Shown in pieces: positions 1 through 64,000 of a stretch of DNA of 64,000 nt. Below the pieces are notes generated by a model, which saw only the letters and a list, made by a program, of their open reading frames with translations, searched no databases and was not told the DNA's origin. The stretch's first letter is position 1. Every line of letters begins with the position of its first letter. This DNA comes from Duganella zoogloeoides (GTDB lineage: Bacteria > Pseudomonadota > Gammaproteobacteria > Burkholderiales > Burkholderiaceae_D). A program made the translations under genes and the position numbers. The stretch is taken from positions 5,332,001 through 5,396,000 of the forward strand of contig NZ_CP140152.1 of assembly GCF_034479515.1 (NCBI RefSeq), given 5' to 3'.

Positions 1-875
1 AGATCGAGGGCACGCTGGCGCTCGACACCGGCGCTGGCGGCCTGGCCTCGCGCGACACCCGGGTGGGCCTGGAAGGCTCTGCCGGCACCGTATTCATGGG
101 GAACTGGAACTTGCCCTATAACACCGCCACTGCCAGCCTCGATCCGTTCTATCCCACCACGGCCGGCTACATGAGCATCATGGGCAACGGCGCGGGCGCC
201 ACCGTCAACAATACCAGCGACACGTCCTCGTTCGACCGCCGCCAGCAAAACAGCCTGCATTACTGGTCGCCCGTGTGGCACGGCGTGCAATTACGGGTGG
301 CGCGGTCGGCTGCCGAAGAACGCCCGGCTAGCGGCGCCAAGCCCTATCTGAACTCGGGAGCGCTGGTGTTTGAACAGGGCAGCTGGTACGCCACCGGCGC
401 CATCGAGCGCCACCACGAATACCAGGGGCCGGGCAGCAGCGACACCGGCGCCAAGCTGGGCGCCGCCTACACCGCTGGCGCCACGCGGGTGGCGCTCGTC
501 GGCGAACAGTTGAAGTACGAGCTACCGGGCGGCACGCTCAAGCGCCGCGCAGCCTATGTGTCGGTCACGCACCAGGCCGGGCGCCATGCGTTCAAGCTCG
601 GGATCGCGCGAGCGGGCGATGGCAAGGGCAGCGCCCCCGACGGCGTCCAGGTGGGCAAGGTGCGCAAAGGGGCCGATACGGGCGCCACCCATTACACGGC
701 CGGCTACGACTACCTGCTCAGCAAGCGCACGACCGTGTTCGCGTTTTACACGCACCTGAAAAACCAGCGCAATGCCAGCGTGGATTTTGCCATCAACGGT
801 TTGGGCGCCGCTGCGGGCGCCAGCCCGGGCGCCACGCTCAAGGGCGTGTCGCTGGGCTTGCGCCACAACTTCTAA
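1..875 (+). CDS. Gram-negative porin, 3' part (5' end outside window)
   Basis: This is the C-terminal part of an outer-membrane general porin. The reading frame is open from base 3, so the gene begins before the window. It opens with a stretch rich in Gly, Asp and Arg containing SRDTRVGLEG, which matches the loop-strand region following the first strands of Burkholderiales trimeric porins (family knowledge). The remainder alternates strand-like and loop-like segments and ends in RHNF. A terminal aromatic residue is the expected BAM recognition signal of outer-membrane barrels. About 290 residues are visible of a usual 340-380. Porins of this type allow passive diffusion of small hydrophilic solutes; the substrate cannot be read from the sequence. 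A GTG lies at base 63, but homology upstream of it shows that it is internal. Confidence 0.9.
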   Translation, partial: IEGTLALDTGAGGLASRDTRVGLEGSAGTVFMGNWNLPYNTATASLDPFYPTTAGYMSIMGNGAGATVNNTSDTSSFDRRQQNSLHYWSPVWHGVQLRVARSAAEERPASGAKPYLNSGALVFEQGSWYATGAIERHHEYQGPGSSDTGAKLGAAYTAGATRVALVGEQLKYELPGGTLKRRAAYVSVTHQAGRHAFKLGIARAGDGKGSAPDGVQVGKVRKGADTGATHYTAGYDYLLSKRTTVFAFYTHLKNQRNASVDFAINGLGAAAGASPGATLKGVSLGLRHNF

Positions 876-882
876 ATGACAG

Positions 883-1128
883 TCAGCACACCACGCTGGG
901 CCGGCGCTGCACCAGCGGCGGCTTCGGTGGCTTGTAGCGCGGATCGATCGCCGGTTCGGGCGTGTGATAGCTGAACGGCGTGATGATGATCGGCGGGATT
1001 GCCGGCGGCGCCGACGGCGGGCCCTTTGGGCCACCGCCCGAAGAACGCGTGGCGCCGCGTTGGCGCCCGGTTGTGTGTGGACACGCGGCGGGGATAGTTT
1101 GCCCCTCGCTCCATACTAGCCATGCCAT
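883..1128 (-). CDS. Small proline-rich protein, unknown function
   Basis: An 81-residue frame converging on the porin gene with only a 7-base gap. I chose the ATG at 1128 because GGGAGGA lies a few bases upstream; an ATG six codons earlier has no such site. The product starts MAWLVW, has a basic Gly/Arg-rich middle and a C-terminal half dominated by Pro (PPSAPPAIPPIIITP), and ends in a single Cys. There is no clear signal peptide or recognisable domain. Overlapping frames on both strands are also open, as is common in GC-rich DNA, so the ribosome-binding site is the main support. I do not recognise a family. Confidence 0.4.
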   Translation of the reverse strand: MAWLVWSEGQTIPAACPHTTGRQRGATRSSGGGPKGPPSAPPAIPPIIITPFSYHTPEPAIDPRYKPPKPPLVQRRPSVVC

Positions 1129-1367
1129 GTTGTGGTCCTCCCTCAACTGCGTAGAGATTCAGTATAGGACGGCATAACTTTAAATCAAGGAACAATCGGG
1201 CTACCTGGCAACTCCGGCCTGCCGCGCGGCTGGTCGCCGCCTGCCGGCGTTCCAACCCGCCATTTCTACGTTTTGTCGCAATCCGGTGGCTGGCAAGGCC
1301 CCTGGCCGGTACAGTTCAACCATGCCAAACGGCACCTGAACAACACACACAACAACGGGGAACCACC

Positions 1368-1754
1368 ATGACCAGCACCGCCAAAAAACTGTTAGCCGCC
1401 GCCATCGTCTTCGTGCTTGCCCTGTCCCTGTGGGACTCGGTGCTGGGCAATAACATGCACATCAATATCGACGGCGATGAATTCGACGGCCCGCTCGGCG
1501 CCCTGTTCGGCCTGGTGCTGGCCGGCGGCGGCATCCTGATCGCGGCAGTGGCCGTGACCTGCGCCGCCGTCTTCGTGGGCGTGCTGTGCGCCGGTATCGG
1601 CATGGTGCTGGTCAGCGCGCTGGTACTCGCTGCGGTGATCGTGCTGGCGGCCATGTCGCCGCTGCTGCTGCCGCTGCTCATTCCCGTGGGCCTCTACTGG
1701 ATTTTCACCGCCCGCGCCCGCCGCCAGCGCCGCGCCTACCAGCAGACCGCTTAA
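1368..1754 (+). CDS. Small inner-membrane protein, unknown function
   Basis: A 128-residue protein preceded by GGGGAA at good spacing. The N-terminus ([15 protein letters not shown]) is a signal anchor or first membrane helix. A short polar segment with [15 protein letters not shown] follows, then two or three long hydrophobic stretches between residues 45 and 110, and a basic tail ([11 protein letters not shown]). The positive-inside rule places this tail in the cytoplasm. The acidic periplasmic-looking segment is the only distinctive part. No enzymatic motif is visible and I cannot name a family. It runs towards the diguanylate cyclase gene with a 6-base gap and no visible terminator. Confidence 0.75.
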
Positions 1755-1760
1755 ACCCTT

Positions 1761-4700
1761 TCAATCGGAAGCGGTCGGGGTTTGCAGCCCCGGCCGATCC
1801 GACCCAATACCGTCCTGTAGCTCCACCCGATTGCGCCCTGCGCGCTTGGCGCGGTACAAGGCCTGGTCCGCGCGGATCAGGGCTGCGTCGCCACCGGGCA
1901 GTTTGCCCCCCATGACCGAAATGCCGATGCTGACCGTGACGTGCAAGCTCACGCCGCTGCCCAGTTGCAAGGGACTCAGCGCCACCCGCTGGCGCAGCCG
2001 CTCGGCAAACACGGCGGCCGCCGGCAAGGTGGTCCCCGGCAGCAGCATGGCAAATTCCTCGCCGCCCATGCGGCCCACCATGTCGATCTTGCGCTGCTCA
2101 TCGAGCATCAGCACGCCGAGCTGGCGCAGCACCGCGTCGCCGGCCGCATGGCCATGTTCATCGTTGATGCGCTTGAAATGGTCGATATCGAGTTGCAGCA
2201 CCGCCGTGCAGGCGCCGATGTCGCGCCGCAGCCGCGCCTCCTCGTCGGCAAGGCGGTGCATGAATTCGCGCCGGTTGGCCAGCCCGGTGAGGAAGTCGGT
2301 GGTGGCCAGCACGCGCAGCTCGTCGTGCATGCGGCGCTTCTCGGTCGTGTCCACGGTGGAGACGATGACGAAGTCCAGGCTGTCGGTGTGGCCGGGCATG
2401 ATCATCAGGGTCAGCTCGTTGTGGCGCATCACGCCGTCGAGACGGCGGAAACTGCCCTCGCACACGAAGAAATGCTCGCCGCGCGCCAGCGCCGCCAGCG
2501 CCTGGGCAAACGCCGGCATGGCGGCGGCTTCGAAGTTTTGCGCCAGCGTGATGGCGGCCAGGTCCTGCGGACCGGCGCCGACCTGGCGCCGCGCCGCCGC
2601 ATTCAAATCGACGATGCGCACCAGCGCCGCCAGCCGCGCCACCTGGCTCGGATTGGCTTCGAGGTAGCGGCCCATGTCGTCGATGCCGGACGCGGTGAGC
2701 TCGGCCAGCGCGGTGTGCAGCGCCGACCAGTCCTGCTGCCACAGCGCCACCGGCGCGTGGTCGTACAGGCGGCGGAAGCGGGCCTCGCCGGCGCGCACGG
2801 CCTGCGCCGCCTGCGCCTGTTCGATGGCGATGCCGGCCAGCCGCGCGGCCTGTTCGATCAGGGCGATATTGGCCATGCTGGGCTGGCGCGCTTCGCGCTG
2901 GTACACCGAGAAGGTGCCGATCACCGCGCCGCCGGCGCCGAAGATCGGATCGGACCAGCCGGAAGCGATGCCAGCGCGCAGTGCGATGTCGCGGTGTTCC
3001 ATCCATGCCGGCGCGTTATGCAGGTCTTCCACCACCACCCGGCGCCCGGACAGCACGGCTTCCACGCATGGTCCGCCGTTGCCGTGCAGCGCGGTGCCGT
3101 GGATGGCGGCGTTGAAGAACGGCGGCAACCTTGGCGCAGCCGCCACCAGCAGGTGCTCGCCCTGCTCGTCGAGCAGCAGCACGCTGCACAGCAATTCCTC
3201 GTTGTCCGTCTCCACCCCGGCCACCACGCTCTCGAGGATGGTCTTGAGCGGCGCGCCGGTGGCCAGCAGCTCCAGTACGCGGCGGCGGGTCTGTTCGCGC
3301 CGTTCGCCGTGCACCCTCTCGGTGACGTCGCGGAACGACCAGATGCGCGCCGGCTCGCGGCCCAGTTGCAGGCCGCGCGTGTGCTGCTCGATCACGCGGC
3401 CGTCCTTCAACCGCAGCAGCGCCTGCTGCGGCGCTTCCCAGTCGCCATCCTGGTCGGACGGTGATGCTCCGGGTTCGAACTGACCCTCCTCGGGGCGCGA
3501 GAGCTGGGCGCGCAGGTGCGCCATCAGCACCGCGCCGTCGCTGTCCCAGTCAAAATATTCGGGCACGTTCCACAGTTCGCGGAAGCGCCGGTTGGCGTTC
3601 AGGATCGAACCCTTGAAATCATCCGCCAGGATGCCATCGACGGTGGAATCGAGAATGCTGCGCAACATGGCCTGGCTGCGCCGGGCGCTGTCGGCCATGG
3701 CCAGCAGCGCGCCCTGCCCGTCCTTGAGTTCGGCCGCCAGCGCGGTGCTGCGTGCCAGCGCCTGGTGGGCGCGCACGCGGCCGCGCGCCAGGGCCCAGGT
3801 CAGGCAGGCGGCCAGCACGCTGAGCAAGGCGCCGCACAGCGCGATCAGGCGCATGCGGTCAGTGGCGGCCACGTGGGCCGCATGCGGCATGGCGATGCGC
3901 AGGGTCCAGCGGTGGCCGCCCAGCGACAGTTGCTGGATGCTCGACCGCATGCGCACCGGCGCGGCATTGACGGCGCCAGTGGCGCCAGCGCTGCGGTAAA
4001 CCAGGTTGTCGCTGGTTGCGCTCTCGCCGTCGTGGACCTCCACCACCAGCCCGGCCGTGCGCGGGGTGCCCAGGCGGACCATCAAATCGCCCACCCGGAA
4101 CGGCGCGAACACCCAGCCCGTGAGCGCCGCGCGCCGTTCGGCCACGGTGGTTGCCGGCTTGCCGCGGCCGTACAGCGGCAGCAGCATCAGGAAAGCCGAG
4201 CGCGGCGCTTCGGCCAGGTCGTCGAGCAGGCGCACGGCGCCGGTCATGGCCGGCAGCCCGGTGTCGCGCGCGCGGTCAAGCGCGGCTCGGCGCAGCGGCT
4301 CGCTGGCAGCGTCGAAGCCGAGCGCGCGCAGGCTCAGGGGATTGGGCGGCTCGCTATAGACGGTGGGGGCATACCAGGCGCGTTCGCCGGCCGGGTAGAT
4401 ATGGTAGTCGGGATTGGCGCCCGGCTCGCGGCGCACCGCCGCCTCGTGCGCCGCGCGGGCGCCGCCGGGCACCAGCTGCATGTAGCCGATCGACTGCACG
4501 CCGGGCGAATGGCGCGCCAGTCCCTGGCCCTCGAGATACGTGCGGAACTCGCGGCGGGTGACATCCTCGGAGCTGTAGAACAGCCCCTGCACGCCGTACA
4601 GCACCTGGACATAGGTTTGCATGCGCTGGTCGAGCTGGTTGACCAGTTCGCGCACGCGTACTTCGAAATCGGCTTGCAGCTCCTGGTCGGCATCGTTGCG

Positions 4701-4853
4701 GGCATCGCGCCACAGCAGGCCGGTGAGGCCCAGGCTCACGGCTAGTACCAGCGCAGACAGCACGCGTGGCGATTGTGCCAACGCCAGCGCCGGCGCCAGT
4801 GCCGACGCCAGGTAGCGACGCTGGCGGGATGGCACGGGCGCGGCCGGATCCAC
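1761..4853 (-). CDS. CHASE-PAS-GAF-PAS diguanylate cyclase (GGDEF)
   Basis: A membrane-bound signal protein of 1030 residues predicted to make cyclic di-GMP from two GTP. Helix 1 is near residues 27-48. A periplasmic CHASE-like ligand domain covers about 60-325 (it contains [13 protein letters not shown]), and helix 2 is near 335-355. Then come a PAS region (about 395-510), a GAF domain (about 520-680), a second PAS-like region and a C-terminal GGDEF domain. The active-site loop reads [11 protein letters not shown], so the catalytic GGEEF is intact. No RxxD inhibitory site is obvious just upstream. There is no EAL or HD-GYP domain, so this is a synthase only. The start is a GTG directly following the TAA of queC, which suggests coupled translation. 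The CHASE ligand is unknown. Confidence 0.9.
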
Positions 4854-5561
4854 TTAGTTCCCGGCGCCCGTGAACTGGCGGTAGCCCCGCGCGCGCAATT
4901 CGCACGCCGGACAGGTGCCGCAGCCATAGCCCCAGTCGTGCAGCGCGCCGCGCTCGCCCAGGTAGCAGGTGTGGGTGCCGGAGCGGATCAGGTCCACCAG
5001 CGGCGTGCCGCCCAGGTCCTGCGCCAGTTCCCAGGTCTGGCGCTTGTCGCGCCACATGAGCGGGGTTTCGAGCTTGGTGCGGGTGTCCATGCCCAGGTTG
5101 AGCGCCACTTGCAGCGCCTTCATGGTGTCGTCGCGGCAGTCCGGGTAGCCGGAAAAATCGGTTTCGCACATGCCGCCGACGAGCACCGTCAGGCCGCGCC
5201 GGTAAGCCACGGTGGCGGCCACCGTCATGAACAGCAGGTTGCGGCCAGGGACGAAGGTGTTGGGCAGGCCGTTGGCCTGGGTTTCGATGGCGATATCGTG
5301 GGTCATCGCGGTTTGCGAGATCTTCGAGATCAGCGACAGGTCGATCATGTGGTCTTCGCCCAGCTTGGCGTCCCACGCGGGATTGAGCGCGCGCAGGCTG
5401 GCAATCAGTTGCGGGCGCACGGTGAGTTCGACGGCATGGCGCTGGCCGTAATCGAAACCGATGGTTTCGACGCGCGCGTAATTCTTGAGCGCCCACGCCA
5501 GGCAGGTGGTGGAATCTTGTCCACCGCTAAACAGGACCAGGGCGGAATCGGTTGGCAGCAT
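4854..5561 (-). CDS. queC: 7-cyano-7-deazaguanine synthase QueC
   Basis: QueC converts 7-carboxy-7-deazaguanine to preQ0 using ATP and ammonia, a step of queuosine biosynthesis in the cytoplasm. The N-terminus carries the ATP-pyrophosphatase loop SGGQDS (residues 12-17 from my start). The C-terminal zinc site is complete: Cys199, Cys214, Cys217 and Cys220. Length is 235 residues, usual for the family. I prefer the ATG at 5561 over an in-frame ATG at 5585, because GGAAAG sits just upstream of the former and homologs begin a few residues before the PP-loop. It is divergent from tamA and is followed without a gap by a diguanylate cyclase. No other queuosine gene is nearby. Confidence 0.96.
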
Positions 5562-5657
5562 TGCTTTTCTTTCCAGATGTATCAACTATTATTAGTACGC
5601 CATGATTCGGGGCATTCCGGTACCATGCGGTGAACGCACCACCCCTGATGGAGTCTC

Positions 5658-7640
5658 ATGTTACCGGCATCGCCCGCAAATAAATCGGCAAGACCACGAA
5701 TTTTGGCACATCTTGTGACAAAAGTATCCGTGCTGCTTGCAACAACCGCAGTGACGGCCGTGGTTCCCTCGTTGGCAATCGCCCAGGAGGAGCAAACCAC
5801 CGCGCCGGCGCCGGTTTCCGAACCCGCTACTGCGCCTGTCGCCACGCCCGCCCCCGTCGCGGCCAGCGAGGCCACTGTCGCCGCCAATGCCGCACCGGTC
5901 ATCATCAAGTACACGGTGCGCATCGACGCGCCCGGGGACTTGAAGGAGTTACTGGAAGACAACCTCGACCTGCAACGCTTCCGCGACAGCCCGCGCATGA
6001 CGCGCGAACAGCTGTTCCGGCTGGTGCGCGCCGCGCCCGAGCAAATCCGCACGCTGATCTCCACCAGCGGCTATTACACGCCCGAGGTGTCGGTGACGTT
6101 CGACCGCAACGCCACGCCGGCGGTGGTCGATGTCAAGGTGGTGCCGGGCGAACCGGTACGCGTGGGCGAGACTGACCTGGTACTCGAAGGCTTCGCGCCC
6201 AATCCCGAGCAGCCAGCCGACAAGCAGTTCGACGCCAACGCGCTCAAGGCCAGCTGGCCGCTCAAGAAGGGCACCGTGTTCCGCCAGGACGAGTGGGAAG
6301 GCGCCAAGCGCGCCATCCTGCGCCAGGTGGTGCAAACCCGCTACCCGCGCGCGCAACTGACCGACAGCCGCGCCACCGTCGATCCCGAAGCACACACCGC
6401 CAACCTGCGCGTGGTGCTCGACAGCGGCCCCGAGATGCGCTTCGGCGAACTGCGCATCGAAGGCCTCAAGCGCTACCCGGACACCGTGGTGCGCAACCTC
6501 AATGCGATCAAGCCCGGCGACTACTACAGCGAGGCGGCCCTGCAGGCCTACCAGTCCAAGCTGCAGGACACCGGCTATTTCGCCAGCGTGGAAGTGAGCG
6601 CGGACCTGAGCGCGGTGCTCGACCAGCAGCTGGCCACCGCCGAAGGCGAGCCTGGCGCCCCGGCCACCACTGCCGCCTCCATGGAGCCGCTGCCGCTGCT
6701 GGTGCGCGTGACCGAAAACAAGCGCAAGAACGTCAGCGCCGGTGTCGGTATCAGCACCAACACCGGTAACCGGGCCTCGGTCACCTACGACGACTTGCAG
6801 GTGTTCGGGCTGCGCATGAAAAGCGCGCTCACGCTCGAGACCAAGAAGCAGACCGCCAAGGCCGACCTGTACTTCCCGATCACCCCCGAGGGCTACAACC
6901 ACAGCATCGGCGTGACTTACGAGCGCAGCGACATCGCCGGCGAAGTGACGGCCGTGTCGAGCATCGCCGGCAAGCGCGCCTGGGGCACGCCGCTGCTCGA
7001 GCGCAGCTTCACGCTGGAGCTGCTGTCCGAGACCAAGTCGGTCGGCGCCCTGCCCAAGGTCACCAGCAAAAGCTTGCCGCTCACGTACGCCGTCACCTGG
7101 CGCCGGCTCGACAACCTGCTGCTGCCCACCAAGGGCTACGCCATCAACGCTCAGATCGGCGGCGCCGTGCTGCCGGTGCTCACCGATGAAAAATTCGTTC
7201 GTGGCTACCTGCGCGGCGTGTACTACAAGCCGTTCGGCGCCAGCTCCAACATCATCCTGCGCGCCGAAGCCGGCGCGCTTGGTTCCGGCAGCAAGAACGG
7301 CGTGCCGTCCGTGTTCCTGTTCCGCGCCGGCGGCGACCAGTCGGTGCGCGGTTACGCGTACCAGGAGCTGGGGGTGAAGGAAGGCGACGCCACCATCGGC
7401 GGGCGCTACCTGGCCACCGCCAGCGCCGAATACCAGTACTGGTTCAAGCCCACTTGGGGCGCGGCCGTGTTCTACGACGCCGGTAACGCCGGCGACCGGG
7501 TCAAGGACCTGCATCCCAAGTCCGGCTACGGCGTGGGCGCGCGCTGGAAAAGCCCGGTCGGTCCGCTCAATGTCGACGTGGCGTACGGCCACGCGGTTCA
7601 AAAATATCGTTTGCACTTCTCGCTGGGATTCACTTTCTGA
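5658..7640 (+). CDS. tamA: Translocation and assembly module outer-membrane protein TamA
   Basis: An Omp85-family barrel of 660 residues that works with TamB in outer-membrane homeostasis (autotransporter insertion and, by recent models, lipid transport). A signal peptide ends near AIAQEEQ, followed by an Ala/Pro/Thr-rich spacer and three POTRA-like modules between about residues 75 and 350 (for example DLKELLEDNLDLQRF in the first and MRFGELRIEGLKRYP in the third). The C-terminal barrel starts near residue 360. The conserved Omp85 signature appears as FRAGGDQSVRGY, and the protein ends in LGFTF with a terminal Phe. A GGAG site precedes the ATG. The stop overlaps the tamB start (TGATG), so the two are translationally coupled. 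Confidence 0.95.
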   Translation: MLPASPANKSARPRILAHLVTKVSVLLATTAVTAVVPSLAIAQEEQTTAPAPVSEPATAPVATPAPVAASEATVAANAAPVIIKYTVRIDAPGDLKELLEDNLDLQRFRDSPRMTREQLFRLVRAAPEQIRTLISTSGYYTPEVSVTFDRNATPAVVDVKVVPGEPVRVGETDLVLEGFAPNPEQPADKQFDANALKASWPLKKGTVFRQDEWEGAKRAILRQVVQTRYPRAQLTDSRATVDPEAHTANLRVVLDSGPEMRFGELRIEGLKRYPDTVVRNLNAIKPGDYYSEAALQAYQSKLQDTGYFASVEVSADLSAVLDQQLATAEGEPGAPATTAASMEPLPLLVRVTENKRKNVSAGVGISTNTGNRASVTYDDLQVFGLRMKSALTLETKKQTAKADLYFPITPEGYNHSIGVTYERSDIAGEVTAVSSIAGKRAWGTPLLERSFTLELLSETKSVGALPKVTSKSLPLTYAVTWRRLDNLLLPTKGYAINAQIGGAVLPVLTDEKFVRGYLRGVYYKPFGASSNIILRAEAGALGSGSKNGVPSVFLFRAGGDQSVRGYAYQELGVKEGDATIGGRYLATASAEYQYWFKPTWGAAVFYDAGNAGDRVKDLHPKSGYGVGARWKSPVGPLNVDVAYGHAVQKYRLHFSLGFTF

Positions 7641-10600
7641 TGTCCGACCAACTTAACCACGATCCCCAAGAGAGCGCGCCGGAGTCTGCCAAGAAGCCGC
7701 GCCGCTGGCCGCGCCGCGCATTCATCTCGCTGATGGTGCTGGTGCTGCTGCTGGGCGGCGCCTTCTGGCTGCTGGGCCGCGAATCGACCTTGCAGCAGCT
7801 GGTGCAGCGCGTGGCCAGCGCCAGCGGCGGCAGTATTTCCGTCACCGGCGTGACCGGCTCGCTGTACCACCGCATGCATATCGGCCAGCTGGTCTATAAA
7901 ACCAAGGACAGCACCGTCACTGCGCAAAGCATCGACATCAACTGGTCGCCGTTGCAGTATTTTTCGGAAGGCCTGCAAATCAGCGAGCTGCACGTGGCGG
8001 CGCTCACCGTGCGCAGCACCGGCAAGTCCGACGAACCGACCACCATGCCCGCTTCGCTGGCCTCGCCGTTCCGCCTGAGCCTGTCCGATGCGCGGCTCGA
8101 CAAATTGATCATCGCCAGCGATACCGGCACCACCGTCATCGACAACCTGCGCTTCGCGCTGTACGGCGACAAGACCAGCTGGCACTTGCAGGACGCTTCG
8201 GCCGGAACCCCGTTCGGCCAGGCCAAAGCCGATCTGACGATTGCCGGCGCGCGCCCGTTCGCGCTCAAGGGCACGGCCTCGCTCACGCAGGCGCTGGTGG
8301 CCACGCCGGCCGCACCGGGCACCGCCGCCACGCCGGTGGGCCAGGCGCCTACTCCGGCCACATTGACACTGCAGGCCGGCGGCAGCCTGGCGCTGCTCGA
8401 ACTCAAGGCCAAGGGCGACGCGGGCGCTGCCACCGGCACTGCCTCGCTGGCGCTGGCGCCGTTCGATCCGGTGATCCTGCGCGCCATCGACCTGGTGGCC
8501 CGCGACGTCGATCCGCACGGCTTCAGCGCCGGCCTGCCGCCCGCCAAATTCAACCTCAAGGTGAATGCAAGCATTGCGCCCGACCAGAAGCTGGCCGGCG
8601 AGTTCGAGCTGATCAACCAGGGCAAGGCCGGTCCGCTCGACCAGGACCTGCTGCCACTGGAAGTTTTCCGGGGCCGCCTGGGCGGCACGCTGACCGTGTC
8701 CACGCTCGACAACGTGCTGCTCGACCTGGGTCCCGCCGGCCGCTTCAACGGCGGCGGCAACGTTGCCCGCACGGCCATTGACGGCGGCATCGACACGGCC
8801 AGCTTCAAGCTGCACACCGACCGCCTCGACCTGTCCTTGCTGCACACGGCCGCCAACAAGACGGCCATCGGCGGCGACATCGTCCTGGCCAGCACCGCCA
8901 CCAAGCAGACCTTGAACGCCAGGCTGGCCGACAAGGGCCTGCGCCTGGACGCCGACGCCACCCTGGCCGACGCCCTGCTGCAATTGCAGCAACTGCGCCT
9001 GGTCGCCAGCAACGGTAAAAACAGCGGCAGCATCAACGCCACCGGCCAGTTGAGCCTCAAGGACCAGCAAGCGTTCAGCGCCAAGGTGCGCACCCAGAAG
9101 TTCGATCCGTCGGCACTGGTCCCAAGCTATCCGGCCGGCGACCTCAATATCGACGTCAATGCCGCCGGACATATCGCGGGCAAACCCGCCCCCGCATGGA
9201 AAGTGGCGGCCGACTTCCAGGTCAAGCCAAGCAAGCTGTATGGCCAGCCGCTCACCGGCGCCGGCAAGCTCAATGCCGATCCCACCCATATCAGCGGCGT
9301 CGATGCGCGCCTGGCCATGGGCCAGAACACCGCCACCGTTACCGGCAACTTCGGTGCGCCCGGCGAGCAACTGCGCTGGAAGGTCGATGCGCGCCAGCTG
9401 GCAGCCGTGAGCCCCGACCTGATCGGCGCCATCAATGCCAGCGGCGTCGTCACCGGCACCATGGACCTGCCACGCACCAGCTTTGAAGCCGACGCGCGCG
9501 GCCTGGGACTGGCCTCGGCCAAGCGCCCCGCCAACGACAGCGTGATCCACGCCAGCGGCGACGTCGCCATGGCCGGCGCCGCCAAGACGCCGGAACTGAA
9601 AATGACCGGCACCGTGCAGCGCCTCAATCCTGCCGCCTTTGGCGCCGCCCAGGCCGGCGCCATCAACGCCGCCTTTACGGCGGACGCGCGCCTGTCCGCC
9701 GACTGGCGCGCGGGCCTGAACCTGACCTTGCAACCATCGACGCTGTCGAACGCCCCGTTGTCGGGCTACGCCAGGTTGTCGGCCAATGCAAAAGACATCA
9801 GCAATGCCGACATCGACCTGCGCCTGGGCGCCAACAGCCTGGTCGCCAAGGGCAGCTTCGGCAGCGCCATGGATAAACTGGACTGGAAGCTCGATGCGCC
9901 GCAACTGGCCGCATTGGGGCCGCAGTTTGCCGGCATCCTGCACGCCAACGGTACCCTGTCCGGCACCACTGCCCGCCCCGCGATTTCCCTGAACCTGGAC
10001 GGCAGCAAGCTGCGCGCGCCGGGCCAGCAGCAGGTCGAGAGCATTCGTGGCAGCGCCACCCTGGGCAGCACGGCCGCCGCGCCGGCAGCGCGCAATGGCA
10101 ATCGCGCAGCGGCAGCAACGGCGGATGTGCCCCTGATCAGCGATATCGAGATTACCGGTTACGAATCGCCGTCGATCAAGATCGCCAAGGCACGCCTGCA
10201 AACGGCAGGTACCCGCAGCGCCAACACCATCACGCTGGCCGCCAACAACAGCGACTTCGACGCCACTGTACGTATAAAAGGCGGCTGGGCCAACGACACC
10301 TGGACCGGCGCCATCGACGCGCTGCAAAACAAGGGCCGCTTCGCGCTGGCGCTGGTGGCGCCCGCGCCGCTGCGCCTGGTCGCACCCAAGGACAGCGGCG
10401 TGGCCGGACTGGCGCGTCCCGAGCAGATCGCGCTCGGCACCACCACCATCAAGATCCGCGACGGCAGCGTGCGCATCGACAACCTGGAAAAAAATGGCGG
10501 CGCCTGGCGCAGCAAGGGCCAGGCTTCGGCGTTGCCGGTCTGGTACCTGGGCCAGTTGTCGGACGCGTGGCGTGACAGCGTGCGCGGCAACATGACCATC

Positions 10601-12178
10601 GGCGCCGACTGGGGCCTGAACCTGCAAGCCGGGGCGAAAAACGCAGCACCAGTGCTGGCCGGGTCGTTCCACGTGTTCCGCGAACAGGGCGACATCACCA
10701 TCATCGGCGCCGACCTGTCGCAGCCCCTGGGCCTGAAAACCCTGGACGCGCGCGCCACCGTCAACGACGGCGCACTGCGGGTGGAACTCAATGTCGATGG
10801 CACCCGCGTGGGCCAGGCGCGCCTGGACGGCACCGCCCAGCTGCGCGACGGCCGCCTGGCCAACGACAGCCCGTTCACCGTGACCGGCAGCGCCAATATG
10901 GGTTCGCTGGCGTGGCTGGCGCCCCTGGCCGGCCAGCCGGGACTGGAAATCGACGGCATCCTCAAGCTGGCGCTCGATGGCAGCGGCACCATCGGCGCGC
11001 CGCAACTGACGGGCGACATCAACGGCCAGAAGCTGGTGGTCAACTTGCCCGACCAGGGCATCAAGCTGCGCAACGGCGTGCTGCAGGCGCGCCTGACAGG
11101 CGACCAGTTGCAGCTGCAAACGCTGAGCTTTGAAGGCCAGCAAGGCCGCGCCCAGGCTGACGGCTGGATCCGTTACGCCGGCAACGAAGCGACCATGCAG
11201 CTGAAGCTGACCGCCGACAAGCTCGAAGTGCTGTCGCGCCCCGATCGCCTGCTGGTGCTGAGCGGCCAGAGCACGCTGGTGCGCGACGCCAAACACTTCC
11301 AGCTCGACGGCAAATTCCGCGCCGACCGCGCGAATATCGAACTGGGCGACGAAAATGCGCCCACGCTGTCGAACGACGTGGTCGTTCTCGGCAAGGGCGC
11401 GCCAGCGCCGGCCACCAAGCCAGCGCAGGGCCTGCCCCTGAATATCGACGTCGAGGCCGACCTGGGCGATTCGTTCAAACTGAAGGGCATGGGCATCGAG
11501 ACCGAGCTGGCTGGCGCGGTGCGGGTACGCATCACCGACCGCCGTCCGCCGCGCGTCAATGGGTCGATCCGGGTGGTGGGCGGCACGTACGCGGCGTATG
11601 GCCAGAAGCTGGCGATCGACCGTGGCGTGATCAACTTCACCGGCGCCTACGACAACCCGGGCCTGAACATCGTGGCCGTGCGCCGCCGTCCCGAGGGCGA
11701 GCAGCTGAGCGAGACCAACGTGGAAGCCGGCGTAGAAGTACGCGGCACAGCGCTGGCGCCATCGGCCAAGCTGATCTCCACCCCGACGGTACCGGACAGC
11801 GACAAGCTCTCCTGGCTGGTGCTGGGCCACGGCATCGAAAACACCGAGGGCAACGACATGGCGCTCCTGAGCACCGCCGCCGGCGCGCTGTTCGGCGGCA
11901 AGGGCCAGGGCAAGCTGGCCAGTTCGCTGGGGCTCGACGAACTGGGCGTGGGACAGGCGTCGGGCACCGCAGCCGGTGCGGCCACCGGCTTGCAGAACAC
12001 CGTGGTCACCGTGGGCAAGCGCATTTCGTCGCGCGCCTACCTGAGTTTTGAACAGGGTGCGGGCACGGCGACCAGCCTGGTCAAACTCAAGTACAAGCTC
12101 AATCCGCGCATCTCGCTGCAGTTCCAGACCGGGACCAATAATGCGCTCGATGTGTTGTACAGCTGGGCGTTCGACTGA
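7640..12178 (+). CDS. tamB: Translocation and assembly module inner-membrane protein TamB
   Basis: A 1512-residue AsmA/YhdP-class bridge protein. A single membrane helix near residues 31-50 anchors it in the inner membrane. The rest is a very long run of short amphipathic strands typical of the beta-taco groove thought to conduct lipid across the periplasm (family knowledge). The C-terminal TamB/DUF490 domain covers about the last 350 residues, with the characteristic region around GSIRVVGGTYAAYGQKLAI and the end LDVLYSWAFD. Length is above the E. coli homolog (about 1260) and within the range of betaproteobacteria. The ATG shares its A with the tamA stop codon. No frameshift is seen. Confidence 0.95.
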   Translation: MSDQLNHDPQESAPESAKKPRRWPRRAFISLMVLVLLLGGAFWLLGRESTLQQLVQRVASASGGSISVTGVTGSLYHRMHIGQLVYKTKDSTVTAQSIDINWSPLQYFSEGLQISELHVAALTVRSTGKSDEPTTMPASLASPFRLSLSDARLDKLIIASDTGTTVIDNLRFALYGDKTSWHLQDASAGTPFGQAKADLTIAGARPFALKGTASLTQALVATPAAPGTAATPVGQAPTPATLTLQAGGSLALLELKAKGDAGAATGTASLALAPFDPVILRAIDLVARDVDPHGFSAGLPPAKFNLKVNASIAPDQKLAGEFELINQGKAGPLDQDLLPLEVFRGRLGGTLTVSTLDNVLLDLGPAGRFNGGGNVARTAIDGGIDTASFKLHTDRLDLSLLHTAANKTAIGGDIVLASTATKQTLNARLADKGLRLDADATLADALLQLQQLRLVASNGKNSGSINATGQLSLKDQQAFSAKVRTQKFDPSALVPSYPAGDLNIDVNAAGHIAGKPAPAWKVAADFQVKPSKLYGQPLTGAGKLNADPTHISGVDARLAMGQNTATVTGNFGAPGEQLRWKVDARQLAAVSPDLIGAINASGVVTGTMDLPRTSFEADARGLGLASAKRPANDSVIHASGDVAMAGAAKTPELKMTGTVQRLNPAAFGAAQAGAINAAFTADARLSADWRAGLNLTLQPSTLSNAPLSGYARLSANAKDISNADIDLRLGANSLVAKGSFGSAMDKLDWKLDAPQLAALGPQFAGILHANGTLSGTTARPAISLNLDGSKLRAPGQQQVESIRGSATLGSTAAAPAARNGNRAAAATADVPLISDIEITGYESPSIKIAKARLQTAGTRSANTITLAANNSDFDATVRIKGGWANDTWTGAIDALQNKGRFALALVAPAPLRLVAPKDSGVAGLARPEQIALGTTTIKIRDGSVRIDNLEKNGGAWRSKGQASALPVWYLGQLSDAWRDSVRGNMTIGADWGLNLQAGAKNAAPVLAGSFHVFREQGDITIIGADLSQPLGLKTLDARATVNDGALRVELNVDGTRVGQARLDGTAQLRDGRLANDSPFTVTGSANMGSLAWLAPLAGQPGLEIDGILKLALDGSGTIGAPQLTGDINGQKLVVNLPDQGIKLRNGVLQARLTGDQLQLQTLSFEGQQGRAQADGWIRYAGNEATMQLKLTADKLEVLSRPDRLLVLSGQSTLVRDAKHFQLDGKFRADRANIELGDENAPTLSNDVVVLGKGAPAPATKPAQGLPLNIDVEADLGDSFKLKGMGIETELAGAVRVRITDRRPPRVNGSIRVVGGTYAAYGQKLAIDRGVINFTGAYDNPGLNIVAVRRRPEGEQLSETNVEAGVEVRGTALAPSAKLISTPTVPDSDKLSWLVLGHGIENTEGNDMALLSTAAGALFGGKGQGKLASSLGLDELGVGQASGTAAGAATGLQNTVVTVGKRISSRAYLSFEQGAGTATSLVKLKYKLNPRISLQFQTGTNNALDVLYSWAFD

Positions 12179-12180
12179 TC

Positions 12181-12217
12181 CTGTATAAAACCGCTAAACC
12201 CCGCCCTGGCGGGGGTT
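12181..12217 (-). terminator. Hairpin overlapping the end of the S9 peptidase gene
   Basis: The last codons of the S9 peptidase form an inverted repeat (AACCCCGC at 12197-12204 with GCGGGGGTT at 12209-12217, one base bulged). On the minus strand it is followed by the stop codon and then by GCGGTTTTATA. It could serve as a weak terminator for the peptidase gene and, read the other way, for tamB. The T-run is short. Confidence 0.45.
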
Positions 12218-14686
12218 GGCGTTCTTGACGTACTTCTCCAGCCACGCGTTGGTCTCATACAGCATGTGCATGATCGATTCCCGCGCCCGATAGGCGTGGG
12301 ATTCGTTCGGCAGCATCACCAGCCGCGCCGTCCCGCCCAATCCCTTGATCGCCTGGAACATCCGTTCGCTTTGCAACGGGAACGTGCCGGAGTTGCTGTC
12401 TTCCGCGCCGTGGATCAGCAGCATCGCATCCTTGATGCGGTCGGCGTGGTTGAACGGCGACATGGCCTGGTACACGTCCGGCGCCTGCCAGTATGGCCGC
12501 TCTTCCGACTGGAAGCCGAACGGCGTCAAGGTGCGGTTGTACGCGCCGCTGCGGGCGATACCCGCGCGGAACAGCCGCGTGTGGGCCAGCAGGTTGCCGG
12601 TCATGAATGCGCCGTACGAGTGGCCGCCAATGGCCAGCCGTTCGCGGTCTCCCACGCCGCGCCGCACCACCTCTCCCACCGCCGCCTCGGCATCGGCCAC
12701 CAGTTGCGCCAGGTACGTGTCGTTCGGCTCTTCCTCGCCATTGCCGATGATCGGGAACGACGGGTTGTCCAGCACCGCGTAACCCATGGCGAGGTACGCC
12801 GCCGGCCCCCAATAGCTGACCGCATTGAAACGGTACGGTGACCCGGTGGTCTGGCTGGCCGCACCGGCCGACTTGAACTCCTGCGGGTATGCCCACATCA
12901 GGAGCGGCAGCGGGCCGTCGCGCGCGCTATCGTAACCGGGCGGCAGCATCAGGGTCGCCGTCAGCTCCACGCCGTCGTGGCGCGGGTAGCGGATTTGTTC
13001 TTTATGGATGTCGCGCAGCTGCGGCGTGGGATGGGGATAATGCGTGAGCGCGCGCAGTTGGCGGTCGTCCGGTTTGGTCAGATCGCGCAAATAATAATTG
13101 GGGCGCTCGAGCGGCGACTCGCGCGTGGTGAGCAGCAGCGTGCCGTCGTCGTTCAATACCGCCGCGACGTTTTCAAAGTATGGCGCCTGGCTCTGGAACA
13201 GCCGGGTCTTTTCGCGCGTGGTCAGGCTCAGGCGGTCGAGGAACGGCCGGTCGCCTTCGGGCGTGGCGCCCGCGCCGTCGAGCAGGATGGTGGTATTGGG
13301 GCCGATCAGCAGGCGCGGGAAGCCGCTGGCGTCGGCGCGCATCACCGGCGAGCCGGGGCTGTTGTAGCGGTCTTCGTACGAGCCGGTGTGAATCAGTTCC
13401 GGTGGCGTGGACAGGTGACCGGGAGCGATCATCCACTGCCTGTACTGGCGCGTCTTGTGCCAGCGCTCGTTGACCAGCGCCACGTCTTCGCGGCCCCACG
13501 CCACGCCGCCGTAGCGCATCGACAGGCGCGCCAGCACCAGCGGCGGTGCATGGAACGGCGCCGCGTGCAGGTACACCAGGTCGCGCACGCCGTCCGGTAC
13601 GTCGCGCGCGGGGTCGCCGCCGTCCTGCGCCTCGGCCCAGACCAGCGACGCCGGCGCGTCGGCCCGCCATGACACGTGGCGTACGCCGCTTGATACGGCA
13701 TCGTTCCCCGGCGGCAGGCCTTCTTCGAGCGGCAGGTTGGCCACCGTGTGCAGCAGCATGCCGTGCAAATCGCGCACTTCCACCCGCTCGCCAAAGCTCG
13801 ATGCGGTGACAATATACGAGTATGGGCGCGTCACACTTTGCGTGAGCAGGTACTCGCCGCCCGGCGCCACCGAGGTGCGCGAAAACTGCCCTGGCTCGCC
13901 GATCGGACGCGCCTTGCCATCAAGGCTCAACAACACCATCTGCACGGTGATGTAGTACTCGAACAGGCGCGCGTCGTCCTCGTTGCGCAGCAAGTCCTGG
14001 TAGGTGCGCAGCTGGCGCACCGCGCCATCGGCTTCGCTGTCCTGCAGGATCGGACCGGCCGGCACGCCGCTCGCCTGCGGCGGCTTGCCGATGCCCACCG
14101 GGCGCCAGTGCACCAGCAGGCCGCTGCTGTCGGGCAGCCAGTTGAAGCCGCGCGTGAGTACGGCCGACAGAGGCTGCGGCGACAGCTTGCGCGCACGGCG
14201 CGCGGCGATATCGACCAGCCACAGTTCCACTGCGCCCGTGTCCACGCCCACGCCGCCCACGCCATCATTGAGCGCCACGTGGGTAAAGGCGAGATGGCGC
14301 TGGTCGGGCGACCAGCTCAGGTCCGACAACCGCAGATCCGGCGGCAAGCCGGCAATCGTACTTTCCTCGTGGCTGGCGATATCGAGCAGCGACAGGCCGG
14401 TGCCGAACGAAAAGCGCGAACCGGCATACGTGCGCGGGTTGATGCGCAGGCCGGCCAGTTTCAGTTCGGGTTGCGCCACTTCGGCGATGCCGGGCAGCGC
14501 GGGCGTTTGCACCACGGCGGCGGTGTCGCGGCGCGGGCTCAGGCTCAGTGCCGGCGCGCGCGGCGCATCGACAATCGCCTGCAAAGGTTCGGGCGGCAGG
14601 CGGTAGCCGGTGTCGGACGCGCCCTGTTGCGGCGAGGCGGCCATCAGGCCGGGGGTTGCGGACGGCACGGTGCGTTGTTGTTTCAT
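12194..14686 (-). CDS. S9 family prolyl-oligopeptidase-like serine peptidase
   Basis: An 830-residue protein with a beta-propeller-type N-terminal half (about 1-550) and an alpha/beta hydrolase C-terminal domain. The nucleophile elbow is GGHSYGAF with Ser690. The other triad members are probably Asp763 (GAEDSNSG) and His797 (NESHAYR). The long insert-rich propeller and the GNGEEEPND segment match the glutamyl-endopeptidase/acyl-peptide hydrolase branch of S9 (inference from overall resemblance). No signal peptide is evident, so a cytoplasmic location is likely. GGAAAGGA precedes the ATG. The gene converges with tamB with a 15-base gap, and its last codons form a hairpin. Confidence 0.9.
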   Translation of the reverse strand: MKQQRTVPSATPGLMAASPQQGASDTGYRLPPEPLQAIVDAPRAPALSLSPRRDTAAVVQTPALPGIAEVAQPELKLAGLRINPRTYAGSRFSFGTGLSLLDIASHEESTIAGLPPDLRLSDLSWSPDQRHLAFTHVALNDGVGGVGVDTGAVELWLVDIAARRARKLSPQPLSAVLTRGFNWLPDSSGLLVHWRPVGIGKPPQASGVPAGPILQDSEADGAVRQLRTYQDLLRNEDDARLFEYYITVQMVLLSLDGKARPIGEPGQFSRTSVAPGGEYLLTQSVTRPYSYIVTASSFGERVEVRDLHGMLLHTVANLPLEEGLPPGNDAVSSGVRHVSWRADAPASLVWAEAQDGGDPARDVPDGVRDLVYLHAAPFHAPPLVLARLSMRYGGVAWGREDVALVNERWHKTRQYRQWMIAPGHLSTPPELIHTGSYEDRYNSPGSPVMRADASGFPRLLIGPNTTILLDGAGATPEGDRPFLDRLSLTTREKTRLFQSQAPYFENVAAVLNDDGTLLLTTRESPLERPNYYLRDLTKPDDRQLRALTHYPHPTPQLRDIHKEQIRYPRHDGVELTATLMLPPGYDSARDGPLPLLMWAYPQEFKSAGAASQTTGSPYRFNAVSYWGPAAYLAMGYAVLDNPSFPIIGNGEEEPNDTYLAQLVADAEAAVGEVVRRGVGDRERLAIGGHSYGAFMTGNLLAHTRLFRAGIARSGAYNRTLTPFGFQSEERPYWQAPDVYQAMSPFNHADRIKDAMLLIHGAEDSNSGTFPLQSERMFQAIKGLGGTARLVMLPNESHAYRARESIMHMLYETNAWLEKYVKNANPRQGGV

Positions 14687-14848
14687 GGAGATCCTTTCCA
14701 GTGGCCGGCGACGCGGGCGCTGCTCGAACCCAGTGCCTGGGTCGAGTGTGCCGGGTTGAGTGTGCTTATGCTAACCGTGAATGTCAATCGCCGGGCACAC
14801 TACTCTGGCGTACAATCGCTGTTCTCGAAAAATCGCTGTGGGCAGATT

Positions 14849-15382
14849 ATGGAAATGACTACTATTGTGCTGTTGCTGCTGGTGCCGGTGGCCGTGTGGC
14901 GCATCTACTCGCGCCTGAAAGCCATGCTGGTGCGCACCCAGTCCGAATTATGGAAGCACTACACCATGGCTGGCATCATGGCCGCCGCGCTGCTGGTGCT
15001 GCTGGTGCTCTCGATCGGCAAATGGCCGGCACTGGGCGCGCTGGTGGCCGGCGCCGCGCTGGGCGCCTGGCTGGGCCGGCGCCAGTTCGGCCTGACGCGC
15101 CTGCGCAACCTGCCGGAAGGCTTTTTCTATACGCCCGACCGCCGCCTGCCACTGCTCATCATCATGCTGTTTGTCAGCCGCCTGATTTACCGCCTGTTCG
15201 AGGCCTACCTGCATATGCACGACGGTATCGCGCTCGACCCGGACTTCCTCGGCAGTCCGGTCACCACCGTCGTCTTCGGCCTGCTGGCGGGCTTTTATCT
15301 GACCTACAGCGTGCTGCTGGTACGCTGGCACAAGGGCCAGACGCCGTTACCGAAGCCGATCAACATCTTCGATATCAAGTAA
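14849..15382 (+). CDS. Multi-pass inner-membrane protein, CcdC/DUF1453-like
   Basis: A 177-residue integral membrane protein with about five hydrophobic helices: residues 3-18, 36-52, 54-70, 98-115 and 136-156. Conserved-looking polar motifs lie in the loops: RRQFGLTRLRNLPEGFFY and the C-terminal KPINIFDIK. The reading frame stays open for more than a kilobase upstream over the antisense of the peptidase gene. I start at ATG 14849 because hydrophobicity begins there and the divergent neighbour ends its 5' region at 14686. No enzymatic residues are visible. The DUF1453 assignment rests only on topology and size. A strong terminator follows immediately. Confidence 0.75.
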   Translation: MEMTTIVLLLLVPVAVWRIYSRLKAMLVRTQSELWKHYTMAGIMAAALLVLLVLSIGKWPALGALVAGAALGAWLGRRQFGLTRLRNLPEGFFYTPDRRLPLLIIMLFVSRLIYRLFEAYLHMHDGIALDPDFLGSPVTTVVFGLLAGFYLTYSVLLVRWHKGQTPLPKPINIFDIK

Positions 15383-15420
15383 AAAAAGGGGCAAGGAGTG
15401 AAGACTCCCTGCCCCTTTTA
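15383..15420. terminator. Strong bidirectional intrinsic terminator
   Basis: A near-perfect hairpin AAAAGGGGCA..GGAGT-gaag-ACTCC..TGCCCCTTTT lies between two convergent genes. It carries A/T runs on both sides, so it can end transcription of the membrane protein gene (plus) and of the SMC operon (minus). Confidence 0.9.
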
Positions 15421-15439
15421 CCATCCAGCCTTCTAGCCG

Positions 15440-18289
15440 TCAGGCGGCTTTGGCGGCTGCCTTGCCAGCTTCCACATCCGCCGCCCGCCGTTGCAGCACG
15501 AAAATCGGCTGCGCCCACTGGGTGTCCTTCTTCTTTTTGCTGGTGATCAGCGTCAGCTCCGAAGGGTCATAGACGTCGGTGTTGTGCGTGAGCGGCGTCG
15601 TCATCAGGTACTGGGCGTCGGTGTTCTTCAGGAACTCGCCCACCAGCTGGATGTTGCGGATGTCGAGGTGGGCAAACGGTTCGTCGATGAACACGAAGCC
15701 GCCGGAACCCTCTTCCGATTTCAGCAGCGCGATCAGCAGCACCAGCGACTTCATCACCTGCTGGCCGCCCGACGCTTCGCCGTCGTTCATGCCGATAATG
15801 CCCTTGCCGTCGAACTTGAAGCGCACGTGCAGGCCGGCCTGCGACAGCAGGACGTCGTCGTTTTCCAGCTTGACCGGATCGGCGTGCACCTCGATGCCGG
15901 CCAGTTCGCCGAGCTCCTTGATGTTCTTCGAATAGGTCTTGATGGTGTAGCGCAGCCGCTCCATGTAGGCCCCGCGCGCGTTGCCGGTGGCTTCGATGGC
16001 GCGGTTGTTCTGGTAGCGGCGCTCTTCGGTTTCCGACTGGCGCCCGCTCAGTTGCTCGTTCAGGCGCGTGTACTGGTCGATCACGGTGGCGTCCAGTTCC
16101 CAGTCGCTGCGGGCGAGGCTCGCTTCGAGCGTGTGCAGGCGCAGCGTGACCTGGTGCGTGTTCTGGTGCTCGGCCACCAGCGCCAGGCGGCGCTCAAGGC
16201 GGCGCCAGGCCTTGGGCAGGTGGCGCCAGTTCTTGCGCAGCGTGAGCAAGGCGCGCGCGTGGTCGGCGCGCTGCTCGATCTGGCGCTTGAGGTTCAGGCG
16301 CGTGCCCGCTTCCGCTTCCGACAGGGCAAAGCGCGCGTTCTGGCACGTGGTGTCGGCACGGGTGCGCGCCACCACGGCGGTCTTGATCAGGTTTTGCAGC
16401 TCGCCCAGGCGGCTGCCCACTTCCGTGCGCTCGGCGCGCAGCGGCACCGCGTTGCGCGCCGCTTCCTCGAACTCGTCGTGGCGCGCCGCCATTTCCTTGG
16501 CCGCGTCCACACCCGCCAGGCGGGTTTTGAGTGCGCTGATTTCGGACGCCAGCTTCGATACCGCCAGCGTCAGCGTATCTTCCTGCGCTTCCAGCGCCGG
16601 CAGCGCTTTCTGGATCGCTTCCATGCGCTGGGTGCGGCCGGCCGTGCCGAAGCGGTAGCGCGAGGCTTCCACGAACAATGAACGGCCGCCGCGGCGTTCG
16701 CGGTGATAGGCCTCGGGCGTGATCCACTCGTCGTTGTTACCGAGCCTGGCGCCGGCATCGACACTGTCCACGCGGGTGATGCGCGAGAGCTGTTCGACCA
16801 GCCACGCTGGCACCTTGGCGGCGAACTTCACCACCGACATCAGGCTGTCGTCACGGGTACTTTGAGCGTTGACCAGGTCGGTGACGATGAAGTGGCGATA
16901 CCGCTCTTTTTCCGCCAGGCGGTACGCCGAGGTGGCGTCGCCGGCTTTATCGAGCAGCACCACCGACGCGTAACCACCGAGCACACCTTCCACCGCACCT
17001 TGCCAGCGCGGGTCGGTCACTTCGACGATGTCGGACAGCATGGCATGGCTGATGCCGGCGTCGTTGAGCGCGCGGCGCATGCTGCGCTGCGCTTCCGGCT
17101 CCGGCATCGCGGTCTTGCCCTGCAACGCCGAGATGGTGGCCATTTCGCCGGCGATTTTCGCCGCAACGGCGTCGCGCGCATTGCGCTGGCGCGCCAGCTC
17201 GATTTCCTTCTCTTGCAGCTGCTGCGCCACTTCGGCCAGGTCGGCGCCGGAGTCGGCCGCCAGCTTTTGCAGGCGCGCCTTTTGCTCTAACAGGCTGTCG
17301 AGCGGTTTGAGTTTGCCGTTGATCAGGTTCAGGCGCGATTGCAGCGACGTCGATTCCTGCTCGAGCACCGTCTCGTGCTGCTGGGCCTCGGTCAGCGCCT
17401 TGGCAAAACTGGTCACCGCGTTGCGCTTGTCGGCCAGCTGGGCATCGGCCTGCTGCAATGGCTTGCGCGCTTCGCGCAGCTGGCGGCTGACATTGCCCTG
17501 CTTTTCGCGCGCCTCGTGGTATTCCAGCGTTGGCAGCGCTTCCTCTTGCAGGTTGCGGCGCTCCTTGTTCAGGTCTTCCCATTGATGGTAGTTGGCCACG
17601 CGCAGGCGCAGGCCTTCCAGGTTGGTCTTGGACGCGTCGAGTTCCGCTTCGAAGCGTTTCAGTTCTTCCTCGGTGTCGCGCTGGTGGCGCTTGGCTTCGT
17701 CGTAGGCGTCGAGCACCTCCTTGTCGCCGAAGACCTGGAACACCAGGTCGAGCAGCTGGCGCGGCGCGTATTCGCACAGCTTGTCGGTCTCGCCCTGCTC
17801 CAGGGCCAGGACCTTGGCCATGGCCGGCGACAGGCCGGCGTTGGCCAGGCGCTTGCGGTAGTTTTCCACGCCGAGCCAGTCGTTGCCGACGTCGCCGATG
17901 TCTTCGATCTGCACGTTACCGGGCCGCATCAGGTACTGGCGCTTCCAGTCGCCGCCGTTCTTCTGGATCTGGCAGAACAGCGTGACTTCGTCGTCGCTGA
18001 AAAAGCCGGAGCTGCGGAAGGGGCGGTTGGACAGCTGCCGGCCGACCGCCTTGTTATCGACCACGGCGCGCAGCCAGGCCGTCTGCTGGCCGCTGTGGCG
18101 CGCATAGTGCTTATAGGTGCGGCCCATCGAGCAATCGAGGCCGAACAGGGTGCGCAGCGCGTCGAGCAGCGTGGTTTTACCGGAACCGTTCTGGCCGGCG
18201 ATGGTGATGATCTTGGCGTCGAGCGGGATGTTCTTGATGCGCTGCCAGTAATCCCAGTGGACCAGCTCCAGCGATTTGATATGAAACAT
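15440..18289 (-). CDS. Short-armed SMC/MukB-like ATPase (MksB/JetC-type)
   Basis: A 949-residue SMC-type ATPase, last gene of a three-gene operon. The N-terminal head has Walker A GQNGSGKT at residues 32-39. Coiled coil covers about 200-400, a hinge-like globular segment about 405-560 (LSDIVEVTDPRWQGAVEGVL then YRHFIVTDLV), and a second coiled coil about 560-800. The C-terminal head contains the ABC signature SGGQ (about 840), Walker B FVFIDE (about 865-870) and the D-loop HLD. All ATPase motifs are intact. It is short for an SMC (usually 1100-1500), so the arms are short. With its KITE-like and kleisin-like neighbours it should form an MksBEF/Wadjet-type DNA loop-extruding complex (inference). 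Rad50/SbcC is less likely, because there is no zinc hook CxxC and no MRE11/SbcD partner. Confidence 0.8.
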   Translation of the reverse strand: MFHIKSLELVHWDYWQRIKNIPLDAKIITIAGQNGSGKTTLLDALRTLFGLDCSMGRTYKHYARHSGQQTAWLRAVVDNKAVGRQLSNRPFRSSGFFSDDEVTLFCQIQKNGGDWKRQYLMRPGNVQIEDIGDVGNDWLGVENYRKRLANAGLSPAMAKVLALEQGETDKLCEYAPRQLLDLVFQVFGDKEVLDAYDEAKRHQRDTEEELKRFEAELDASKTNLEGLRLRVANYHQWEDLNKERRNLQEEALPTLEYHEAREKQGNVSRQLREARKPLQQADAQLADKRNAVTSFAKALTEAQQHETVLEQESTSLQSRLNLINGKLKPLDSLLEQKARLQKLAADSGADLAEVAQQLQEKEIELARQRNARDAVAAKIAGEMATISALQGKTAMPEPEAQRSMRRALNDAGISHAMLSDIVEVTDPRWQGAVEGVLGGYASVVLLDKAGDATSAYRLAEKERYRHFIVTDLVNAQSTRDDSLMSVVKFAAKVPAWLVEQLSRITRVDSVDAGARLGNNDEWITPEAYHRERRGGRSLFVEASRYRFGTAGRTQRMEAIQKALPALEAQEDTLTLAVSKLASEISALKTRLAGVDAAKEMAARHDEFEEAARNAVPLRAERTEVGSRLGELQNLIKTAVVARTRADTTCQNARFALSEAEAGTRLNLKRQIEQRADHARALLTLRKNWRHLPKAWRRLERRLALVAEHQNTHQVTLRLHTLEASLARSDWELDATVIDQYTRLNEQLSGRQSETEERRYQNNRAIEATGNARGAYMERLRYTIKTYSKNIKELGELAGIEVHADPVKLENDDVLLSQAGLHVRFKFDGKGIIGMNDGEASGGQQVMKSLVLLIALLKSEEGSGGFVFIDEPFAHLDIRNIQLVGEFLKNTDAQYLMTTPLTHNTDVYDPSELTLITSKKKKDTQWAQPIFVLQRRAADVEAGKAAAKAA

Positions 18290-18292
18290 GGC

Positions 18293-19096
18293 TTAATCCT
18301 TGGGTGGTTCTTGGGTGTCTTCAAAGGGCACGTCGAAGACCGGCACGGCATTGCCATCGGCGTCGTAGTCGGGATTTTCCATCTCCGGCTCGATCGTTTC
18401 CACGGCATTCGGCGCATCGTCCTCGTACGCGCGCGGCTTCGGAATCCGGCGCGGCACGGCCATCTCCTGCGGCGGCGTGCGTTTGAAGACGTCGGCCAGC
18501 GCGCCGTTGATGATGCGTTCTTTCAGCAGGTCGGTATCCATCAATAAATCAAGCAGCGGGCCTTCGAGCACCACGTCGCCGCGGCGTTCGATGAAACCGA
18601 GCTTGGCCAGGATGGACAGGTTCATGTCCAGCCGGGTCTTTTTACCGAGCTTGTCGCCGAAGTCGGCCAGCAGCGCCTTGTAGGCGATGCCGATCGAGGT
18701 GTCTTCGGCGCGCGGCAGCGGGCGTTCGGTGCCGAACATGTCGTTCTGCTTGTCGTCCGCGTGCTGGTGGTTTTCCTGGCGCTCGCGCTTGGGCAGAATG
18801 ATCTGCGCCCACAGCACGACCAGCAGGGCCACGCCGTCGCGCGACAGGCCGAAGTTATTGTTCTGCCAGACGTCCTTGGCGCCGAAAATCTTCGGTTCGA
18901 TATTGCGCGTCAGGGCCACGGTCACATGGTCGGCATACACGTTGTCGAGCAGTTTCAGGCCCACGGCCAGCAGGCGCGCATCGACTTCGATGCGGAACTG
19001 CTCGTCCGCCAGTGCGCGCTTGACCAGGCGGTCGTCGCGGCGCAGGGTCTGATGCGCGAGCAGGCGCGCGATCAGGATTTGTGCATCATCATTCAT
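18293..19096 (-). CDS. KITE/MksE-like winged-helix subunit of SMC complex
   Basis: A 267-residue protein between the kleisin-like and SMC genes. It starts inside the end of the kleisin gene (8-base overlap) and ends 3 bases before the SMC start. Two winged-helix-like regions are visible: one around RDGVALLVVLWAQIILP (about 90-110) and one around LDMNLSILAKLGFIERRGDVVLEG (about 160-185). The C-terminal 65 residues are acidic and probably disordered. This order, size and coupling match MksE or JetB (DUF4194-type) proteins, which dimerise and bind the kleisin. The assignment is by architecture and context; I cannot confirm the exact family. Confidence 0.7.
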   Translation of the reverse strand: MNDDAQILIARLLAHQTLRRDDRLVKRALADEQFRIEVDARLLAVGLKLLDNVYADHVTVALTRNIEPKIFGAKDVWQNNNFGLSRDGVALLVVLWAQIILPKRERQENHQHADDKQNDMFGTERPLPRAEDTSIGIAYKALLADFGDKLGKKTRLDMNLSILAKLGFIERRGDVVLEGPLLDLLMDTDLLKERIINGALADVFKRTPPQEMAVPRRIPKPRAYEDDAPNAVETIEPEMENPDYDADGNAVPVFDVPFEDTQEPPKD

Positions 19097-20444
19097 CGGA
19101 CTTGTCGCCTTCCGGGTTCAAAGACAGGGTAAGCGAAGCGAGGGACATCGCCGCGACGTGCAGGTCGGGCAGTTGTACCATTTCGTCGCTCGGAGTAAAC
19201 GTGACGGGCAGGCGCGCCAGGTCGCCGGTGGCGCCTTGCAGGCGCGCTTCGTCGGCGTCGCCCAGCAGCGGCAGCATCGAGGCGCGGTACGACGCCACGG
19301 CAAACGACGCCGGCAACAGCGATTCGTGCACCTGGATCGTCGGCGCCGCACCGTCCACGCTGGCGGGGAATTTGCCGGGCGCGGTAAAGTCGGCCAGGCG
19401 GGCCAGCCATTCGTCGAGTTCTTTTTGCATCGGTGGTCCGTCGCTGATGGTGGTGGGCGCATCTTCGCCGCTGGGCAGGCCGCCCTGCACGGCGCTGGCG
19501 GCGCGGTCGGACAGCAGTTCGGCCTCGGCCACGTCGATCATCTCCGCCGGCGTAATAAACTGCGGCACCACCGGCAGGTCGATGGCGCCCACGGCCAGCG
19601 AGGCCAGGTCGTCATGCAGCAGCAGCCAGCGCTTGATGTCGGTGGTGGACAGGCCGGACTGGCCCAGGTGCACGCGCTGGCGCTCGATCTGGTTCAGTGC
19701 GCGCGAGAACATGCCCTGCATATTCAACAGCGACGACTGTGCGCGGCCAATCGCTTGCGCAGCGCGGTGCGTGGCGTGATCGGCGTTTTCGTCGCTGGTG
19801 ATCGCGCGCAGGATCTCGGAGCCCTTCTCCACCCAATCGCACGCCACGTGCCACTTCGCCTGCGATTCCCGCAGGCGGAACTCGGAGCCGGATGCAATGG
19901 CGTCGGCAAATTCCTCGGTCAGTTCCACCAGGCGGCCCAGCAGGTGGTGCAACTGCTCCACCGTGACGCCCCCCATCATTTGCGAGCCGGCCACCTGCGA
20001 CAGCAGGTAGCCCATGTCGGCCGGGTCTTCCTCTTTGCCCATGGCCAGCAGCGCGTCAATGGCCGACAGCACGTTGCGCGCCATCGGCGTGACGCGATAG
20101 ACGGCCTGCTGCGGATCCCACGCCAGCAGCTGGTTGGTACGCAGGCGCATCAGCACCGTTTCCAGGCTTTCCGGCAGCAGGTAGGCCAGGCGGGTGTTGA
20201 TGTCCGGGCGCGTAAAGCTGGCCGACGCCGTGTCGGACGCCAGCTCGCGCAGCACCAGCAGGCGCACCAATACGCCGTCGAAACCGCCGTGGAACAGCGC
20301 CGTGAACACTTGCAGCAGCGGCTGCGCGCGTTTCAGGTGGTAGACCTGCTCGATTTCATCGGCCGAGATGTTGGGCTTGAAGTGGGCCTGCAGGCCGTCC
20401 TGTTGCGGGTCCAGCGCCGGGTCGGGCGCGGACTCGGTTGTCAT
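19089..20444 (-). CDS. Kleisin-like subunit (MksF/JetA-type) of SMC complex
   Basis: First gene of the SMC operon, about 451 residues. The N-terminal part (about 20-120) looks winged-helix with a long helix pair (HLKRAQPLLQVFTALFHGG, RPDINTRLAYLL). The middle (about 130-280) is helical, containing QLHHLLGRLVELTEEFADAI and an Arg/Gln-rich helix. The C-terminal region (about 390-450) may be the second winged helix that would touch the SMC head. Three starts are possible: TTG 20480, ATG 20456 and ATG 20444. None has a strong ribosome-binding site; I list the last. Residues in the coupled end overlap the next gene. The role as kleisin is inferred from position, size and helical content. Confidence 0.65.
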   Translation of the reverse strand: MTTESAPDPALDPQQDGLQAHFKPNISADEIEQVYHLKRAQPLLQVFTALFHGGFDGVLVRLLVLRELASDTASASFTRPDINTRLAYLLPESLETVLMRLRTNQLLAWDPQQAVYRVTPMARNVLSAIDALLAMGKEEDPADMGYLLSQVAGSQMMGGVTVEQLHHLLGRLVELTEEFADAIASGSEFRLRESQAKWHVACDWVEKGSEILRAITSDENADHATHRAAQAIGRAQSSLLNMQGMFSRALNQIERQRVHLGQSGLSTTDIKRWLLLHDDLASLAVGAIDLPVVPQFITPAEMIDVAEAELLSDRAASAVQGGLPSGEDAPTTISDGPPMQKELDEWLARLADFTAPGKFPASVDGAAPTIQVHESLLPASFAVASYRASMLPLLGDADEARLQGATGDLARLPVTFTPSDEMVQLPDLHVAAMSLASLTLSLNPEGDKSDE

Positions 20445-20544
20445 AGTTTCTATCATTCTTTGCCATGTTGGTCGCAACAATCACCGCATTAAGCACCCTG
20501 CCGGACTTGGGATCGTCAGCTGCAAAAATACCTGGTCGGTTCAT

Positions 20545-20591
20545 ATTTCGCCGCCTTCTCGGCCCATAGTCCACTATGGGCACTGCGAAAT
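20545..20591. promoter_or_regulatory. Nested palindrome upstream of the SMC operon
   Basis: Two nested inverted repeats share a centre. The inner one is GCCCATAGT-CC-ACTATGGGC (20562-20581, perfect 9-bp arms). The outer one is ATTTCGC (20545-20551) with GCGAAAT (20585-20591). It lies about 100 bases before the first gene of the SMC operon and about 100 bases after the end of no annotated gene on the plus strand. It could be an operator for a dimeric regulator, or an RNA hairpin in the leader. Confidence 0.5.
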
Positions 20592-20690
20592 CGGCAAAAT
20601 CTGTCCTCGACCAGCTATTTTTTCGCTCTGACTCCCCAAGCCCGACAGGCTGCTCACGGGGGCGACAGTATAGCAGTTGCGATCTTGCGC

Positions 20691-21452
20691 TTACTTTTTG
20701 GTGAATTTATCAAGTGTCTGGTCCACGTAGTCGCCATCGGCATCCTTGAACACCACGCGCACCGGGTACCAGTCCATGGACGGCGCCAGCCACAGGTCCA
20801 CCTGCGAATCCTTGTCGTCGGTCTGCTGGCGCACCAGGTGCAGCGCGCTGATCTCGCTGCCGCCCACGGTGATGGTCTCGGTCTTGACGACCCTAAACAC
20901 CCACTGCTCGGCGTTGCGGCGCGCGGCGACGAAATACGCCCACTCGCTGCCGGGCTTGAATTTATCGGGCGTGGCGCGGGCGTTGGCGGCCAGTTGCCAC
21001 TGGATGCTCACCCGATCCTGCTCGCCGCCCCTGATCGGATAGGTTTCGTCGCCCACGCTGAAGCTGATGGTTTTCGTGTCGCGCTTGAACGTGGCGGTGG
21101 TGGCTTCCTTGCGGAAGCGCTTTTCCATGAACGACGCCGGCGCCAGGCCGTAGTCGTCGATGGCGCCCTCGCTGCGGGTTTCCAGGATCTTGCCGAAGAT
21201 CGGCGCGCGGCTTTCGGCCGCCACCGAGTACTTGCCGTCGCCGGCGCGCCACTGCACGGTGGCCGTGCCGTTGATGGTGAGACCGTGCTGCTTGGCCTTG
21301 ATGGCGTAGGTCAGGTCCGCCGATGGCGGCGCGCTGAAGGGACGCTTGACGGCCGGGTGCTCGCTGTCGGCAGCATGGGCGCCGGTGGTCACGGTGCCCA
21401 GCGCCAGCATGGCAGCCACGCTCACCGCGTGAAAAGTATGGTTGATTTTCAT
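20691..21452 (-). CDS. Periplasmic DUF3108 protein (second of tandem pair)
   Basis: A 253-residue protein with a signal peptide (cleavage near THAAD). The mature part is a single DUF3108-like beta domain: internal repeats such as YAIKAKQHGLTINGTATVQW, LETRSEGAIDDYGLAP and the C-terminal DLWLAPSMDWYPVRVVF. DUF3108 proteins are predicted periplasmic or outer-membrane-associated proteins of unknown function with lipocalin or YceI-like folds. The start codon is one base after the stop of the upstream paralog, so they form an operon. The two share the EGAIDD and APxMxWYPV motifs, which suggests duplication. Confidence 0.85.
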   Translation of the reverse strand: MKINHTFHAVSVAAMLALGTVTTGAHAADSEHPAVKRPFSAPPSADLTYAIKAKQHGLTINGTATVQWRAGDGKYSVAAESRAPIFGKILETRSEGAIDDYGLAPASFMEKRFRKEATTATFKRDTKTISFSVGDETYPIRGGEQDRVSIQWQLAANARATPDKFKPGSEWAYFVAARRNAEQWVFRVVKTETITVGGSEISALHLVRQQTDDKDSQVDLWLAPSMDWYPVRVVFKDADGDYVDQTLDKFTKK

Positions 21453-21453
21453 A

Positions 21454-22644
21454 TCATTGTCCGGTAGTTGTTATTCTGGAGACGGTCTGCGTGGTGAGCG
21501 CGCCGCTCGCTTCGGTATTGCGTATCTGGACCGGGTACCACTGCATGCCCGGCGCCAGCCAGATGTCGAGCCGCGACGAATAAGTGCCCGGCTTGGGTGG
21601 CCGCGTCAGGTGCCAGGTGACCAGCTTGCCCATCTTCGTGTTCAGTTCATCTTCGCCCACCAGCTGGAAGCGGAACAGGGCGGCTTCCTTGTCCTCGCCC
21701 ACCTGGATGTCGATGTCGCCGCCGAACTGGTTGACGTCGGCGCGGCCGATACCGGCCAGCTGGAACGGCACCGTGGCCTTGTCCTGCGCGCCGGCCAGCA
21801 GCGGGTAGCTGCGGTCGGAGGCCGAGAACGAGATCGTGTTCGCACCGGCCGCATTGCCGCCGCCATTACGGTTGAAGTGGGTGGCGGTCTCGGACCGGCG
21901 CGCGCGCTTTTCGGTGACCCGCTCGGGCGCGATGCCATGGTCGTCGATGGCGCCCTCGCTGCGCAGTACCAGCAGGTTCAGGCGCGTGACCAGCAGGCTC
22001 ACGCCCGCCTCCACCGACGCCCGGTAGCGGCTGCCGTCAGTATGCCATGTCATCACGGCAGACCCTGTCCATTTGGTGCCGTCGGCGTCCACCCGCGCCA
22101 CGTCCATATCGAACGTGGCCGACGGCGGCAACTCCACCTTGTAGCGGCGCCCGCCCTGCGGAACCGGTTCGGCGGCCGCCGGCGCGGGTACGCCGGTGGC
22201 CGTGTCAGGCATTGCTGCCGATCCCTGGGCCGCCGCCGGCTCGGGCGCGAGCGCCAGTTCGAGGTCGGCGGTGTCGATGGCTGGCGCGGGCGCTGCGCTG
22301 TCCACCGGCGTGATGGCGGCTCCCGCCTGCGCCTGCGCTGGTACCGGCGCCGGCGCAGGCGGCCTGGCAAAGGCCGGGCTGGCGACGGGCGGCTTGGCGG
22401 GCGGTGTAGCGGCAGGCGGCTTGGCAGCATCAAGCGGTGCAATCTCCTGCAACGGCGCGCTGGCCACGCGCGGCGGCAAGGCCAGGCGCACTTGCGCAGT
22501 CACCACCGACGGCGACGCGTTGACGGTGGCCGATGCCGCCAGGTGGCTGGCGGCCCAGTCGATCGCCAGTCCGTGCAGCACCACCGTGGCCGCGCAGAAC
22601 AGTACCATGCGGCGGCGTTGGGAAAGGAAGGAGGCGATCGTCAT
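21454..22644 (-). CDS. Inner-membrane anchored DUF3108 protein with Pro/Ala linker
   Basis: A 396-residue paralog of the downstream gene. Residues 12-33 form a membrane anchor, and residues about 45-165 are a Pro/Ala-rich linker that resembles TonB or TolA spacers. From about 168 a DUF3108 domain follows, with RRYKVELPPSATFDMDV, VLRSEGAIDDHGIAP and DIWLAPGMQWYPVQI. The architecture suggests a domain held away from the inner membrane across the periplasm. It heads a two-gene operon and is divergent from phaM. Function is unknown. Confidence 0.85.
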   Translation of the reverse strand: MTIASFLSQRRRMVLFCAATVVLHGLAIDWAASHLAASATVNASPSVVTAQVRLALPPRVASAPLQEIAPLDAAKPPAATPPAKPPVASPAFARPPAPAPVPAQAQAGAAITPVDSAAPAPAIDTADLELALAPEPAAAQGSAAMPDTATGVPAPAAAEPVPQGGRRYKVELPPSATFDMDVARVDADGTKWTGSAVMTWHTDGSRYRASVEAGVSLLVTRLNLLVLRSEGAIDDHGIAPERVTEKRARRSETATHFNRNGGGNAAGANTISFSASDRSYPLLAGAQDKATVPFQLAGIGRADVNQFGGDIDIQVGEDKEAALFRFQLVGEDELNTKMGKLVTWHLTRPPKPGTYSSRLDIWLAPGMQWYPVQIRNTEASGALTTQTVSRITTTGQ

Positions 22645-22785
22645 GGCGCTAGTTTAACGTGTTCGGCCGAATGCTTCCGGCGCAGCCTTTGCATGGCGGT
22701 TGCCGGCGGCAAGCAACGTTGCCAGAAAACTTTGATCGGTACCGCGTTATCTGCTACGCTGAACCAACTACTACAGGAGACTTTC

Positions 22786-23523
22786 ATGGCCCAACCGCAG
22801 ATGCCGCACATTCCCGGCGCAGCAGTGATGAACGACACGCTCGATTTCGTGAAGAACCTGTGGGGTAGCATGGGCGTGCCCGGCCTGACCACGCCCACCC
22901 TGTCGGTCGATGAACTGGACAAGAAGATCAACGACCTGAAGGCGGTCGAGGCGTGGCTCAACCTGAATATGAGCATGCTGCGCGGTAGCATCCAGGCGCT
23001 GGAAGTGCAGCGCAATACCATCGCCACGCTCAAGTCGGTGGGCGCCAGCCTGGCCGCCGCCGTCAATCAGGGCGCCGCGCCAGGGCAGGCGCCAACCGCC
23101 GACCACAAATCGATTTTTGACGCCAACCCGTACACCTCGGCCTTCTTCCAGCATGCGCGCGAGGCGGACAAGCAAAAGCCGGCCGCCGAGCAGCCACCGC
23201 CGCCACCGGCCCCGGAACCCAAGGCAGCTGCACCGGCAGAAGACGCGCCGAAACAGGCCGACGCCACCGCCGGTGCAGCCGCGCTGTGGTGGAATCTGCT
23301 GCAGGATCAGTTCAAGCAGGCGGTATCGACCGCTGCTGCATCGGAATCGATGATGGCCGAGACGGCAGCGAAATTCGCTGCCGCGGCGACGGCCAAGCCG
23401 CCAACCGAAGCTGTGCCACCAGCCGCCGAGGCGCCGGAGCCGGCACCGGACAAAAAACCCGCCGCCAAACGCGCCGAAGCCAAACCTTCGGCCAAATCAG
23501 TCAAACCGGCAGCAGGAAAATAA
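22786..23523 (+). CDS. phaM: Polyhydroxyalkanoate granule regulatory protein PhaM
   Basis: A 245-residue protein that fits PhaM of betaproteobacteria. PhaM binds and activates PHA synthase and tethers PHA granules to the nucleoid (established for Cupriavidus). The diagnostic N-terminal part is present: NDTLDFVKNLWGSMGVPG, followed by VDELDKKINDLKAVEAWLNL and IQALEVQRNTIATLKSVG. The middle is a disordered Pro/Ala spacer with a short helix (ALWWNLLQDQFKQAV). The last 35 residues are Lys/Pro/Ala-rich like histone H1, the presumed DNA-binding tail. ATG 22786 is preceded by CAGGAGA. No PHA synthase gene is in the window. The stop is directly followed by the 110-bp repeats. Confidence 0.88.
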   Translation: MAQPQMPHIPGAAVMNDTLDFVKNLWGSMGVPGLTTPTLSVDELDKKINDLKAVEAWLNLNMSMLRGSIQALEVQRNTIATLKSVGASLAAAVNQGAAPGQAPTADHKSIFDANPYTSAFFQHAREADKQKPAAEQPPPPPAPEPKAAAPAEDAPKQADATAGAAALWWNLLQDQFKQAVSTAAASESMMAETAAKFAAAATAKPPTEAVPPAAEAPEPAPDKKPAAKRAEAKPSAKSVKPAAGK

Positions 23524-23524
23524 A

Positions 23525-23848
23525 GCCAAGAGCGCCTGAGAAACCTTCAGAGCGAGGCGCAGCGACGAAGACAGTACGACTGTACGGCAAGGCGCTGCAA
23601 CGAAGCTATGGAGGCTTTATCAGGCGCTCGACAAGCCAAGAGCGCCTGAGAAACCTCCAGAGCGAGGCGCAGCGACGAAGACAGTACGACTGTACGGCAA
23701 GGCGCTGCAACGAAGCTATGGAGGCTTTATCAGGCGCTCGACAAGCCAAGAGCGCCTGAGAAACCTTCAGAGCGAGGCGCAGCGACGAAGACAGTACGAC
23801 TGTACGGCAAGGCGCTGCAACGAAGCTATGGAGGCTTTATCAGGCGCT
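23525..23848. repeat. Three tandem copies of a 110-bp structured palindromic element
   Basis: Copies begin at 23525, 23635 and 23745 with an exact 110-base period and very few differences. Each copy has outer arms AGCGCCTGA and TCAGGCGCT, second arms around ACCTCCAGAGC and GCTATGGAGG, then GCAGCG pairing with CGCTGC, and an apical stem GTAC-GACT-GTAC. The array fills the whole gap between phaM and the next convergent gene. The last arm overlaps that gene's stop codon by two bases. Related copies are at 33.86 kb and 47.2 kb. Confidence 0.9.
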
Positions 23849-24062
23849 ACGCCAGGCGCAGTATGCGGATGGCGTCGATCAGCCCATCTGCCTGGCGCGT
23901 GACTTTCTGGACATCGATCAAACCTTCTTCTTCGAGCAGCTTGGCGTTGTCGAGTGCGCCCTGGAAGCTCTCGATGGTGTCACCCTTGGCGGCGACCGGT
24001 TTTACCCAGGCTACGCTGCCGACCTTCATTTTTGTATAGACTTCTTTTGCGATATCGCGCAT
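23847..24062 (-). CDS. Small conserved-looking protein, unknown function
   Basis: A 71-residue protein, MRDIAKEVYTKMKVGSVAWV at its start, with charged helices and no signal peptide. The frame stays open upstream to 24443, but ATG 24062 has GAGAGAGGA upstream, and the residues before it are antisense of the response-regulator gene. The segment KMKVGSVAWVKPVAAKGDT could be a small SH3-like fold (weak inference). Its stop codon lies within the outer arm of the last 110-bp repeat. It follows the kinase/response-regulator pair on the same strand and may be transcribed with it. Confidence 0.7.
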   Translation of the reverse strand: MRDIAKEVYTKMKVGSVAWVKPVAAKGDTIESFQGALDNAKLLEEEGLIDVQKVTRQADGLIDAIRILRLA

Positions 24063-24130
24063 AAATTTACATCCTCTCTCTTGGTGGTGCGTACTTGATT
24101 GCCGCACCTGTTTTAATTCATCTAAACGGT

Positions 24131-25831
24131 TTAGCGGTCCGGGACCGCGCCGTTGGCCGCCTCGTATTCGCTGGCGGCGGCTGCCGCCACCACGCCTGAC
24201 ACCGGCGCCAGCAGCGCCAGTTGTTCCATCAGCTGGGCAAAGCGCGGCTGGCCGGGGGCGATGGCATCGACATGCATCAGCACCTCGATCGCCTCGTCGG
24301 CCAGCTCGCGCACGTAACCGGTTTGCTGCAGGCGCGAGACCAGGATCTGCGCCGAATTGAACAGGATGCGCATATTGTGCGGCAGCGCGTGGCGCGCCAC
24401 GCGCATCCAGTCTATGGCCTCTTGCAGCCGCTCGGACTTCCACAGCAGCACGCCCTTGTTCATCATGTCAGCCGCTTCCTTGCGCGAGGAGCGGATCAGC
24501 TCCGTGCCCTCGTCGCCCATGCGCGCCTTGTCGAAAATCTTCTGCAACTCGTCCATCAACGGCACGTTATCATGGTTGTTGCGCGCAATGTAGCACAGCA
24601 GTCCCACCGGCGCCTCCTTCACGCCCACCGCGAACAGCAGGGTCGCCATGTCCAGGCACGTGGCGGTGTCGGGCCGGTGGCGGCTTTCATCGGCCAGCAT
24701 GCTTTCCAGCTCGTCGCCCGATTTGCGCGCGCGCCGGAAGTCGCCCGTCTCGTGGTACACCAGGCCCTCGGTGATCTTGGCGCGCAAGGTGACCTGATCG
24801 CCGCCGAACTGGTGGACCGCCGCGTTGAGCAGGCGGATTGCTTCCTTGGTGTCGTTCTTGCGGCCGCACACGCGCGCCATGCCGAAGTACGCATCGACCG
24901 TTTTGGCCACCGAGTACTCGCCGATGTCGATACACTTGCGGAACGCCCGCTCCGCCACCGGGATGTTCTCGAGCTTGAGCGCGGTCTGGCCTAGCGTGCG
25001 CTGGCGCGGCACCGAATTGGGCGACAGCTTGGCCGCCTTTTGCAGCACGTCGAACGCTTCCTCGTGCTTGCCCTGCAGCTGGAACGCCTGCGCCAGCTGA
25101 TCGAACGCGTCGATATAGAAGCGGTTGTCGGCGATCACCGCCTGGAACATCTTCTGCGCCTCTTCCACGTCGCCGTCGTGCATCATGATCTTGGCCAGGC
25201 CGCAGCGCGCCCAGTTGTAGTCGCGCTCTTCGAGCACCTGTTCGTACACCTTGCGCGCGCCCAGCGGGTCGCCGGCCTTGAGCTGCAAGGTGGCCTTCAT
25301 GCGCAGCAGGTCGATCGCGTGCAGCGGGTTGACGGGAATCTGCTCCTCGCACAGGCGGGCTGCGCGCAGGTAGTCCTTGTCGGCGTAGGCCTGGTCGATC
25401 TCGCTGAAGATCTGCTTCTTGATCCACACCCGGTTGAGGCGCGTGAGCAGCACGCCCTCGGTGATCGGCTTGATGATGTAGGCGTCGGGCTGATGCTCGG
25501 CCGCGCCCATCACCGACTCCACGCTTTTTTCGGCGGAGACCATCAGCCACACGCTGCTGGGCAGGATCAGGTTGCGGATGCGCGCTTCTTCGAGCACTTG
25601 CTGACCGTTCTTGCCGTCGCCCAGGTTGTAATCGCACAGCACCACGTCGTAGCGGGTTTTGGCCAGCAACATCATGCCCTCGCCGCCGCTGGCCGCCTGG
25701 TCGATATGCTTGGCGCCCAGGTTGCGCAGCGACTCGCGCAGCAGCTGGCGGATGCCCACGAAATCGTCGACGATCAGGTAGCGCTTCGCGCCCCAGTCGA
25801 TCTCGCCGTCGCTCTGTACCATGGCCGTCAT
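24131..25831 (-). CDS. Response regulator with TPR output domain
   Basis: A 566-residue protein. The receiver domain is at about 15-135: acidic pocket VDD, phospho-acceptor Asp in LCDYNLGDG, and the conserved Lys in IIKPI. An all-helical region of about ten TPR-like repeats follows (for example QAYADKDYLRAARLCEEQIP and GDPLGARKVYEQVLEERDY). There is no DNA-binding or enzymatic output domain, so output is probably by protein-protein contact. It overlaps the kinase gene by four bases (ATGA), which marks a cognate pair. The target partners are unknown. Confidence 0.88.
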   Translation of the reverse strand: MTAMVQSDGEIDWGAKRYLIVDDFVGIRQLLRESLRNLGAKHIDQAASGGEGMMLLAKTRYDVVLCDYNLGDGKNGQQVLEEARIRNLILPSSVWLMVSAEKSVESVMGAAEHQPDAYIIKPITEGVLLTRLNRVWIKKQIFSEIDQAYADKDYLRAARLCEEQIPVNPLHAIDLLRMKATLQLKAGDPLGARKVYEQVLEERDYNWARCGLAKIMMHDGDVEEAQKMFQAVIADNRFYIDAFDQLAQAFQLQGKHEEAFDVLQKAAKLSPNSVPRQRTLGQTALKLENIPVAERAFRKCIDIGEYSVAKTVDAYFGMARVCGRKNDTKEAIRLLNAAVHQFGGDQVTLRAKITEGLVYHETGDFRRARKSGDELESMLADESRHRPDTATCLDMATLLFAVGVKEAPVGLLCYIARNNHDNVPLMDELQKIFDKARMGDEGTELIRSSRKEAADMMNKGVLLWKSERLQEAIDWMRVARHALPHNMRILFNSAQILVSRLQQTGYVRELADEAIEVLMHVDAIAPGQPRFAQLMEQLALLAPVSGVVAAAAASEYEAANGAVPDR

Positions 25832-26577
25832 GGCAGCCGCAGGACGAAGCAGCCGCCACCCAGGTCACCGCCATTTTCCAGGGCGATGGCGCCGGTGCGC
25901 TGGCGGTGGCGGTGCATGCGCGCCACCTCGCTGGAAAAGTACAGACCCAGGCCGCTGCTGTTGCTGGAGAACCGCACCTGCACGTCACGCACGTCCATGG
26001 CTTGCGCGCCGGCTGCCAGCATCGCCGGCGGGAAACCGTCACCATTGTCTTCCACCCGCAGTTCCAGGTAGTCGCCGTCCGCCCGCACCGACAGCCGGAT
26101 GCGGTCGCGCGTATAGCGGATGGCGTTGTTGATGGCATGGACCAGCACCCCGATCACCAGTTCTTCGTCGAAGGTCCAGATGGCGTCCGGCGCAAAGTCG
26201 GTGTCGAAGGCGATGCCGCGCGATTGCAGCAGGATGCGCGCCTGCCCTTCCACCTGCTCGACCAGTTCGCGCACGCTGCGCGGGCTGGGATCGAACGGGT
26301 AGCCGGGCTTGCCCACTTCCTTGTACAAGGCAAGCAACTGGATCAGGCTGTCGTTCAGGCGGCGCGTCTGGTACAGCATCTGGCCCAGTTGCTGGTACTG
26401 CACCGGCTCGGCGGCGGCAGGGACAGGTGCCGCTGCGGTCGCAGGGACGTTGGTCAGCAGGTGTTCGAGCGTGCCACTCAGGACGCTGATCGAATTTTTC
26501 ATGTCGTGCACGGTCGACGCCAGGAACATCAGCAGTTCCGGCGAGCCTTGATAGTGCTGGGACAAGTCGTCATCCAT
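25828..26577 (-). CDS. Soluble sensor histidine kinase
   Basis: A 249-residue kinase without membrane helices. The phospho-acceptor box is VHDMKNSISVLSG near residue 25, a variant of the HisKA H-box with HDMKN in place of HELRN. The HATPase_c domain follows with N-box HAINNAIRY, G1 box DNGDGFPP and G2 box GLGLYF. No sensor domain is present, so it must receive input from a partner or a cytoplasmic cue. It overlaps the TPR response-regulator gene and should phosphorylate it (inference). Confidence 0.85.
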   Translation of the reverse strand: MDDDLSQHYQGSPELLMFLASTVHDMKNSISVLSGTLEHLLTNVPATAAAPVPAAAEPVQYQQLGQMLYQTRRLNDSLIQLLALYKEVGKPGYPFDPSPRSVRELVEQVEGQARILLQSRGIAFDTDFAPDAIWTFDEELVIGVLVHAINNAIRYTRDRIRLSVRADGDYLELRVEDNGDGFPPAMLAAGAQAMDVRDVQVRFSSNSSGLGLYFSSEVARMHRHRQRTGAIALENGGDLGGGCFVLRLP

Positions 26578-26654
26578 CGCGTCGCTCTCCGTGGATTCAA
26601 ACCGGGATTATATATTACCGCCTGTGGCCGAATGTGCGGCATTCGCCATACACT

Positions 26655-27014
26655 ATGCCCATGAACCGAAAATCCACTTTGCGCCAGGGCTGGCGTTCAC
26701 TCTGGGAGTTGCGTCCGCACCACGACACCTCCGCCGCCATGCGCCTGCTGGTCGCGTCGCTGCTGGCCGTGGCACTGGCCCTGGGCCTGATGTCGTTCGT
26801 GGCGATTTTCGGCCGGGTGTCGCGGGCCGGCTGGTGGTGGGCCTCGCTGCTGCCCAATATCGGCATCTGCCTGTGTATCGTGCACAGCATGTTCGGCGTG
26901 CTGCGCGTGGCCGAACGCGTACTGCCGGCGTCCCTGGTGGCACGCATGGCCGATGTGCGCGACATCCGCGCGGGCATGGCGCTGAGCAGCCTGGCCCTGG
27001 CATACAGCGACTGA
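26655..27014 (+). CDS. Short membrane protein, possibly truncated
   Basis: About 119 residues with two hydrophobic helices: one at about 35-58 (LLVASLLAVALALGLMSFV) and one at about 68-90. The basic N-terminus and the sequence LPNIGICLCIVHSMFGVLR resemble the membrane region of LytS-like sensor kinases, but no kinase part follows. Starts at 26655 or 26661 are possible; neither has a clear ribosome-binding site. It ends just before a heptamer minisatellite, so it may be the remnant of a longer gene broken near the repeat. A genuine small membrane protein is equally possible. Confidence 0.5.
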   Translation: MPMNRKSTLRQGWRSLWELRPHHDTSAAMRLLVASLLAVALALGLMSFVAIFGRVSRAGWWWASLLPNIGICLCIVHSMFGVLRVAERVLPASLVARMADVRDIRAGMALSSLALAYSD

Positions 27015-27150
27015 CAACTGACAACTGGCTGTTGGCTACTGGTTGCTGGACAATGGCTGATGGCTGATGGCTGATGGCTGATGGCTAATGGCTGATGGCT
27101 GATGGCTGATGGCTGATGGTTGCTGGTTGTTGGCTGCCGGTTATTAGCTA
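27011..27150. repeat. Heptanucleotide minisatellite (TGGCTGA)n
   Basis: Nine consecutive 7-base units run from 27054 to 27116: eight TGGCTGA and one TGGCTAA. Degenerate units flank them on both sides (CTGACAA twice near 27011, and TGGTTGC, TGGTTGT and TGGCTGC downstream). It fills the gap between the short membrane protein and the convergent mnmC gene and stops at the mnmC stop codon. Such arrays arise and vary by slipped-strand replication. Confidence 0.9.
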
Positions 27151-28932
27151 CTGGCTGCGGCGCCGCTGCTTGAGCAGGAAGCGGCCGGGGTCGAGCGCCT
27201 CCACCAGCGCTGCCTCGACCGGTGCCGGCGCGCCTTCCAGTTGCGACACCAGCAGTTCGGCCATCAGCGGCGCCCAGATCAGGCCGCGCGACGCATAGCC
27301 GAGCAGGCCGTACAGACCCGGGTGGCGTGGCACGTCACGCAAGTGCTCCAGGCGACCGGCCGATTCGACATCCGGCAGCGCGCCGGCCAGCGGCAGGCGG
27401 TCCGGCGCGGCGCTGCGAAAGCCCACCCGGCCGGCCAGCGGCGCGGTATCGATCAGGGCCGCCACGTGCGCACCGGGCACGATCTCCGCCAGCCGCGCCA
27501 GGTTTTCCCGCTGGCTGCTTGCGCGCAGTACACGGTCGTCGTCATTGTCGTAGGTGGCGCCAGCGCAAACGATGCCGTCGGCAGCCGGCGTCACGTACGC
27601 TTCGCGGCATACCACGAGCGGCAGTTGCGGAGCACTGGTCCCCACAGCCAGGTGGGTCACCTGGCCGCGCAGCGACTGCAACGGCAACTGGGCCGCCTGG
27701 GCAATCTGCACGGCGCCAGCGCCGTTGGCCAGGATTACCGTGGGCGCTTGCGCCAGCAAGGTAGCGCCGGCTCCCTCCACCAGCCATTCGCCGTCACCGG
27801 TGCGGCGCAAAGTGATCGCCTCGCTGCAAAACACGCGCTGCAGGCGGTCACCGCAGGCGTCCAGCATGGCCGCGCACAACGATGACGGGCGCGCCCAGCC
27901 GCCTTGCGCGAACAGCCAGCCACCGTGCGGCGTGGCGCCGCCCAGCAGCGCGCCCGCTTCCGTTGCGTCGGCCCAGCGCGCGAACGCCGGCGGATAGTTC
28001 CAATGGTCGAGCACCGCGCGCTGGACGGCGGCGTGGCCTGCATCGCGGGCCAGTTGCAGCACGCCGCAATCGGCGCCGATGAAGGCCGTGCCCACGCCAC
28101 CCAGCCGGCGCCACTCGCGCAGCGCAAACAGGTAGGCGGCACGCGCCAGGCGGGTGGGAATGTTGTCGTCTTTCGACAGCAGCGGCATGAAGATGCCCGC
28201 CAGGTTGCCGGACGCCTCCTGCGCCGGCTGCGCGTGGCGCTCGATCAACGTCACCTCCCAACCGCTGGCGCACAGGCGGCGACAGGCGCTGGCCCCCGCC
28301 AGGCCGGCGCCGATGACCACCGCGCGTTTATCGCGCAACGGTGGCGCGGCCAGGGCAGCGGATAATCCTGCGCCAGCGACAGGAGGTGTGGCGGTAGCGG
28401 CGATCGGTGCTGCACGATCAGCAGGCGGTGCGGCGGGAGCGGCAGTCGGTGCTGCACGAGCGACAGATGACACGCGGCGGCCCCGGTACTCGGCAACGAT
28501 ATCGTCGCCGCCATCTACCCGGCAGCAGGCGAAACCGGCAGCAGCCAGGGCCCACACCAGCAAGTCATCGGGCGCGCGCGCGTCAAGCGTGGCGCCGGGA
28601 GATGCCAGCCGCGCCAGCGTGCGCGCCTGCCCGGGCGCCAGCGCGCCGATATGAAAGGTATCGACACGGGCCAGCACCTGCGGCAGCACGGCAGTCATTT
28701 CGCCCGCCAGCAGATCGAGCGTGACGCGGCCGTCGTCGAGGATGATGCGGTGAAAACCCGGCACGTCGAGCGGCCACAGGGCGCGCAGCTGCGGATCGGC
28801 GATGGTCGCCGCATCGGCCACGCGCGCGGTCAGCGCAAGGTAATGGAGCTGCCGGTCATGCCGCGCGCGCGCCTGCGCAAAGCGCGCACCGTCGCCAAAT
28901 TCGGTGTCGAGAACGACATGCGACACGGTCAT
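27148..28932 (-). CDS. mnmC: MnmC-type tRNA oxidoreductase with decayed methyltransferase domain
   Basis: MnmC normally has an N-terminal methyltransferase and a C-terminal FAD oxidoreductase that together finish the mnm5s2U modification at tRNA position 34. The FAD domain here looks intact: VIGAGLAGASACRRL from about residue 207, with EASGNLAGIFMP and the C-terminal GFRSAAPDRLPLAG. The N-terminal domain is short and altered. The SAM loop that normally reads like ELGFGTGLNF appears as DTEFGDGARF (9-18). The catalytic DGFAP motif is replaced by IGALAP (95-100), although RLxFDDGRVTL-like and PGATL-like segments still align. A 35-residue Ala/Pro linker joins the parts. At 594 residues it is shorter than the usual 650-690. 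The start overlaps tag by four bases. Confidence 0.85.
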   Translation of the reverse strand: MTVSHVVLDTEFGDGARFAQARARHDRQLHYLALTARVADAATIADPQLRALWPLDVPGFHRIILDDGRVTLDLLAGEMTAVLPQVLARVDTFHIGALAPGQARTLARLASPGATLDARAPDDLLVWALAAAGFACCRVDGGDDIVAEYRGRRVSSVARAAPTAAPAAPPADRAAPIAATATPPVAGAGLSAALAAPPLRDKRAVVIGAGLAGASACRRLCASGWEVTLIERHAQPAQEASGNLAGIFMPLLSKDDNIPTRLARAAYLFALREWRRLGGVGTAFIGADCGVLQLARDAGHAAVQRAVLDHWNYPPAFARWADATEAGALLGGATPHGGWLFAQGGWARPSSLCAAMLDACGDRLQRVFCSEAITLRRTGDGEWLVEGAGATLLAQAPTVILANGAGAVQIAQAAQLPLQSLRGQVTHLAVGTSAPQLPLVVCREAYVTPAADGIVCAGATYDNDDDRVLRASSQRENLARLAEIVPGAHVAALIDTAPLAGRVGFRSAAPDRLPLAGALPDVESAGRLEHLRDVPRHPGLYGLLGYASRGLIWAPLMAELLVSQLEGAPAPVEAALVEALDPGRFLLKQRRRSQ

Positions 28933-29483
28933 CGGTGGCGGCAGAAACAGTCGGCATCATGGTCGTCCACCATGCCGATGCCCTGCATGTATGCATAAAC
29001 GATGGTCGAACCGACAAACTTGAAGCCCAGCTTGGCCAGGTCCTTCGACAGCCGGTCCGACAGCGCGGTCTTGATGATGCGTTCACCGGTGTTGTTGACG
29101 ATGGGCTGGCCATCGACGTAAGACCACAGCAATTGATCGAGGCTGCCGCCACTGGCGCGCAGGCGCAGGTAGGCCTGGGCGTTGGAAATGGCCGCTGCTA
29201 CTTTGAGGCGGTTGCGCACGATGCCGGGGTTGGCCAGCAGTTCGGCCACCTTGTCCGGGCCGTAGGTGGCGATCTTTTCGGCGTCCCAGCCATCGAAAGC
29301 GGCGCGGTAGGTTGCGCGCTTGTTGAGCACCGTTTCCCACGACAGGCCGGCCTGGGCGCCTTCGAGATTGAGCATCTCGAACAGGCGCAGTTCGTCGTGG
29401 CACGGCACGCCCCACTCGGTATCATGGTATTCCAGGTACAGCGGGTTGGTGGGCTTGGCCCAGGCGCAGCGGATGATGGTCAT
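28929..29483 (-). CDS. tag: DNA-3-methyladenine glycosylase I
   Basis: A 184-residue base-excision repair enzyme that removes 3-methyladenine from alkylated DNA. The N-terminus CAWAKPTNPLYLEYHDTEWG and the segment FEMLNLEGAQAGLSW (with the catalytic-pocket Glu) are diagnostic. The zinc-snap ligands can be placed: Cys6 and His20 near the start, and a His and a Cys in the tail DDHDADCFCRHR. The length is normal. ATG 29483 fits the family start; the frame is open far upstream only because it lies antisense to nothing constrained. The stop overlaps the mnmC start (ATGA), so the two are co-translated. Confidence 0.95.
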   Translation of the reverse strand: MTIIRCAWAKPTNPLYLEYHDTEWGVPCHDELRLFEMLNLEGAQAGLSWETVLNKRATYRAAFDGWDAEKIATYGPDKVAELLANPGIVRNRLKVAAAISNAQAYLRLRASGGSLDQLLWSYVDGQPIVNNTGERIIKTALSDRLSKDLAKLGFKFVGSTIVYAYMQGIGMVDDHDADCFCRHR

Positions 29484-29542
29484 GATGGATTTTTGTCGGG
29501 AAGCGAACCCGCAGTATACAACTCTGCAACCCCGCAACCGCG

Positions 29543-32449
29543 CTACAGCTCCAGGTCGATCGACAACCCGGTGCGGCGCCGTTCGCCATCGAGTTCCAGC
29601 GGTCCCGCCAGGTTGCTCACCACGCGCACTTCGCCGTCTTCCAGCGCTTGCGGCAGCGCGTGCATCAGGCGCGGGAAGAGGTCCACCGCATCGCCCTCCC
29701 CGGTAGCGTGCAGCGCGGCCCAGGCATTGCGGCCGGAGCGCTTGGCGATATACAGCCCCTGGTCGGCCAGTTCCACCACCTGCGGCCACGACAGCAGGCG
29801 CGGTTGCTCCGGCAGGAACGGAAAACAGGCAAAGCCGATCGAGCAGGTCTTGTGCAGTTTTTCGCCGTCGGGCAGCACGAAGTCGCGTTCGGCCACGGCG
29901 CGGCGCATGCGCTCGGCCAGGGCGCCGGCGTCGTCGCGGTGGGTGGCGCGCGCCAGCACCAGGAATTCCTCGCCGCCCCAGCGGATCACGTAATCCGATT
30001 CGCGGAATACTTCGCGTAGGCGGGCCTGCATCTGCACCAGGATCGAGTCGCCGGCGGCATGGCCGTAACGGTCGTTGACGTGCTTGAAGTGGTCCAGATC
30101 GACCATGTAGAACACCAGGTCGTTGGGCGCCTGGCGGTCGCAGTCGTTGGCGGGCCGGGGCTGGCCGCGCTGCTGCGCACGCTCCTGCATATTGTCGTAG
30201 CCGCGCAAGCTCATGGCGACGTCGGCATCGACGTTGCGCAGGAAGAAGCGGCGGTTGCGCAGGCCGGTCAGCTGGTCGGTCAGGCTCACTTCTTCGAGCG
30301 CCTGGTAGGCGCGCTCGAGTTCCAGGTTCTTGTCGAGCAGCTGCTGCTGGGTGGCAGCCACCTGGCGGTAGGCGCTGGCGTTGTCGAGGGCGATGGCGCC
30401 GTACGCGCACAGGGTGCGGAAGATCAGCCGTTCGCGTTCGCCATAGGCGTCGGCGCGCATCGACTGCACCGTCATCACGCCCAGCACGCGCTCGCCCACG
30501 GCCAGCGGCGCGAACAGCATGCTCAGCGTGGGCAGGGTGCCGGAGATGTGGTTGACATTGGCCTCGCCCTCTTGCAGCGCGACCAGCAGTTCGCGGCGCT
30601 CGCGCACGCAGCGCGCGGAATTGGCGTCGGGGTCGTCCAGCGCCACCCGCAGCGGCGGCAGCGGCCGGCCCGCTTCCACGCCAAAGGCGCTGGCCAGCCA
30701 CTCGCCCCCCGGCTCGATCAGGAAAATGGAGAACAGGGTGGCGTCGAGCAGACCGTGGACGTGGCGGTCCAGCGCGCGGAACACGGCCGCCGATTCCAGG
30801 TGGGCGGTAATCTCCTGCCCCACCGCGCCCAGGTTCGCCAGCGTGGCGCTGGTGCGCTGCAGGATTTCGGCGCGGCGCGCCTCGGCCGCCGCCAGCTGGC
30901 GGTGGTGCTCGCCCTCGGTCTGGGCGCGCTCGGTCTGGTATTGCACCTGCATGGCGATGGCGCGGTTGGTCGCTTCGCGGCTATGGGTAAGATCGCGCGC
31001 GGCGCCGGCCCGCAGCGCGATGGCGTAGGCGCGCTCGAAGTCGCCCACCGCCGCGTATTCGCGCGCGGTGGCGTCGAGCAGCGCGCCGGGCACGGTGTAG
31101 CCGTCGATGGTGGCGGCGATGTCCAGCGCCAGCAACAGGTAATGCAGCGGCGCGCTGGGAGCGCTCATGCCGGGCGGCGGCGCCAGCGCCGGATCGTCCG
31201 CGCTGCCCGGGCGGGCATGGATGTTGGCCAGCACCTGCAGGGCGGCAATCTGCGCCAGCGTGTCGCCCTTGGTGCGGGCCAGCGCCAGCGCGCCCTGCGC
31301 CACGGTCAAGGCCTCGCCGGCCCGGCCCAGATGCGCCAGCGCGTGCGCCTGGCCGCGCCGCGCGCTGCTCTGGAAATCGCCCTGGCCCAGCGCGTCGCCG
31401 CGCGCGGCCAGCCGGGTGAAGCTGTCGAGCGCCGCCGCGTGGTTGCCCAGGTCGAGCGCCAGGTCGCCCTCGTATTCGAGCGCCACCGCGTAGGCGCGCG
31501 AACCGGCCAGTGGCGCGAGCACCACCAGCGATTCGCGCAGCAGGGTTTGCGCGGCCTCGCGCTGGCCCAGCTGGCGCAGGGTTTCGGCGGTCTGCATCAG
31601 GCACATGCCGATCGACAGCGGCCAGCCGGTGGGGCGCGCCAGGTCCTGGGCGCGCTGCATCCAGTCCAGCGCCGCCTCGTTGGCGTTCAGGCAGGTAAAA
31701 CCGTTACCGATATTGGTGGCGATGATGATGGCGCGGCGCAGCTGGCCGCTGGTCAGCGCCGTGTCGAAACTGCGCATCAGGTGGCCGATGGCGCGGCCGT
31801 ATTCGCTGTGCTGGAAGGCGCGGGTGCCGAGAAAATCGCTGATCCAGCCGGCAGCGATGGCCGGCATGGCATCGAGGTCGGTGTCCAGGGTGGCTGCCGG
31901 GGGGCGCCACGACGCCTGCACGCCCACGCCGGCGCCGTCGGTGAAGGCGGCGCAGATGCCGGCAGCGGCGCCGATGATATCGCCGCGCACCGGATCGGAT
32001 GCGGCGCGGGCAGCTTCAGCCGCCTGCGCCAGCCAGCCGCTGGCGGCGATGCTGTCGCCGCGGTCGTTGGCGATCCAGGCCTGCACCCAGCAGGCGTCGG
32101 CGCGGCCGCGCGCGGCGGCAACCTGCAGCGGCGCGGGCGCTGCGGCGTCGTGGGCGAGCAGTTGCAGCGCCTGGTCGGCATGGTACTGGGCGGTATCGAG
32201 CTCGCCGCGCACCCACGCGCCCTCGGCCGCCACCAGCAGCAGCCGCGCGCGCAGCACCGGCGCGTCCTGCGGCGCCACGGCCGGCAGCATCGCCTGGGCC
32301 TCGCCGGACAGCTCGCGGGCGCGCACGGGATCGCGCTGGCGCAGGTGCCAGGCCAGCGCCGCCAGGTGCGGCAGGCGCGCCAAGCCGGTCAAGTCAGGCA
32401 AGGTGTTTTCCCATTGCGCCAGGTCTGCGTCGCGCACGAACATGTCCAC
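29543..32449 (-). CDS. TPR-GAF-GGDEF diguanylate cyclase
   Basis: A soluble protein of 968 residues. Residues about 1-480 are helical and TPR-like, resembling the sensor part of some LuxR/MalT-type proteins. A coiled segment follows at about 490-540, a GAF domain at about 545-700, a short coil, and a GGDEF domain at about 740-905 with active-site loop RWGGEEFLVL. A 60-residue tail follows (SNLAGPLELDGERR). The synthase motif is intact, and no EAL domain is present. The start is GTG 32449, nine bases after GGAGG; an ATG two codons later is spaced too far from it. It is the second diguanylate cyclase in the window and is unrelated in sensor part to the first. Confidence 0.88.
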   Translation of the reverse strand: MDMFVRDADLAQWENTLPDLTGLARLPHLAALAWHLRQRDPVRARELSGEAQAMLPAVAPQDAPVLRARLLLVAAEGAWVRGELDTAQYHADQALQLLAHDAAAPAPLQVAAARGRADACWVQAWIANDRGDSIAASGWLAQAAEAARAASDPVRGDIIGAAAGICAAFTDGAGVGVQASWRPPAATLDTDLDAMPAIAAGWISDFLGTRAFQHSEYGRAIGHLMRSFDTALTSGQLRRAIIIATNIGNGFTCLNANEAALDWMQRAQDLARPTGWPLSIGMCLMQTAETLRQLGQREAAQTLLRESLVVLAPLAGSRAYAVALEYEGDLALDLGNHAAALDSFTRLAARGDALGQGDFQSSARRGQAHALAHLGRAGEALTVAQGALALARTKGDTLAQIAALQVLANIHARPGSADDPALAPPPGMSAPSAPLHYLLLALDIAATIDGYTVPGALLDATAREYAAVGDFERAYAIALRAGAARDLTHSREATNRAIAMQVQYQTERAQTEGEHHRQLAAAEARRAEILQRTSATLANLGAVGQEITAHLESAAVFRALDRHVHGLLDATLFSIFLIEPGGEWLASAFGVEAGRPLPPLRVALDDPDANSARCVRERRELLVALQEGEANVNHISGTLPTLSMLFAPLAVGERVLGVMTVQSMRADAYGERERLIFRTLCAYGAIALDNASAYRQVAATQQQLLDKNLELERAYQALEEVSLTDQLTGLRNRRFFLRNVDADVAMSLRGYDNMQERAQQRGQPRPANDCDRQAPNDLVFYMVDLDHFKHVNDRYGHAAGDSILVQMQARLREVFRESDYVIRWGGEEFLVLARATHRDDAGALAERMRRAVAERDFVLPDGEKLHKTCSIGFACFPFLPEQPRLLSWPQVVELADQGLYIAKRSGRNAWAALHATGEGDAVDLFPRLMHALPQALEDGEVRVVSNLAGPLELDGERRRTGLSIDLEL

Positions 32450-32599
32450 TCGGTGATTCCTCCTGCTATAGGTGGCGGTCGATGCCGGCCAGTTGCTGCA
32501 TTATTCCACAGTTTCCAGACAACACAGTTTCCTATTTGCAATTATTTTTTTTCTTCGGTTCAAACCCGGTACACGGTGGCGCAATCACAGCGAGACGGC

Positions 32600-32629
32600 A
32601 AAAAAAACGCCGGCCATTGCTGGCCGGCG
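32600..32629 (-). terminator. Intrinsic terminator of the HxlR gene
   Basis: An 8-bp perfect stem CGCCGGCC/GGCCGGCG (32608-32615 with 32622-32629) is followed on the minus strand by eight T. It lies 24 bases after the HxlR stop codon. Confidence 0.9.
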
Positions 32630-32652
32630 CGTGGTCGCAGCGAGGGAACGGG

Positions 32653-33147
32653 TCAGGAAGCGTGCTTGCTGATCTCGTTGAGGCGGATGCGCATGCTGTC
32701 GGTGGCAGCCGGGCCCGGCGCGAACATATAGTCCTCGTCGTTGATGGCCAGGCCGCTGTTGGCATCCACCAGCACCTGGTCGGCTGGTTTGCCGGTCTCG
32801 CGGCTGACCACCAGCAGGCTGGCGCCTTCGGGGGCCAGGTGGTCGTTGCCCCAGGCGATGAAGGCCAGCAGCACCGGCTTGAAGTCGCGGCCGGACTTGG
32901 TCAGCACGTATTCGTAGCGCGGCGGTCGGGCGCTGTACTGGCGCCGTTCCATCAGGCCGCCCTCGACCAGGCCGTTCAGGCGCCGGGTAAGCATATTGGG
33001 GGCGATCTTGAGGCTCTTCTCGAATTCATCGAAGCGGCTCAGGCCATAGAAGGCGTCGCGCAGGATCAGGATGCTCCACCATTCGCCTACTTTGCCCAGG
33101 CTGCGGGCGATCGGGCAAGGCATGCGGCCAAAGTCGGTATGTTTCAT
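32653..33147 (-). CDS. HxlR-family transcriptional regulator
   Basis: A 164-residue winged-helix regulator. The HxlR core is clear: CPIARSLGKVGEWWSILILR near residues 11-30, FDEFEKSLKIAPNMLTRRLN as the recognition region, and RPPRYEYVLTKSGR as the wing. The Cys at position 11 is at the place used for aldehyde or quinone sensing in some family members. A C-terminal extension of about 55 residues beyond the core is unusual. GAGGAG lies six bases before the ATG. No obvious target gene is adjacent; the divergent 416-base region leads to a small exported protein. Confidence 0.9.
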   Translation of the reverse strand: MKHTDFGRMPCPIARSLGKVGEWWSILILRDAFYGLSRFDEFEKSLKIAPNMLTRRLNGLVEGGLMERRQYSARPPRYEYVLTKSGRDFKPVLLAFIAWGNDHLAPEGASLLVVSRETGKPADQVLVDANSGLAINDEDYMFAPGPAATDSMRIRLNEISKHAS

Positions 33148-33563
33148 TGTTTACTCCTCGGTTCCAGGTTTTAAATCGGAAAAAACTGCCAGACAGTCAC
33201 TAAGTCGAGTTCGGTGAGATTCAGTGACTTGCATGTTTGAGGTGAAAATTTGTGAACTTTGCCGGCGGTGGATGCTGCGTGACATTGTGTGTATTTTGGT
33301 CTCTCAATTTTCTTCTCCTGTTGTGATACATGACCCGGATGTTTCTCTATGAAAACTTCGTTTTGTAGACGATCGTGACACCCCTCAAAAATAGGCTAAA
33401 AAGAGGGGTTACAAACTATCCAAATTCCACTATTTGAAGAGAAGTTGATCTCGCCTGAATTGTGTAGATTGGATAGAATGTTTATGTAGGGTAAAATTCG
33501 TTTCGTGGTTGCACGTAGAGACAAGCACTTCCGACTGATGCACACCTTACCCCTCTGACAAAA
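33148..33563. other. Intergenic region, AT-rich, no gene
   Basis: 416 bases between divergent genes, much lower in GC than its surroundings and with no convincing reading frame. It contains a possible hairpin CCCCTC/GAGGGG (33381-33386 with 33403-33408) around an A-rich loop, and GGGTAA (33488-33493) complementary to TTACCC (33546-33551) closing just before the small exported protein. Promoters of both flanking genes must lie here, but I cannot name a -35/-10 pair with confidence. Confidence 0.5.
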
Positions 33564-33839
33564 ATGAAACTTCTTGTTAAAGCACTCGGCCTGGCCCTGA
33601 TGACGTTGCCACTGCTGGCTTCGGCCGGCACCAAGTCCGCTTCGATGCAAGTAAGTTTCACCGTCACCGACGCCTGCACCGTGCAAGCCGGCGCCACCGC
33701 CGCCAAGGCCCCGACCGTGGCCTGCCAGCTCAACGCGCCGCACCTGATGACCCAGACCCCACCAGCGCCAGTCACCTCCGCCGAGGCCGCAGCCGTGCGC
33801 CCCGCCGCCAGCGCGCAAGACTGGACCGTCTACTTCTAA
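33564..33839 (+). CDS. Small exported protein resembling the ends of a spore coat U domain
   Basis: A 91-residue protein with a signal peptide (MKLLVKALGLALMTLPLLAS, cleavage near SAG). The mature part begins SMQVSFTVTDACTVQAG, like the first strand and first Cys of spore coat U pilins. A second Cys follows (TVACQLN), then a Pro/Ala-rich segment, and it ends WTVYF, like the last strand (TITATVYF) of the pilin encoded at 38.1 kb. The central part of the domain is missing. It converges on the tip-subunit gene of the pilus operon. It may be a minor or regulatory pilin-like peptide, or a shrunken relic. The homology is by eye and weak. Confidence 0.6.
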   Translation: MKLLVKALGLALMTLPLLASAGTKSASMQVSFTVTDACTVQAGATAAKAPTVACQLNAPHLMTQTPPAPVTSAEAAAVRPAASAQDWTVYF

Positions 33840-33860
33840 GCCCTGAACCGCCAACGTCTC

Positions 33861-33967
33861 GGAGCGCCCGAGAAAGCCTCCACAGCAAGGCGCAGTGCCG
33901 AAGGCAGTACGACAGTACGGCGAGGCGCTGCAACGCCGCTCTGGCGGCTTGATCAACTGCCAGGCGC
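33861..33967. repeat. Single copy of the structured palindromic element
   Basis: This copy aligns over its length with the 110-bp units at 23.5 kb. It has AGCGCC...GGCGC outer arms, AAGCCTCCACAGC pairing with GCTCTGGCGGCTT (11 of 13), GCAGTGCC pairing with GGCGCTGC (one G-T wobble), and the apical stem GTAC-GACA-GTAC. It sits between two convergent genes, 22 bases after one stop codon and 3 bases before the other. Confidence 0.85.
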
Positions 33968-33969
33968 GA

Positions 33970-34983
33970 CTAGAACGACACAGTGGCGGTCACCGTATCC
34001 TTGTAGTCCCCCGGCGACGGCGTGTTCTGCGCCGGCACCATTCCATAGACCGTCATCGCCTGCGCCACCCCGGTGCCGGTCCCGGTGACCGCTACGGTGC
34101 CCCCGGTGCCATCGCCCCAACTGGCGCCGTCTAGCCCGCTGGACACCATGTAATCGACCGTCTCCGCCGTGCCGGTATTGCGCATGCGCCGCGCGGTGGT
34201 GCTGGCGCCATACGTGCCGGCGCCGAGCGTGATGCGGTAGGCGGTATTCTTGCTGCACGTGACGGACAGGCTGGACGTGGTGCGCACGGCGGCAGTCAAC
34301 AGCCGCGATTGCGGAAACGCCAGGTTGCCGATATTGATATTGCAATCGTTGATCACCGGCGCGCTCACCGTGAACGGAATCGCCACCGTCTGCGGGACCA
34401 GGCAGCCGAGCAGGCCCAGCAACGCGAACTGGTAATTCATGACCGCGCTGCCGGCGCCAAAATTGGACGCAAAATTGAGGTTGTCCGGCCCCACCGACAG
34501 GCTCGACAGAGTGGAATCCGCCTCGAGCTTGCCGTAGATCGTGACGAACCGGTCCAGGCTACCCGGTCCGCCGCTCTTGGTCATGGTAAACACGATGCCG
34601 TTGCCCGAAGTCGTAGTCCCGGTCCAGCCGCCCCAGATCTTGGCCGGCGCGTAGGTGGCGTCGGTGTACAGGTTGTAGTTGACCCGCAGCGACCCGCTCG
34701 ACAACTGCCGCGACGTGGTCGCGGTAGTTGACGCGTTGCCGCTGCCGGCGCCCAGGTTCAGGCAGATGGTCGCGTTGGGCGTGAGCAGGCCGGTCAGCAC
34801 GTCGGTCGCGGTCCAGGTGCAGGTGATCTTGAAGGTCGACGATGCATATACGGGCCCGGGGCTGATCGAGCTGACGCTGGGGAACACGACATTGGCCGGC
34901 GTGATGCCGCAACTGTCGGCGCGCGCCTGACCGCCGCACAGCATCAGCAACAGCAGCAACGCCGAAGACACCAGGCGCGCCAT
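33970..34983 (-). CDS. Csu-type pilus tip subunit with two spore coat U domains
   Basis: A 337-residue exported protein, last gene of the chaperone-usher operon. The signal peptide ends near ARADSCG. Two spore coat U (SCPU) domains follow: about 23-175, ending FVTIYGKLEADSTL, and about 190-337, with NDCNINIGNLAFPQ and the terminal strand KDTVTATVSF. Two-domain subunits at this operon position are the tip adhesins of archaic chaperone-usher pili such as CsuE (family knowledge). The ATG shares its A with the usher stop (TGATG). The stop lies three bases from the palindromic repeat. Confidence 0.88.
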   Translation of the reverse strand: MARLVSSALLLLLMLCGGQARADSCGITPANVVFPSVSSISPGPVYASSTFKITCTWTATDVLTGLLTPNATICLNLGAGSGNASTTATTSRQLSSGSLRVNYNLYTDATYAPAKIWGGWTGTTTSGNGIVFTMTKSGGPGSLDRFVTIYGKLEADSTLSSLSVGPDNLNFASNFGAGSAVMNYQFALLGLLGCLVPQTVAIPFTVSAPVINDCNINIGNLAFPQSRLLTAAVRTTSSLSVTCSKNTAYRITLGAGTYGASTTARRMRNTGTAETVDYMVSSGLDGASWGDGTGGTVAVTGTGTGVAQAMTVYGMVPAQNTPSPGDYKDTVTATVSF

Positions 34984-37367
34984 CACTGCACGCTCCGGCA
35001 CACGACCGGTCCGATGGTGGGCATGGCATTGCCCTGCTCTTTCACGTAGGCGAATTCGGCAATACAGCGCCGCCCTTCCACCACGGCCTGCACATGGTTG
35101 AGCGGGGCCAGGTTGTCGATGAAGGCCAGGCCGTCGAAGCCGGTGACGGTGGTGGCGCCGCTTTCCAGGTGCACCACTTCGAGGCCGGTCGCCAGTGGCT
35201 GGCCGGCAGCGTCGTGCAGGATCACGGTGGCGGCGGCATAGGTTTCGACCGGGAACTGCGCCACCACGCCCGAGCGCCGCGCCGGGACCACGGTCAGCGT
35301 GGTGCGGGCGATGCGCGCGTCCAGCGGCAGGCTGCTGGTGTCGATCGAGATCTGGTTCGACAGGTACGGCGTGAGATTGGGCACCAGCAAATAGCCGCTG
35401 CTGCTGGTGGTGCCGATCGGCCGGTTTTCCTGCAGCACCGGCAAGCCGCCCACGCCGGCCGACACCAGCGCGAAGCCGGCCCCCACCTGGCGCGCCGCGT
35501 GCACGCTGCCATCCATCACCACCACCGAGCCGGACGCGCTGAACGCGGTTTCGCGCTTGCCGCCGCTTTCCTGCAGGAAGGCGCCGACCTGGCCGTAATT
35601 GCCGAGGTAGGTGCCCTGGGCCTGGCGCAGGGTGGCGCCGTTGTTTTCCAGCGACTGCAAGCCCCAGCCGAAGCCGCCCGCGTAATCGACCGTGCGGCCC
35701 AGCGTGAGGTTTTTCGATTGCACGCCGTTCTGGCGGCCTCTGCTGGCATTGGCCGAGAGCCGGTCGCCAAAAGTGCCGCTGAGGCTGAAGAACACGCCGC
35801 GCGTGTTGGCGTCGCGAAAATCGCGGTAGGCGCTCACGCTCAGGTACAGACCGGCGCCCAGCGTGGCCGCGTACGAGAGCGCCGCCACCCGCGCCGGCGG
35901 CGATACCGGCACCCGCTGGCTGATGAACGATAGGCCCAGGGTCTGGCCGCCGAACAGGCCCATGTTGACATTCACGCGGTTGCTGGCGCGCACGCCGGGG
36001 CCGCCTTCGGCAGTACCTAGGTCGCTGTAGTGGCGGCTGGCGCGCAGCGATTCCATGTCCACCGAAAAGCCCGGGCTCAGGTACTGGTACCCGATGCTGG
36101 CCTGGGCCCCCTTGCCGGTGCCGGCGCTGGCTGCGACCGAGCCGGTCAGTACACCGATCTGGCCCATGCGCCACATGCCGCCCACGCCGCCGTTGACCAC
36201 GCCGTTGCCGGCCTCGCCGTGCGCTTCCACGGTCACGCGGTCGGTCACGCCGCGCCGCATCGAGCCGCTCAGCGCCGGCGAGTGATCGTAATGAAAGGAC
36301 TTGCTGGTGTAGTCGCGCCGCAGCACACCCAGCTCTACCGAGTAGTCGGTCAGCCCCTCGGCCAGCAGGCGGGTATCGACATACAGCGGCACCACCGTGG
36401 TGACGGCGCGCCCGGCGGTATCGCGCGTGACCAGGGTGGCCTGGCCGGCGCCGCTCAGGCCCGACACCTGGTTGATGACGAACGGGCCGGACGGCACCGC
36501 CGTCTCCATCTGGCGCACGCCGTTGACGTACAGGCTGACCGCGCTCGGCACCACCGACGATCCGGCCAGCGACGCCACCGGAAAGGTCAGCAAATCGGGC
36601 CGCAAATCGAAGCTCTTGCGCCACTGCACGCCGCCCATGCGCAGCGACCGGCTCCAGGTCAGCGACGAGGAAATCAGGTCGCCCACCTGCCAGGTTTCCA
36701 GCGTGTGCGGGTCGGAATGGACCCAGGAAGAATCGAGACGCACGTACTGGGTCAGCAGGCTGCTGGTGTTGAACACGCCAGTCGTGCTGAACACGCCATT
36801 GTTATTGAAATACCGCAGCTCGTTGGCCACCGACAGGTAGCGCTCGTCGCCGCGGCGGGCAAAGGCGTCGTAGCTGAACACGGCGCCGGGCGTGACGCTG
36901 GCCTCGCCCGGCTGGCGCAGGCTGCGCGCGTTCAGCGCCACCGGCGTGCGCAACGCGTCGTCGAGGCGCAGCGCAAGGCGCTGGCTGGCGGCGTCGTAGG
37001 TGTAGCGCAGCCCGGGCACATCGTCGAGGTTGACGGACTCGCGGTCGGCCACGCCCAACCGTTGCGGATCGAGCTCGAGGTCGCGCAGGTTTTGCACTGT
37101 CGTGTTCAGTCCGGTACTACCGAGCACGGTGCCGGGCTGGCGCGTGAAGCGCAAGATCAATCCGGTCTCTTGGCCGTTCAAAGTCACCTCCAGAAATAGT
37201 TCTTCCTCGGACGCCGCCGAGGTGGTTGCCGACGCCGGTGCCGAGGCAGGCACCGGCATCGGCGCCGGCGCGGCAGGCATCTGCGCGCGCACGCCGTCCA
37301 TCGCGCCCCCGGCCAGCAGGGCCAGCACTGCCATCGTCACCTTCAGGCAAGGCAGCCGCCGCCACAT
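34983..37367 (-). CDS. Fimbrial outer-membrane usher, Csu type
   Basis: A 794-residue usher that secretes and assembles pilin subunits in the outer membrane. The signal peptide ends near GVRAQ, and a Pro/Ala spacer follows. The N-terminal chaperone-binding domain contains EEELFLEVTLNGQETGLILR. The barrel and plug follow, with ETAVPSGPFVINQVSGLSGA typical of ushers, and the C-terminal domain ends with a pair of Cys (CIAEF and VVCRS). I start at ATG 37367 (MWRRLPCLK) because the signal peptide begins there, seven bases after the chaperone stop. The frame is open to 37553 over the chaperone gene. Confidence 0.92.
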   Translation of the reverse strand: MWRRLPCLKVTMAVLALLAGGAMDGVRAQMPAAPAPMPVPASAPASATTSAASEEELFLEVTLNGQETGLILRFTRQPGTVLGSTGLNTTVQNLRDLELDPQRLGVADRESVNLDDVPGLRYTYDAASQRLALRLDDALRTPVALNARSLRQPGEASVTPGAVFSYDAFARRGDERYLSVANELRYFNNNGVFSTTGVFNTSSLLTQYVRLDSSWVHSDPHTLETWQVGDLISSSLTWSRSLRMGGVQWRKSFDLRPDLLTFPVASLAGSSVVPSAVSLYVNGVRQMETAVPSGPFVINQVSGLSGAGQATLVTRDTAGRAVTTVVPLYVDTRLLAEGLTDYSVELGVLRRDYTSKSFHYDHSPALSGSMRRGVTDRVTVEAHGEAGNGVVNGGVGGMWRMGQIGVLTGSVAASAGTGKGAQASIGYQYLSPGFSVDMESLRASRHYSDLGTAEGGPGVRASNRVNVNMGLFGGQTLGLSFISQRVPVSPPARVAALSYAATLGAGLYLSVSAYRDFRDANTRGVFFSLSGTFGDRLSANASRGRQNGVQSKNLTLGRTVDYAGGFGWGLQSLENNGATLRQAQGTYLGNYGQVGAFLQESGGKRETAFSASGSVVVMDGSVHAARQVGAGFALVSAGVGGLPVLQENRPIGTTSSSGYLLVPNLTPYLSNQISIDTSSLPLDARIARTTLTVVPARRSGVVAQFPVETYAAATVILHDAAGQPLATGLEVVHLESGATTVTGFDGLAFIDNLAPLNHVQAVVEGRRCIAEFAYVKEQGNAMPTIGPVVCRSVQ

Positions 37368-37374
37368 GGCGCGG

Positions 37375-38118
37375 CTACTCGAGTGCCGCCACGGTGCTGG
37401 CAGTTGCGGGCTTGGCATTGATATTGGCTTTGACCGCCAGCGTGCCGGACAGGTCGGCGTCGGCTGGTACCGGCAGGCGCCATTCGCGCTCGCGGCCGGC
37501 CAGCACATAGCCGAACAGGCCTTCGGCGATCGTAAAATTCTTGCCACGGGCATTGCTCAATTCGAACGAACCGATCTGCGCGCGCAGGGTGCCGCTGTTG
37601 CGCACCTTGAGCCGCCAGTGATCGTCCTTGCGGTAAACGGACCAGGCCAACGCCGGAGCGATACGCTCGTCGGCGGGCTGGACAAACATGGGAACGGAAT
37701 AGCGCAGGCGGATATCGACGCCACTGGCGGGGCCTTCGCCCTCGCGCGGGATTTCGTCGATGAGGATCCGGTAGCTCAACTCGCGGCTGGGGAGTTGACT
37801 GCTGCGTCGCACGAGGCGAATGATCTGGCTGCTTTTAGGCCCGATCTGCAATATGGGGGGACTGGCTACTACTTCTTGTGTCGGGGTCAACACATCTTCC
37901 GTGTTGTTCTGGTCCCACAAAAACACCCTGACCTGGCCATACACGGGAGTGTCTCCCATGTTCTGCATGGTGATGCCGGTGGCACCCTGGCCTGCACGCA
38001 AAATAATCATGACTGGCGATATCTGCAAATTAGCAGCGCTCGCTTCCAACCCCAGCATCCCGCTCAGCACGAGCATACCGAGTTTCATCCAGCACACCAG
38101 GCGCACGGATAAGGTCAT
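37375..38118 (-). CDS. Periplasmic pilus chaperone, PapD-like
   Basis: A 247-residue chaperone that caps pilin subunits and delivers them to the usher. The signal peptide ends near EASAAN. The first Ig-like domain has LQISPVMIILRAGQGATGIT and the conserved subunit-binding region SQIIRLVRR. The second domain follows FELSNARGKNF. It starts three bases after the pilin stop. An alternative start at MKLGM, ten residues later, would also give a signal peptide. The long F1-G1 region with the VVASPPILQIGP sequence fits the archaic Csu class. Confidence 0.92.
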   Translation of the reverse strand: MTLSVRLVCWMKLGMLVLSGMLGLEASAANLQISPVMIILRAGQGATGITMQNMGDTPVYGQVRVFLWDQNNTEDVLTPTQEVVASPPILQIGPKSSQIIRLVRRSSQLPSRELSYRILIDEIPREGEGPASGVDIRLRYSVPMFVQPADERIAPALAWSVYRKDDHWRLKVRNSGTLRAQIGSFELSNARGKNFTIAEGLFGYVLAGREREWRLPVPADADLSGTLAVKANINAKPATASTVAALE

Positions 38119-38121
38119 CGT

Positions 38122-38649
38122 TTAGAAATACACCGTGGCCGTGATGGTCGATTTATAGGTGTCCGGCTGCGGCGTGGCCTGCGCGGGAATGGCGCCATAG
38201 ACGGTGAGCGTTTGCGCGGTGCCCGAACCGGTGCCGGAGCGGGTGTCGGTGCCCTGGGTATTGCCCCAGTTGGTGGCGCCGGCGGCCTGGAACAGGTTGT
38301 AGGCGACGGTGCTGGTGTTGGCGCCAGTGCCGCTCATCACTCTTGCAGCCGTGGTGGAGCCGGTGCCGGTGCCCGCGTTCAGGCCCACGTTGTACGGCGT
38401 GGTGTTGGTGCAGGTGACGCTCAGCGTGGTGTTGACGTTGACCGTGTTGGCCAGCACGCCCTGGCTCTGGCCGAAGTCCAGCGGCTGGGTGGCGATGGTG
38501 CAGTCGGCGATGATCTTGAGCGTGACGTCGAAGTTCGCCGTCTTGCTGCCATTGGAATACGTCACGGCGTCGGCCATCGGTGCGGCGGCAAGCAGGGTGG
38601 TGGCCATGGCAGCAGCGAGCGCGGCGCGGCTGGTTTTACGGGTGATCAT
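38122..38649 (-). CDS. Csu-type major pilin, spore coat U domain
   Basis: A 175-residue exported subunit, first gene of the pilus operon. AAGGAGG precedes ATG 38649. The signal peptide ends at MADAVTY. A single SCPU domain contains ANFDVTLKIIADCTIATQPL, the second Cys in LSVTCTN, and the terminal donor or acceptor strand STITATVYF. Position, size and one-domain structure mark it as the shaft subunit (CsuA/B-like). Confidence 0.9.
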   Translation of the reverse strand: MITRKTSRAALAAAMATTLLAAAPMADAVTYSNGSKTANFDVTLKIIADCTIATQPLDFGQSQGVLANTVNVNTTLSVTCTNTTPYNVGLNAGTGTGSTTAARVMSGTGANTSTVAYNLFQAAGATNWGNTQGTDTRSGTGSGTAQTLTVYGAIPAQATPQPDTYKSTITATVYF

Positions 38650-38879
38650 ATAACCTCCTTCAGAAATGAATGACAAAAGTTGAGGTCCGGAGCCTTAAAA
38701 ATTGCCCAATCCCAACACATGATTCAATTATTGATGATCTAAAAAAACTCTGCTTCTGCTGGAGGAGACGAAGGTTTTGCGTGCGTAGAAATCCGCCAAA
38801 AAAATTTCCAAACATGGGCATAATGGCGACAGGTGCGCAACACTTCGTATCAAAAGATGACCAACCTTCAAGGTGAGCC

Positions 38880-39704
38880 ATGCAGACTGCCGATAGCACC
38901 ATGAGCAAGATTCTCATCGTCGACGACTCGGCGTTCGAGCAGCGTTTGCTGGTCGATCTGCTGAGCGAAATGCCGTACAAGGTCTCGGTGGCGCATAACG
39001 GCCTGCAGGGTTACCACCTGGCGCTGGCCAACCACCCAGACCTGATCCTGCTCGACGTGCGCATGCCCGACATGGACGGCTACACCGCCTGCCGGCTGCT
39101 CAAGGCCAATCCGGCCACCCAGGACATCCCGGTGATTTTCCTCAGCGGCGCCGACGCCGACGAGGAGCGCATCATGGGCTTGTCGATCGGCGGCGTCGAT
39201 TACGTGTCAAAACCGTTTTCGCCGGGAGAATTGGCGGCGCGCATCCAGGTTCACCTGGCGCTGGCCCAGCGCGCCCATGGCGCTTCGGCCGCGGCAGCGC
39301 CGGCGCCGGCCAGCGATCCGGCAGAAAGTCACCTGCCCGCCTCGCCCTACGGCGTCGATCCCGATGCCGTGACCGTGGCGGCCGTCAAACGCCTGATCGC
39401 CGGCAACCTGGCCTCGCTGCCGGGCCTGGCCGAAATCGCCCGCAGTGTTGGCACTTACCGCGAAAAGCTGTCGCAGGTGTTCCGCGAACAAACCGGCATG
39501 ACGGTGTTTTCGTTTATCAGGGAGGCGCGCATCCGGCGCGGCGAGGAACTGCTCAAGGATACAGATATCGATGTCCAGGACATCGCGCTGTTAATCGGTT
39601 TTAACAACGCCGGCAACTTTGCCACCGCGTTCCGCGAAAAACTGGGGGTGACGCCCACGGCGTACCGGCAGGCAATCCAGCAGCGGCGCTCGCCGTTGAA
39701 CTGA
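38880..39704 (+). CDS. Response regulator with AraC-type DNA-binding domain
   Basis: A 274-residue regulator divergent from the pilus operon. The receiver domain is at about 8-125, with phospho-Asp in LLDVRMPDMDG and Lys in VSKPF. An Ala/Pro linker follows, then an AraC double helix-turn-helix (about 170-270) with the second motif VQDIALLIGFNNAGNFATAF. ATG 38880 has AGGTGA upstream; MSKIL seven codons later is an alternative. The shared 230-base promoter region makes it a candidate regulator of the pilus operon. No cognate kinase gene adjoins it; the hybrid kinase at 41.6 kb is the nearest. Confidence 0.9.
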   Translation: MQTADSTMSKILIVDDSAFEQRLLVDLLSEMPYKVSVAHNGLQGYHLALANHPDLILLDVRMPDMDGYTACRLLKANPATQDIPVIFLSGADADEERIMGLSIGGVDYVSKPFSPGELAARIQVHLALAQRAHGASAAAAPAPASDPAESHLPASPYGVDPDAVTVAAVKRLIAGNLASLPGLAEIARSVGTYREKLSQVFREQTGMTVFSFIREARIRRGEELLKDTDIDVQDIALLIGFNNAGNFATAFREKLGVTPTAYRQAIQQRRSPLN

Positions 39705-39706
39705 CA

Positions 39707-40285
39707 TCAAGCTGGCAGCTGCACCGCCGCTTGCTGCATCTTGCGCCGCCAGAAGAACCACGACGCCAGCGCATTGATCCAGTACACGCCGTACAGTACC
39801 GAGGTCAGGTACAGGCCGCGGCTGGCGTACAGCGGTACGGCGATGGTATTGACCAACAGCCAAAATTGCCAGGTTTGCAGGCGGCGTCCCATCAGCAGCA
39901 GCTGGGCGATCACGCTGAACATCAGCACGCCCGAATCGATGTACGGCGCATAGGCGTTGGTGTAGGCTTGCAGCAGCAGGCCGTAGATGGCGGTGGCAAC
40001 CAGGCCGAGCGCCCCCATCCAGATCAGCGCCTGCGGCCGGGCGCGCGTGATCGGCAGCGCTGCGCCGGTGCCGCCGCGCAGCCAGCGCCACCAGCCGACC
40101 ACGCAGGTGACGATGAAGAACAGTTGCAGGGTGACGTCGGCGTACAGGCGGGTGTCGTAGAACAGCACGGCGAACAGGCCGCAGCCGATGATGCCCAGCC
40201 ACCACGAATGCACATTGTTGCGCCCCGCGAGAATGATCGAAACCGTCATGACGGCATTGGCGGCGATTTCCAGCAGAGAAGTCAA
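39707..40285 (-). CDS. pnuC: PnuC-family nicotinamide riboside (vitamin) transporter
   Basis: A 192-residue inner-membrane protein with about seven helices. Diagnostic features are the NNVHSWWLGIIGCGLFAVLF start, the VVGWWRWLRGG motif in the middle and the end LYGVYWINALASWFFWRRK. PnuC proteins are facilitators for nicotinamide riboside trapped by phosphorylation; relatives carry thiamine or riboflavin, so the substrate is not certain. I chose the TTG at 40285 because AAGGA lies five bases upstream and family members begin just before this point. No NadR kinase gene is in the window. The stop is two bases from the convergent REC-AraC gene. Confidence 0.85.
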   Translation of the reverse strand: MTSLLEIAANAVMTVSIILAGRNNVHSWWLGIIGCGLFAVLFYDTRLYADVTLQLFFIVTCVVGWWRWLRGGTGAALPITRARPQALIWMGALGLVATAIYGLLLQAYTNAYAPYIDSGVLMFSVIAQLLLMGRRLQTWQFWLLVNTIAVPLYASRGLYLTSVLYGVYWINALASWFFWRRKMQQAAVQLPA

Positions 40286-40310
40286 AAGTATCCTTGGGAG
40301 GCGAAAGCGG

Positions 40311-41540
40311 TCAGTCGCGGCAATCGGGTGGCAGCACGGCGGCGGGAAGGTCTTCCCCGCTGCAACGCCAGAGCACGCGCCTATTCTCGTCCACGCGGGG
40401 CGTGAACGCAAGCGCGCCGCCGCGGTACCGCATATCGGACGGGTACACCCGGACCACGCCGTTGCCGGCATCGACTTCCAAGGCTTGCACCACGTGGCCA
40501 GGGTCGATCAGCGCGTAGCCGGCCTGCTCCAGGGTGGCCGGGCTTTGGCCGTTGGCATAGTAATAGCGCTCCACCGCCGCCGCTGCCTCGCGGCCCACGG
40601 CAACCGCTTGCGTCATGCGGGTGCGCGCTTCCAGGTTCTGCCAGGCGGGCCAGGCAACGGTGGCCAGCACGGCCGCCAGCGTCAGCAGGGTCAGCAGCGC
40701 ACCGGGTGCGCCCAGCCCCAGGCTCACGCGCGGCACGCACAGTGCCAGCACATACGCGAGCCCGTGCCGTGGCGCCCCAGGTTCGACCGGCGCGCCCTGC
40801 GCCAGATCGCGCACCACCGCCATGCGCTTGACCAGCCACGGACGGTCGCTGATCAGTTCGTGGAACGACATCCAGAAGCCGCCCGCCTGGCGCGCCTGGG
40901 CCGCGTAGCCGGTGCGGTCCAGGTGGCGCCAGCGCTTGCCGCCGGCCGCCAGCGCCGCCAGCCCGGCCTGGGCGCTGGCCAGCTCGGCGCAGGCGTGGAA
41001 GCCATGGCGGTCGCACGAGTATTCACGGGCGCGGGCATACGCCGCGCCCAGCAGCGGCAGCAGCGCGGCCGGCGCCAGCAGCAGCGCCCGGTGCAGGTGG
41101 CGCCGATCGAGGCCGCCGATGGCGTGGCCGATGTGGAAATTGATGGCGTCCGGGCGATCGTCGAGCGCATCGACCAGGTCGCTGTCGAGGACGATGTTGT
41201 TATTGCCGGGAAAACGCCTGGCCAGCGCATGAAAACCGCCACCCGCTTGCAGCAGGTAGGCTTCGGGCACGGACGTGCGCTCAAGTCGTGCGCAGCACGC
41301 AAGCACCCGTTGGTGCAGGTCGGGAAACTGTTGCGCCGTGATGCGTACGCCGGTGCCGGTCAGCCAGGCCACCAGCGCCGATTGCGCGACGTAGCAGGCC
41401 AAATACCAGGCCAGGTAAAACGCCGCCGCGTACAGCAGCGCCTGGCCCAAGGTGCCGATCAGCAGCGCGCCCCACGCCAGCATGGACACCGCCAGCATCA
41501 CGCCGAACAGCAGTTTTTCGTTCTTGTACACCAAGTTCAT
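40311..41540 (-). CDS. M48 peptidase-like protein lacking the zinc motif, pilin-like tail
   Basis: A 409-residue membrane protein. Two helices lie at about 10-60. A domain with clear M48/HtpX resemblance follows (GGGFHALARRFPGNNNIVLD, DAINFHIG, REYSCDRHG). The zinc-binding HExxH is replaced by HAIGG at residues 139-143 (bases 41112-41126): the catalytic Glu and second His are missing, while the third ligand Glu173 remains. It should be proteolytically inactive. A third helix at about 300 (LLTLLTLAAVLATVAWPAW) is followed by a periplasmic PilA-like C-terminal segment (VAVGREAAAAVERYYYANGQ). GGGAA precedes ATG 41540. Its role is unknown. Confidence 0.8.
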   Translation of the reverse strand: MNLVYKNEKLLFGVMLAVSMLAWGALLIGTLGQALLYAAAFYLAWYLACYVAQSALVAWLTGTGVRITAQQFPDLHQRVLACCARLERTSVPEAYLLQAGGGFHALARRFPGNNNIVLDSDLVDALDDRPDAINFHIGHAIGGLDRRHLHRALLLAPAALLPLLGAAYARAREYSCDRHGFHACAELASAQAGLAALAAGGKRWRHLDRTGYAAQARQAGGFWMSFHELISDRPWLVKRMAVVRDLAQGAPVEPGAPRHGLAYVLALCVPRVSLGLGAPGALLTLLTLAAVLATVAWPAWQNLEARTRMTQAVAVGREAAAAVERYYYANGQSPATLEQAGYALIDPGHVVQALEVDAGNGVVRVYPSDMRYRGGALAFTPRVDENRRVLWRCSGEDLPAAVLPPDCRD

Positions 41541-41623
41541 GCGGTTCCCGGACCAAAAGTTTCCGGGAGGCATTTTATAGATATTTTGAGAAAAAGTTAA
41601 CGCTTTATGACAACAATCTCATC

Positions 41624-43645
41624 TCAAGGCAAGGCGGTTTGCAGGTCGCCGAGATTAACCGGTTTGACCAGGTGGGCGTTGAAGCCGGCCGCGCTGCTGC
41701 GCGCCTTGTCGTCGGCCCTGCCATAGCCCGACAGCGCGATCAGGGTCACTTGCGCGCCATGCGGCATGGCGCGCAGGCGGCCGGCCAGTTCGAAACCGTC
41801 CATGCCGGGCAAGCCGATGTCGAGAATCGCCACCTGCGGCATCGATACGCTGGCGGCGGCGATGGCCTGGGCCGGATCGTAGGCGACACTGGCCTCGTAT
41901 CCGAGCGCGCCCAGCAGTTCGGCCAGCGAATCGGCTGCATCCTGGTTGTCGTCCACCACCAGCACGCGCACGCTGCCGCTCGCTGCCGGCCCGGGGTTGG
42001 CCGGCGCTGGGGCCGCGATCGGCACCAATACGGGCGCGGGAACAGCCTCGGCCATCACCGAGTCGGGCAGGTTGATGGTAAACGTGCTGCCCCGCCCCTC
42101 GCCGCCGCTGTAGGCCTGGATGGTGCCGCCGTGCATGCGCACCAGGTTGTGCGCCAGCGCCAGCCCGATGCCGAGGCCGCCCTTGGCGCGGTCGAGCTTG
42201 CGGCTGCCCTGGACGAACAGATCAAAAATGTGCGGCATCAGGCTGGCCGGGATGCCGTTGCCGTCGTCGGTGACCAGGATTTGCAGGTCGGCCCCGCGCA
42301 CCCGCGTGGCCAGCGTGATGTGGCCGGCATGCGGCGTGTAGCGCGCGGCGTTGTTGAGCAGGTTGGCGACCACTTGCGCCAGCCGCGCCGGATCGCCGTG
42401 CCAGCGCACGGTGGGCACGTCCACCAGCAGGCGGTGCTGCTTTTGTTCGATCAGCGGCGCGGCCATCTCGATGGCGCGGTTGAGGATGTCTGCCAGCGGC
42501 GTGGTCTCCTTGCGCAGCTCGACCTTGCCCCGCGCCAGGCGCGAGACGTCGAGTAAATCGTCGACCAGCCGTACCAGGTGATCGACCTGGCGCTGGATCA
42601 CTTCCTGCTCGTGGCCGGTATCGGCGCCATCGTGCGCGCCCGCGCCGCGCAGCTTCATCAGCTTGAGCGCGGTGACGATGGGCGCCAGCGGATTGCGCAG
42701 CTCGTGGCCCAGCATGGCCAGGAATTCATCCTTGATGCGCGCCGTGGAATCGAGGTCGCCGTGCAGGCGCTCGCTCTCGGCCATGGCCAGCGCCAGTGCA
42801 CGGTCGGCCTCGAGGCGGCTCAGCGTGGCGCACACGCTGGCGGTGAATTGCGCGAGGAACTGGCGGCAGGCGGCGTCCACCGGCAAATGCGGCGAGACGT
42901 GGAAGGCCAGCGCCAGCTCGGCGCACAATTGCAATTCGGCGCCCTGGATCACGACCAGGCCGGCATCGGGGGCCGAGACGGCAGTGCCGGACGCTTCGCC
43001 ACGCAGCAGTTCCACGCTGCGCAAGTCGCGCGGATGGTCGGCCGCGCAACGGTCGATGGCGGCAGCCACGTCGGCCTCGCTGCGGCAGGCCAGCAAGGCC
43101 CGGCCCAGCAGGTCGAGCGCATGGCGGCGCCGTTCGGCCAGCACCTGCACGGTGGTCTCGGTGCACACCAGCAGCACCCCTGCCACGCAGTCGTGGTCGT
43201 CGAACACTGGCGTAAAACTGTAATTCCAGTAGACGTCTTGCAGGCGGCCGTGGCGCAGCATCGGCAGCAGCTGGTTGGCATACACCTGCGGCTCGCCGCT
43301 GCGCCGCACATGGGCGATCTGCGGGCCGACCGTGGACCAGGCCTCGGCCCAGCAGGCGGGTCCGCTTTGACCGAGCGCCTCGGGATGTTTGCCGGCGCCG
43401 AAGCATGGCGCGAAGGCGTCGTTGTAGATCTGCACCAGGTCGTCGCCCCAGTACAAGAACATCGGCTGGGCGGCGTGCAGCACGACACCGACGCAGGTGC
43501 GCAGCGAAGCCGGCCAGCCGTCGATGGCGCCCAGTGCCGTGGTGTGCCACGGAAAGGCACGCACCAGGTCGCGCATCGGCGTGCCGGCGCCGATGAAGCG
43601 GTGCGCGGGCGTTGCCGGCAGGGAGGAAACGGGTAAGGCCGCCAT
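41624..43645 (-). CDS. Hybrid histidine kinase (PAS-HisKA-HATPase-REC)
   Basis: A 673-residue soluble kinase. A PAS-like sensor region covers about 20-170 and includes FLYWGDDLVQIYNDAF, followed by a GAF-like or coiled segment. HisKA comes next with H-box LGHELRNPLAPIV (about 315), then HATPase_c with N-box NLLNNAARY, G1 DDGNGIP and G2 GLGIGLAL. A C-terminal receiver ends the protein, with phospho-Asp in VAILDIGLPGMDG and Lys in LVKPVN. All catalytic residues are present. There is no membrane segment, so the signal is cytoplasmic. No Hpt domain adjoins it, so the receiver may act as an internal regulator. Confidence 0.9.
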   Translation of the reverse strand: MAALPVSSLPATPAHRFIGAGTPMRDLVRAFPWHTTALGAIDGWPASLRTCVGVVLHAAQPMFLYWGDDLVQIYNDAFAPCFGAGKHPEALGQSGPACWAEAWSTVGPQIAHVRRSGEPQVYANQLLPMLRHGRLQDVYWNYSFTPVFDDHDCVAGVLLVCTETTVQVLAERRRHALDLLGRALLACRSEADVAAAIDRCAADHPRDLRSVELLRGEASGTAVSAPDAGLVVIQGAELQLCAELALAFHVSPHLPVDAACRQFLAQFTASVCATLSRLEADRALALAMAESERLHGDLDSTARIKDEFLAMLGHELRNPLAPIVTALKLMKLRGAGAHDGADTGHEQEVIQRQVDHLVRLVDDLLDVSRLARGKVELRKETTPLADILNRAIEMAAPLIEQKQHRLLVDVPTVRWHGDPARLAQVVANLLNNAARYTPHAGHITLATRVRGADLQILVTDDGNGIPASLMPHIFDLFVQGSRKLDRAKGGLGIGLALAHNLVRMHGGTIQAYSGGEGRGSTFTINLPDSVMAEAVPAPVLVPIAAPAPANPGPAASGSVRVLVVDDNQDAADSLAELLGALGYEASVAYDPAQAIAAASVSMPQVAILDIGLPGMDGFELAGRLRAMPHGAQVTLIALSGYGRADDKARSSAAGFNAHLVKPVNLGDLQTALP

Positions 43646-44161
43646 GATCTATTTGTCTGAGGAAAGCAGAAGTGTAGCAACTGGGCAGCGACGCGGCGCA
43701 CGATAGACGGCAAGTTATCGCTGGAGAATCGCCTGTTCGGCTGCATGATTTTATATTGTCTTTATGATATTTTTCCTGCGGTTGATCCGCCATGGCGATC
43801 CGAACGGCCCCGGTCTGCCGCACTGGCCGGCGGCGGCCGACCGTGACGGGTCGCTGTCGCTCACGCTGGCCGGCGCCATGGCCGTGCATGGCTCCCGCGC
43901 GGCCGTGTGCGACTTGCTGTTTGCGCGGCGCGATCATCGGCCGTCGAGCATCGTGCCGCCCGCACCGTAGCGGTTCGCTTGCCAAACTGTAGTTATAGCG
44001 CAACGACCCGGCGGGCCCGACGGCCCGGTCGTACCAAAAGAAGTATCAATAAAATCAACTGCGTGACTGTTTCCGGCAGCCCCGGTTTTTGGTCCGGATG
44101 CCTCGCATATGATCGATTCACCCGCAAGGGGGAGACGAATCAATACTATAAGAGGATACGC
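43646..44161. other. Intergenic region with promoter-like DNA and a leader hairpin
   Basis: 516 bases between the divergent hybrid kinase and TonB receptor genes. A T/A-rich patch lies at about 43745-43775. A strong hairpin at 44003-44032 pairs ACGACC and GGGCC with GGCCC and GGTCGT, with a 4-base bulge on the 5' arm. Short open frames exist (for example 43764-43970) but have no ribosome-binding site. No repeat of the 110/61-bp family is present. Confidence 0.5.
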
Positions 44162-47152
44162 ATGAAGAACCGGAACCATAGCAGTCCGCTCAAGCCGTCC
44201 GTGCTGGCAGTCATCGGCGTACTTGCCGCCATGAGCGCCCAGGCACAGGAAACCACCGCACCCGCCAGCGCCAGCGAAGCCAAGAGCGCCGAAGAACAGG
44301 TCGTTGTCGTGACCGGCTTCCGCGCCAGCCTGAACAGCGCGCTGAACACCAAGCGCGCCAGCGACGGCATCGTCGATGTGATCAAGGCCGAAGACATCGC
44401 CAAGTTCCCCGATGCCAATCTGGCCGAATCGCTGCAACGCGTGCCGGGCGTGTCGCTCACGCGCGGCGACGGCGGCGAAGGCAAGCAAATCACCGTGCGC
44501 GGCCTGAACGCGGGCTTTACCCGCGTGCGCATCAACGGCATCGAAGGCGTGACCGCCACCGGCGCGTCCGACATCAACGGCAGTACCAACCGCGGCCGTG
44601 GCTTCGACTTCTCGGTGTTCGCCTCGGAACTGTTCAACAGCCTGGAAGTGCGCAAGACATCGGAAGCGGCCGTGGAAGAAGGCTCGCTCGGCGCCACCGT
44701 CGATCTGCGCACGGGCCGGCCGTTCGACTTCAAGGGCCGCACCTTCAGCATCGGCGCCCAGGGCATGCACAACTCGGTGTCCAAGACCAACGACCCGCGC
44801 GTGACCGCGCTGTACTCGGACCGCTGGAAAACCTCGTACGGCCAGTTCGGCGCGCTGATCTCGGGCGCGTACTCCAAGCGCACCGCGCAGGAAGAAGGCT
44901 ACGAGGCGGTCGAACTGCTCAGCGCCAGCAACGACGGCGGCTTCTGCTCGCCACTAGGTGCGGCCGTGCAAAATCCGGCCAACAACGCGGTCAAGGGCGT
45001 CACCGCCACCAATTGCGGTTTCGGCGTGCCGCGCACGTCCAATACCGCCGCCTACAACGACGTGATGGGCCGCACCGACAATTACGGCGGCACGGTCGCC
45101 AACCCGCTGCCGGGCTCGGGCGCGTTCGCGCCGCGCATTCCGCGCTTCCGCCGCTCGCTCACCGAGTACGAGCGCACCGGCCTGACCGGCGCGCTGCAAT
45201 GGCGCCCGAGCAGCGCCACCGAGTTGAACCTCGACCTGATGGGCGGCAAGTTCAACAACAAGCGCTACGACAACTACATCTCGGCCATCTCGTTCGGGCG
45301 CAGCATGGCGCAATCGAACGGCAAGCCGCAGACATCGATCGTCGATGCGCACTTCAACGACAACGGCAGCTGGGACTACGGCAAGTTCAACGCGGTGGAC
45401 ATCCGCACCGAGGGCCTGCTCGACGTGTATTCGACCACCTTTAAACAATACGTGCTGTCGGGCCGCCACGACGTCACCGACCGCCTCAAGCTGGAATTCC
45501 TGAGCGGGCGTTCGCGCTCGGACCTGGACGAGCCGCAGCGCACCACGGTCCAGTTCGACTCGCCCAACGCCAACGGCTTCTCTTACGACTTCCGTAACAA
45601 TCGTAATGTGCCGACGATTAACTTCGGCGTCGACGTGACCAACCCCAACAATTTCAGCTTCGCGCCGCAGGAAGCGGACGGCACCTTCCACGGCCAGTTC
45701 GTGGGCCGCTACCTGCACACCCGCAACACGCTGAAAACCAACCAGGTGACCGCCGCATTCGAAGCGAACGACAACCTGACCCTGCGCACCGGCCTCTCGC
45801 GCCGCAATAACCAGTGGACCAACGTGGAAATCGGTTCGGGCGGTAACGGCCTGCGCCTGCCGGCCGGCGTCACCATGGACTCGATCTCGCGCCAGATCAG
45901 CGGCTTCGGCAAGGGGCTCGGCGGCTCCGGCGTCCCGAGCTCGTGGGCGGCGGTGGACTTGAACAAGTTCCTCGCGGTGTACAACATCGAGTGCCATTGC
46001 GCGGCCGTGCCCGGTTCCGAATATAACTACCTGAACCAGGCCAACCGGGGCGTCGAGGAAAAGATCGACGCCGCCTTCCTCATGGCGGACTTCAACTACG
46101 ACCTGTTCAACATCCCGCTGCGCGGCAACGTCGGTGTGCGCCACGCACGCACCGAGATGAACTCGTTCGCGCTGGTCAACGCCAACGGCACGCTGGAACC
46201 GGTGCGTGGCCGCAACCGCTACAACGACTACCTGCCAGCGCTGAACGTGTCGGCCACCTTGCACCGCGACGTGATGCTGCGCTTCTCGGCCGGCAAAACC
46301 CTGGCGCGTCCCGAGTACACCGACCTGGCGCCATCGAGCACGCTCAACGCACAGGTGCAGACTGTCAATATCGGCAACCCGAACCTGTCGCCGATCCGCG
46401 CCAAGACCTTCGACCTGCAAGCCGAGTGGTACTACGACAAGAACGCCATGGTGTCGGTGGGCGCCTTCCACAAGAAGATCGGCACCTTCATCCAGGGCGT
46501 GTCGGACCGCGCCGTGTTCTCGAGCCTGGGCCTGCCCGACTCGGTGCTGCTGGGCGGCGGTTGCAGCATCACTGGCGGCACGCCAGCTTGCGCAACGTTA
46601 CCTAGCACCACGGTGGTGGTGAACCGCCAGGTGAACACCCCGGGCGGTCCGCTGACCGGGTACGAGTTCAACCTGCAAGCACCGTTCAGCTTCCTGCCCG
46701 GCATCTGGAGCAACTTCGGCCTGCTGGCGAACTACACTTACGTCGATTCGAAGATCACCTACATCACGCGGGTGGACAATCCGAACACGCCGGCCAACGA
46801 GCAGCTGACCCAGCGCGCCAACTTCACCGGCTTGTCGCCGAAGGCGCACAACCTGACCTTGTTCTACGAGGACCCGAAGTTCAGCGCCCGGGTTTCGGCC
46901 GCGCACCGTTCGTCGTACCTGCTCAACGTGCTCGGCAACGTGCAGGGACACGACTTCACCATCGTCGATGGCTCGACCAACGTCGACTTCAGCATGTCGT
47001 ACAACCTCACGCCGCAACTGCGCCTGAGCTTTGAGGGCCAGAACCTCAACGACACGCCGCTGCGCTACGGCCGCGACAACCAGCGCAACGACACGCTGTT
47101 GTACGTGCATTCAGGCCGCACCTTCGTGGTGGGGATGAATTACAAGTACTAA
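44162..47152 (+). CDS. Large TonB-dependent receptor, Caulobacter/Xanthomonas type
   Basis: A 996-residue outer-membrane receptor. The signal peptide ends near SAQAQE, and a TonB box-like VVVVTGFR is at about 42-49. The plug contains AESLQRVPGVSLTRGDGGEG and ITVRGLNAGFTRVRINGIE, and the barrel runs to the terminal VVGMNYKY. The opening FRASLNSALNTKR is typical of the TIGR01782 class, whose members often take up oligosaccharides or plant-derived compounds (family knowledge). The substrate here is not evident because no catabolic genes adjoin it. AAGAGGA precedes ATG 44162. It is followed by a strong terminator. Confidence 0.93.
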   Translation: MKNRNHSSPLKPSVLAVIGVLAAMSAQAQETTAPASASEAKSAEEQVVVVTGFRASLNSALNTKRASDGIVDVIKAEDIAKFPDANLAESLQRVPGVSLTRGDGGEGKQITVRGLNAGFTRVRINGIEGVTATGASDINGSTNRGRGFDFSVFASELFNSLEVRKTSEAAVEEGSLGATVDLRTGRPFDFKGRTFSIGAQGMHNSVSKTNDPRVTALYSDRWKTSYGQFGALISGAYSKRTAQEEGYEAVELLSASNDGGFCSPLGAAVQNPANNAVKGVTATNCGFGVPRTSNTAAYNDVMGRTDNYGGTVANPLPGSGAFAPRIPRFRRSLTEYERTGLTGALQWRPSSATELNLDLMGGKFNNKRYDNYISAISFGRSMAQSNGKPQTSIVDAHFNDNGSWDYGKFNAVDIRTEGLLDVYSTTFKQYVLSGRHDVTDRLKLEFLSGRSRSDLDEPQRTTVQFDSPNANGFSYDFRNNRNVPTINFGVDVTNPNNFSFAPQEADGTFHGQFVGRYLHTRNTLKTNQVTAAFEANDNLTLRTGLSRRNNQWTNVEIGSGGNGLRLPAGVTMDSISRQISGFGKGLGGSGVPSSWAAVDLNKFLAVYNIECHCAAVPGSEYNYLNQANRGVEEKIDAAFLMADFNYDLFNIPLRGNVGVRHARTEMNSFALVNANGTLEPVRGRNRYNDYLPALNVSATLHRDVMLRFSAGKTLARPEYTDLAPSSTLNAQVQTVNIGNPNLSPIRAKTFDLQAEWYYDKNAMVSVGAFHKKIGTFIQGVSDRAVFSSLGLPDSVLLGGGCSITGGTPACATLPSTTVVVNRQVNTPGGPLTGYEFNLQAPFSFLPGIWSNFGLLANYTYVDSKITYITRVDNPNTPANEQLTQRANFTGLSPKAHNLTLFYEDPKFSARVSAAHRSSYLLNVLGNVQGHDFTIVDGSTNVDFSMSYNLTPQLRLSFEGQNLNDTPLRYGRDNQRNDTLLYVHSGRTFVVGMNYKY

Positions 47153-47172
47153 GTTAGCTTGCACCAATGAAG

Positions 47173-47204
47173 AGGGGCGCCACTGCGGCGCCCCTTTTTT
47201 TATT
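47173..47204 (+). terminator. Intrinsic terminator of the TonB receptor gene
   Basis: A stem of AGGGGCGCC with GGCGCCCCT around a short loop is followed by seven T, 20 bases after the receptor stop codon. Confidence 0.92.
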
Positions 47205-47471
47205 AAAAAACGGTCAGAGCGAGGCGCCAGCGCCGCAGACAGTGCATGAGCACGGCAAGGCGCTGCAACGACGCTCAGAGCGAGGCGCCAGCGCCGCAGA
47301 CAGTGCATGAGCACAGCAAGGCGCTGCAACGACGCTCAGAGCGAGGCGCCAGCGCCGCAGACAGTGCATGAGCACAGCAAGGCGCTGCAACGACGCTCAG
47401 AGCGAGGCGCCAGCGCCGCAGACAGTGCATGAGCACGGCAAGGCGCTGCAACGACGCTCTGGCCGTTTTTA
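47205..47471. repeat. Four tandem 61-bp units inside a long inverted repeat with T-tracts
   Basis: Units begin at 47215, 47276, 47337 and 47398 with an exact 61-base period and one or two differences. Each unit shares CAGAGCGAGGCGC and GGCAAGGCGCTGCAACGA with the 110-bp family. Within each, CAGCGCC pairs with GGCGCTG and the apical stem is GTGC-ATGA-GCAC. The array is bounded by AAAAACGGTCAGAGC on the left and GCTCTGGCCGTTTTT on the right, which are inverted copies with one G-T wobble. The right T-tract overlaps the stop codon of the convergent catalase-family gene. It should work as a terminator from both sides. Confidence 0.9.
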
Positions 47472-48575
47472 GTGTTCTTGCCAGTGGTCGAGGTTGTGGG
47501 GTTCGGCTAATGGCGTGCCATTGCGTTCGGCGCGGAATCGCGCCGACGCTGCGTACACGGCGCGCCGCACCCGCATGATCGAGCCGAGCGGGCGGTGCGC
47601 GGCGAGGCAATGCCACGGGCTGAACTGCATGCCCTTGTCCACCAGCACCGACAGGCCGTGCGTCCAGCCCGCCTGGGCCGGGGCCGCGATGCGCGCCACG
47701 GCCACCCACGGCGTGGTCCACTCCACGGTCGGGTCTTCGATCGGCGTCTCGTCGAGGTCGGTGCACAGTTGTACTCGCAGTTCCCACTCGGCCGCGTGCT
47801 CGGTCATGAAATCGACTACCGCGCCGCGCAAGCCGTTGGGCTTGTGGTCGAGATCGACCGGCTGGTCCTTGAGCATGGCCAGCTCGGGCGACACCGGCAC
47901 CAGTTGCAGCTTGGCCATGTAACGACCGAACAGCACCGGCACCTGGGTGAAGAAAGTTTCGCCGAGGATGTGGGTTTCCGGATGGCCGCCCATGCTGATC
48001 AGGGTGGCGCTTTCGCCGCCGACCGCTTCGATCACTTTTTCGGCGCCCTGCAAGGCGGCCGACAGCGCTTTCTTCAAGCCTGGCGCCTTGTCGGTGGTGG
48101 CGGCCAGCAGCTTGACGCCGCCGAGGAATTTTTTGGCGGTCGGGGTCTGGAACGTCGGGCCATTGACCATGACGAAGTCCTGGGTGACATCGCCCTGGCC
48201 GTCGGCCAGGCGCTCGCCCGGCACGCCGATCACCTTGATGGCCATGCCGCGCGGCGTGGACACTTTATCGTCGAGCAGATCGCCGGGCGTGGTGGACAGG
48301 CGCATCACCACCGGGTATTCACCGCTGGCGGCAAACAGCCCCTGCGAGTAATCGGGCGGCAGGTTGTCGAGCACGCGCAGGGTGCCGCGCAGCAAGCCGT
48401 GGCTCTTGGCATGCACGCCGCGCGGGGCGTGGCCGCTGTCCTTGTGGACAGTGCCGGCGATATCGCGCATCTGCTCCTGCAGACCGGCGATGGTTTCCGC
48501 TTCGTCCTCCTCCAGTACTTCATAGGAAGGATCGTAGGGCAATGGCTGTTTCAGGTGACGGGTGGGAAAATCCAT
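47469..48575 (-). CDS. Catalase-family haem protein (y4iL/SrpA-like)
   Basis: A 368-residue member of the small catalase-like family. GHAPRGVHAKSHGLLRGTL contains the His equivalent to the distal catalase His. YPVVMRLSTTPGDLLDD and VSTPRGMAIKVIG correspond to the conserved catalase core, and DFVMVNGPTFQT follows. It is much shorter than monofunctional catalases (about 480), and the usual proximal haem Tyr motif is not obvious. It may therefore act as a peroxidase or peroxygenase rather than a true catalase. No signal peptide is seen. AGGA precedes the ATG. Function is uncertain beyond the fold. Confidence 0.85.
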   Translation of the reverse strand: MDFPTRHLKQPLPYDPSYEVLEEDEAETIAGLQEQMRDIAGTVHKDSGHAPRGVHAKSHGLLRGTLRVLDNLPPDYSQGLFAASGEYPVVMRLSTTPGDLLDDKVSTPRGMAIKVIGVPGERLADGQGDVTQDFVMVNGPTFQTPTAKKFLGGVKLLAATTDKAPGLKKALSAALQGAEKVIEAVGGESATLISMGGHPETHILGETFFTQVPVLFGRYMAKLQLVPVSPELAMLKDQPVDLDHKPNGLRGAVVDFMTEHAAEWELRVQLCTDLDETPIEDPTVEWTTPWVAVARIAAPAQAGWTHGLSVLVDKGMQFSPWHCLAAHRPLGSIMRVRRAVYAASARFRAERNGTPLAEPHNLDHWQEH

Positions 48576-48754
48576 GAGGGTATCCTGCTGGCTGGTTGGC
48601 TGACATTGCCATCATGGCGTGGTTGCGAGCTGGCGTCTGTGGTGACACGCACGCACGGCCCGAGCCTTCCTTACGCTCGCGCCGGTTCCGCACCAAAGGC
48701 GCGCACGATTGCGCACCAAATTAAAGCATTTCAGCGCGAACGTTAATTTATATA

Positions 48755-48760
48755 TATAAT
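48755..48760 (+). promoter_or_regulatory. Candidate -10 element (TATAAT)
   Basis: A perfect TATAAT lies within a T/A run about 60 bases before the small barrel protein. I see no good TTGACA partner at 16-18 bases upstream, so the promoter call is tentative. Confidence 0.35.
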
Positions 48761-48821
48761 ATTGCGCTCACGAAATATCAATTAAACCACTTCGTGAATT
48801 GACCCATTTAAAGAGAGAAAT

Positions 48822-49379
48822 ATGAAAAACACCATCTTGTTCGCCATGCTGGCAGCACTGGCCGGCACCGCCGCCGCTCAATCGCAAGGCGCTTACGTCG
48901 GCGGCAGCGTTGGCCGTGCAGAACAAAAACTGTCGATCGGTTCGACCAAGGACCACGACACCGGCTTCAAGCTGTTCGGTGGCTACAACTTCAACCAGAA
49001 CTTCGGCCTGGAAGGCGGCTACACCGACCTGGGCAAGCTGGAACGCTCGGGCTTTGGCGCACGTGCTTCCTTCGAACCAACTGCAGTGTATTTCGCTGCG
49101 ACCGGCACCCTGCCGCTGGACGCGCAATTCTCGCTGATCGGTAAAGCCGGCGTGGTCCGTTCCGAAGTGAAGGCCAACGCTTCGCTCAATGGCTTCAACG
49201 TGAACGACAAAGCAAACCGCAGCTCCGCTTACGTCTCCGTTGGCGCTGCCTACGCCATCAACACCAACTTCAGCATTGTTGCCGAATACGAATACTTCGG
49301 CAAAATCGCCAAGTTCGAAGACAGCAACGACAACCTGAAAGCCAACATGGTGTCGGTCGGCGTACGCTACAAGTTCTAA
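48822..49379 (+). CDS. Small OmpA-like outer-membrane beta-barrel protein
   Basis: A 185-residue exported protein with signal peptide MKNTILFAMLAALAGTAAAQ. The mature part is an eight-strand barrel of the OmpA/OmpX/OmpW type: GAYVGGSVGRAEQK, TGFKLFGGYNFNQNFGLEGG, SAYVSVGAAYAINTNFSIVA and the terminal VSVGVRYKF with the BAM signal Phe. There is no OmpA peptidoglycan-binding domain. AGAGAGAAAT precedes the ATG. Codon use and the strong terminator suggest high expression. Confidence 0.9.
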   Translation: MKNTILFAMLAALAGTAAAQSQGAYVGGSVGRAEQKLSIGSTKDHDTGFKLFGGYNFNQNFGLEGGYTDLGKLERSGFGARASFEPTAVYFAATGTLPLDAQFSLIGKAGVVRSEVKANASLNGFNVNDKANRSSAYVSVGAAYAINTNFSIVAEYEYFGKIAKFEDSNDNLKANMVSVGVRYKF

Positions 49380-49404
49380 GCAATACCCGTTCAGTATCGA
49401 TCAG

Positions 49405-49437
49405 CGGCAGGCGTGCACAGCGCCTGCCGTTTTTTTT
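49405..49437 (+). terminator. Intrinsic terminator of the barrel protein gene
   Basis: CGGCAGGCG pairs with CGCCTGCCG around a short TGCACAG-type loop, followed by eight T, 25 bases after the stop codon. Confidence 0.93.
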
Positions 49438-49473
49438 GCCGATTGTGCCGGCATGCGGGTTTGCGTATAATCA

Positions 49474-49492
49474 AATGAGAACCATTTGCATT
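49474..49492. promoter_or_regulatory. Fur box upstream of the fecI-like gene
   Basis: AATGAGAACCATTTGCATT is close to the 19-base Fur consensus and to the typical AATGAGAATCATTTGCATT of iron-regulated sigma genes. It ends 16 bases before the sigma factor start, so it should repress the operon when iron is sufficient. Confidence 0.85.
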
Positions 49493-49508
49493 TACATCCA
49501 CTTCACCC

Positions 49509-50027
49509 ATGTCCGCCACCGATCACGCCCTCGCGCACGAAATCACCATGCTGTACAGCGACCACCACGGTTGGCTGCGCGGCTGGTTGCGCAAGCGGCT
49601 CGGTGACGCCCACCAGGCTGCCGACCTGGCGCACGACACCTTTATGCAACTGCTCACCCGCTCGCAACCGGTGGCCGTGCGCGAGCCGCGCGCCTTTCTG
49701 ACCACGGTGGCGCAGCGGGTACTGGCCAACCATTACCGCCGCCAGCAGCTCGAGCGCGCCTATCTCGACGCCCTGGCCGTCCTGCCCGAGGCGGTGGCGG
49801 TGTCGCCCGAGGACCGCGCGATCGTGATGGAAACGCTGGTCGAGATCGACCGCATGCTGGGCAACCTGGCGCCGGTGGTCAAGCGCGCCTTCCTGATGAG
49901 CCAGCTGGACGGCATGAGCCACGGTGAAATCGCCAGCGCGCTCGAGATCTCGGTCACCAGCGTCAAACGCTACCTGGTCAAGGCAGGCGAGCAGTGCTAT
50001 TTCGGCGCGCACGGGGTGGTGCTCTGA
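49509..50027 (+). CDS. FecI-type ECF sigma factor
   Basis: A 172-residue sigma-70 family factor with regions sigma2 (HAQ-type DLAHDTFMQLLTRSQPV, residues about 35-52) and sigma4 (MSHGEIASALEISVTSVKRYL, about 138-158). The anti-sigma partner FecR and a receptor with the signalling domain follow, which defines a cell-surface signalling system for siderophore uptake. A Fur box precedes it. Its stop overlaps the fecR start (TGATG). Alternative starts at 49486 exist in another frame but do not fit. Confidence 0.93.
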   Translation: MSATDHALAHEITMLYSDHHGWLRGWLRKRLGDAHQAADLAHDTFMQLLTRSQPVAVREPRAFLTTVAQRVLANHYRRQQLERAYLDALAVLPEAVAVSPEDRAIVMETLVEIDRMLGNLAPVVKRAFLMSQLDGMSHGEIASALEISVTSVKRYLVKAGEQCYFGAHGVVL

Positions 50028-51028
50028 TGGCGGCCGCAGCCGTCCCGCAGGATATCGCGCGGCGCGCGGTCGAGTGGATGGTGGAATTGCAATCGCCGCC
50101 GGTGCCCGACGAATTGCTGCGCGAATGGCAGCAATGGCTCGCCAGCCACCCCGACCACCAGCGCGCCTGGCAGCGCATCGAAGCAGTCAACGACCGCCTG
50201 CGCGGCCTGGGCGCCGGCCAGCAACACCCGGCCCCGGCCCTCACCGCCGCCCTGCTGGCGCCACGCGGCTCGCGCGGCCGGCGCCAGGCCGTCAAGGCGC
50301 TGTCGCTGGCGATCTTTACCGGTACGCTGGCCTGGACCGCCGAAGAACACCTGCCTTGGCGTGCCTGGAGTGCCGACGAACGCACCGGCCCCGGCCAGCG
50401 CCGGCGGGTGGCGCTGGCCGATGGCAGCCGGGTGGCGCTCAACACCGCCAGCGCCGTCGACATCGCCATCGATGGCGCCGCGCGCCGCCTGCGCCTGCAT
50501 GCGGGCGAATTGCTGATCGCCACCGCTGCCGATACGGCCCGGCGGCCATTGTTTGTGCACACGGCGCAAGGCGTGCTGGCAGCGCTGGCGGCCAGCAGTG
50601 CGCGCTTTGCCGTGCGCCTGTATCCGCATGCCACCCAGGTCAGCGTGTTCGATGGGGAAGTCGCATTGCGGCCGGCCAGCCTGGCCGCGTCGCCGGTCTT
50701 GCAGGCAGGCCAGCAGGCGCTGTTCGGCAGTGCCGCCGTCATGCCCACGCTGGCAGCTGACGAGGACAGCGTGGCCTGGACCGACGGTTTCCTGATCGCC
50801 AAAGCCATGCGGCTCGACGCCTTCGTGGCCGAACTGGAACGCTATAGCGACGTCGCGCTCGGTTGCGCAGCGGAAGTGGCGGGGTTGCGGGTCTCGGGCA
50901 GTTTCCGGCTCGACGACATCGGCCGGGTGCTCGAAACCCTGGCGGCCACGCTGGCGCTGGACATCGAAACCACCACCCGCTTCTCCGGCCACTGGCGTAG
51001 CGGCATCCGGCTGGCGCCGCGTCCCTGA
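50027..51028 (+). CDS. FecR-type anti-sigma/regulator
   Basis: A 333-residue inner-membrane regulator that holds the sigma factor and relays the signal from the receptor. The N-terminal cytoplasmic anti-sigma domain has AVEWMVELQSPPVPDELLREW and WLASHPDHQRAWQRIE. A weak membrane segment is at about 95-110 (ALSLAIFTGTLAW). The periplasmic FecR domain follows, with RRVALADGSRVALNTASAV and VSVFDGEVAL, and a C-terminal STN-like part with LERYSDVALGC. ATG 50027 shares its A with the sigma stop. The frame is open 11 codons upstream, but the overlap start is preferred. Confidence 0.92.
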   Translation: MAAAAVPQDIARRAVEWMVELQSPPVPDELLREWQQWLASHPDHQRAWQRIEAVNDRLRGLGAGQQHPAPALTAALLAPRGSRGRRQAVKALSLAIFTGTLAWTAEEHLPWRAWSADERTGPGQRRRVALADGSRVALNTASAVDIAIDGAARRLRLHAGELLIATAADTARRPLFVHTAQGVLAALAASSARFAVRLYPHATQVSVFDGEVALRPASLAASPVLQAGQQALFGSAAVMPTLAADEDSVAWTDGFLIAKAMRLDAFVAELERYSDVALGCAAEVAGLRVSGSFRLDDIGRVLETLAATLALDIETTTRFSGHWRSGIRLAPRP

Positions 51029-51117
51029 AAATTTTTTCTTCCAACCTGGTCTGATTTGAATTCTCGCGTGACATAGCAGGTAAGCAAGCAACTTACCTCT
51101 CCGCGAAAGGCTACTCC

Positions 51118-53565
51118 ATGGCACGCAAGCGCCCCTCGATCCTGACCCTCACCACCCTGGCGCGCGCGCTGGCCGTTCCCACCTTCGCCGCTGCCGTGCT
51201 GACAGCGCCGCTGGCCGCATTGGCGCTGGAGACCGCGCAGCGCAGCTACAGCATCGCCGCCGGCCCGCTCGAAGACGCGCTGAGCCGCTTCGGCCGCGCC
51301 GCCAACATCACGCTGTCGTTCGTGCCGGAACTGACCGCCGGCCTGCACAGCAAGGGCTTGCAGGGCAGCCACTCGGTGGACAATGGCCTGGCACGCCTGC
51401 TGGCCGGCAGCGGCCTGGAGGCGGTGCGCCAGCCCAACGGCAGCTACCTGCTGCACCGGGCGCAGCCACGCGCGGTCCAGGCCGATGCCACACTGCAGGC
51501 GATCGACGTCCACGCCGCCTCGGACCGGCTGTTGCCGGTGGCCGCAGGCGGGCAAGTTGCCACTGGCGGCCGCCTGGGCGTGCTGGGCAATGTCAGCATG
51601 ATGGATGCCCCGTTCAACCAGATCAGCTATACGTCCGAGCTGATGGCCAACCAGCAGGTACGCGGCCTGATGGACGTGCTGGAAAACAACCCTTCCGTGC
51701 GTAACAGCGCCCCGATCGACGGCGAAGCCGACATCATCATGATGCGCGGCTTTGAAATGTTTGGCCGCGAAATCATGGTCAACGGCATTGCCGGCCTGGC
51801 CGACAACCGCGGCGGCATGATCGAGGCGGTGGACCGGGTAGAAGTATTGCAAGGGCCAAGCGCCATGCTGAACGGCGTCAGCCCGTGGGGCTCATCGCTT
51901 GGCGGCTCGATCAACTATATCCTGAAGCGGGCTGAAGATACGCCCACCGCGCAGATCACGGGCAGCTTTGCCTCGGAATCGCAACTCGGTGCGCACCTCG
52001 ACCTGGGCCGCCGCTTCGGCGCCGACAAGCAGTACGGTGTGCGCGTCAATACCGTGTATAAGAATGGCGACGGCGCCATCGACCGCACCGCCAACCGCCA
52101 GGCCTTTACTGCCGTGGCGCTCGACTACCGCGGCGGCAGGCTGCGCCTGACGGCCGACGCCACCTACCAGGAAAAGGAACTGCATGGCGGCCTCGCCGCA
52201 CTGCGCATCGGCAGCTCGGTACCGATTCCGCCAGCGCCGCGCGCGGCCAACAACTACAAGCAGCCGTGGGAAGTGTATGAGTCCGACAACCGCTCGCTGC
52301 AACTGGGCATGGAATACGACATCACGCCGGACTGGGTATTTTCCGCCAGTCACGGCCAGTCGCTGAACGACGAAACCTATTTGCAGGCGGTCAGTTCGAT
52401 CAGCAACGTCAATGGCAACCTGTCCGGCTCGGTATTCTGGATTCCGGGCCGCAGCACCAACAAGGGCACCAATATCAGCCTGCGCGGCAAGCTGATTACC
52501 GGTCCCGTCAAGCACACGCTGGTGGCCGGCTTCGGCGATGTGACCGCGCGTCGCGGCCAGGCGACGCTGGCGGTAGGCACGGCAGCAGCATCGAACCTGT
52601 ACAACCCGATCGTGCAACCGTATCGTGACGGCCAGGGGCTCTCCACCGACGTGGACATGCTCAACCGCTACAACGCCAAGTCCACTGTGCTGACCGATAC
52701 CATGGGCCTGTTCGACGACCGTGTCATCGTGATGGTGGGCGCGCGCAACCAGGCCATCGGCACCAAGTTCTTCAGCCGCGATGCCACGACCGGCCTGCTG
52801 ACGCCAACCCGCGACAAGAATTCCAACAAGATTTCGCCGGCCGCCGGCCTGGTGGTCAAGTTCGGCGGCAACCTGTCGGTGTACGGCAACTACATCGAAT
52901 CGCTGCTGCCAGGACCGGTGCCATCGACGTATTACCAGAACTCGCTGCAAACCTACGACCCTTACCCGAGCAAGCAATACGAAGCGGGCATGAAGTATGA
53001 GATCAACAAGCTGACCGTCACCGGCAGTATTTACCAGATCACTTTGCAGAACGGTGTCGAGCAGCCGTCGAACAACGCCGATCCGCGCCCGATCTTCGCG
53101 TTGGACGGCGAGCAGCGCAACCGCGGTTTCGAGCTCAACACCATGGGCGAAGCGGTGCGCGGCGTGCGCCTGCTCGGTGGCTACTCGTACATCGATGCGC
53201 GCCTGGTCCGCACCCAGGACGGACTGACCGACGGCCGCCGCGCCCGTGGCGTGCCCAAGCACAACCTGAACTTGGGCAGCGAATGGGACTTGCCGTTCCT
53301 GGCGGGCGCCACCGTCACTGGCCGCATGGTCACTACCGACCGCATGTTCATCGACACCAATAACACCCGCGTCCGCAGCACGGCGTCGTGGACCCGCTTC
53401 GACCTCGGCGCCCGGTACGCCACCAAGATCAACGGCCACGACACGACCTTTCGCCTGAACGTGGACAACGTCGCCAACCGCAATTACTGGGCCTCCGCTT
53501 CGCGCGGGGTACTGGTGGTGGGGGCGCCGCGCAGCGTGCGCCTGTCGGTGAGCACCGACCTGTAA
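51118..53565 (+). CDS. TonB-dependent siderophore receptor with signalling domain
   Basis: An 815-residue outer-membrane receptor. The signal peptide ends near LAALALE. The N-terminal secretin/TonB (STN) signalling domain covers about 40-118 (RSYSIAAGPLEDALSRFGRA). The plug starts near 150 with PFNQISYTSELMANQQV and contains VEVLQGPSAMLNGVSPWG. The barrel carries YWASASRGVLVVGAPRSVRL and ends in STDL. The STN domain shows that it is the transducing receptor of the upstream FecI/FecR pair. The siderophore is not identifiable, and no biosynthesis genes are present, so it may use xenosiderophores. CTCCGCGAAAGG precedes the ATG. Confidence 0.93.
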   Translation: MARKRPSILTLTTLARALAVPTFAAAVLTAPLAALALETAQRSYSIAAGPLEDALSRFGRAANITLSFVPELTAGLHSKGLQGSHSVDNGLARLLAGSGLEAVRQPNGSYLLHRAQPRAVQADATLQAIDVHAASDRLLPVAAGGQVATGGRLGVLGNVSMMDAPFNQISYTSELMANQQVRGLMDVLENNPSVRNSAPIDGEADIIMMRGFEMFGREIMVNGIAGLADNRGGMIEAVDRVEVLQGPSAMLNGVSPWGSSLGGSINYILKRAEDTPTAQITGSFASESQLGAHLDLGRRFGADKQYGVRVNTVYKNGDGAIDRTANRQAFTAVALDYRGGRLRLTADATYQEKELHGGLAALRIGSSVPIPPAPRAANNYKQPWEVYESDNRSLQLGMEYDITPDWVFSASHGQSLNDETYLQAVSSISNVNGNLSGSVFWIPGRSTNKGTNISLRGKLITGPVKHTLVAGFGDVTARRGQATLAVGTAAASNLYNPIVQPYRDGQGLSTDVDMLNRYNAKSTVLTDTMGLFDDRVIVMVGARNQAIGTKFFSRDATTGLLTPTRDKNSNKISPAAGLVVKFGGNLSVYGNYIESLLPGPVPSTYYQNSLQTYDPYPSKQYEAGMKYEINKLTVTGSIYQITLQNGVEQPSNNADPRPIFALDGEQRNRGFELNTMGEAVRGVRLLGGYSYIDARLVRTQDGLTDGRRARGVPKHNLNLGSEWDLPFLAGATVTGRMVTTDRMFIDTNNTRVRSTASWTRFDLGARYATKINGHDTTFRLNVDNVANRNYWASASRGVLVVGAPRSVRLSVSTDL

Positions 53566-53575
53566 GGGGCGGCGC

Positions 53576-55372
53576 GTGTTTCCCGTGGGAGGCGGCTGGC
53601 GTCAGACCATGGCGTGGCTGCACACCTGGACCGGCCTGCTGGCCGGCTGGCTGCTGCTGGTGATGTGCCTCACCGGCAGCGCCGCCTATTATCGCGACGA
53701 GATCAGCCTCTGGATGCAGCCAGCTTGGCACGCGGGTGTGGCCGCCAGGACTACCGCGGACGGCCAGCGCGAAGCGGCGCGGTTCGCGCTGGCGCACTTG
53801 CAGCACACGGCGCCGCAGGCAGACAGCTGGATCATCGACCTGCCGCAGCCGCGCAAGCCGTACACCGAAATCAGCTGGACCAGCGCGCGCGGCCAGCGGC
53901 TGGGGCCGGGCGCCGGCAGGCCCGGCGGCAATTTCGAGTCCGCCGCGCTCGATGGCGCCGGCCAGTTGCTGCCGGCGGAGCGCGCCACGCGTGGCGGCGG
54001 CTTCTTTGCCGTATTCCACTTCACCCTGCACTATCTGCCCGTGCGCTGGGGCCGCTGGATCACCAGCATCGCCACCATGGTGATGCTGGTGGCGCTGGTG
54101 AGCGGCGTGATCACGCACCGGCGCTTCTTTGCCGACTTCTTCACTTTCCGCCCTGGCAAGGGACAGCGCTCGTGGCTCGACGCCCACAACGCGCTGGCCG
54201 TGCTGGCCCTGCCCTACCACGCCATGATCTGCTACAGCGGCCTGGCCACCCTGATGCTGCTGACCATGCCGGCAGCCGTCAACCAGCTCTATCCCGACAA
54301 TCGCGGCGACTTCGTGCGCGCCGCCCTGCCGCAGGCGCCGCCGCTGGTTGCCGCCAGCGGCCGGCCAGCCTTGCTGGCGGACACAGGGCCAGTGCTGGAG
54401 CAAGCCTACGCCCGCTGGAACGGCGGCCTGGCCACGCGCCTGACCGTGCAGCGACCCAACGACGCGGCGGCGCGCTACATCGTCCAGCGCGACGAGGCCG
54501 AGCGGCTGTCCAGTGAGCGCCAGAGCCTGGTGTTCGATGGTGTTGCCGGCACGGTGATCGGGGGCAGCGGCGCTGCGCGATCAAGCGCCACTCCTTCGGA
54601 GGCCTCACCCTTGGGGGCCGCAGCGGCGGCTGCCACTGCATCGATTAACGCAGCGTCGGTTGCCGCAGCGCCTGCGTCAGCGGCTTCGACTGTCACCGCA
54701 TCGGTTGCGGCACCGTCGGTTGTCGAACCTTCGGCGGCAGCAGCATCGGCTGACGTACCTTCGGGTGCCGCAGCATCGGCTGCCGCAGCATCGGCTGCCG
54801 CAGCATCGGCTGCCGCACAAACCCGCAATACGCTGGTGGGTCTGCACCTGGGCCATTTTGCCGATCCGCTGCTGCGCGCGCTGCTGTTTGCCTGTGGCCT
54901 GGGCGCCTGCGCCCTGATGGGTACTGGCGTGCTGCTGTGGACGGTGAAGGCGCGGCTGCGCCCGCGTCCACCGGCCGGGCTGCGGCTGGCCGAAAGCCTC
55001 AACCTCGTCACCCTGGCCGCGCTGCCGGCAGCGATGGCCGGGTACTTCTGGCTCAACCGCCTGCTGCCCGACACCATGGCGCGACGGGCAGCCGCCGAGA
55101 TCGACGGCTTCTTCATGCTCTGGGGCATGCTGGCCGTGGCCGCGCTGGCCTGGCCGTCGCGCCGCATGTGGATGGTGCAGTTGCTGCTGGGCGCCGCCCT
55201 GTTTGCCGCGCTGCCGGTACTTAACCTGGTGACCGCGCCGGCCGACGCCCATGTCGCGCTGCTCGATATCGGCACCGGCATGGTGGCCGCCACCGACGCC
55301 GGCCTCCTGCTATGCGGCGCACTGCTGGGCTGGGCCGGCTGGCGCCTGCGGCCACGGGTAGTGGCGCCATGA
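53576..55372 (+). CDS. PepSY-associated membrane protein, siderophore/ferric reductase-like
   Basis: A 598-residue inner-membrane protein with PepSY_TM architecture. Helix 1 is at about 15-35 (HTWTGLLAGWLLLVMCLTGS). A periplasmic domain follows, then paired helices at about 160-185 and 200-235, and three to four helices near 435-595. The conserved His of the first helix region (LHTWTG) and HALAVLALPYH fit haem-binding FoxB-like reductases that release iron from siderophores. Between about 340 and 420 lies an Ala-rich insert, partly made of 15-base tandem repeats (54774-54819). It starts with GTG 11 bases after the receptor stop. The stop overlaps the next start (ATGA). Confidence 0.88.
   Translation: MFPVGGGWRQTMAWLHTWTGLLAGWLLLVMCLTGSAAYYRDEISLWMQPAWHAGVAARTTADGQREAARFALAHLQHTAPQADSWIIDLPQPRKPYTEISWTSARGQRLGPGAGRPGGNFESAALDGAGQLLPAERATRGGGFFAVFHFTLHYLPVRWGRWITSIATMVMLVALVSGVITHRRFFADFFTFRPGKGQRSWLDAHNALAVLALPYHAMICYSGLATLMLLTMPAAVNQLYPDNRGDFVRAALPQAPPLVAASGRPALLADTGPVLEQAYARWNGGLATRLTVQRPNDAAARYIVQRDEAERLSSERQSLVFDGVAGTVIGGSGAARSSATPSEASPLGAAAAAATASINAASVAAAPASAASTVTASVAAPSVVEPSAAAASADVPSGAAASAAAASAAAASAAAQTRNTLVGLHLGHFADPLLRALLFACGLGACALMGTGVLLWTVKARLRPRPPAGLRLAESLNLVTLAALPAAMAGYFWLNRLLPDTMARRAAAEIDGFFMLWGMLAVAALAWPSRRMWMVQLLLGAALFAALPVLNLVTAPADAHVALLDIGTGMVAATDAGLLLCGALLGWAGWRLRPRVVAP
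54774..54819 (+). repeat. 15-bp in-frame tandem repeats in the PepSY gene
   Basis: About three copies of GCAGCATCGGCTGCC encode AASAA-type repeats within the Ala-rich loop. Degenerate copies extend upstream to about 54650. They lengthen a periplasmic or cytoplasmic loop without breaking the frame. Confidence 0.85.
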
Positions 55373-55947
55373 AGCGGCCTTCCTTGCCGCGCCCGGATCC
55401 AGTGTCTTCGAGCGTTGACGCCACGAGGCAGCCTCCCTTGCCGCGCCCGGATCCAGTGTCTTTGGGCGTTGACGCCACGAGACGGCCGCTCTTGCCGCGC
55501 CCGGATCCAGTGTCTTTGGGCGTTGACGCCACGAGACGGCCGCTCTTGCCGCGCCCGGATCCAGTGTCTTTGGGCGTTGACGCCACGAGACGGCCGCTCT
55601 TGCCGCGCCCGGATCCAGTGTCTTTGGGCGTTGACGCCACGAGACGGCCGCGCTTGTCGCGCCCGGATCCGTGGCGTTGGCAAGTGGCGCTGCGCGCCAT
55701 CACTGCCATCGCTGGCGGCTACGCGCTCACGGCGCTGGCGTCAGCTACCCTGGCGGTGCTGGCCCTGGCGCTGGGGATGGCGCGCGTGGACGCGGCGCTG
55801 GCCGGCATGCTGGCCAGCTTTGCCTGCTATGGCGCCATCATCGTCTGGAGCTTCGGTGCGGCCACGCTGGCGCGGCTGTGGGGGTCGCTGGCGGCGGCGA
55901 CAGCGCTGCTGTGGGTGGTGCGGGCGGTGGTGACGGCACTGGCCTGA
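55369..55947 (+). CDS. DUF3649 iron-uptake membrane protein with repeat-expanded N-terminus
   Basis: A 192-residue protein, last gene of the iron operon; its ATG overlaps the previous stop. The C-terminal 85 residues are a typical DUF3649 protein with three helices: ITAIAGGYALTALASATLAV, AALAGMLASFACYGAIIVWS and the last helix near LAAATALLWVVRAVV. DUF3649 proteins accompany PepSY proteins in iron operons. The first about 100 residues are instead five near-identical 18-residue repeats (LPRPDPVSLGVDATRRPL). The usual family has only a short N-terminus. The DNA repeat is 54 bp, a multiple of three, so its copy number can vary without a frameshift. Confidence 0.85.
   Translation: MKRPSLPRPDPVSSSVDATRQPPLPRPDPVSLGVDATRRPLLPRPDPVSLGVDATRRPLLPRPDPVSLGVDATRRPLLPRPDPVSLGVDATRRPRLSRPDPWRWQVALRAITAIAGGYALTALASATLAVLALALGMARVDAALAGMLASFACYGAIIVWSFGAATLARLWGSLAAATALLWVVRAVVTALA
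55387..55670 (+). repeat. 54-bp in-frame minisatellite, five units plus a partial
   Basis: Units begin at 55387, 55441, 55495, 55549 and 55603, with a partial sixth at 55657. The middle units are identical over nearly all their length; the first and last differ at a few bases. The core contains CCGCGCCCGGATCCAGTGTC. Every copy carries GGATCC. Confidence 0.92.
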
Positions 55948-56048
55948 GGCGTCTAAGTAGGACTACGCAAGCCGGGCCGTGGCCAACGCAGGTCGGCCAA
56001 ACATGCTAAGGTTGACCCTTTTTGCCACTGATTCTTCAGCCACTGCCG

Positions 56049-57272
56049 ATGCATTCCGACCCTGTTTCCGACACCTCCCTCCCCGCCGTTCCGATTGCCG
56101 CGCCGCACGGCGCCGGCCTGGCCAATTTCGCGCTGGCCATCGGTGGCCTGGCGATAGGCACCGGCGAATTCGCCTCGATGAGCATCCTGCCGATCGTCGC
56201 CACCGACCTGCACACCGACCTGCCGCACATGGGCCACATGATCAGCGCCTATGCGCTGGGCGTGGTGTTCGGCGCGCCGCTGATCGCCATCTTCCTGGCG
56301 CGGATGCCGAAAAAGGCCATGCTGGTGATGCTGATGGCGCTGTACGCGGCCGGCAACCTGCTCAGCGCCGCTGCGCCGGCCTACGGTTCGCTGCTGCTGG
56401 CGCGCTTCGTGGCCGGTATTCCGCACGGCGCCTATTTCGGCGTGGCCGCGCTGGTGGCGGCCGCGATGGCGGTGCCGGAAAAACGCGGCCAGGCCGTCTC
56501 GCGCGTGCTGCTGGGACTGACGATTGCCAACATCTTCGGGGTGCCGCTGGCCACGTGGCTGAGCCAGGCCTTCGGCTGGCGTTCGGCATTCCTGGTCGTC
56601 GGGGTGCTGGGCGTGGTCACCGCGCTGATGGTGCGCCGCTACGTGCCGTTCATCGCCGCCGGCGACGCCAGCCCGCGACGCGAGCTCGGCGTGTTCCGCC
56701 GCGCCCAGGTGTGGGTTACCCTGCTGATGGTGTCGGTGGGCTTTGGCGGCCTGTTCGCCGTGTACACGTACGTGACGCCGACCCTGCTGGAAATCACCAA
56801 GGTATCGCCGAACATGGTGGCGGTGCTGCTGGCCCTGATCGGCGTCGGCATGACGCTCGGTAACCTGGTAGGCGGCTGGCTGGCCGACCGCTCGCGCCTG
56901 TGGACCATTTTTGGTGCGCTGGTCTGGAACGTGGTGGCGCTCACCGCCTTCTACTACACCAGCGCCAACGTCTGGGCCGTGGCGATCAACCTGTTCCTGA
57001 TCGGCTGCGGCATCGCCGTCGCGCCAGCCGTGCAAACGCGCCTGATGGACGTGGCCGGCGACGCCCAGACCGTCACCGCCGCCCTGAACCACTCGGCCTT
57101 CAACTGCGCCAACGCAGCCGGCGCCTGGTTCGGCGGCATGGCAATCGCCCACGGCCTGGGCCTGCAATCGACCGGCCTGGTCGGGGCCATGCTGGCGCTG
57201 GGCGGGATTGCGGTGCTGGGGGTGTCGGTGTTGATGGAGCGGCGGTCGATGCCGGCGGCGGTGCCGGCCTGA
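56049..57272 (+). CDS. MFS transporter, AraJ/YdhP-like DHA1 exporter
   Basis: A 407-residue inner-membrane transporter with twelve helices. The first helix has the DHA1 motif ALAIGGLAIGTGEFASMSILP. The loop 2-3 motif is weak (LARMPKKAMLV), and motif C-like LLGLTIANIFGVPLATWLSQ is present. The similarity pattern is that of AraJ, YdhP and related drug or sugar efflux proteins. I use ATG 56049 rather than the in-frame ATG at 56022, since the conserved region begins soon after; no strong ribosome-binding site is seen at either. The substrate is unknown. It is monocistronic by spacing. Confidence 0.9.
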   Translation: MHSDPVSDTSLPAVPIAAPHGAGLANFALAIGGLAIGTGEFASMSILPIVATDLHTDLPHMGHMISAYALGVVFGAPLIAIFLARMPKKAMLVMLMALYAAGNLLSAAAPAYGSLLLARFVAGIPHGAYFGVAALVAAAMAVPEKRGQAVSRVLLGLTIANIFGVPLATWLSQAFGWRSAFLVVGVLGVVTALMVRRYVPFIAAGDASPRRELGVFRRAQVWVTLLMVSVGFGGLFAVYTYVTPTLLEITKVSPNMVAVLLALIGVGMTLGNLVGGWLADRSRLWTIFGALVWNVVALTAFYYTSANVWAVAINLFLIGCGIAVAPAVQTRLMDVAGDAQTVTAALNHSAFNCANAAGAWFGGMAIAHGLGLQSTGLVGAMLALGGIAVLGVSVLMERRSMPAAVPA

Positions 57273-57295
57273 TCGCCGTGCTGCGGCAGTTCGTC

Positions 57296-57327
57296 ATCTC
57301 GACGGCAAATTCACTCGCCGTCGAGAT
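57296..57327. promoter_or_regulatory. 11-bp perfect inverted repeat
   Basis: ATCTCGACGGC and GCCGTCGAGAT are separated by 10 bases, 130 bases before the DapA-family gene and 24 bases after the MFS gene. No T-run follows, so an operator for the downstream GntR regulator or a Rho-independent-like pause hairpin are both possible. Confidence 0.5.
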
Positions 57328-57456
57328 GGCAAAGTTTGCTCGAATGAGCACCTTGCACGACTAAATCTGCATAGCCCCCACCTCGATTGTATAAAATATC
57401 CAAAACCGCAGTATGATTTCGCCCATGCCCTTTCCCCTCCATCTGAAGGAAACACC

Positions 57457-58401
57457 ATGAGCGACAATATTTTCACCGGCACCATCCCGGCCCTGATGAC
57501 CCCGTGCACCGCCGACCGCACGCCCGACTTCGACGCTCTGGTGCGCAAGGGCCGCGAGCTGGTCGATGCCGGCATGAGCGCGGTGGTGTACTGCGGTTCG
57601 ATGGGCGACTGGCCGCTGCTGACCGAAGCGCAGCGCCAGGAAGGCGTGGCGCGTCTGGTGGCCGCTGGTGTGCCCACCATCGTCGGCACCGGTGCGGTCA
57701 ATTCGAAAGAGGCCGTATCGCATGCCGCCCACGCGGCCAACGTCGGTGCGCAAGGCCTGATGGTGATTCCGCGCCTGCTGTCGCGCGGCTCGTCGCCGGC
57801 GGCGCAACACGCGCACTTCTCGGCTATCCTGCAAGCGGCGCCGGCGCTGCCGGCCGTCATCTACAACAGCCCGTATTACGGCTTTGCCACCCGCGCCGAC
57901 CTGTTCTTCGAACTGCGCGCCAAGCACCCCAACCTAATCGGCTTCAAGGAATTCGGCGGCGCTGCCGACCTGCGTTATGCGGCCGAGCACATCACCAGCC
58001 AGGATGACGATGTCACCCTGATGGTGGGCGTCGATACCCAGGTGGTCCACGGCTTCGTCAACTGCGGCGCCACCGGCGCCATTACCGGCATCGGCAATGC
58101 GCTGCCGCGCGAGGTGCTGCACCTGGTCGCCCTGTCGCGCAAGGCTGCCGCCGGCGACGCCGTGGCCCGCCGCCAGGCGCGCGAACTGGAAGCGGCGCTC
58201 TTGGTGCTGTCGTCGTTCGACGAGGGTACCGACCTGGTGCTGTTCTACAAGCACCTGATGGTGCTCAACGGCGACACCGAGTACACGCTGCACTTCAACG
58301 AGACCGACGCCCTGAGCCCCAGCCAGCGCCGCTACGCCGAATCGCAATACGCGCTGTTCCGCGACTGGTACGCCAACTGGAGCCGGGAAGTAGTCGCGTG
58401 A
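57457..58401 (+). CDS. DapA-family aldolase/lyase (possibly hydroxyproline-pathway deaminase)
   Basis: A 314-residue class I lyase of the dihydrodipicolinate synthase superfamily. The Schiff-base Lys is Lys164 in GFKEFGG, and the catalytic Tyr is Tyr136 in VIYNSPYYG. The motif YCGSMGDWPLLT near residue 45 replaces the GTTGE of true DapA, so this is a catabolic relative. The extended similarity resembles 1-pyrroline-4-hydroxy-2-carboxylate deaminases (hydroxyproline catabolism), but this is from memory of the family and unproven. GAAGGAAA precedes the ATG. The GntR gene overlaps its stop (GTGA). Confidence 0.85.
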   Translation: MSDNIFTGTIPALMTPCTADRTPDFDALVRKGRELVDAGMSAVVYCGSMGDWPLLTEAQRQEGVARLVAAGVPTIVGTGAVNSKEAVSHAAHAANVGAQGLMVIPRLLSRGSSPAAQHAHFSAILQAAPALPAVIYNSPYYGFATRADLFFELRAKHPNLIGFKEFGGAADLRYAAEHITSQDDDVTLMVGVDTQVVHGFVNCGATGAITGIGNALPREVLHLVALSRKAAAGDAVARRQARELEAALLVLSSFDEGTDLVLFYKHLMVLNGDTEYTLHFNETDALSPSQRRYAESQYALFRDWYANWSREVVA

Positions 58402-59072
58402 AACATGCCGGCCTGGCGGTGATGACCGTCGCCGACCAGGCGGCGGACGCGCTGCGCCGCAAAATCATGTCGGGCGAACTGGCCGAAGGGTTTTCCCTGC
58501 GCCAGGACGCCCTTGCCGCCGAGTTCGGCATCAGCCGGATCCCGGTGCGCGAAGCGCTGGTGCAACTCGAGGGCGAAGGGCTGGTCAAGATCGTCGCGCA
58601 CAAGGGCGCGGTGGTGTCGGGCTTGTCGCTCGACGAGATCAGCGAGCTGTTCATGCTGCGCAGCGTGCTCGAACCTTTGCTCCTGAAGAAGTCAGCGCCA
58701 AAGCTGACGCTGGAAGACTACGCCCAGCTCGACGCCATCCTGGCCGAATACAAGGTGGAATTACTGGCCCAGCACACCACGCGCTGGGGCGAACTCAACA
58801 TGCGCCTGCATGACGTGCTGCTCGCGCGCGCCAACCAGCCGCGCACGGCGGCCATTGTCGCCGCCCTGCTGCAGCAAACCGACCGTTATACGCGCATGCA
58901 GCTGTCGCTCAGCGCCGACAGCATCCGCCAGGCCCAGCACGAGCACGAGGAACTTGTTGATCTCTGCCGCCACGGCGACGTGCGCGGTGCGGCAGCGTTG
59001 CTCAAGCGGCATATCGAGCACGCCAGCCGTGATCTCGAGCGCTTCATTTTGTCGAATCGGCGCGCAGGTTAG
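58398..59072 (+). CDS. GntR-family (FadR/FCD) regulator
   Basis: A 224-residue regulator. The N-terminal winged helix is SLRQDALAAEFGISRIPVRE with the wing ending HKGAVV. A C-terminal all-helical FCD ligand domain starts at about 85 with SELFMLRSVLEP; the metal-binding positions appear partly preserved (Asp and His residues in RLHDVLLARA and HEELVDLCRHGD). The GTG start overlaps the lyase stop, so the two are co-expressed and the regulator probably controls this operon in response to the lyase substrate or product (inference). Confidence 0.93.
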   Translation: MKHAGLAVMTVADQAADALRRKIMSGELAEGFSLRQDALAAEFGISRIPVREALVQLEGEGLVKIVAHKGAVVSGLSLDEISELFMLRSVLEPLLLKKSAPKLTLEDYAQLDAILAEYKVELLAQHTTRWGELNMRLHDVLLARANQPRTAAIVAALLQQTDRYTRMQLSLSADSIRQAQHEHEELVDLCRHGDVRGAAALLKRHIEHASRDLERFILSNRRAG

Positions 59073-59298
59073 CTGCCCCAAGGGACGGTTGAACCGTGCC
59101 AGCAGCCGTTCGCTGACATTCCCATAACCGGGGCTGCAACGACCCGTGTCCCCGCGCACGTGCGCCCGCTTGCCAAAAGTTAGTCCCGCCCCGTCCCTCC
59201 CGGACAGTATTCGCAGCACGGCAATCTCGCTATTCTCATTACACGTTTGCGGCACATTCCCGGTTGCCGCGAGCCTCATTGACCTTTAGGAGAGTGCC

Positions 59299-59838
59299 AT
59301 GACCGTTATCCGTTCCGACCTGATTCTGTCCCAGTCCGCCTTCAGCCACGTCATCGATGTGCCGTTCGAGAAAGTCGATATTGCCAAGTGGCTGTTCACG
59401 CTGCCCGACGCCGAATACCAGCGCTGCGCCCCGCCCGACCACATTGCCGCCGGCGCCACGTTCACCGATGACGGCCGCCGCATGTCGATCAACGTCGAAA
59501 TGATCGGCTCGGGCCTGGTGGTGCAGCACTACGTGGGCGAGATTACCGAAGCGGCGCACTGCAAGATGGTGTCCACGTCCGACGTGTTTACGCCCAGCGG
59601 CCGCACCAAGGTGCAGGTGATCTGGGACCTGAGCGTGAAAAAAATCGACGACAACCGCTGCGAGTACACCAACGGCGTCGTGTCGCATCCGACCGAGGAA
59701 TTCCTGGCGTTCATCAAGGAACACGGCATCTCGTGGGAAAAAGCCTGCGCCGACCGCCAGTCATCGTCGGGCGACCATAACCGCCGTGAGACACCGCTTT
59801 TTGCCGAGAGCATTGCCCGCGCTGCGCGGGCGGCCTGA
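59299..59838 (+). CDS. Protein of unknown function, SRPBCC-like
   Basis: A 179-residue soluble protein preceded by TTTAGGAGA. It contains alternating strands and a final helix: HVIDVPFEKVDIAKWLFTLP, RMSINVEMIGSGLVVQHYVG and KVQVIWDLSVKKIDDNRCEY. These suggest the helix-grip (START/SRPBCC) fold used by polyketide cyclases and lipid-binding proteins. The conserved-looking CEYTNGVVSHPTEEFLAF segment may be family-specific. No catalytic residues can be assigned. It may share an operon with the following carboxymuconolactone decarboxylase-like gene, 70 bases downstream. Confidence 0.7.
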   Translation: MTVIRSDLILSQSAFSHVIDVPFEKVDIAKWLFTLPDAEYQRCAPPDHIAAGATFTDDGRRMSINVEMIGSGLVVQHYVGEITEAAHCKMVSTSDVFTPSGRTKVQVIWDLSVKKIDDNRCEYTNGVVSHPTEEFLAFIKEHGISWEKACADRQSSSGDHNRRETPLFAESIARAARAA

Positions 59839-59908
59839 CCGGCAACACCGCTGCCTGGCGGTTGCCGCAATGCGACAGCCGCCGTCTACCAACCCCCAGG
59901 AGTTATGT

Positions 59909-60244
59909 ATGCCAGACATCGATTTCACCAGCCCCCGCGCCGCTGCCAGGCCATTTACGCCCAAGCTGGCGGACCTGGTCGAGCAGCCGCTGTTTTCACA
60001 GGTCTGGGCCGACCCCGACCTGGCGCCGCGCGACCGCAGCCTGATCACCATCGCTTGCCTGGTGGCGCTCAACCACATGGACGAATTGCCCGCCCACCTG
60101 CACCGCGCCGTCGCGCATGGCGTCACGCGCCAGGAGCTGGCCGCCGCCATCACGCACCTGGCGTTCTATGCGGGCTTTCCGGCGGCGATTTCGGCATCGG
60201 CCCATGCCCAGGCAGCGCTGGGCGAGGCCGGCGAGTCTGCGTGA
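59909..60244 (+). CDS. Carboxymuconolactone decarboxylase-family protein
   Basis: A 111-residue AhpD-like helical protein. The core is ITIACLVALNHMDELPAHLH followed by GVTRQELAAAITHLAFYAGF. The redox CxxC of AhpD peroxidases is absent, and the His of AHLHRA lies where gamma-carboxymuconolactone decarboxylases have theirs. These small proteins often act in aromatic degradation or as accessory oxidoreductases. AGGAG lies six bases before ATG 59909. The frame is open upstream, but the ribosome-binding site fixes the start. Confidence 0.88.
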   Translation: MPDIDFTSPRAAARPFTPKLADLVEQPLFSQVWADPDLAPRDRSLITIACLVALNHMDELPAHLHRAVAHGVTRQELAAAITHLAFYAGFPAAISASAHAQAALGEAGESA

Positions 60245-60256
60245 CCTGCTGGCGCT

Positions 60257-61861
60257 TTACACGCCTGCCGCCGGCAGCGTCTGGGCAAACTGCGAAACAC
60301 CGTCAAGGTTGAACAGCTCGACCTTCATCGCCCTGGTGCGCGGGTCGATATTGACTTCGCCGAAGAACTGGTAGCCGGCAAACGGCGACGAGTTCTGGAT
60401 CAGCGGCGCTTTCGAGAAGACCGCCGTGGGGCCGAAGGTCTTGTCGAGCACGCCCGGGCCGAAGGCGCCGGCATTCATCGGGCCGGCGACGAATTCCCAG
60501 AACGGCGCAAAGTTCGTGTACCGGGCCTGGGCGGGATCGTAATAGTGGGCGGCGCAGTAATGAACGTCGGTGGTGATCCAGACCACGTTGGGGACATCCT
60601 TGATGCTGCTGAGCAGGCGCGCCATTTCAAGTTCGCGGCCCAGTGGCACGCCGTCGTTGCCGTTGGCCAGCGCTTCCCATAACGCTTCGCCCTGGGCGTT
60701 CTTGCCGTCGCCGACATTCAGACCGATGGGCATGTCGGCGGAGATGACTTTCCAGGTGGCGGTCGAGGCTTTCAGCCCGGCGATCAGCCACTCCACCTGC
60801 TCCCGGCCCAGGAATGCCGAGCTGGCGTCTTCCGCGCTCTGCAGGTTGGTGCTGTTAGGGCCGCGGTAGCTGCGCATGTCGACGACGAAGACGTCGAGCA
60901 GCGGGCCGTGCGAGATGGTGCGATAAATGCGCTGAGGTTCGCTTTGCTTGTAATAGCGCATCGGCGCATATTCGAGGAAGGCGCGGCGGCCGCGCGCGGT
61001 GAGGGTCGCAATGCTTTTCTCGGTGTACCGCGCATCGGCCGACAAATCCTTGGACGCGCTGTAGTTATTGGTCACCTCGTGGTCGTCCCATTGCCAGATC
61101 TGCGGCACCTGGGCAGCGAACTTGCGGAAGTTCGCATCGAGCATATTGTAGGCATGGCGGCCACGGTATTCCTTCAGCGTCTCCGCGACCTTGCTCACTT
61201 CTTCCGTGACCAGGTTGCGCCACACCTGGCCGTTTTCTGCGGTTGCCTGGGCCAGGATCGGGCCGTCGGCATAGATCGTGTCGCCATTGTGGATGAAAAA
61301 ATCAGGGTCGCGCAAGCGCATCGCTTCGTAGATCTTCATGCCGCCAAAATCGGTATTGATGCCCCAGCCCTGGCCGCACTGGTCGCCGCTCCAGTGAAAC
61401 CGCACGGCGCGGCTGGCATCGGCAGCGGGCGTGGTGCGAAACTGTCCGGTAATGGTTTCGCTTTCGATTTTCGCATTGTCAGGGTCCACGTAGCGCACGC
61501 GCACGAAGACCGTCTGGCCGGCCGGCAAGCCGGCCAGATCGACACGGGTAGTGAAATCGGTGGCGTCGCTGGCGGTGGGGCCATTGATGCGGCTGGCGTT
61601 GCTGAATCGTTCGCTGGTATCGTATTCGACGATCATCTGCGCGTTGCGATCGCTGCGGCTCCAGATGATGGCCCGATTATCGGTGATGTCGCCAAACTGT
61701 ATTCCCGATGGCATCTTCGGCCGTTCCTTCTCGCTCACTCCGATGGCCGCATGGCTGCTGCCACCGCAACCGGCCAGCAGCAGCGAGCCGCCCAGTGCCG
61801 AACTGCCGACCAATGCCCCACCCTGGGCCAGGAAACTGCGACGCGAAATCGATGAAGTCAT
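60257..61861 (-). CDS. PhoD-type alkaline phosphatase/phosphodiesterase, Tat-exported
   Basis: A 534-residue exported metallophosphoesterase. The twin-arginine signal is SRRSFLAQGGALVG, and LLLAGCGG forms a possible lipobox, so it may be a Tat lipoprotein. The N-terminal PhoD_N domain (about 45-145) is followed by the catalytic domain with RFHWSGDQCGQ, FFIHNGDTIYADG, WQWDDHEVTNN and WITTDVHYCAAHYYD, which supply the Fe/Ca ligands of PhoD. GGAGCAAGC precedes ATG 61861; an earlier ATG at 61876 lacks a site. It would release phosphate from mono- or diesters in the periplasm. No Pho box is identified. Confidence 0.92.
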   Translation of the reverse strand: MTSSISRRSFLAQGGALVGSSALGGSLLLAGCGGSSHAAIGVSEKERPKMPSGIQFGDITDNRAIIWSRSDRNAQMIVEYDTSERFSNASRINGPTASDATDFTTRVDLAGLPAGQTVFVRVRYVDPDNAKIESETITGQFRTTPAADASRAVRFHWSGDQCGQGWGINTDFGGMKIYEAMRLRDPDFFIHNGDTIYADGPILAQATAENGQVWRNLVTEEVSKVAETLKEYRGRHAYNMLDANFRKFAAQVPQIWQWDDHEVTNNYSASKDLSADARYTEKSIATLTARGRRAFLEYAPMRYYKQSEPQRIYRTISHGPLLDVFVVDMRSYRGPNSTNLQSAEDASSAFLGREQVEWLIAGLKASTATWKVISADMPIGLNVGDGKNAQGEALWEALANGNDGVPLGRELEMARLLSSIKDVPNVVWITTDVHYCAAHYYDPAQARYTNFAPFWEFVAGPMNAGAFGPGVLDKTFGPTAVFSKAPLIQNSSPFAGYQFFGEVNIDPRTRAMKVELFNLDGVSQFAQTLPAAGV

Positions 61862-62012
61862 GCTTGCTCCGATCATTTAAGAGCGGACAAGCTTAGGTTT
61901 TTTATATGACGTGGCGATGAAATCGGCAACGGAGCGGGGGTGGCGGGGGCAAGATCACGCGGTCTGTTACGAAGGACTGAATTCCCCATGGCAGACCTTG
62001 ATCTACGTAACG

Positions 62013-62348
62013 CTAACTTTCCATCGATATTTCTTCAACTTCTCCAGTCTCATCGAAGCGAACGCTGATCACATAGTCCGTGACGTCATCCGGAAGCGTA
62101 AAATCAAAGACATCCAAACCATTATCGTCATCATCTCCCCAATGCGAGTGTAACTTGAGGATATCGAGGACTCGAATCGGCTCCGGTCTGCTCGTTCCGA
62201 GATGTTTCTTCCAGTATTCGCCGTCTAACTCATCTAGATGATGGGATGCGAACAGGTCAACACCTGACTCATCTTCACCTGTTCCAAAGGACTGTTTGAT
62301 AGCAGCACGGGCAGCCGCTTCTCGCCTCGAAACTTCGTCTTCACTCAT
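62013..62348 (-). CDS. DUF2004 domain protein
   Basis: A 111-residue acidic soluble protein. The C-terminal half, DVFDFTLPDDVTDYVISVRF followed by DETGEVEEISMES, matches the DUF2004 family, whose function is unknown and whose members sometimes lie near polymorphic toxins as possible immunity proteins (inference). The DNA is visibly lower in GC than its neighbours (roughly half), with A/T-ending codons, so it may have been acquired. No toxin gene is seen next to it. Confidence 0.8.
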   Translation of the reverse strand: MSEDEVSRREAAARAAIKQSFGTGEDESGVDLFASHHLDELDGEYWKKHLGTSRPEPIRVLDILKLHSHWGDDDDNGLDVFDFTLPDDVTDYVISVRFDETGEVEEISMES

Positions 62349-62440
62349 AAATCTGCTCCGGTTATTTGTATATTGCTTTCAAAGCGACTTCTTGCTTAGG
62401 CCCGCTTCTGGCCGGTCATGGTCCAATATCGCAGCATAAC

Positions 62441-62899
62441 TTAGAGTTGAGGGTGCAGGTAGCCAGCCCTTCCGGAAAAAAGGCCGGGTGCCCACGCTGC
62501 GCAGCGGCCTACGAAGCTGACAGTCGCACTCTGCCCTGCTACGGACTCCAGTTCGACTATGCATACAAAGGGTTCACCTCTGATGCCGGTATAGCCGACC
62601 TGTACTGGAGCGTTGAACTGCACAGTGAGCGTCGCTCGTTTTAGGAAATGCCAGGCGACGTTCTGCTTAGACAGCGCTGTGCGCAAAGCGGCCGATTGCT
62701 CAACAACGACGTTGGTGGTGATTTTATTAGTTGGGTAGGCATCCCCAGAAATGAGATCAAGCTCGACGCGCCACGGTGTTGTGCGCACGCTGCTATATAG
62801 CACACCTAATGTCCAGAAACCTTGGTAGTCGTTGTTGCGGCCTATGAATCTGGCAAGTAGGCCGGAAGCGACGTGATTGAGGCAGGAACGAATTTTCAT
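62441..62899 (-). CDS. Protein of unknown function in low-GC segment
   Basis: A 152-residue frame starting MKIRSCLNHVASGLLARFIG. ATG 62899 has AGGA seven bases upstream. The product has a strand-rich look (GVLYSSVRTTPWRVELDLIS, TLTVQFNAPVQVGYTGI) and no signal peptide or membrane helix. Base composition is like that of the adjacent DUF2004 gene, and together they form an atypical stretch of about 1 kb. Codon use differs from the rest of the window. I recognise no family; it may be a decayed gene. Confidence 0.55.
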   Translation of the reverse strand: MKIRSCLNHVASGLLARFIGRNNDYQGFWTLGVLYSSVRTTPWRVELDLISGDAYPTNKITTNVVVEQSAALRTALSKQNVAWHFLKRATLTVQFNAPVQVGYTGIRGEPFVCIVELESVAGQSATVSFVGRCAAWAPGLFSGRAGYLHPQL

Positions 62900-63196
62900 G
62901 CGTGGTCCTAAAAAGGGCAAGCGCCCTTTCAGCCCATCCGCGATGCGGAGCACCCCATCATATCACCACTGTGACCGATATAGGTTACGTCCACCTTACC
63001 CAATGTCGGGGCAAAGTTCCAAGGTCCGAGCGTGGCCAAAAGCGGAAGTCCGACCAGTATACGGCAGCCGCCCTTTACCTCACAACCAGAGGTTCGTCTG
63101 ACAGCGGCTCTCAACAGGCGCGTGGGCATCATTTCGCTTATTAACGTACTTCCAGGGCTGTTCCGCCGACTCGCCGTGCGCACGCGCCTGGCGTCA
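62900..63196. other. Non-coding stretch, low GC
   Basis: 297 bases between two same-strand genes. Short open frames occur on both strands, but none has a ribosome-binding site or recognisable product. No hairpin with a T-run, repeat or attachment-site-like duplication was seen. Confidence 0.5.
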
Positions 63197-63970
63197 TCAG
63201 GCAAACTTGGTGAAGTCCGGCTTGCGCTTCTCGAAAAACGCCGTAAACGCTTCGCGCGCCTCGGGCGACAACAGCATGGCGCCGAAGTGCTTGTTTTCAG
63301 CCGCGATGGTGTCGCTGATCGCGTTGCTGCGGCTGGCCTTCATCAGCTGCTTGGTGGTGCGGATCGAACTCGCTGGCAGAGCGACCAGCTTGGCCGCCTG
63401 GCCGCGGGCAAATTCCAGCAGGTCGTCGGCCGGCACCACTTTCGACACCAGGCCCATTTCCAATGCTTCGGGCGCGAGGAACGCTTCGCCCAGCATCAGT
63501 TTTTCCGCCGCGCGCGGGTAGCCGGCGATTTGCGTGAACAGCAGGCTCGAGCCGAATTCCGGGCACAGGCCCAGTTGCGCGAACGGCATCGAGAACTTGG
63601 CGTTGTCGGCAGCGTACACGAGGTCGCAATGCATGAGCAGCGTGGTGCCGATGCCCACGGCCGCGCCGGAGACGGCAGCCACTACCGGTTTCGTCGCGCC
63701 CGACAGCGCCAGCATGAACTTGTAGACTGCGCGGTCTTCCAGGTCGCCGCTGGTGGGGGCGTTTTTCATGAAGTCTTCCAGGTCGTTGCCGGCCGTGAAA
63801 ATTTCGGGCTTGCCGGTGATCAGGATGGCGCGGACGGCTGCGTCTGCTTCGGCATCGTTGATGGCGTCGGCCATGGCCTGGTACATGGCGGCGGTGATCG
63901 CGTTCTTGCGCTCGGGGCGGTTGAATTCCAGGGTCAGGATGCCGTCTTGCTTGGTGCTCAGAATGTCCAT
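63197..63970 (-). CDS. Enoyl-CoA hydratase/isomerase family protein
   Basis: A 257-residue crotonase-fold enzyme. GKPEIFTAGNDLEDF is the first oxyanion-hole region, and KPVVAAVSGAAVGIGTTLLM the second (AAVSGAAVGIG). The catalytic Glu positions of hydratases are only partly matched: FAQLGLCPEFGSS has Glu at the second site, as in isomerase-like members such as PaaG or Delta3-Delta2 enoyl-CoA isomerase. An isomerase or a hydratase of broad specificity is possible. GGAG lies eight bases before the ATG. It ends near the low-GC segment and is otherwise isolated in the window. Confidence 0.9.
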   Translation of the reverse strand: MDILSTKQDGILTLEFNRPERKNAITAAMYQAMADAINDAEADAAVRAILITGKPEIFTAGNDLEDFMKNAPTSGDLEDRAVYKFMLALSGATKPVVAAVSGAAVGIGTTLLMHCDLVYAADNAKFSMPFAQLGLCPEFGSSLLFTQIAGYPRAAEKLMLGEAFLAPEALEMGLVSKVVPADDLLEFARGQAAKLVALPASSIRTTKQLMKASRSNAISDTIAAENKHFGAMLLSPEAREAFTAFFEKRKPDFTKFA

Positions 63971-64000
63971 GCTATCTCCAGATTATTTGCAAAAAGGGCG

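Follow-up and report, generated by a model that had tools for sequence, protein, structure and literature searches.

Background

Among the described systems closest to the repeats reported here, REPs are given a GTAG head in the available part of PMC2817692, an orientation-dependent effect on mRNA is reported for ERIC in the accessible part of PMC2229807, and for elements of the IS427 group the excerpted text of PMC3281130 gives a duplication of 2 bp for most and of 4 bp for one. The open-licence PMC literature held no description of the present hairpin family among the matches listed. The family is described here from Duganella zoogloeoides (genome G000), starting from three sites in one window, i.e. 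the whole stretch of 64,000 nucleotides that was analysed. As a whole, it is best explained as a non-autonomous miniature transposon (MITE) and not as a REP (probability roughly 0.8); the units are about 101 bp long, multicopy, and without a transposase gene of their own. Mobility is highly probable for the class-A units and probable for the family, and a putative function retained at gene 3' ends, as judged from sequence, is a tentative addition with somewhat under even odds.

Repeats in the window

The three sites comprise class-A units at 23 kb and 33 kb and a class-B array at 47 kb (Table 1), in agreement with an earlier note on this DNA, which had listed three 110-bp units at 23525-23848, one at 33861-33967, and four 61-bp cores at 47205-47471; the cores themselves span about 47210-47471. 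The covariance model R1, which was built partly from the window copies themselves, gave six matches in the window (E 1e-14 to 4e-27), followed by six weak matches outside the elements (E 0.005 to 3.5; best, E 0.005). Neighbouring class-A units of the 23-kb tandem are separated by a 10-nt spacer. In the relative G041, the 23-kb locus carries two units with different outer arms, and so does the 33-kb site.

Table 1. Family members and adjoining hairpin in the window
Feature	Positions	Strand	Description	Score
Class-A unit 1 of 3	23530..23629	+	arms GAGCGCCTGA/TCAGGCGCTC, apex GTAC/GTAC	102.4 bits
Class-A unit 2 of 3	23640..23739	+		103.8 bits (covariance model R1)
Class-A unit 3 of 3	23750..23849	+		102.4 bits (R1)
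Class-A single unit	33862..33962	+	right outer arm degraded	93.4 bits
Ordinary hairpin with T-run	47174..47201	+	terminator-like, outside the family; left of the 47-kb array	
Class-B array	47205..47471	+	four 61-bp cores, GTGC/GCAC apex, one outer stem AAAAACGG..CCGTTTTT	

The location between convergent genes was confirmed for all three sites with our own simple gene finder, which called 23523(+)/23847(-), 33839(+)/33970(-) and 47152(+)/47469(-). The elements had also been said to reach to within a few bases of the stop codons, which holds in general: the end of the third 23-kb unit overlaps the stop of the leftward gene (23847-23849, CTA, i.e. TAG), as does the right end of the 47-kb array (TTA, 47469-47471). 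It does not hold for the left end of this array, which lies about 52 nt past the left stop; the gap holds the ordinary hairpin with T-run (47174-47201). An intrinsic-terminator scan, which allows loops of 3-8 only, found 13 sites with 12.1 expected, and this hairpin is not among them.

From the outside inwards, a unit consists of outer arms of about 17 bp, inner arms, and a core of about 48 nt, in which two imperfect direct repeats (AGGCGC.GC.ACG) flank a small hairpin, GTRC-NNNN-GYAC. Tandem arrays are formed of whole units or of cores alone, and forms of about 65 bp (L116, L117, L118, L120) resemble deletions between the two direct repeats of the core. The conserved internal-loop letters CGAAG/CGAG (e.g. 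window 23555-23602), picked out of the alignment by eye, could give tandem G-A pairs, a feature of structured RNA. At Janthinobacterium loci including L200, the hairpin lies inside a longer conserved unit with the flanks cgggccaa..gtctccgg; L200 holds four copies at a spacing of about 217-228 bp. Two other repeats were seen in the window: a 54-bp tandem repeat with six copies in register (55308-55724), and a run of a TGGCTGA-like 7-bp repeat (26998-27151) upstream of a leftward gene ending at 27148.

Family size and spread

The further copies that the earlier note had called for are present: the D. zoogloeoides chromosome (one contig, 6,321,842 bases) contains no fewer than 54 units, which group into 43 sites. 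The count was made with R1 (built from alignment A1, 27 copies after exclusion of duplicates and broken ones) down to 27.9 bits, and opposite-strand duplicates were taken out by hand; weaker matches are omitted from the 43 sites, though the one at 5006 kb is a true deletion form. Within the genus, R1 matches 48 of 60 genomes (G000 included) between 1 and 59 times each at E 0.01, and 12 are without any match. In the order Burkholderiales, matches were obtained in 119 of 399 genomes and 61 of 159 genera (E 1e-6; the scoring took 10 candidates per genome). The 24 distant loci that were searched again, having been chosen for matching, all scored 60 bits or more, and the core pattern, with up to seven mismatches allowed, was also recognised in nine distinct distant cores from 10 of 25 loci. 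R1 gave no match at E 5 in 16 other plasmid, viral and transposon DNA sources, and a plasmid search with a class-B unit as query gave none.

Target duplications, ends and transposase

In the relative G044, 36 copies of about 101 bp were detected in 37 fetched loci; 26 of these are bounded by an exact 3-bp direct repeat (15 TTA, 11 TAA), and ten from different sites have the same 101-nt sequence. Another young family, in G053, whose ends are different, has a 3-bp duplication in 13 of 14 copies (14 fetched out of 24 model matches), mostly as C-TWA-G. The elements have moved, and TAA/TTA is their target. The duplicated triplet is itself a called stop in 5 of 26 cases in G044 (background 30/1007) and in 6 of 13 in G053 (background 28/529), and the proximity to stop codons arises because of this insertion target; the earlier note had overlooked both the mobility and the TAA/TTA duplication that lies behind the proximity. 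The 10 of 36 G044 copies without exact duplication count against the MITE reading, and so do the three window sites, at which no clean target duplication is visible. At one distant copy (L376:1501-1602) an apparent 5-bp flanking repeat, CGTAG and not TWA, was seen by eye; other transposases may therefore be involved.

Three longer elements in G044, of 3.0, 2.4 and 5.2 kb (L129, L130 and L131, respectively), have the same 17-bp ends as the units (GAGCGCCTAACAAAACC) and all encode an IS5-family transposase (NF033580, 202-244 bits; cut-off, 110); a TAA or TTA duplication is present at L129 and L130, and none at the 5.2-kb L131. Inside their IS5-type ends these three elements carry unrelated passenger reading frames beside the transposase, like passenger-carrying transposons. 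Similar ends and a TTA duplication were also seen in two independent elements, one of 865 bp with an IS5-type transposase on a Cupriavidus taiwanensis plasmid (L402) and another of about 890 bp on a viral contig (L417), where the IS5-type transposase sequence is in two frames. The family core is absent from all of these transposase-bearing elements, i.e. the three in G044, that on the Cupriavidus plasmid and that on the viral contig. Ends common to units and an autonomous element were found for class A only, and in G044 only (17 bp, L129 and L130). From the common ends and the duplication length we infer that the units may be moved in trans by an IS5-family transposase.

In G000 there is no transposase at E 1e-60 and no match to NF033580, which counts against the MITE reading. 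For class B, no transposase with class-B ends was found in G053, neither G053 nor G058 had two such ends at a distance from each other, and six viral contigs had single ends only; the search for an autonomous class-B element returned nothing, and in four of five genomes the matches to NF033580 were all below cut-off. Since no autonomous partner was found, class B is termed MITE-like on the duplication alone. An automated end search around other transposase loci returned nothing (L149 is too short for its known right end).

Empty sites

The 23-kb element is absent in 15 of 16 compared relatives and present in G041; in each of the 15 orthologous junctions (L305-L319) the stops are 7 to 254 bp apart and R1 has no match at E 0.01. 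No core was found at the 47-kb junction of G018 and G015 (the left flank was not found in G041 and G008), and a G000 site at 5319 kb is empty in G041; the 33-kb site yielded no empty counterpart. Nine of 15 distinct G041 sites correspond to occupied G000 sites, and the other six may lie beyond the compared loci. An origin from ancestral terminators between convergent genes is ruled out at 23 kb by the empty sites and may apply at some class-B sites. A different palindrome, of GTAGGGCGGATTA type and REP-like by eye, was seen at the 47-kb junction of G018 and G015 (L361/L362).

Placement, orientation and pairing

The alternative that survives best, with a chance somewhat short of even, is that the copies are neutral MITE relics without function, in which case the TAA/TTA bias and purging from genes would explain all of the placement, and complementarity would be preserved by palindrome-templated mutation and copying. 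The target at stop codons, the many broken copies, the range of 0 to 59 copies per genome within the genus and the 12 of 60 genus genomes without a match all favour it. By our own gene finder, 28 of the 43 sites are convergent, 15 tandem and none divergent, and 41 have a called stop no more than 12 nt away, often overlapping it, sometimes through an in-frame stop carried by the arm; among background junctions (window plus 180 kb of G041; element-bearing ones included) 34 are convergent, 117 tandem and 32 divergent. The 28 of 43 exceed the 37% expected of random stops (68/185; p 2e-4), an excess beyond the stop-codon expectation that speaks against neutral relics. The G044 copies are 10 convergent, 18 tandem and 6 divergent, with two at locus edges (12, 17, 6 and 2 of 37 with a second detector). 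They differ from G000 in Fisher tests (p 0.003 for convergent, 0.006 for divergent), a contrast between two lineages with different families that fits selective loss plus retention.

The orientation bias is likewise at odds with neutral relics. The G000 core is antisense to the abutting gene in 28 of 32 cases (p 2e-5; tandem 14/15, convergent 14/17), with 11 convergent ties set aside. Antisense-to-sense counts with the other detector are 18 to 2 for G000, 11 to 1 for G041, 9 to 3 for G044, 3 to 4 for G053, 33 to 14 for the named genomes, 2 to 2 for G005 and 2 to 1 for the distant loci; minus G000 and G041 they are 49 to 24 (p 0.005), counts that are not independent because the named set contains G041 and G053 genomes. 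The young class-B family has no orientation bias. Together, convergent excess and antisense bias suggest retention at 3' ends.

Covariation was counted in alignment A2, which holds 43 of 122 non-redundant sequences (60 random draws less 17 discarded manually, most of them near neighbours or broken copies). Changes on both sides occur at 18 of 25 pairs, and the large excess of compensatory changes that had been asked for was obtained: 168 cells, where shuffles averaged 48 (0/500 as high) and slid partners gave at most 47. The apical swap between GTAC/GTAC and GTGC/GCAC pointed out in the earlier note is borne out in the 43 sequences (27 A-U, 16 G-C and 0 broken cells). Of the outcomes that the earlier note had named as speaking against it, i.e. 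no further copies, random placement and no compensation, none was seen, given the copies, placement and covariation described above. Its statement that a compensatory change implies selection on a hairpin is, as it stands, without support: a young transposon inserts a ready-made palindrome, and palindrome-templated mutation can also preserve the complementarity of the arms. The covariation, which weighs against neutral relics, is safer evidence for a shared palindrome than for selection, since relatedness is not accounted for in the shuffles and these same sequences supplied the structure.

Across seven orthologous G000/G041 pairs, the paired positions fall into 200 without change, 11 with compensation, 5 with a change on one side that leaves the pair intact, 19 in which pairing is broken and 19 with a gap; of the unpaired positions, 38 of 191 differ. 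Pairing is therefore partly, not strictly, retained (19 broken exceed 11 compensated); the 19 of 35 changed pairs that are not compensated count against the retained-hairpin explanation and are in line with neutral relics.

Single-strand RNA folding gave z = -5.5 for a 23-kb unit, z = -2.6 for the 33-kb stretch, and z = -1.8 and -2.6 for two 47-kb stretches. In most copies folding is stronger for the sense strand than for the one that is read from the abutting gene, and the lesser stability of the latter speaks against a simple RNA-hairpin role. G-U cells exceed A-C cells by 150 to 80, or 116 to 76 with one pair excluded. This RNA polarity (sense-strand folding, G-U excess) is at odds with the antisense-to-gene placement. 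The class-A arms are without a long T-run; A- and T-runs adjoin the arms at 47 kb and some others of class B.

Conservation of the core

Between the two young families, G044 and G053, 38 of 48 core positions are identical, against 9 of 17 in the left outer arm and 10 of 17 in the right. In 122 non-redundant stretches the core hardly varies at its unpaired positions, unlike the arms; the contrast is exaggerated by the selection of these stretches by core pattern. A centre more conserved than the ends is the opposite of what an ordinary MITE shows and counts against the MITE reading; order-wide conservation of unpaired core positions is also hard to square with neutral relics. With so unusually conserved a centre, the elements may be used by the cell as gene-end structures.

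The core might instead be the selected unit, i.e. a structured RNA or protein-binding motif of host origin that IS5-type ends have captured several times. This is possible though doubtful: the core-to-arm identities, the spread through the order and the strand-biased placement fit it, and it is weakened by the arms, which share an IS5-like pattern across families (gradual drift of one transposon family also fits), and by the core, which was not seen outside a palindrome here, though the sequences were selected by core. No Rfam family matches at gathering score (none in the window; weak matches at four places, the best with E 0.006 and 22.9 bits against a cut-off of 150), on which ground a known RNA family was rejected. 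A Burkholderiales-wide hairpin module with a conserved strand-specific core, riding on various IS5-type ends and retained at stops as a 3'-end device, is a similarly speculative proposal. The insertion of cores into pre-existing hairpins, entertained because class-B arms vary from site to site almost throughout G000, is disfavoured, as arms and core moved jointly in G044 and G053.

The earlier note had named REP/BIME for comparison. REP/BIME/REPIN-type elements moved by a Y1 (RAYT) transposase share intergenic palindromes, tandem arrays and Y1_Tnp genes (20/20 genomes searched) with the present case and are nevertheless very improbable, and were rejected, on the absence of a GTAG-type head (A1, A2), the 3-bp duplications and IS5 ends, and Y1_Tnp counts that do not follow copy number (mean 3.9 in 12 match-free genomes, 3.1 in 8 with matches); being present in 12/12 genomes without matches, the Y1 transposase does not track the elements.

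Proposed explanation

On the MITE reading, a unit of about 100 bp would consist of IS5-type terminal inverted repeats (the outer arms, about 17 bp) on either side of a structured, conserved core some 50 bp long. A transposase provided in trans would cut at the arms, insert the unit at TAA/TTA (often C-TWA-G) and duplicate the 3 bp. Insertion at a gene end would be nearly harmless, and stop codons a tolerated target, because the duplicated triplet can be a stop or the arm has an in-frame TGA or TAA. Copies away from gene ends would be lost by selection; those at 3' ends, above all between convergent genes, would be long-lived with their pairing kept, and probably serve as hairpins at transcript 3' ends.

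If this is true, a selfish element has occupied a near-harmless niche, the stop codon, and may give its host ready-made gene ends. Young (G044, G053) and old (G000, G041) families make insertion preference separable from later selection, and the conservation of centre over ends makes the upkeep of MITE interiors a testable question.

Comparison with known systems

The family resembles REP/BIME elements with RAYT in its intergenic palindromes and arrays, and differs in lacking both the GTAG head of the REPs listed in PMC2817692 and a link to a Y1 transposase. Like the Tn3-derived TIMEs, in the accessible text of PMC4133298, it has the same ends as an autonomous element and conserved stretches in the core; unlike the family, TIMEs have Tn3 ends of 38 bp, a 5-6 bp duplication and a length of 262 bp. 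Correia/NEMIS, ERIC and RUP, which are bacterial MITEs, share a size of about 100-130 bp, a hairpin, an intergenic location and the non-autonomous state; they have TA at the termini, whereas the present elements have a TWA duplication and a different sequence, and are found here in Burkholderiales. With IS5-family MITEs and IS5/IS427-type insertion sequences the family shares the transposase family (NF033580, PF13340 plus PF01609), inverted repeats of about 17 bp and a short duplication; it is set apart from IS5/IS427-type elements by the TAA/TTA triplet at stop codons and the conserved structured core.
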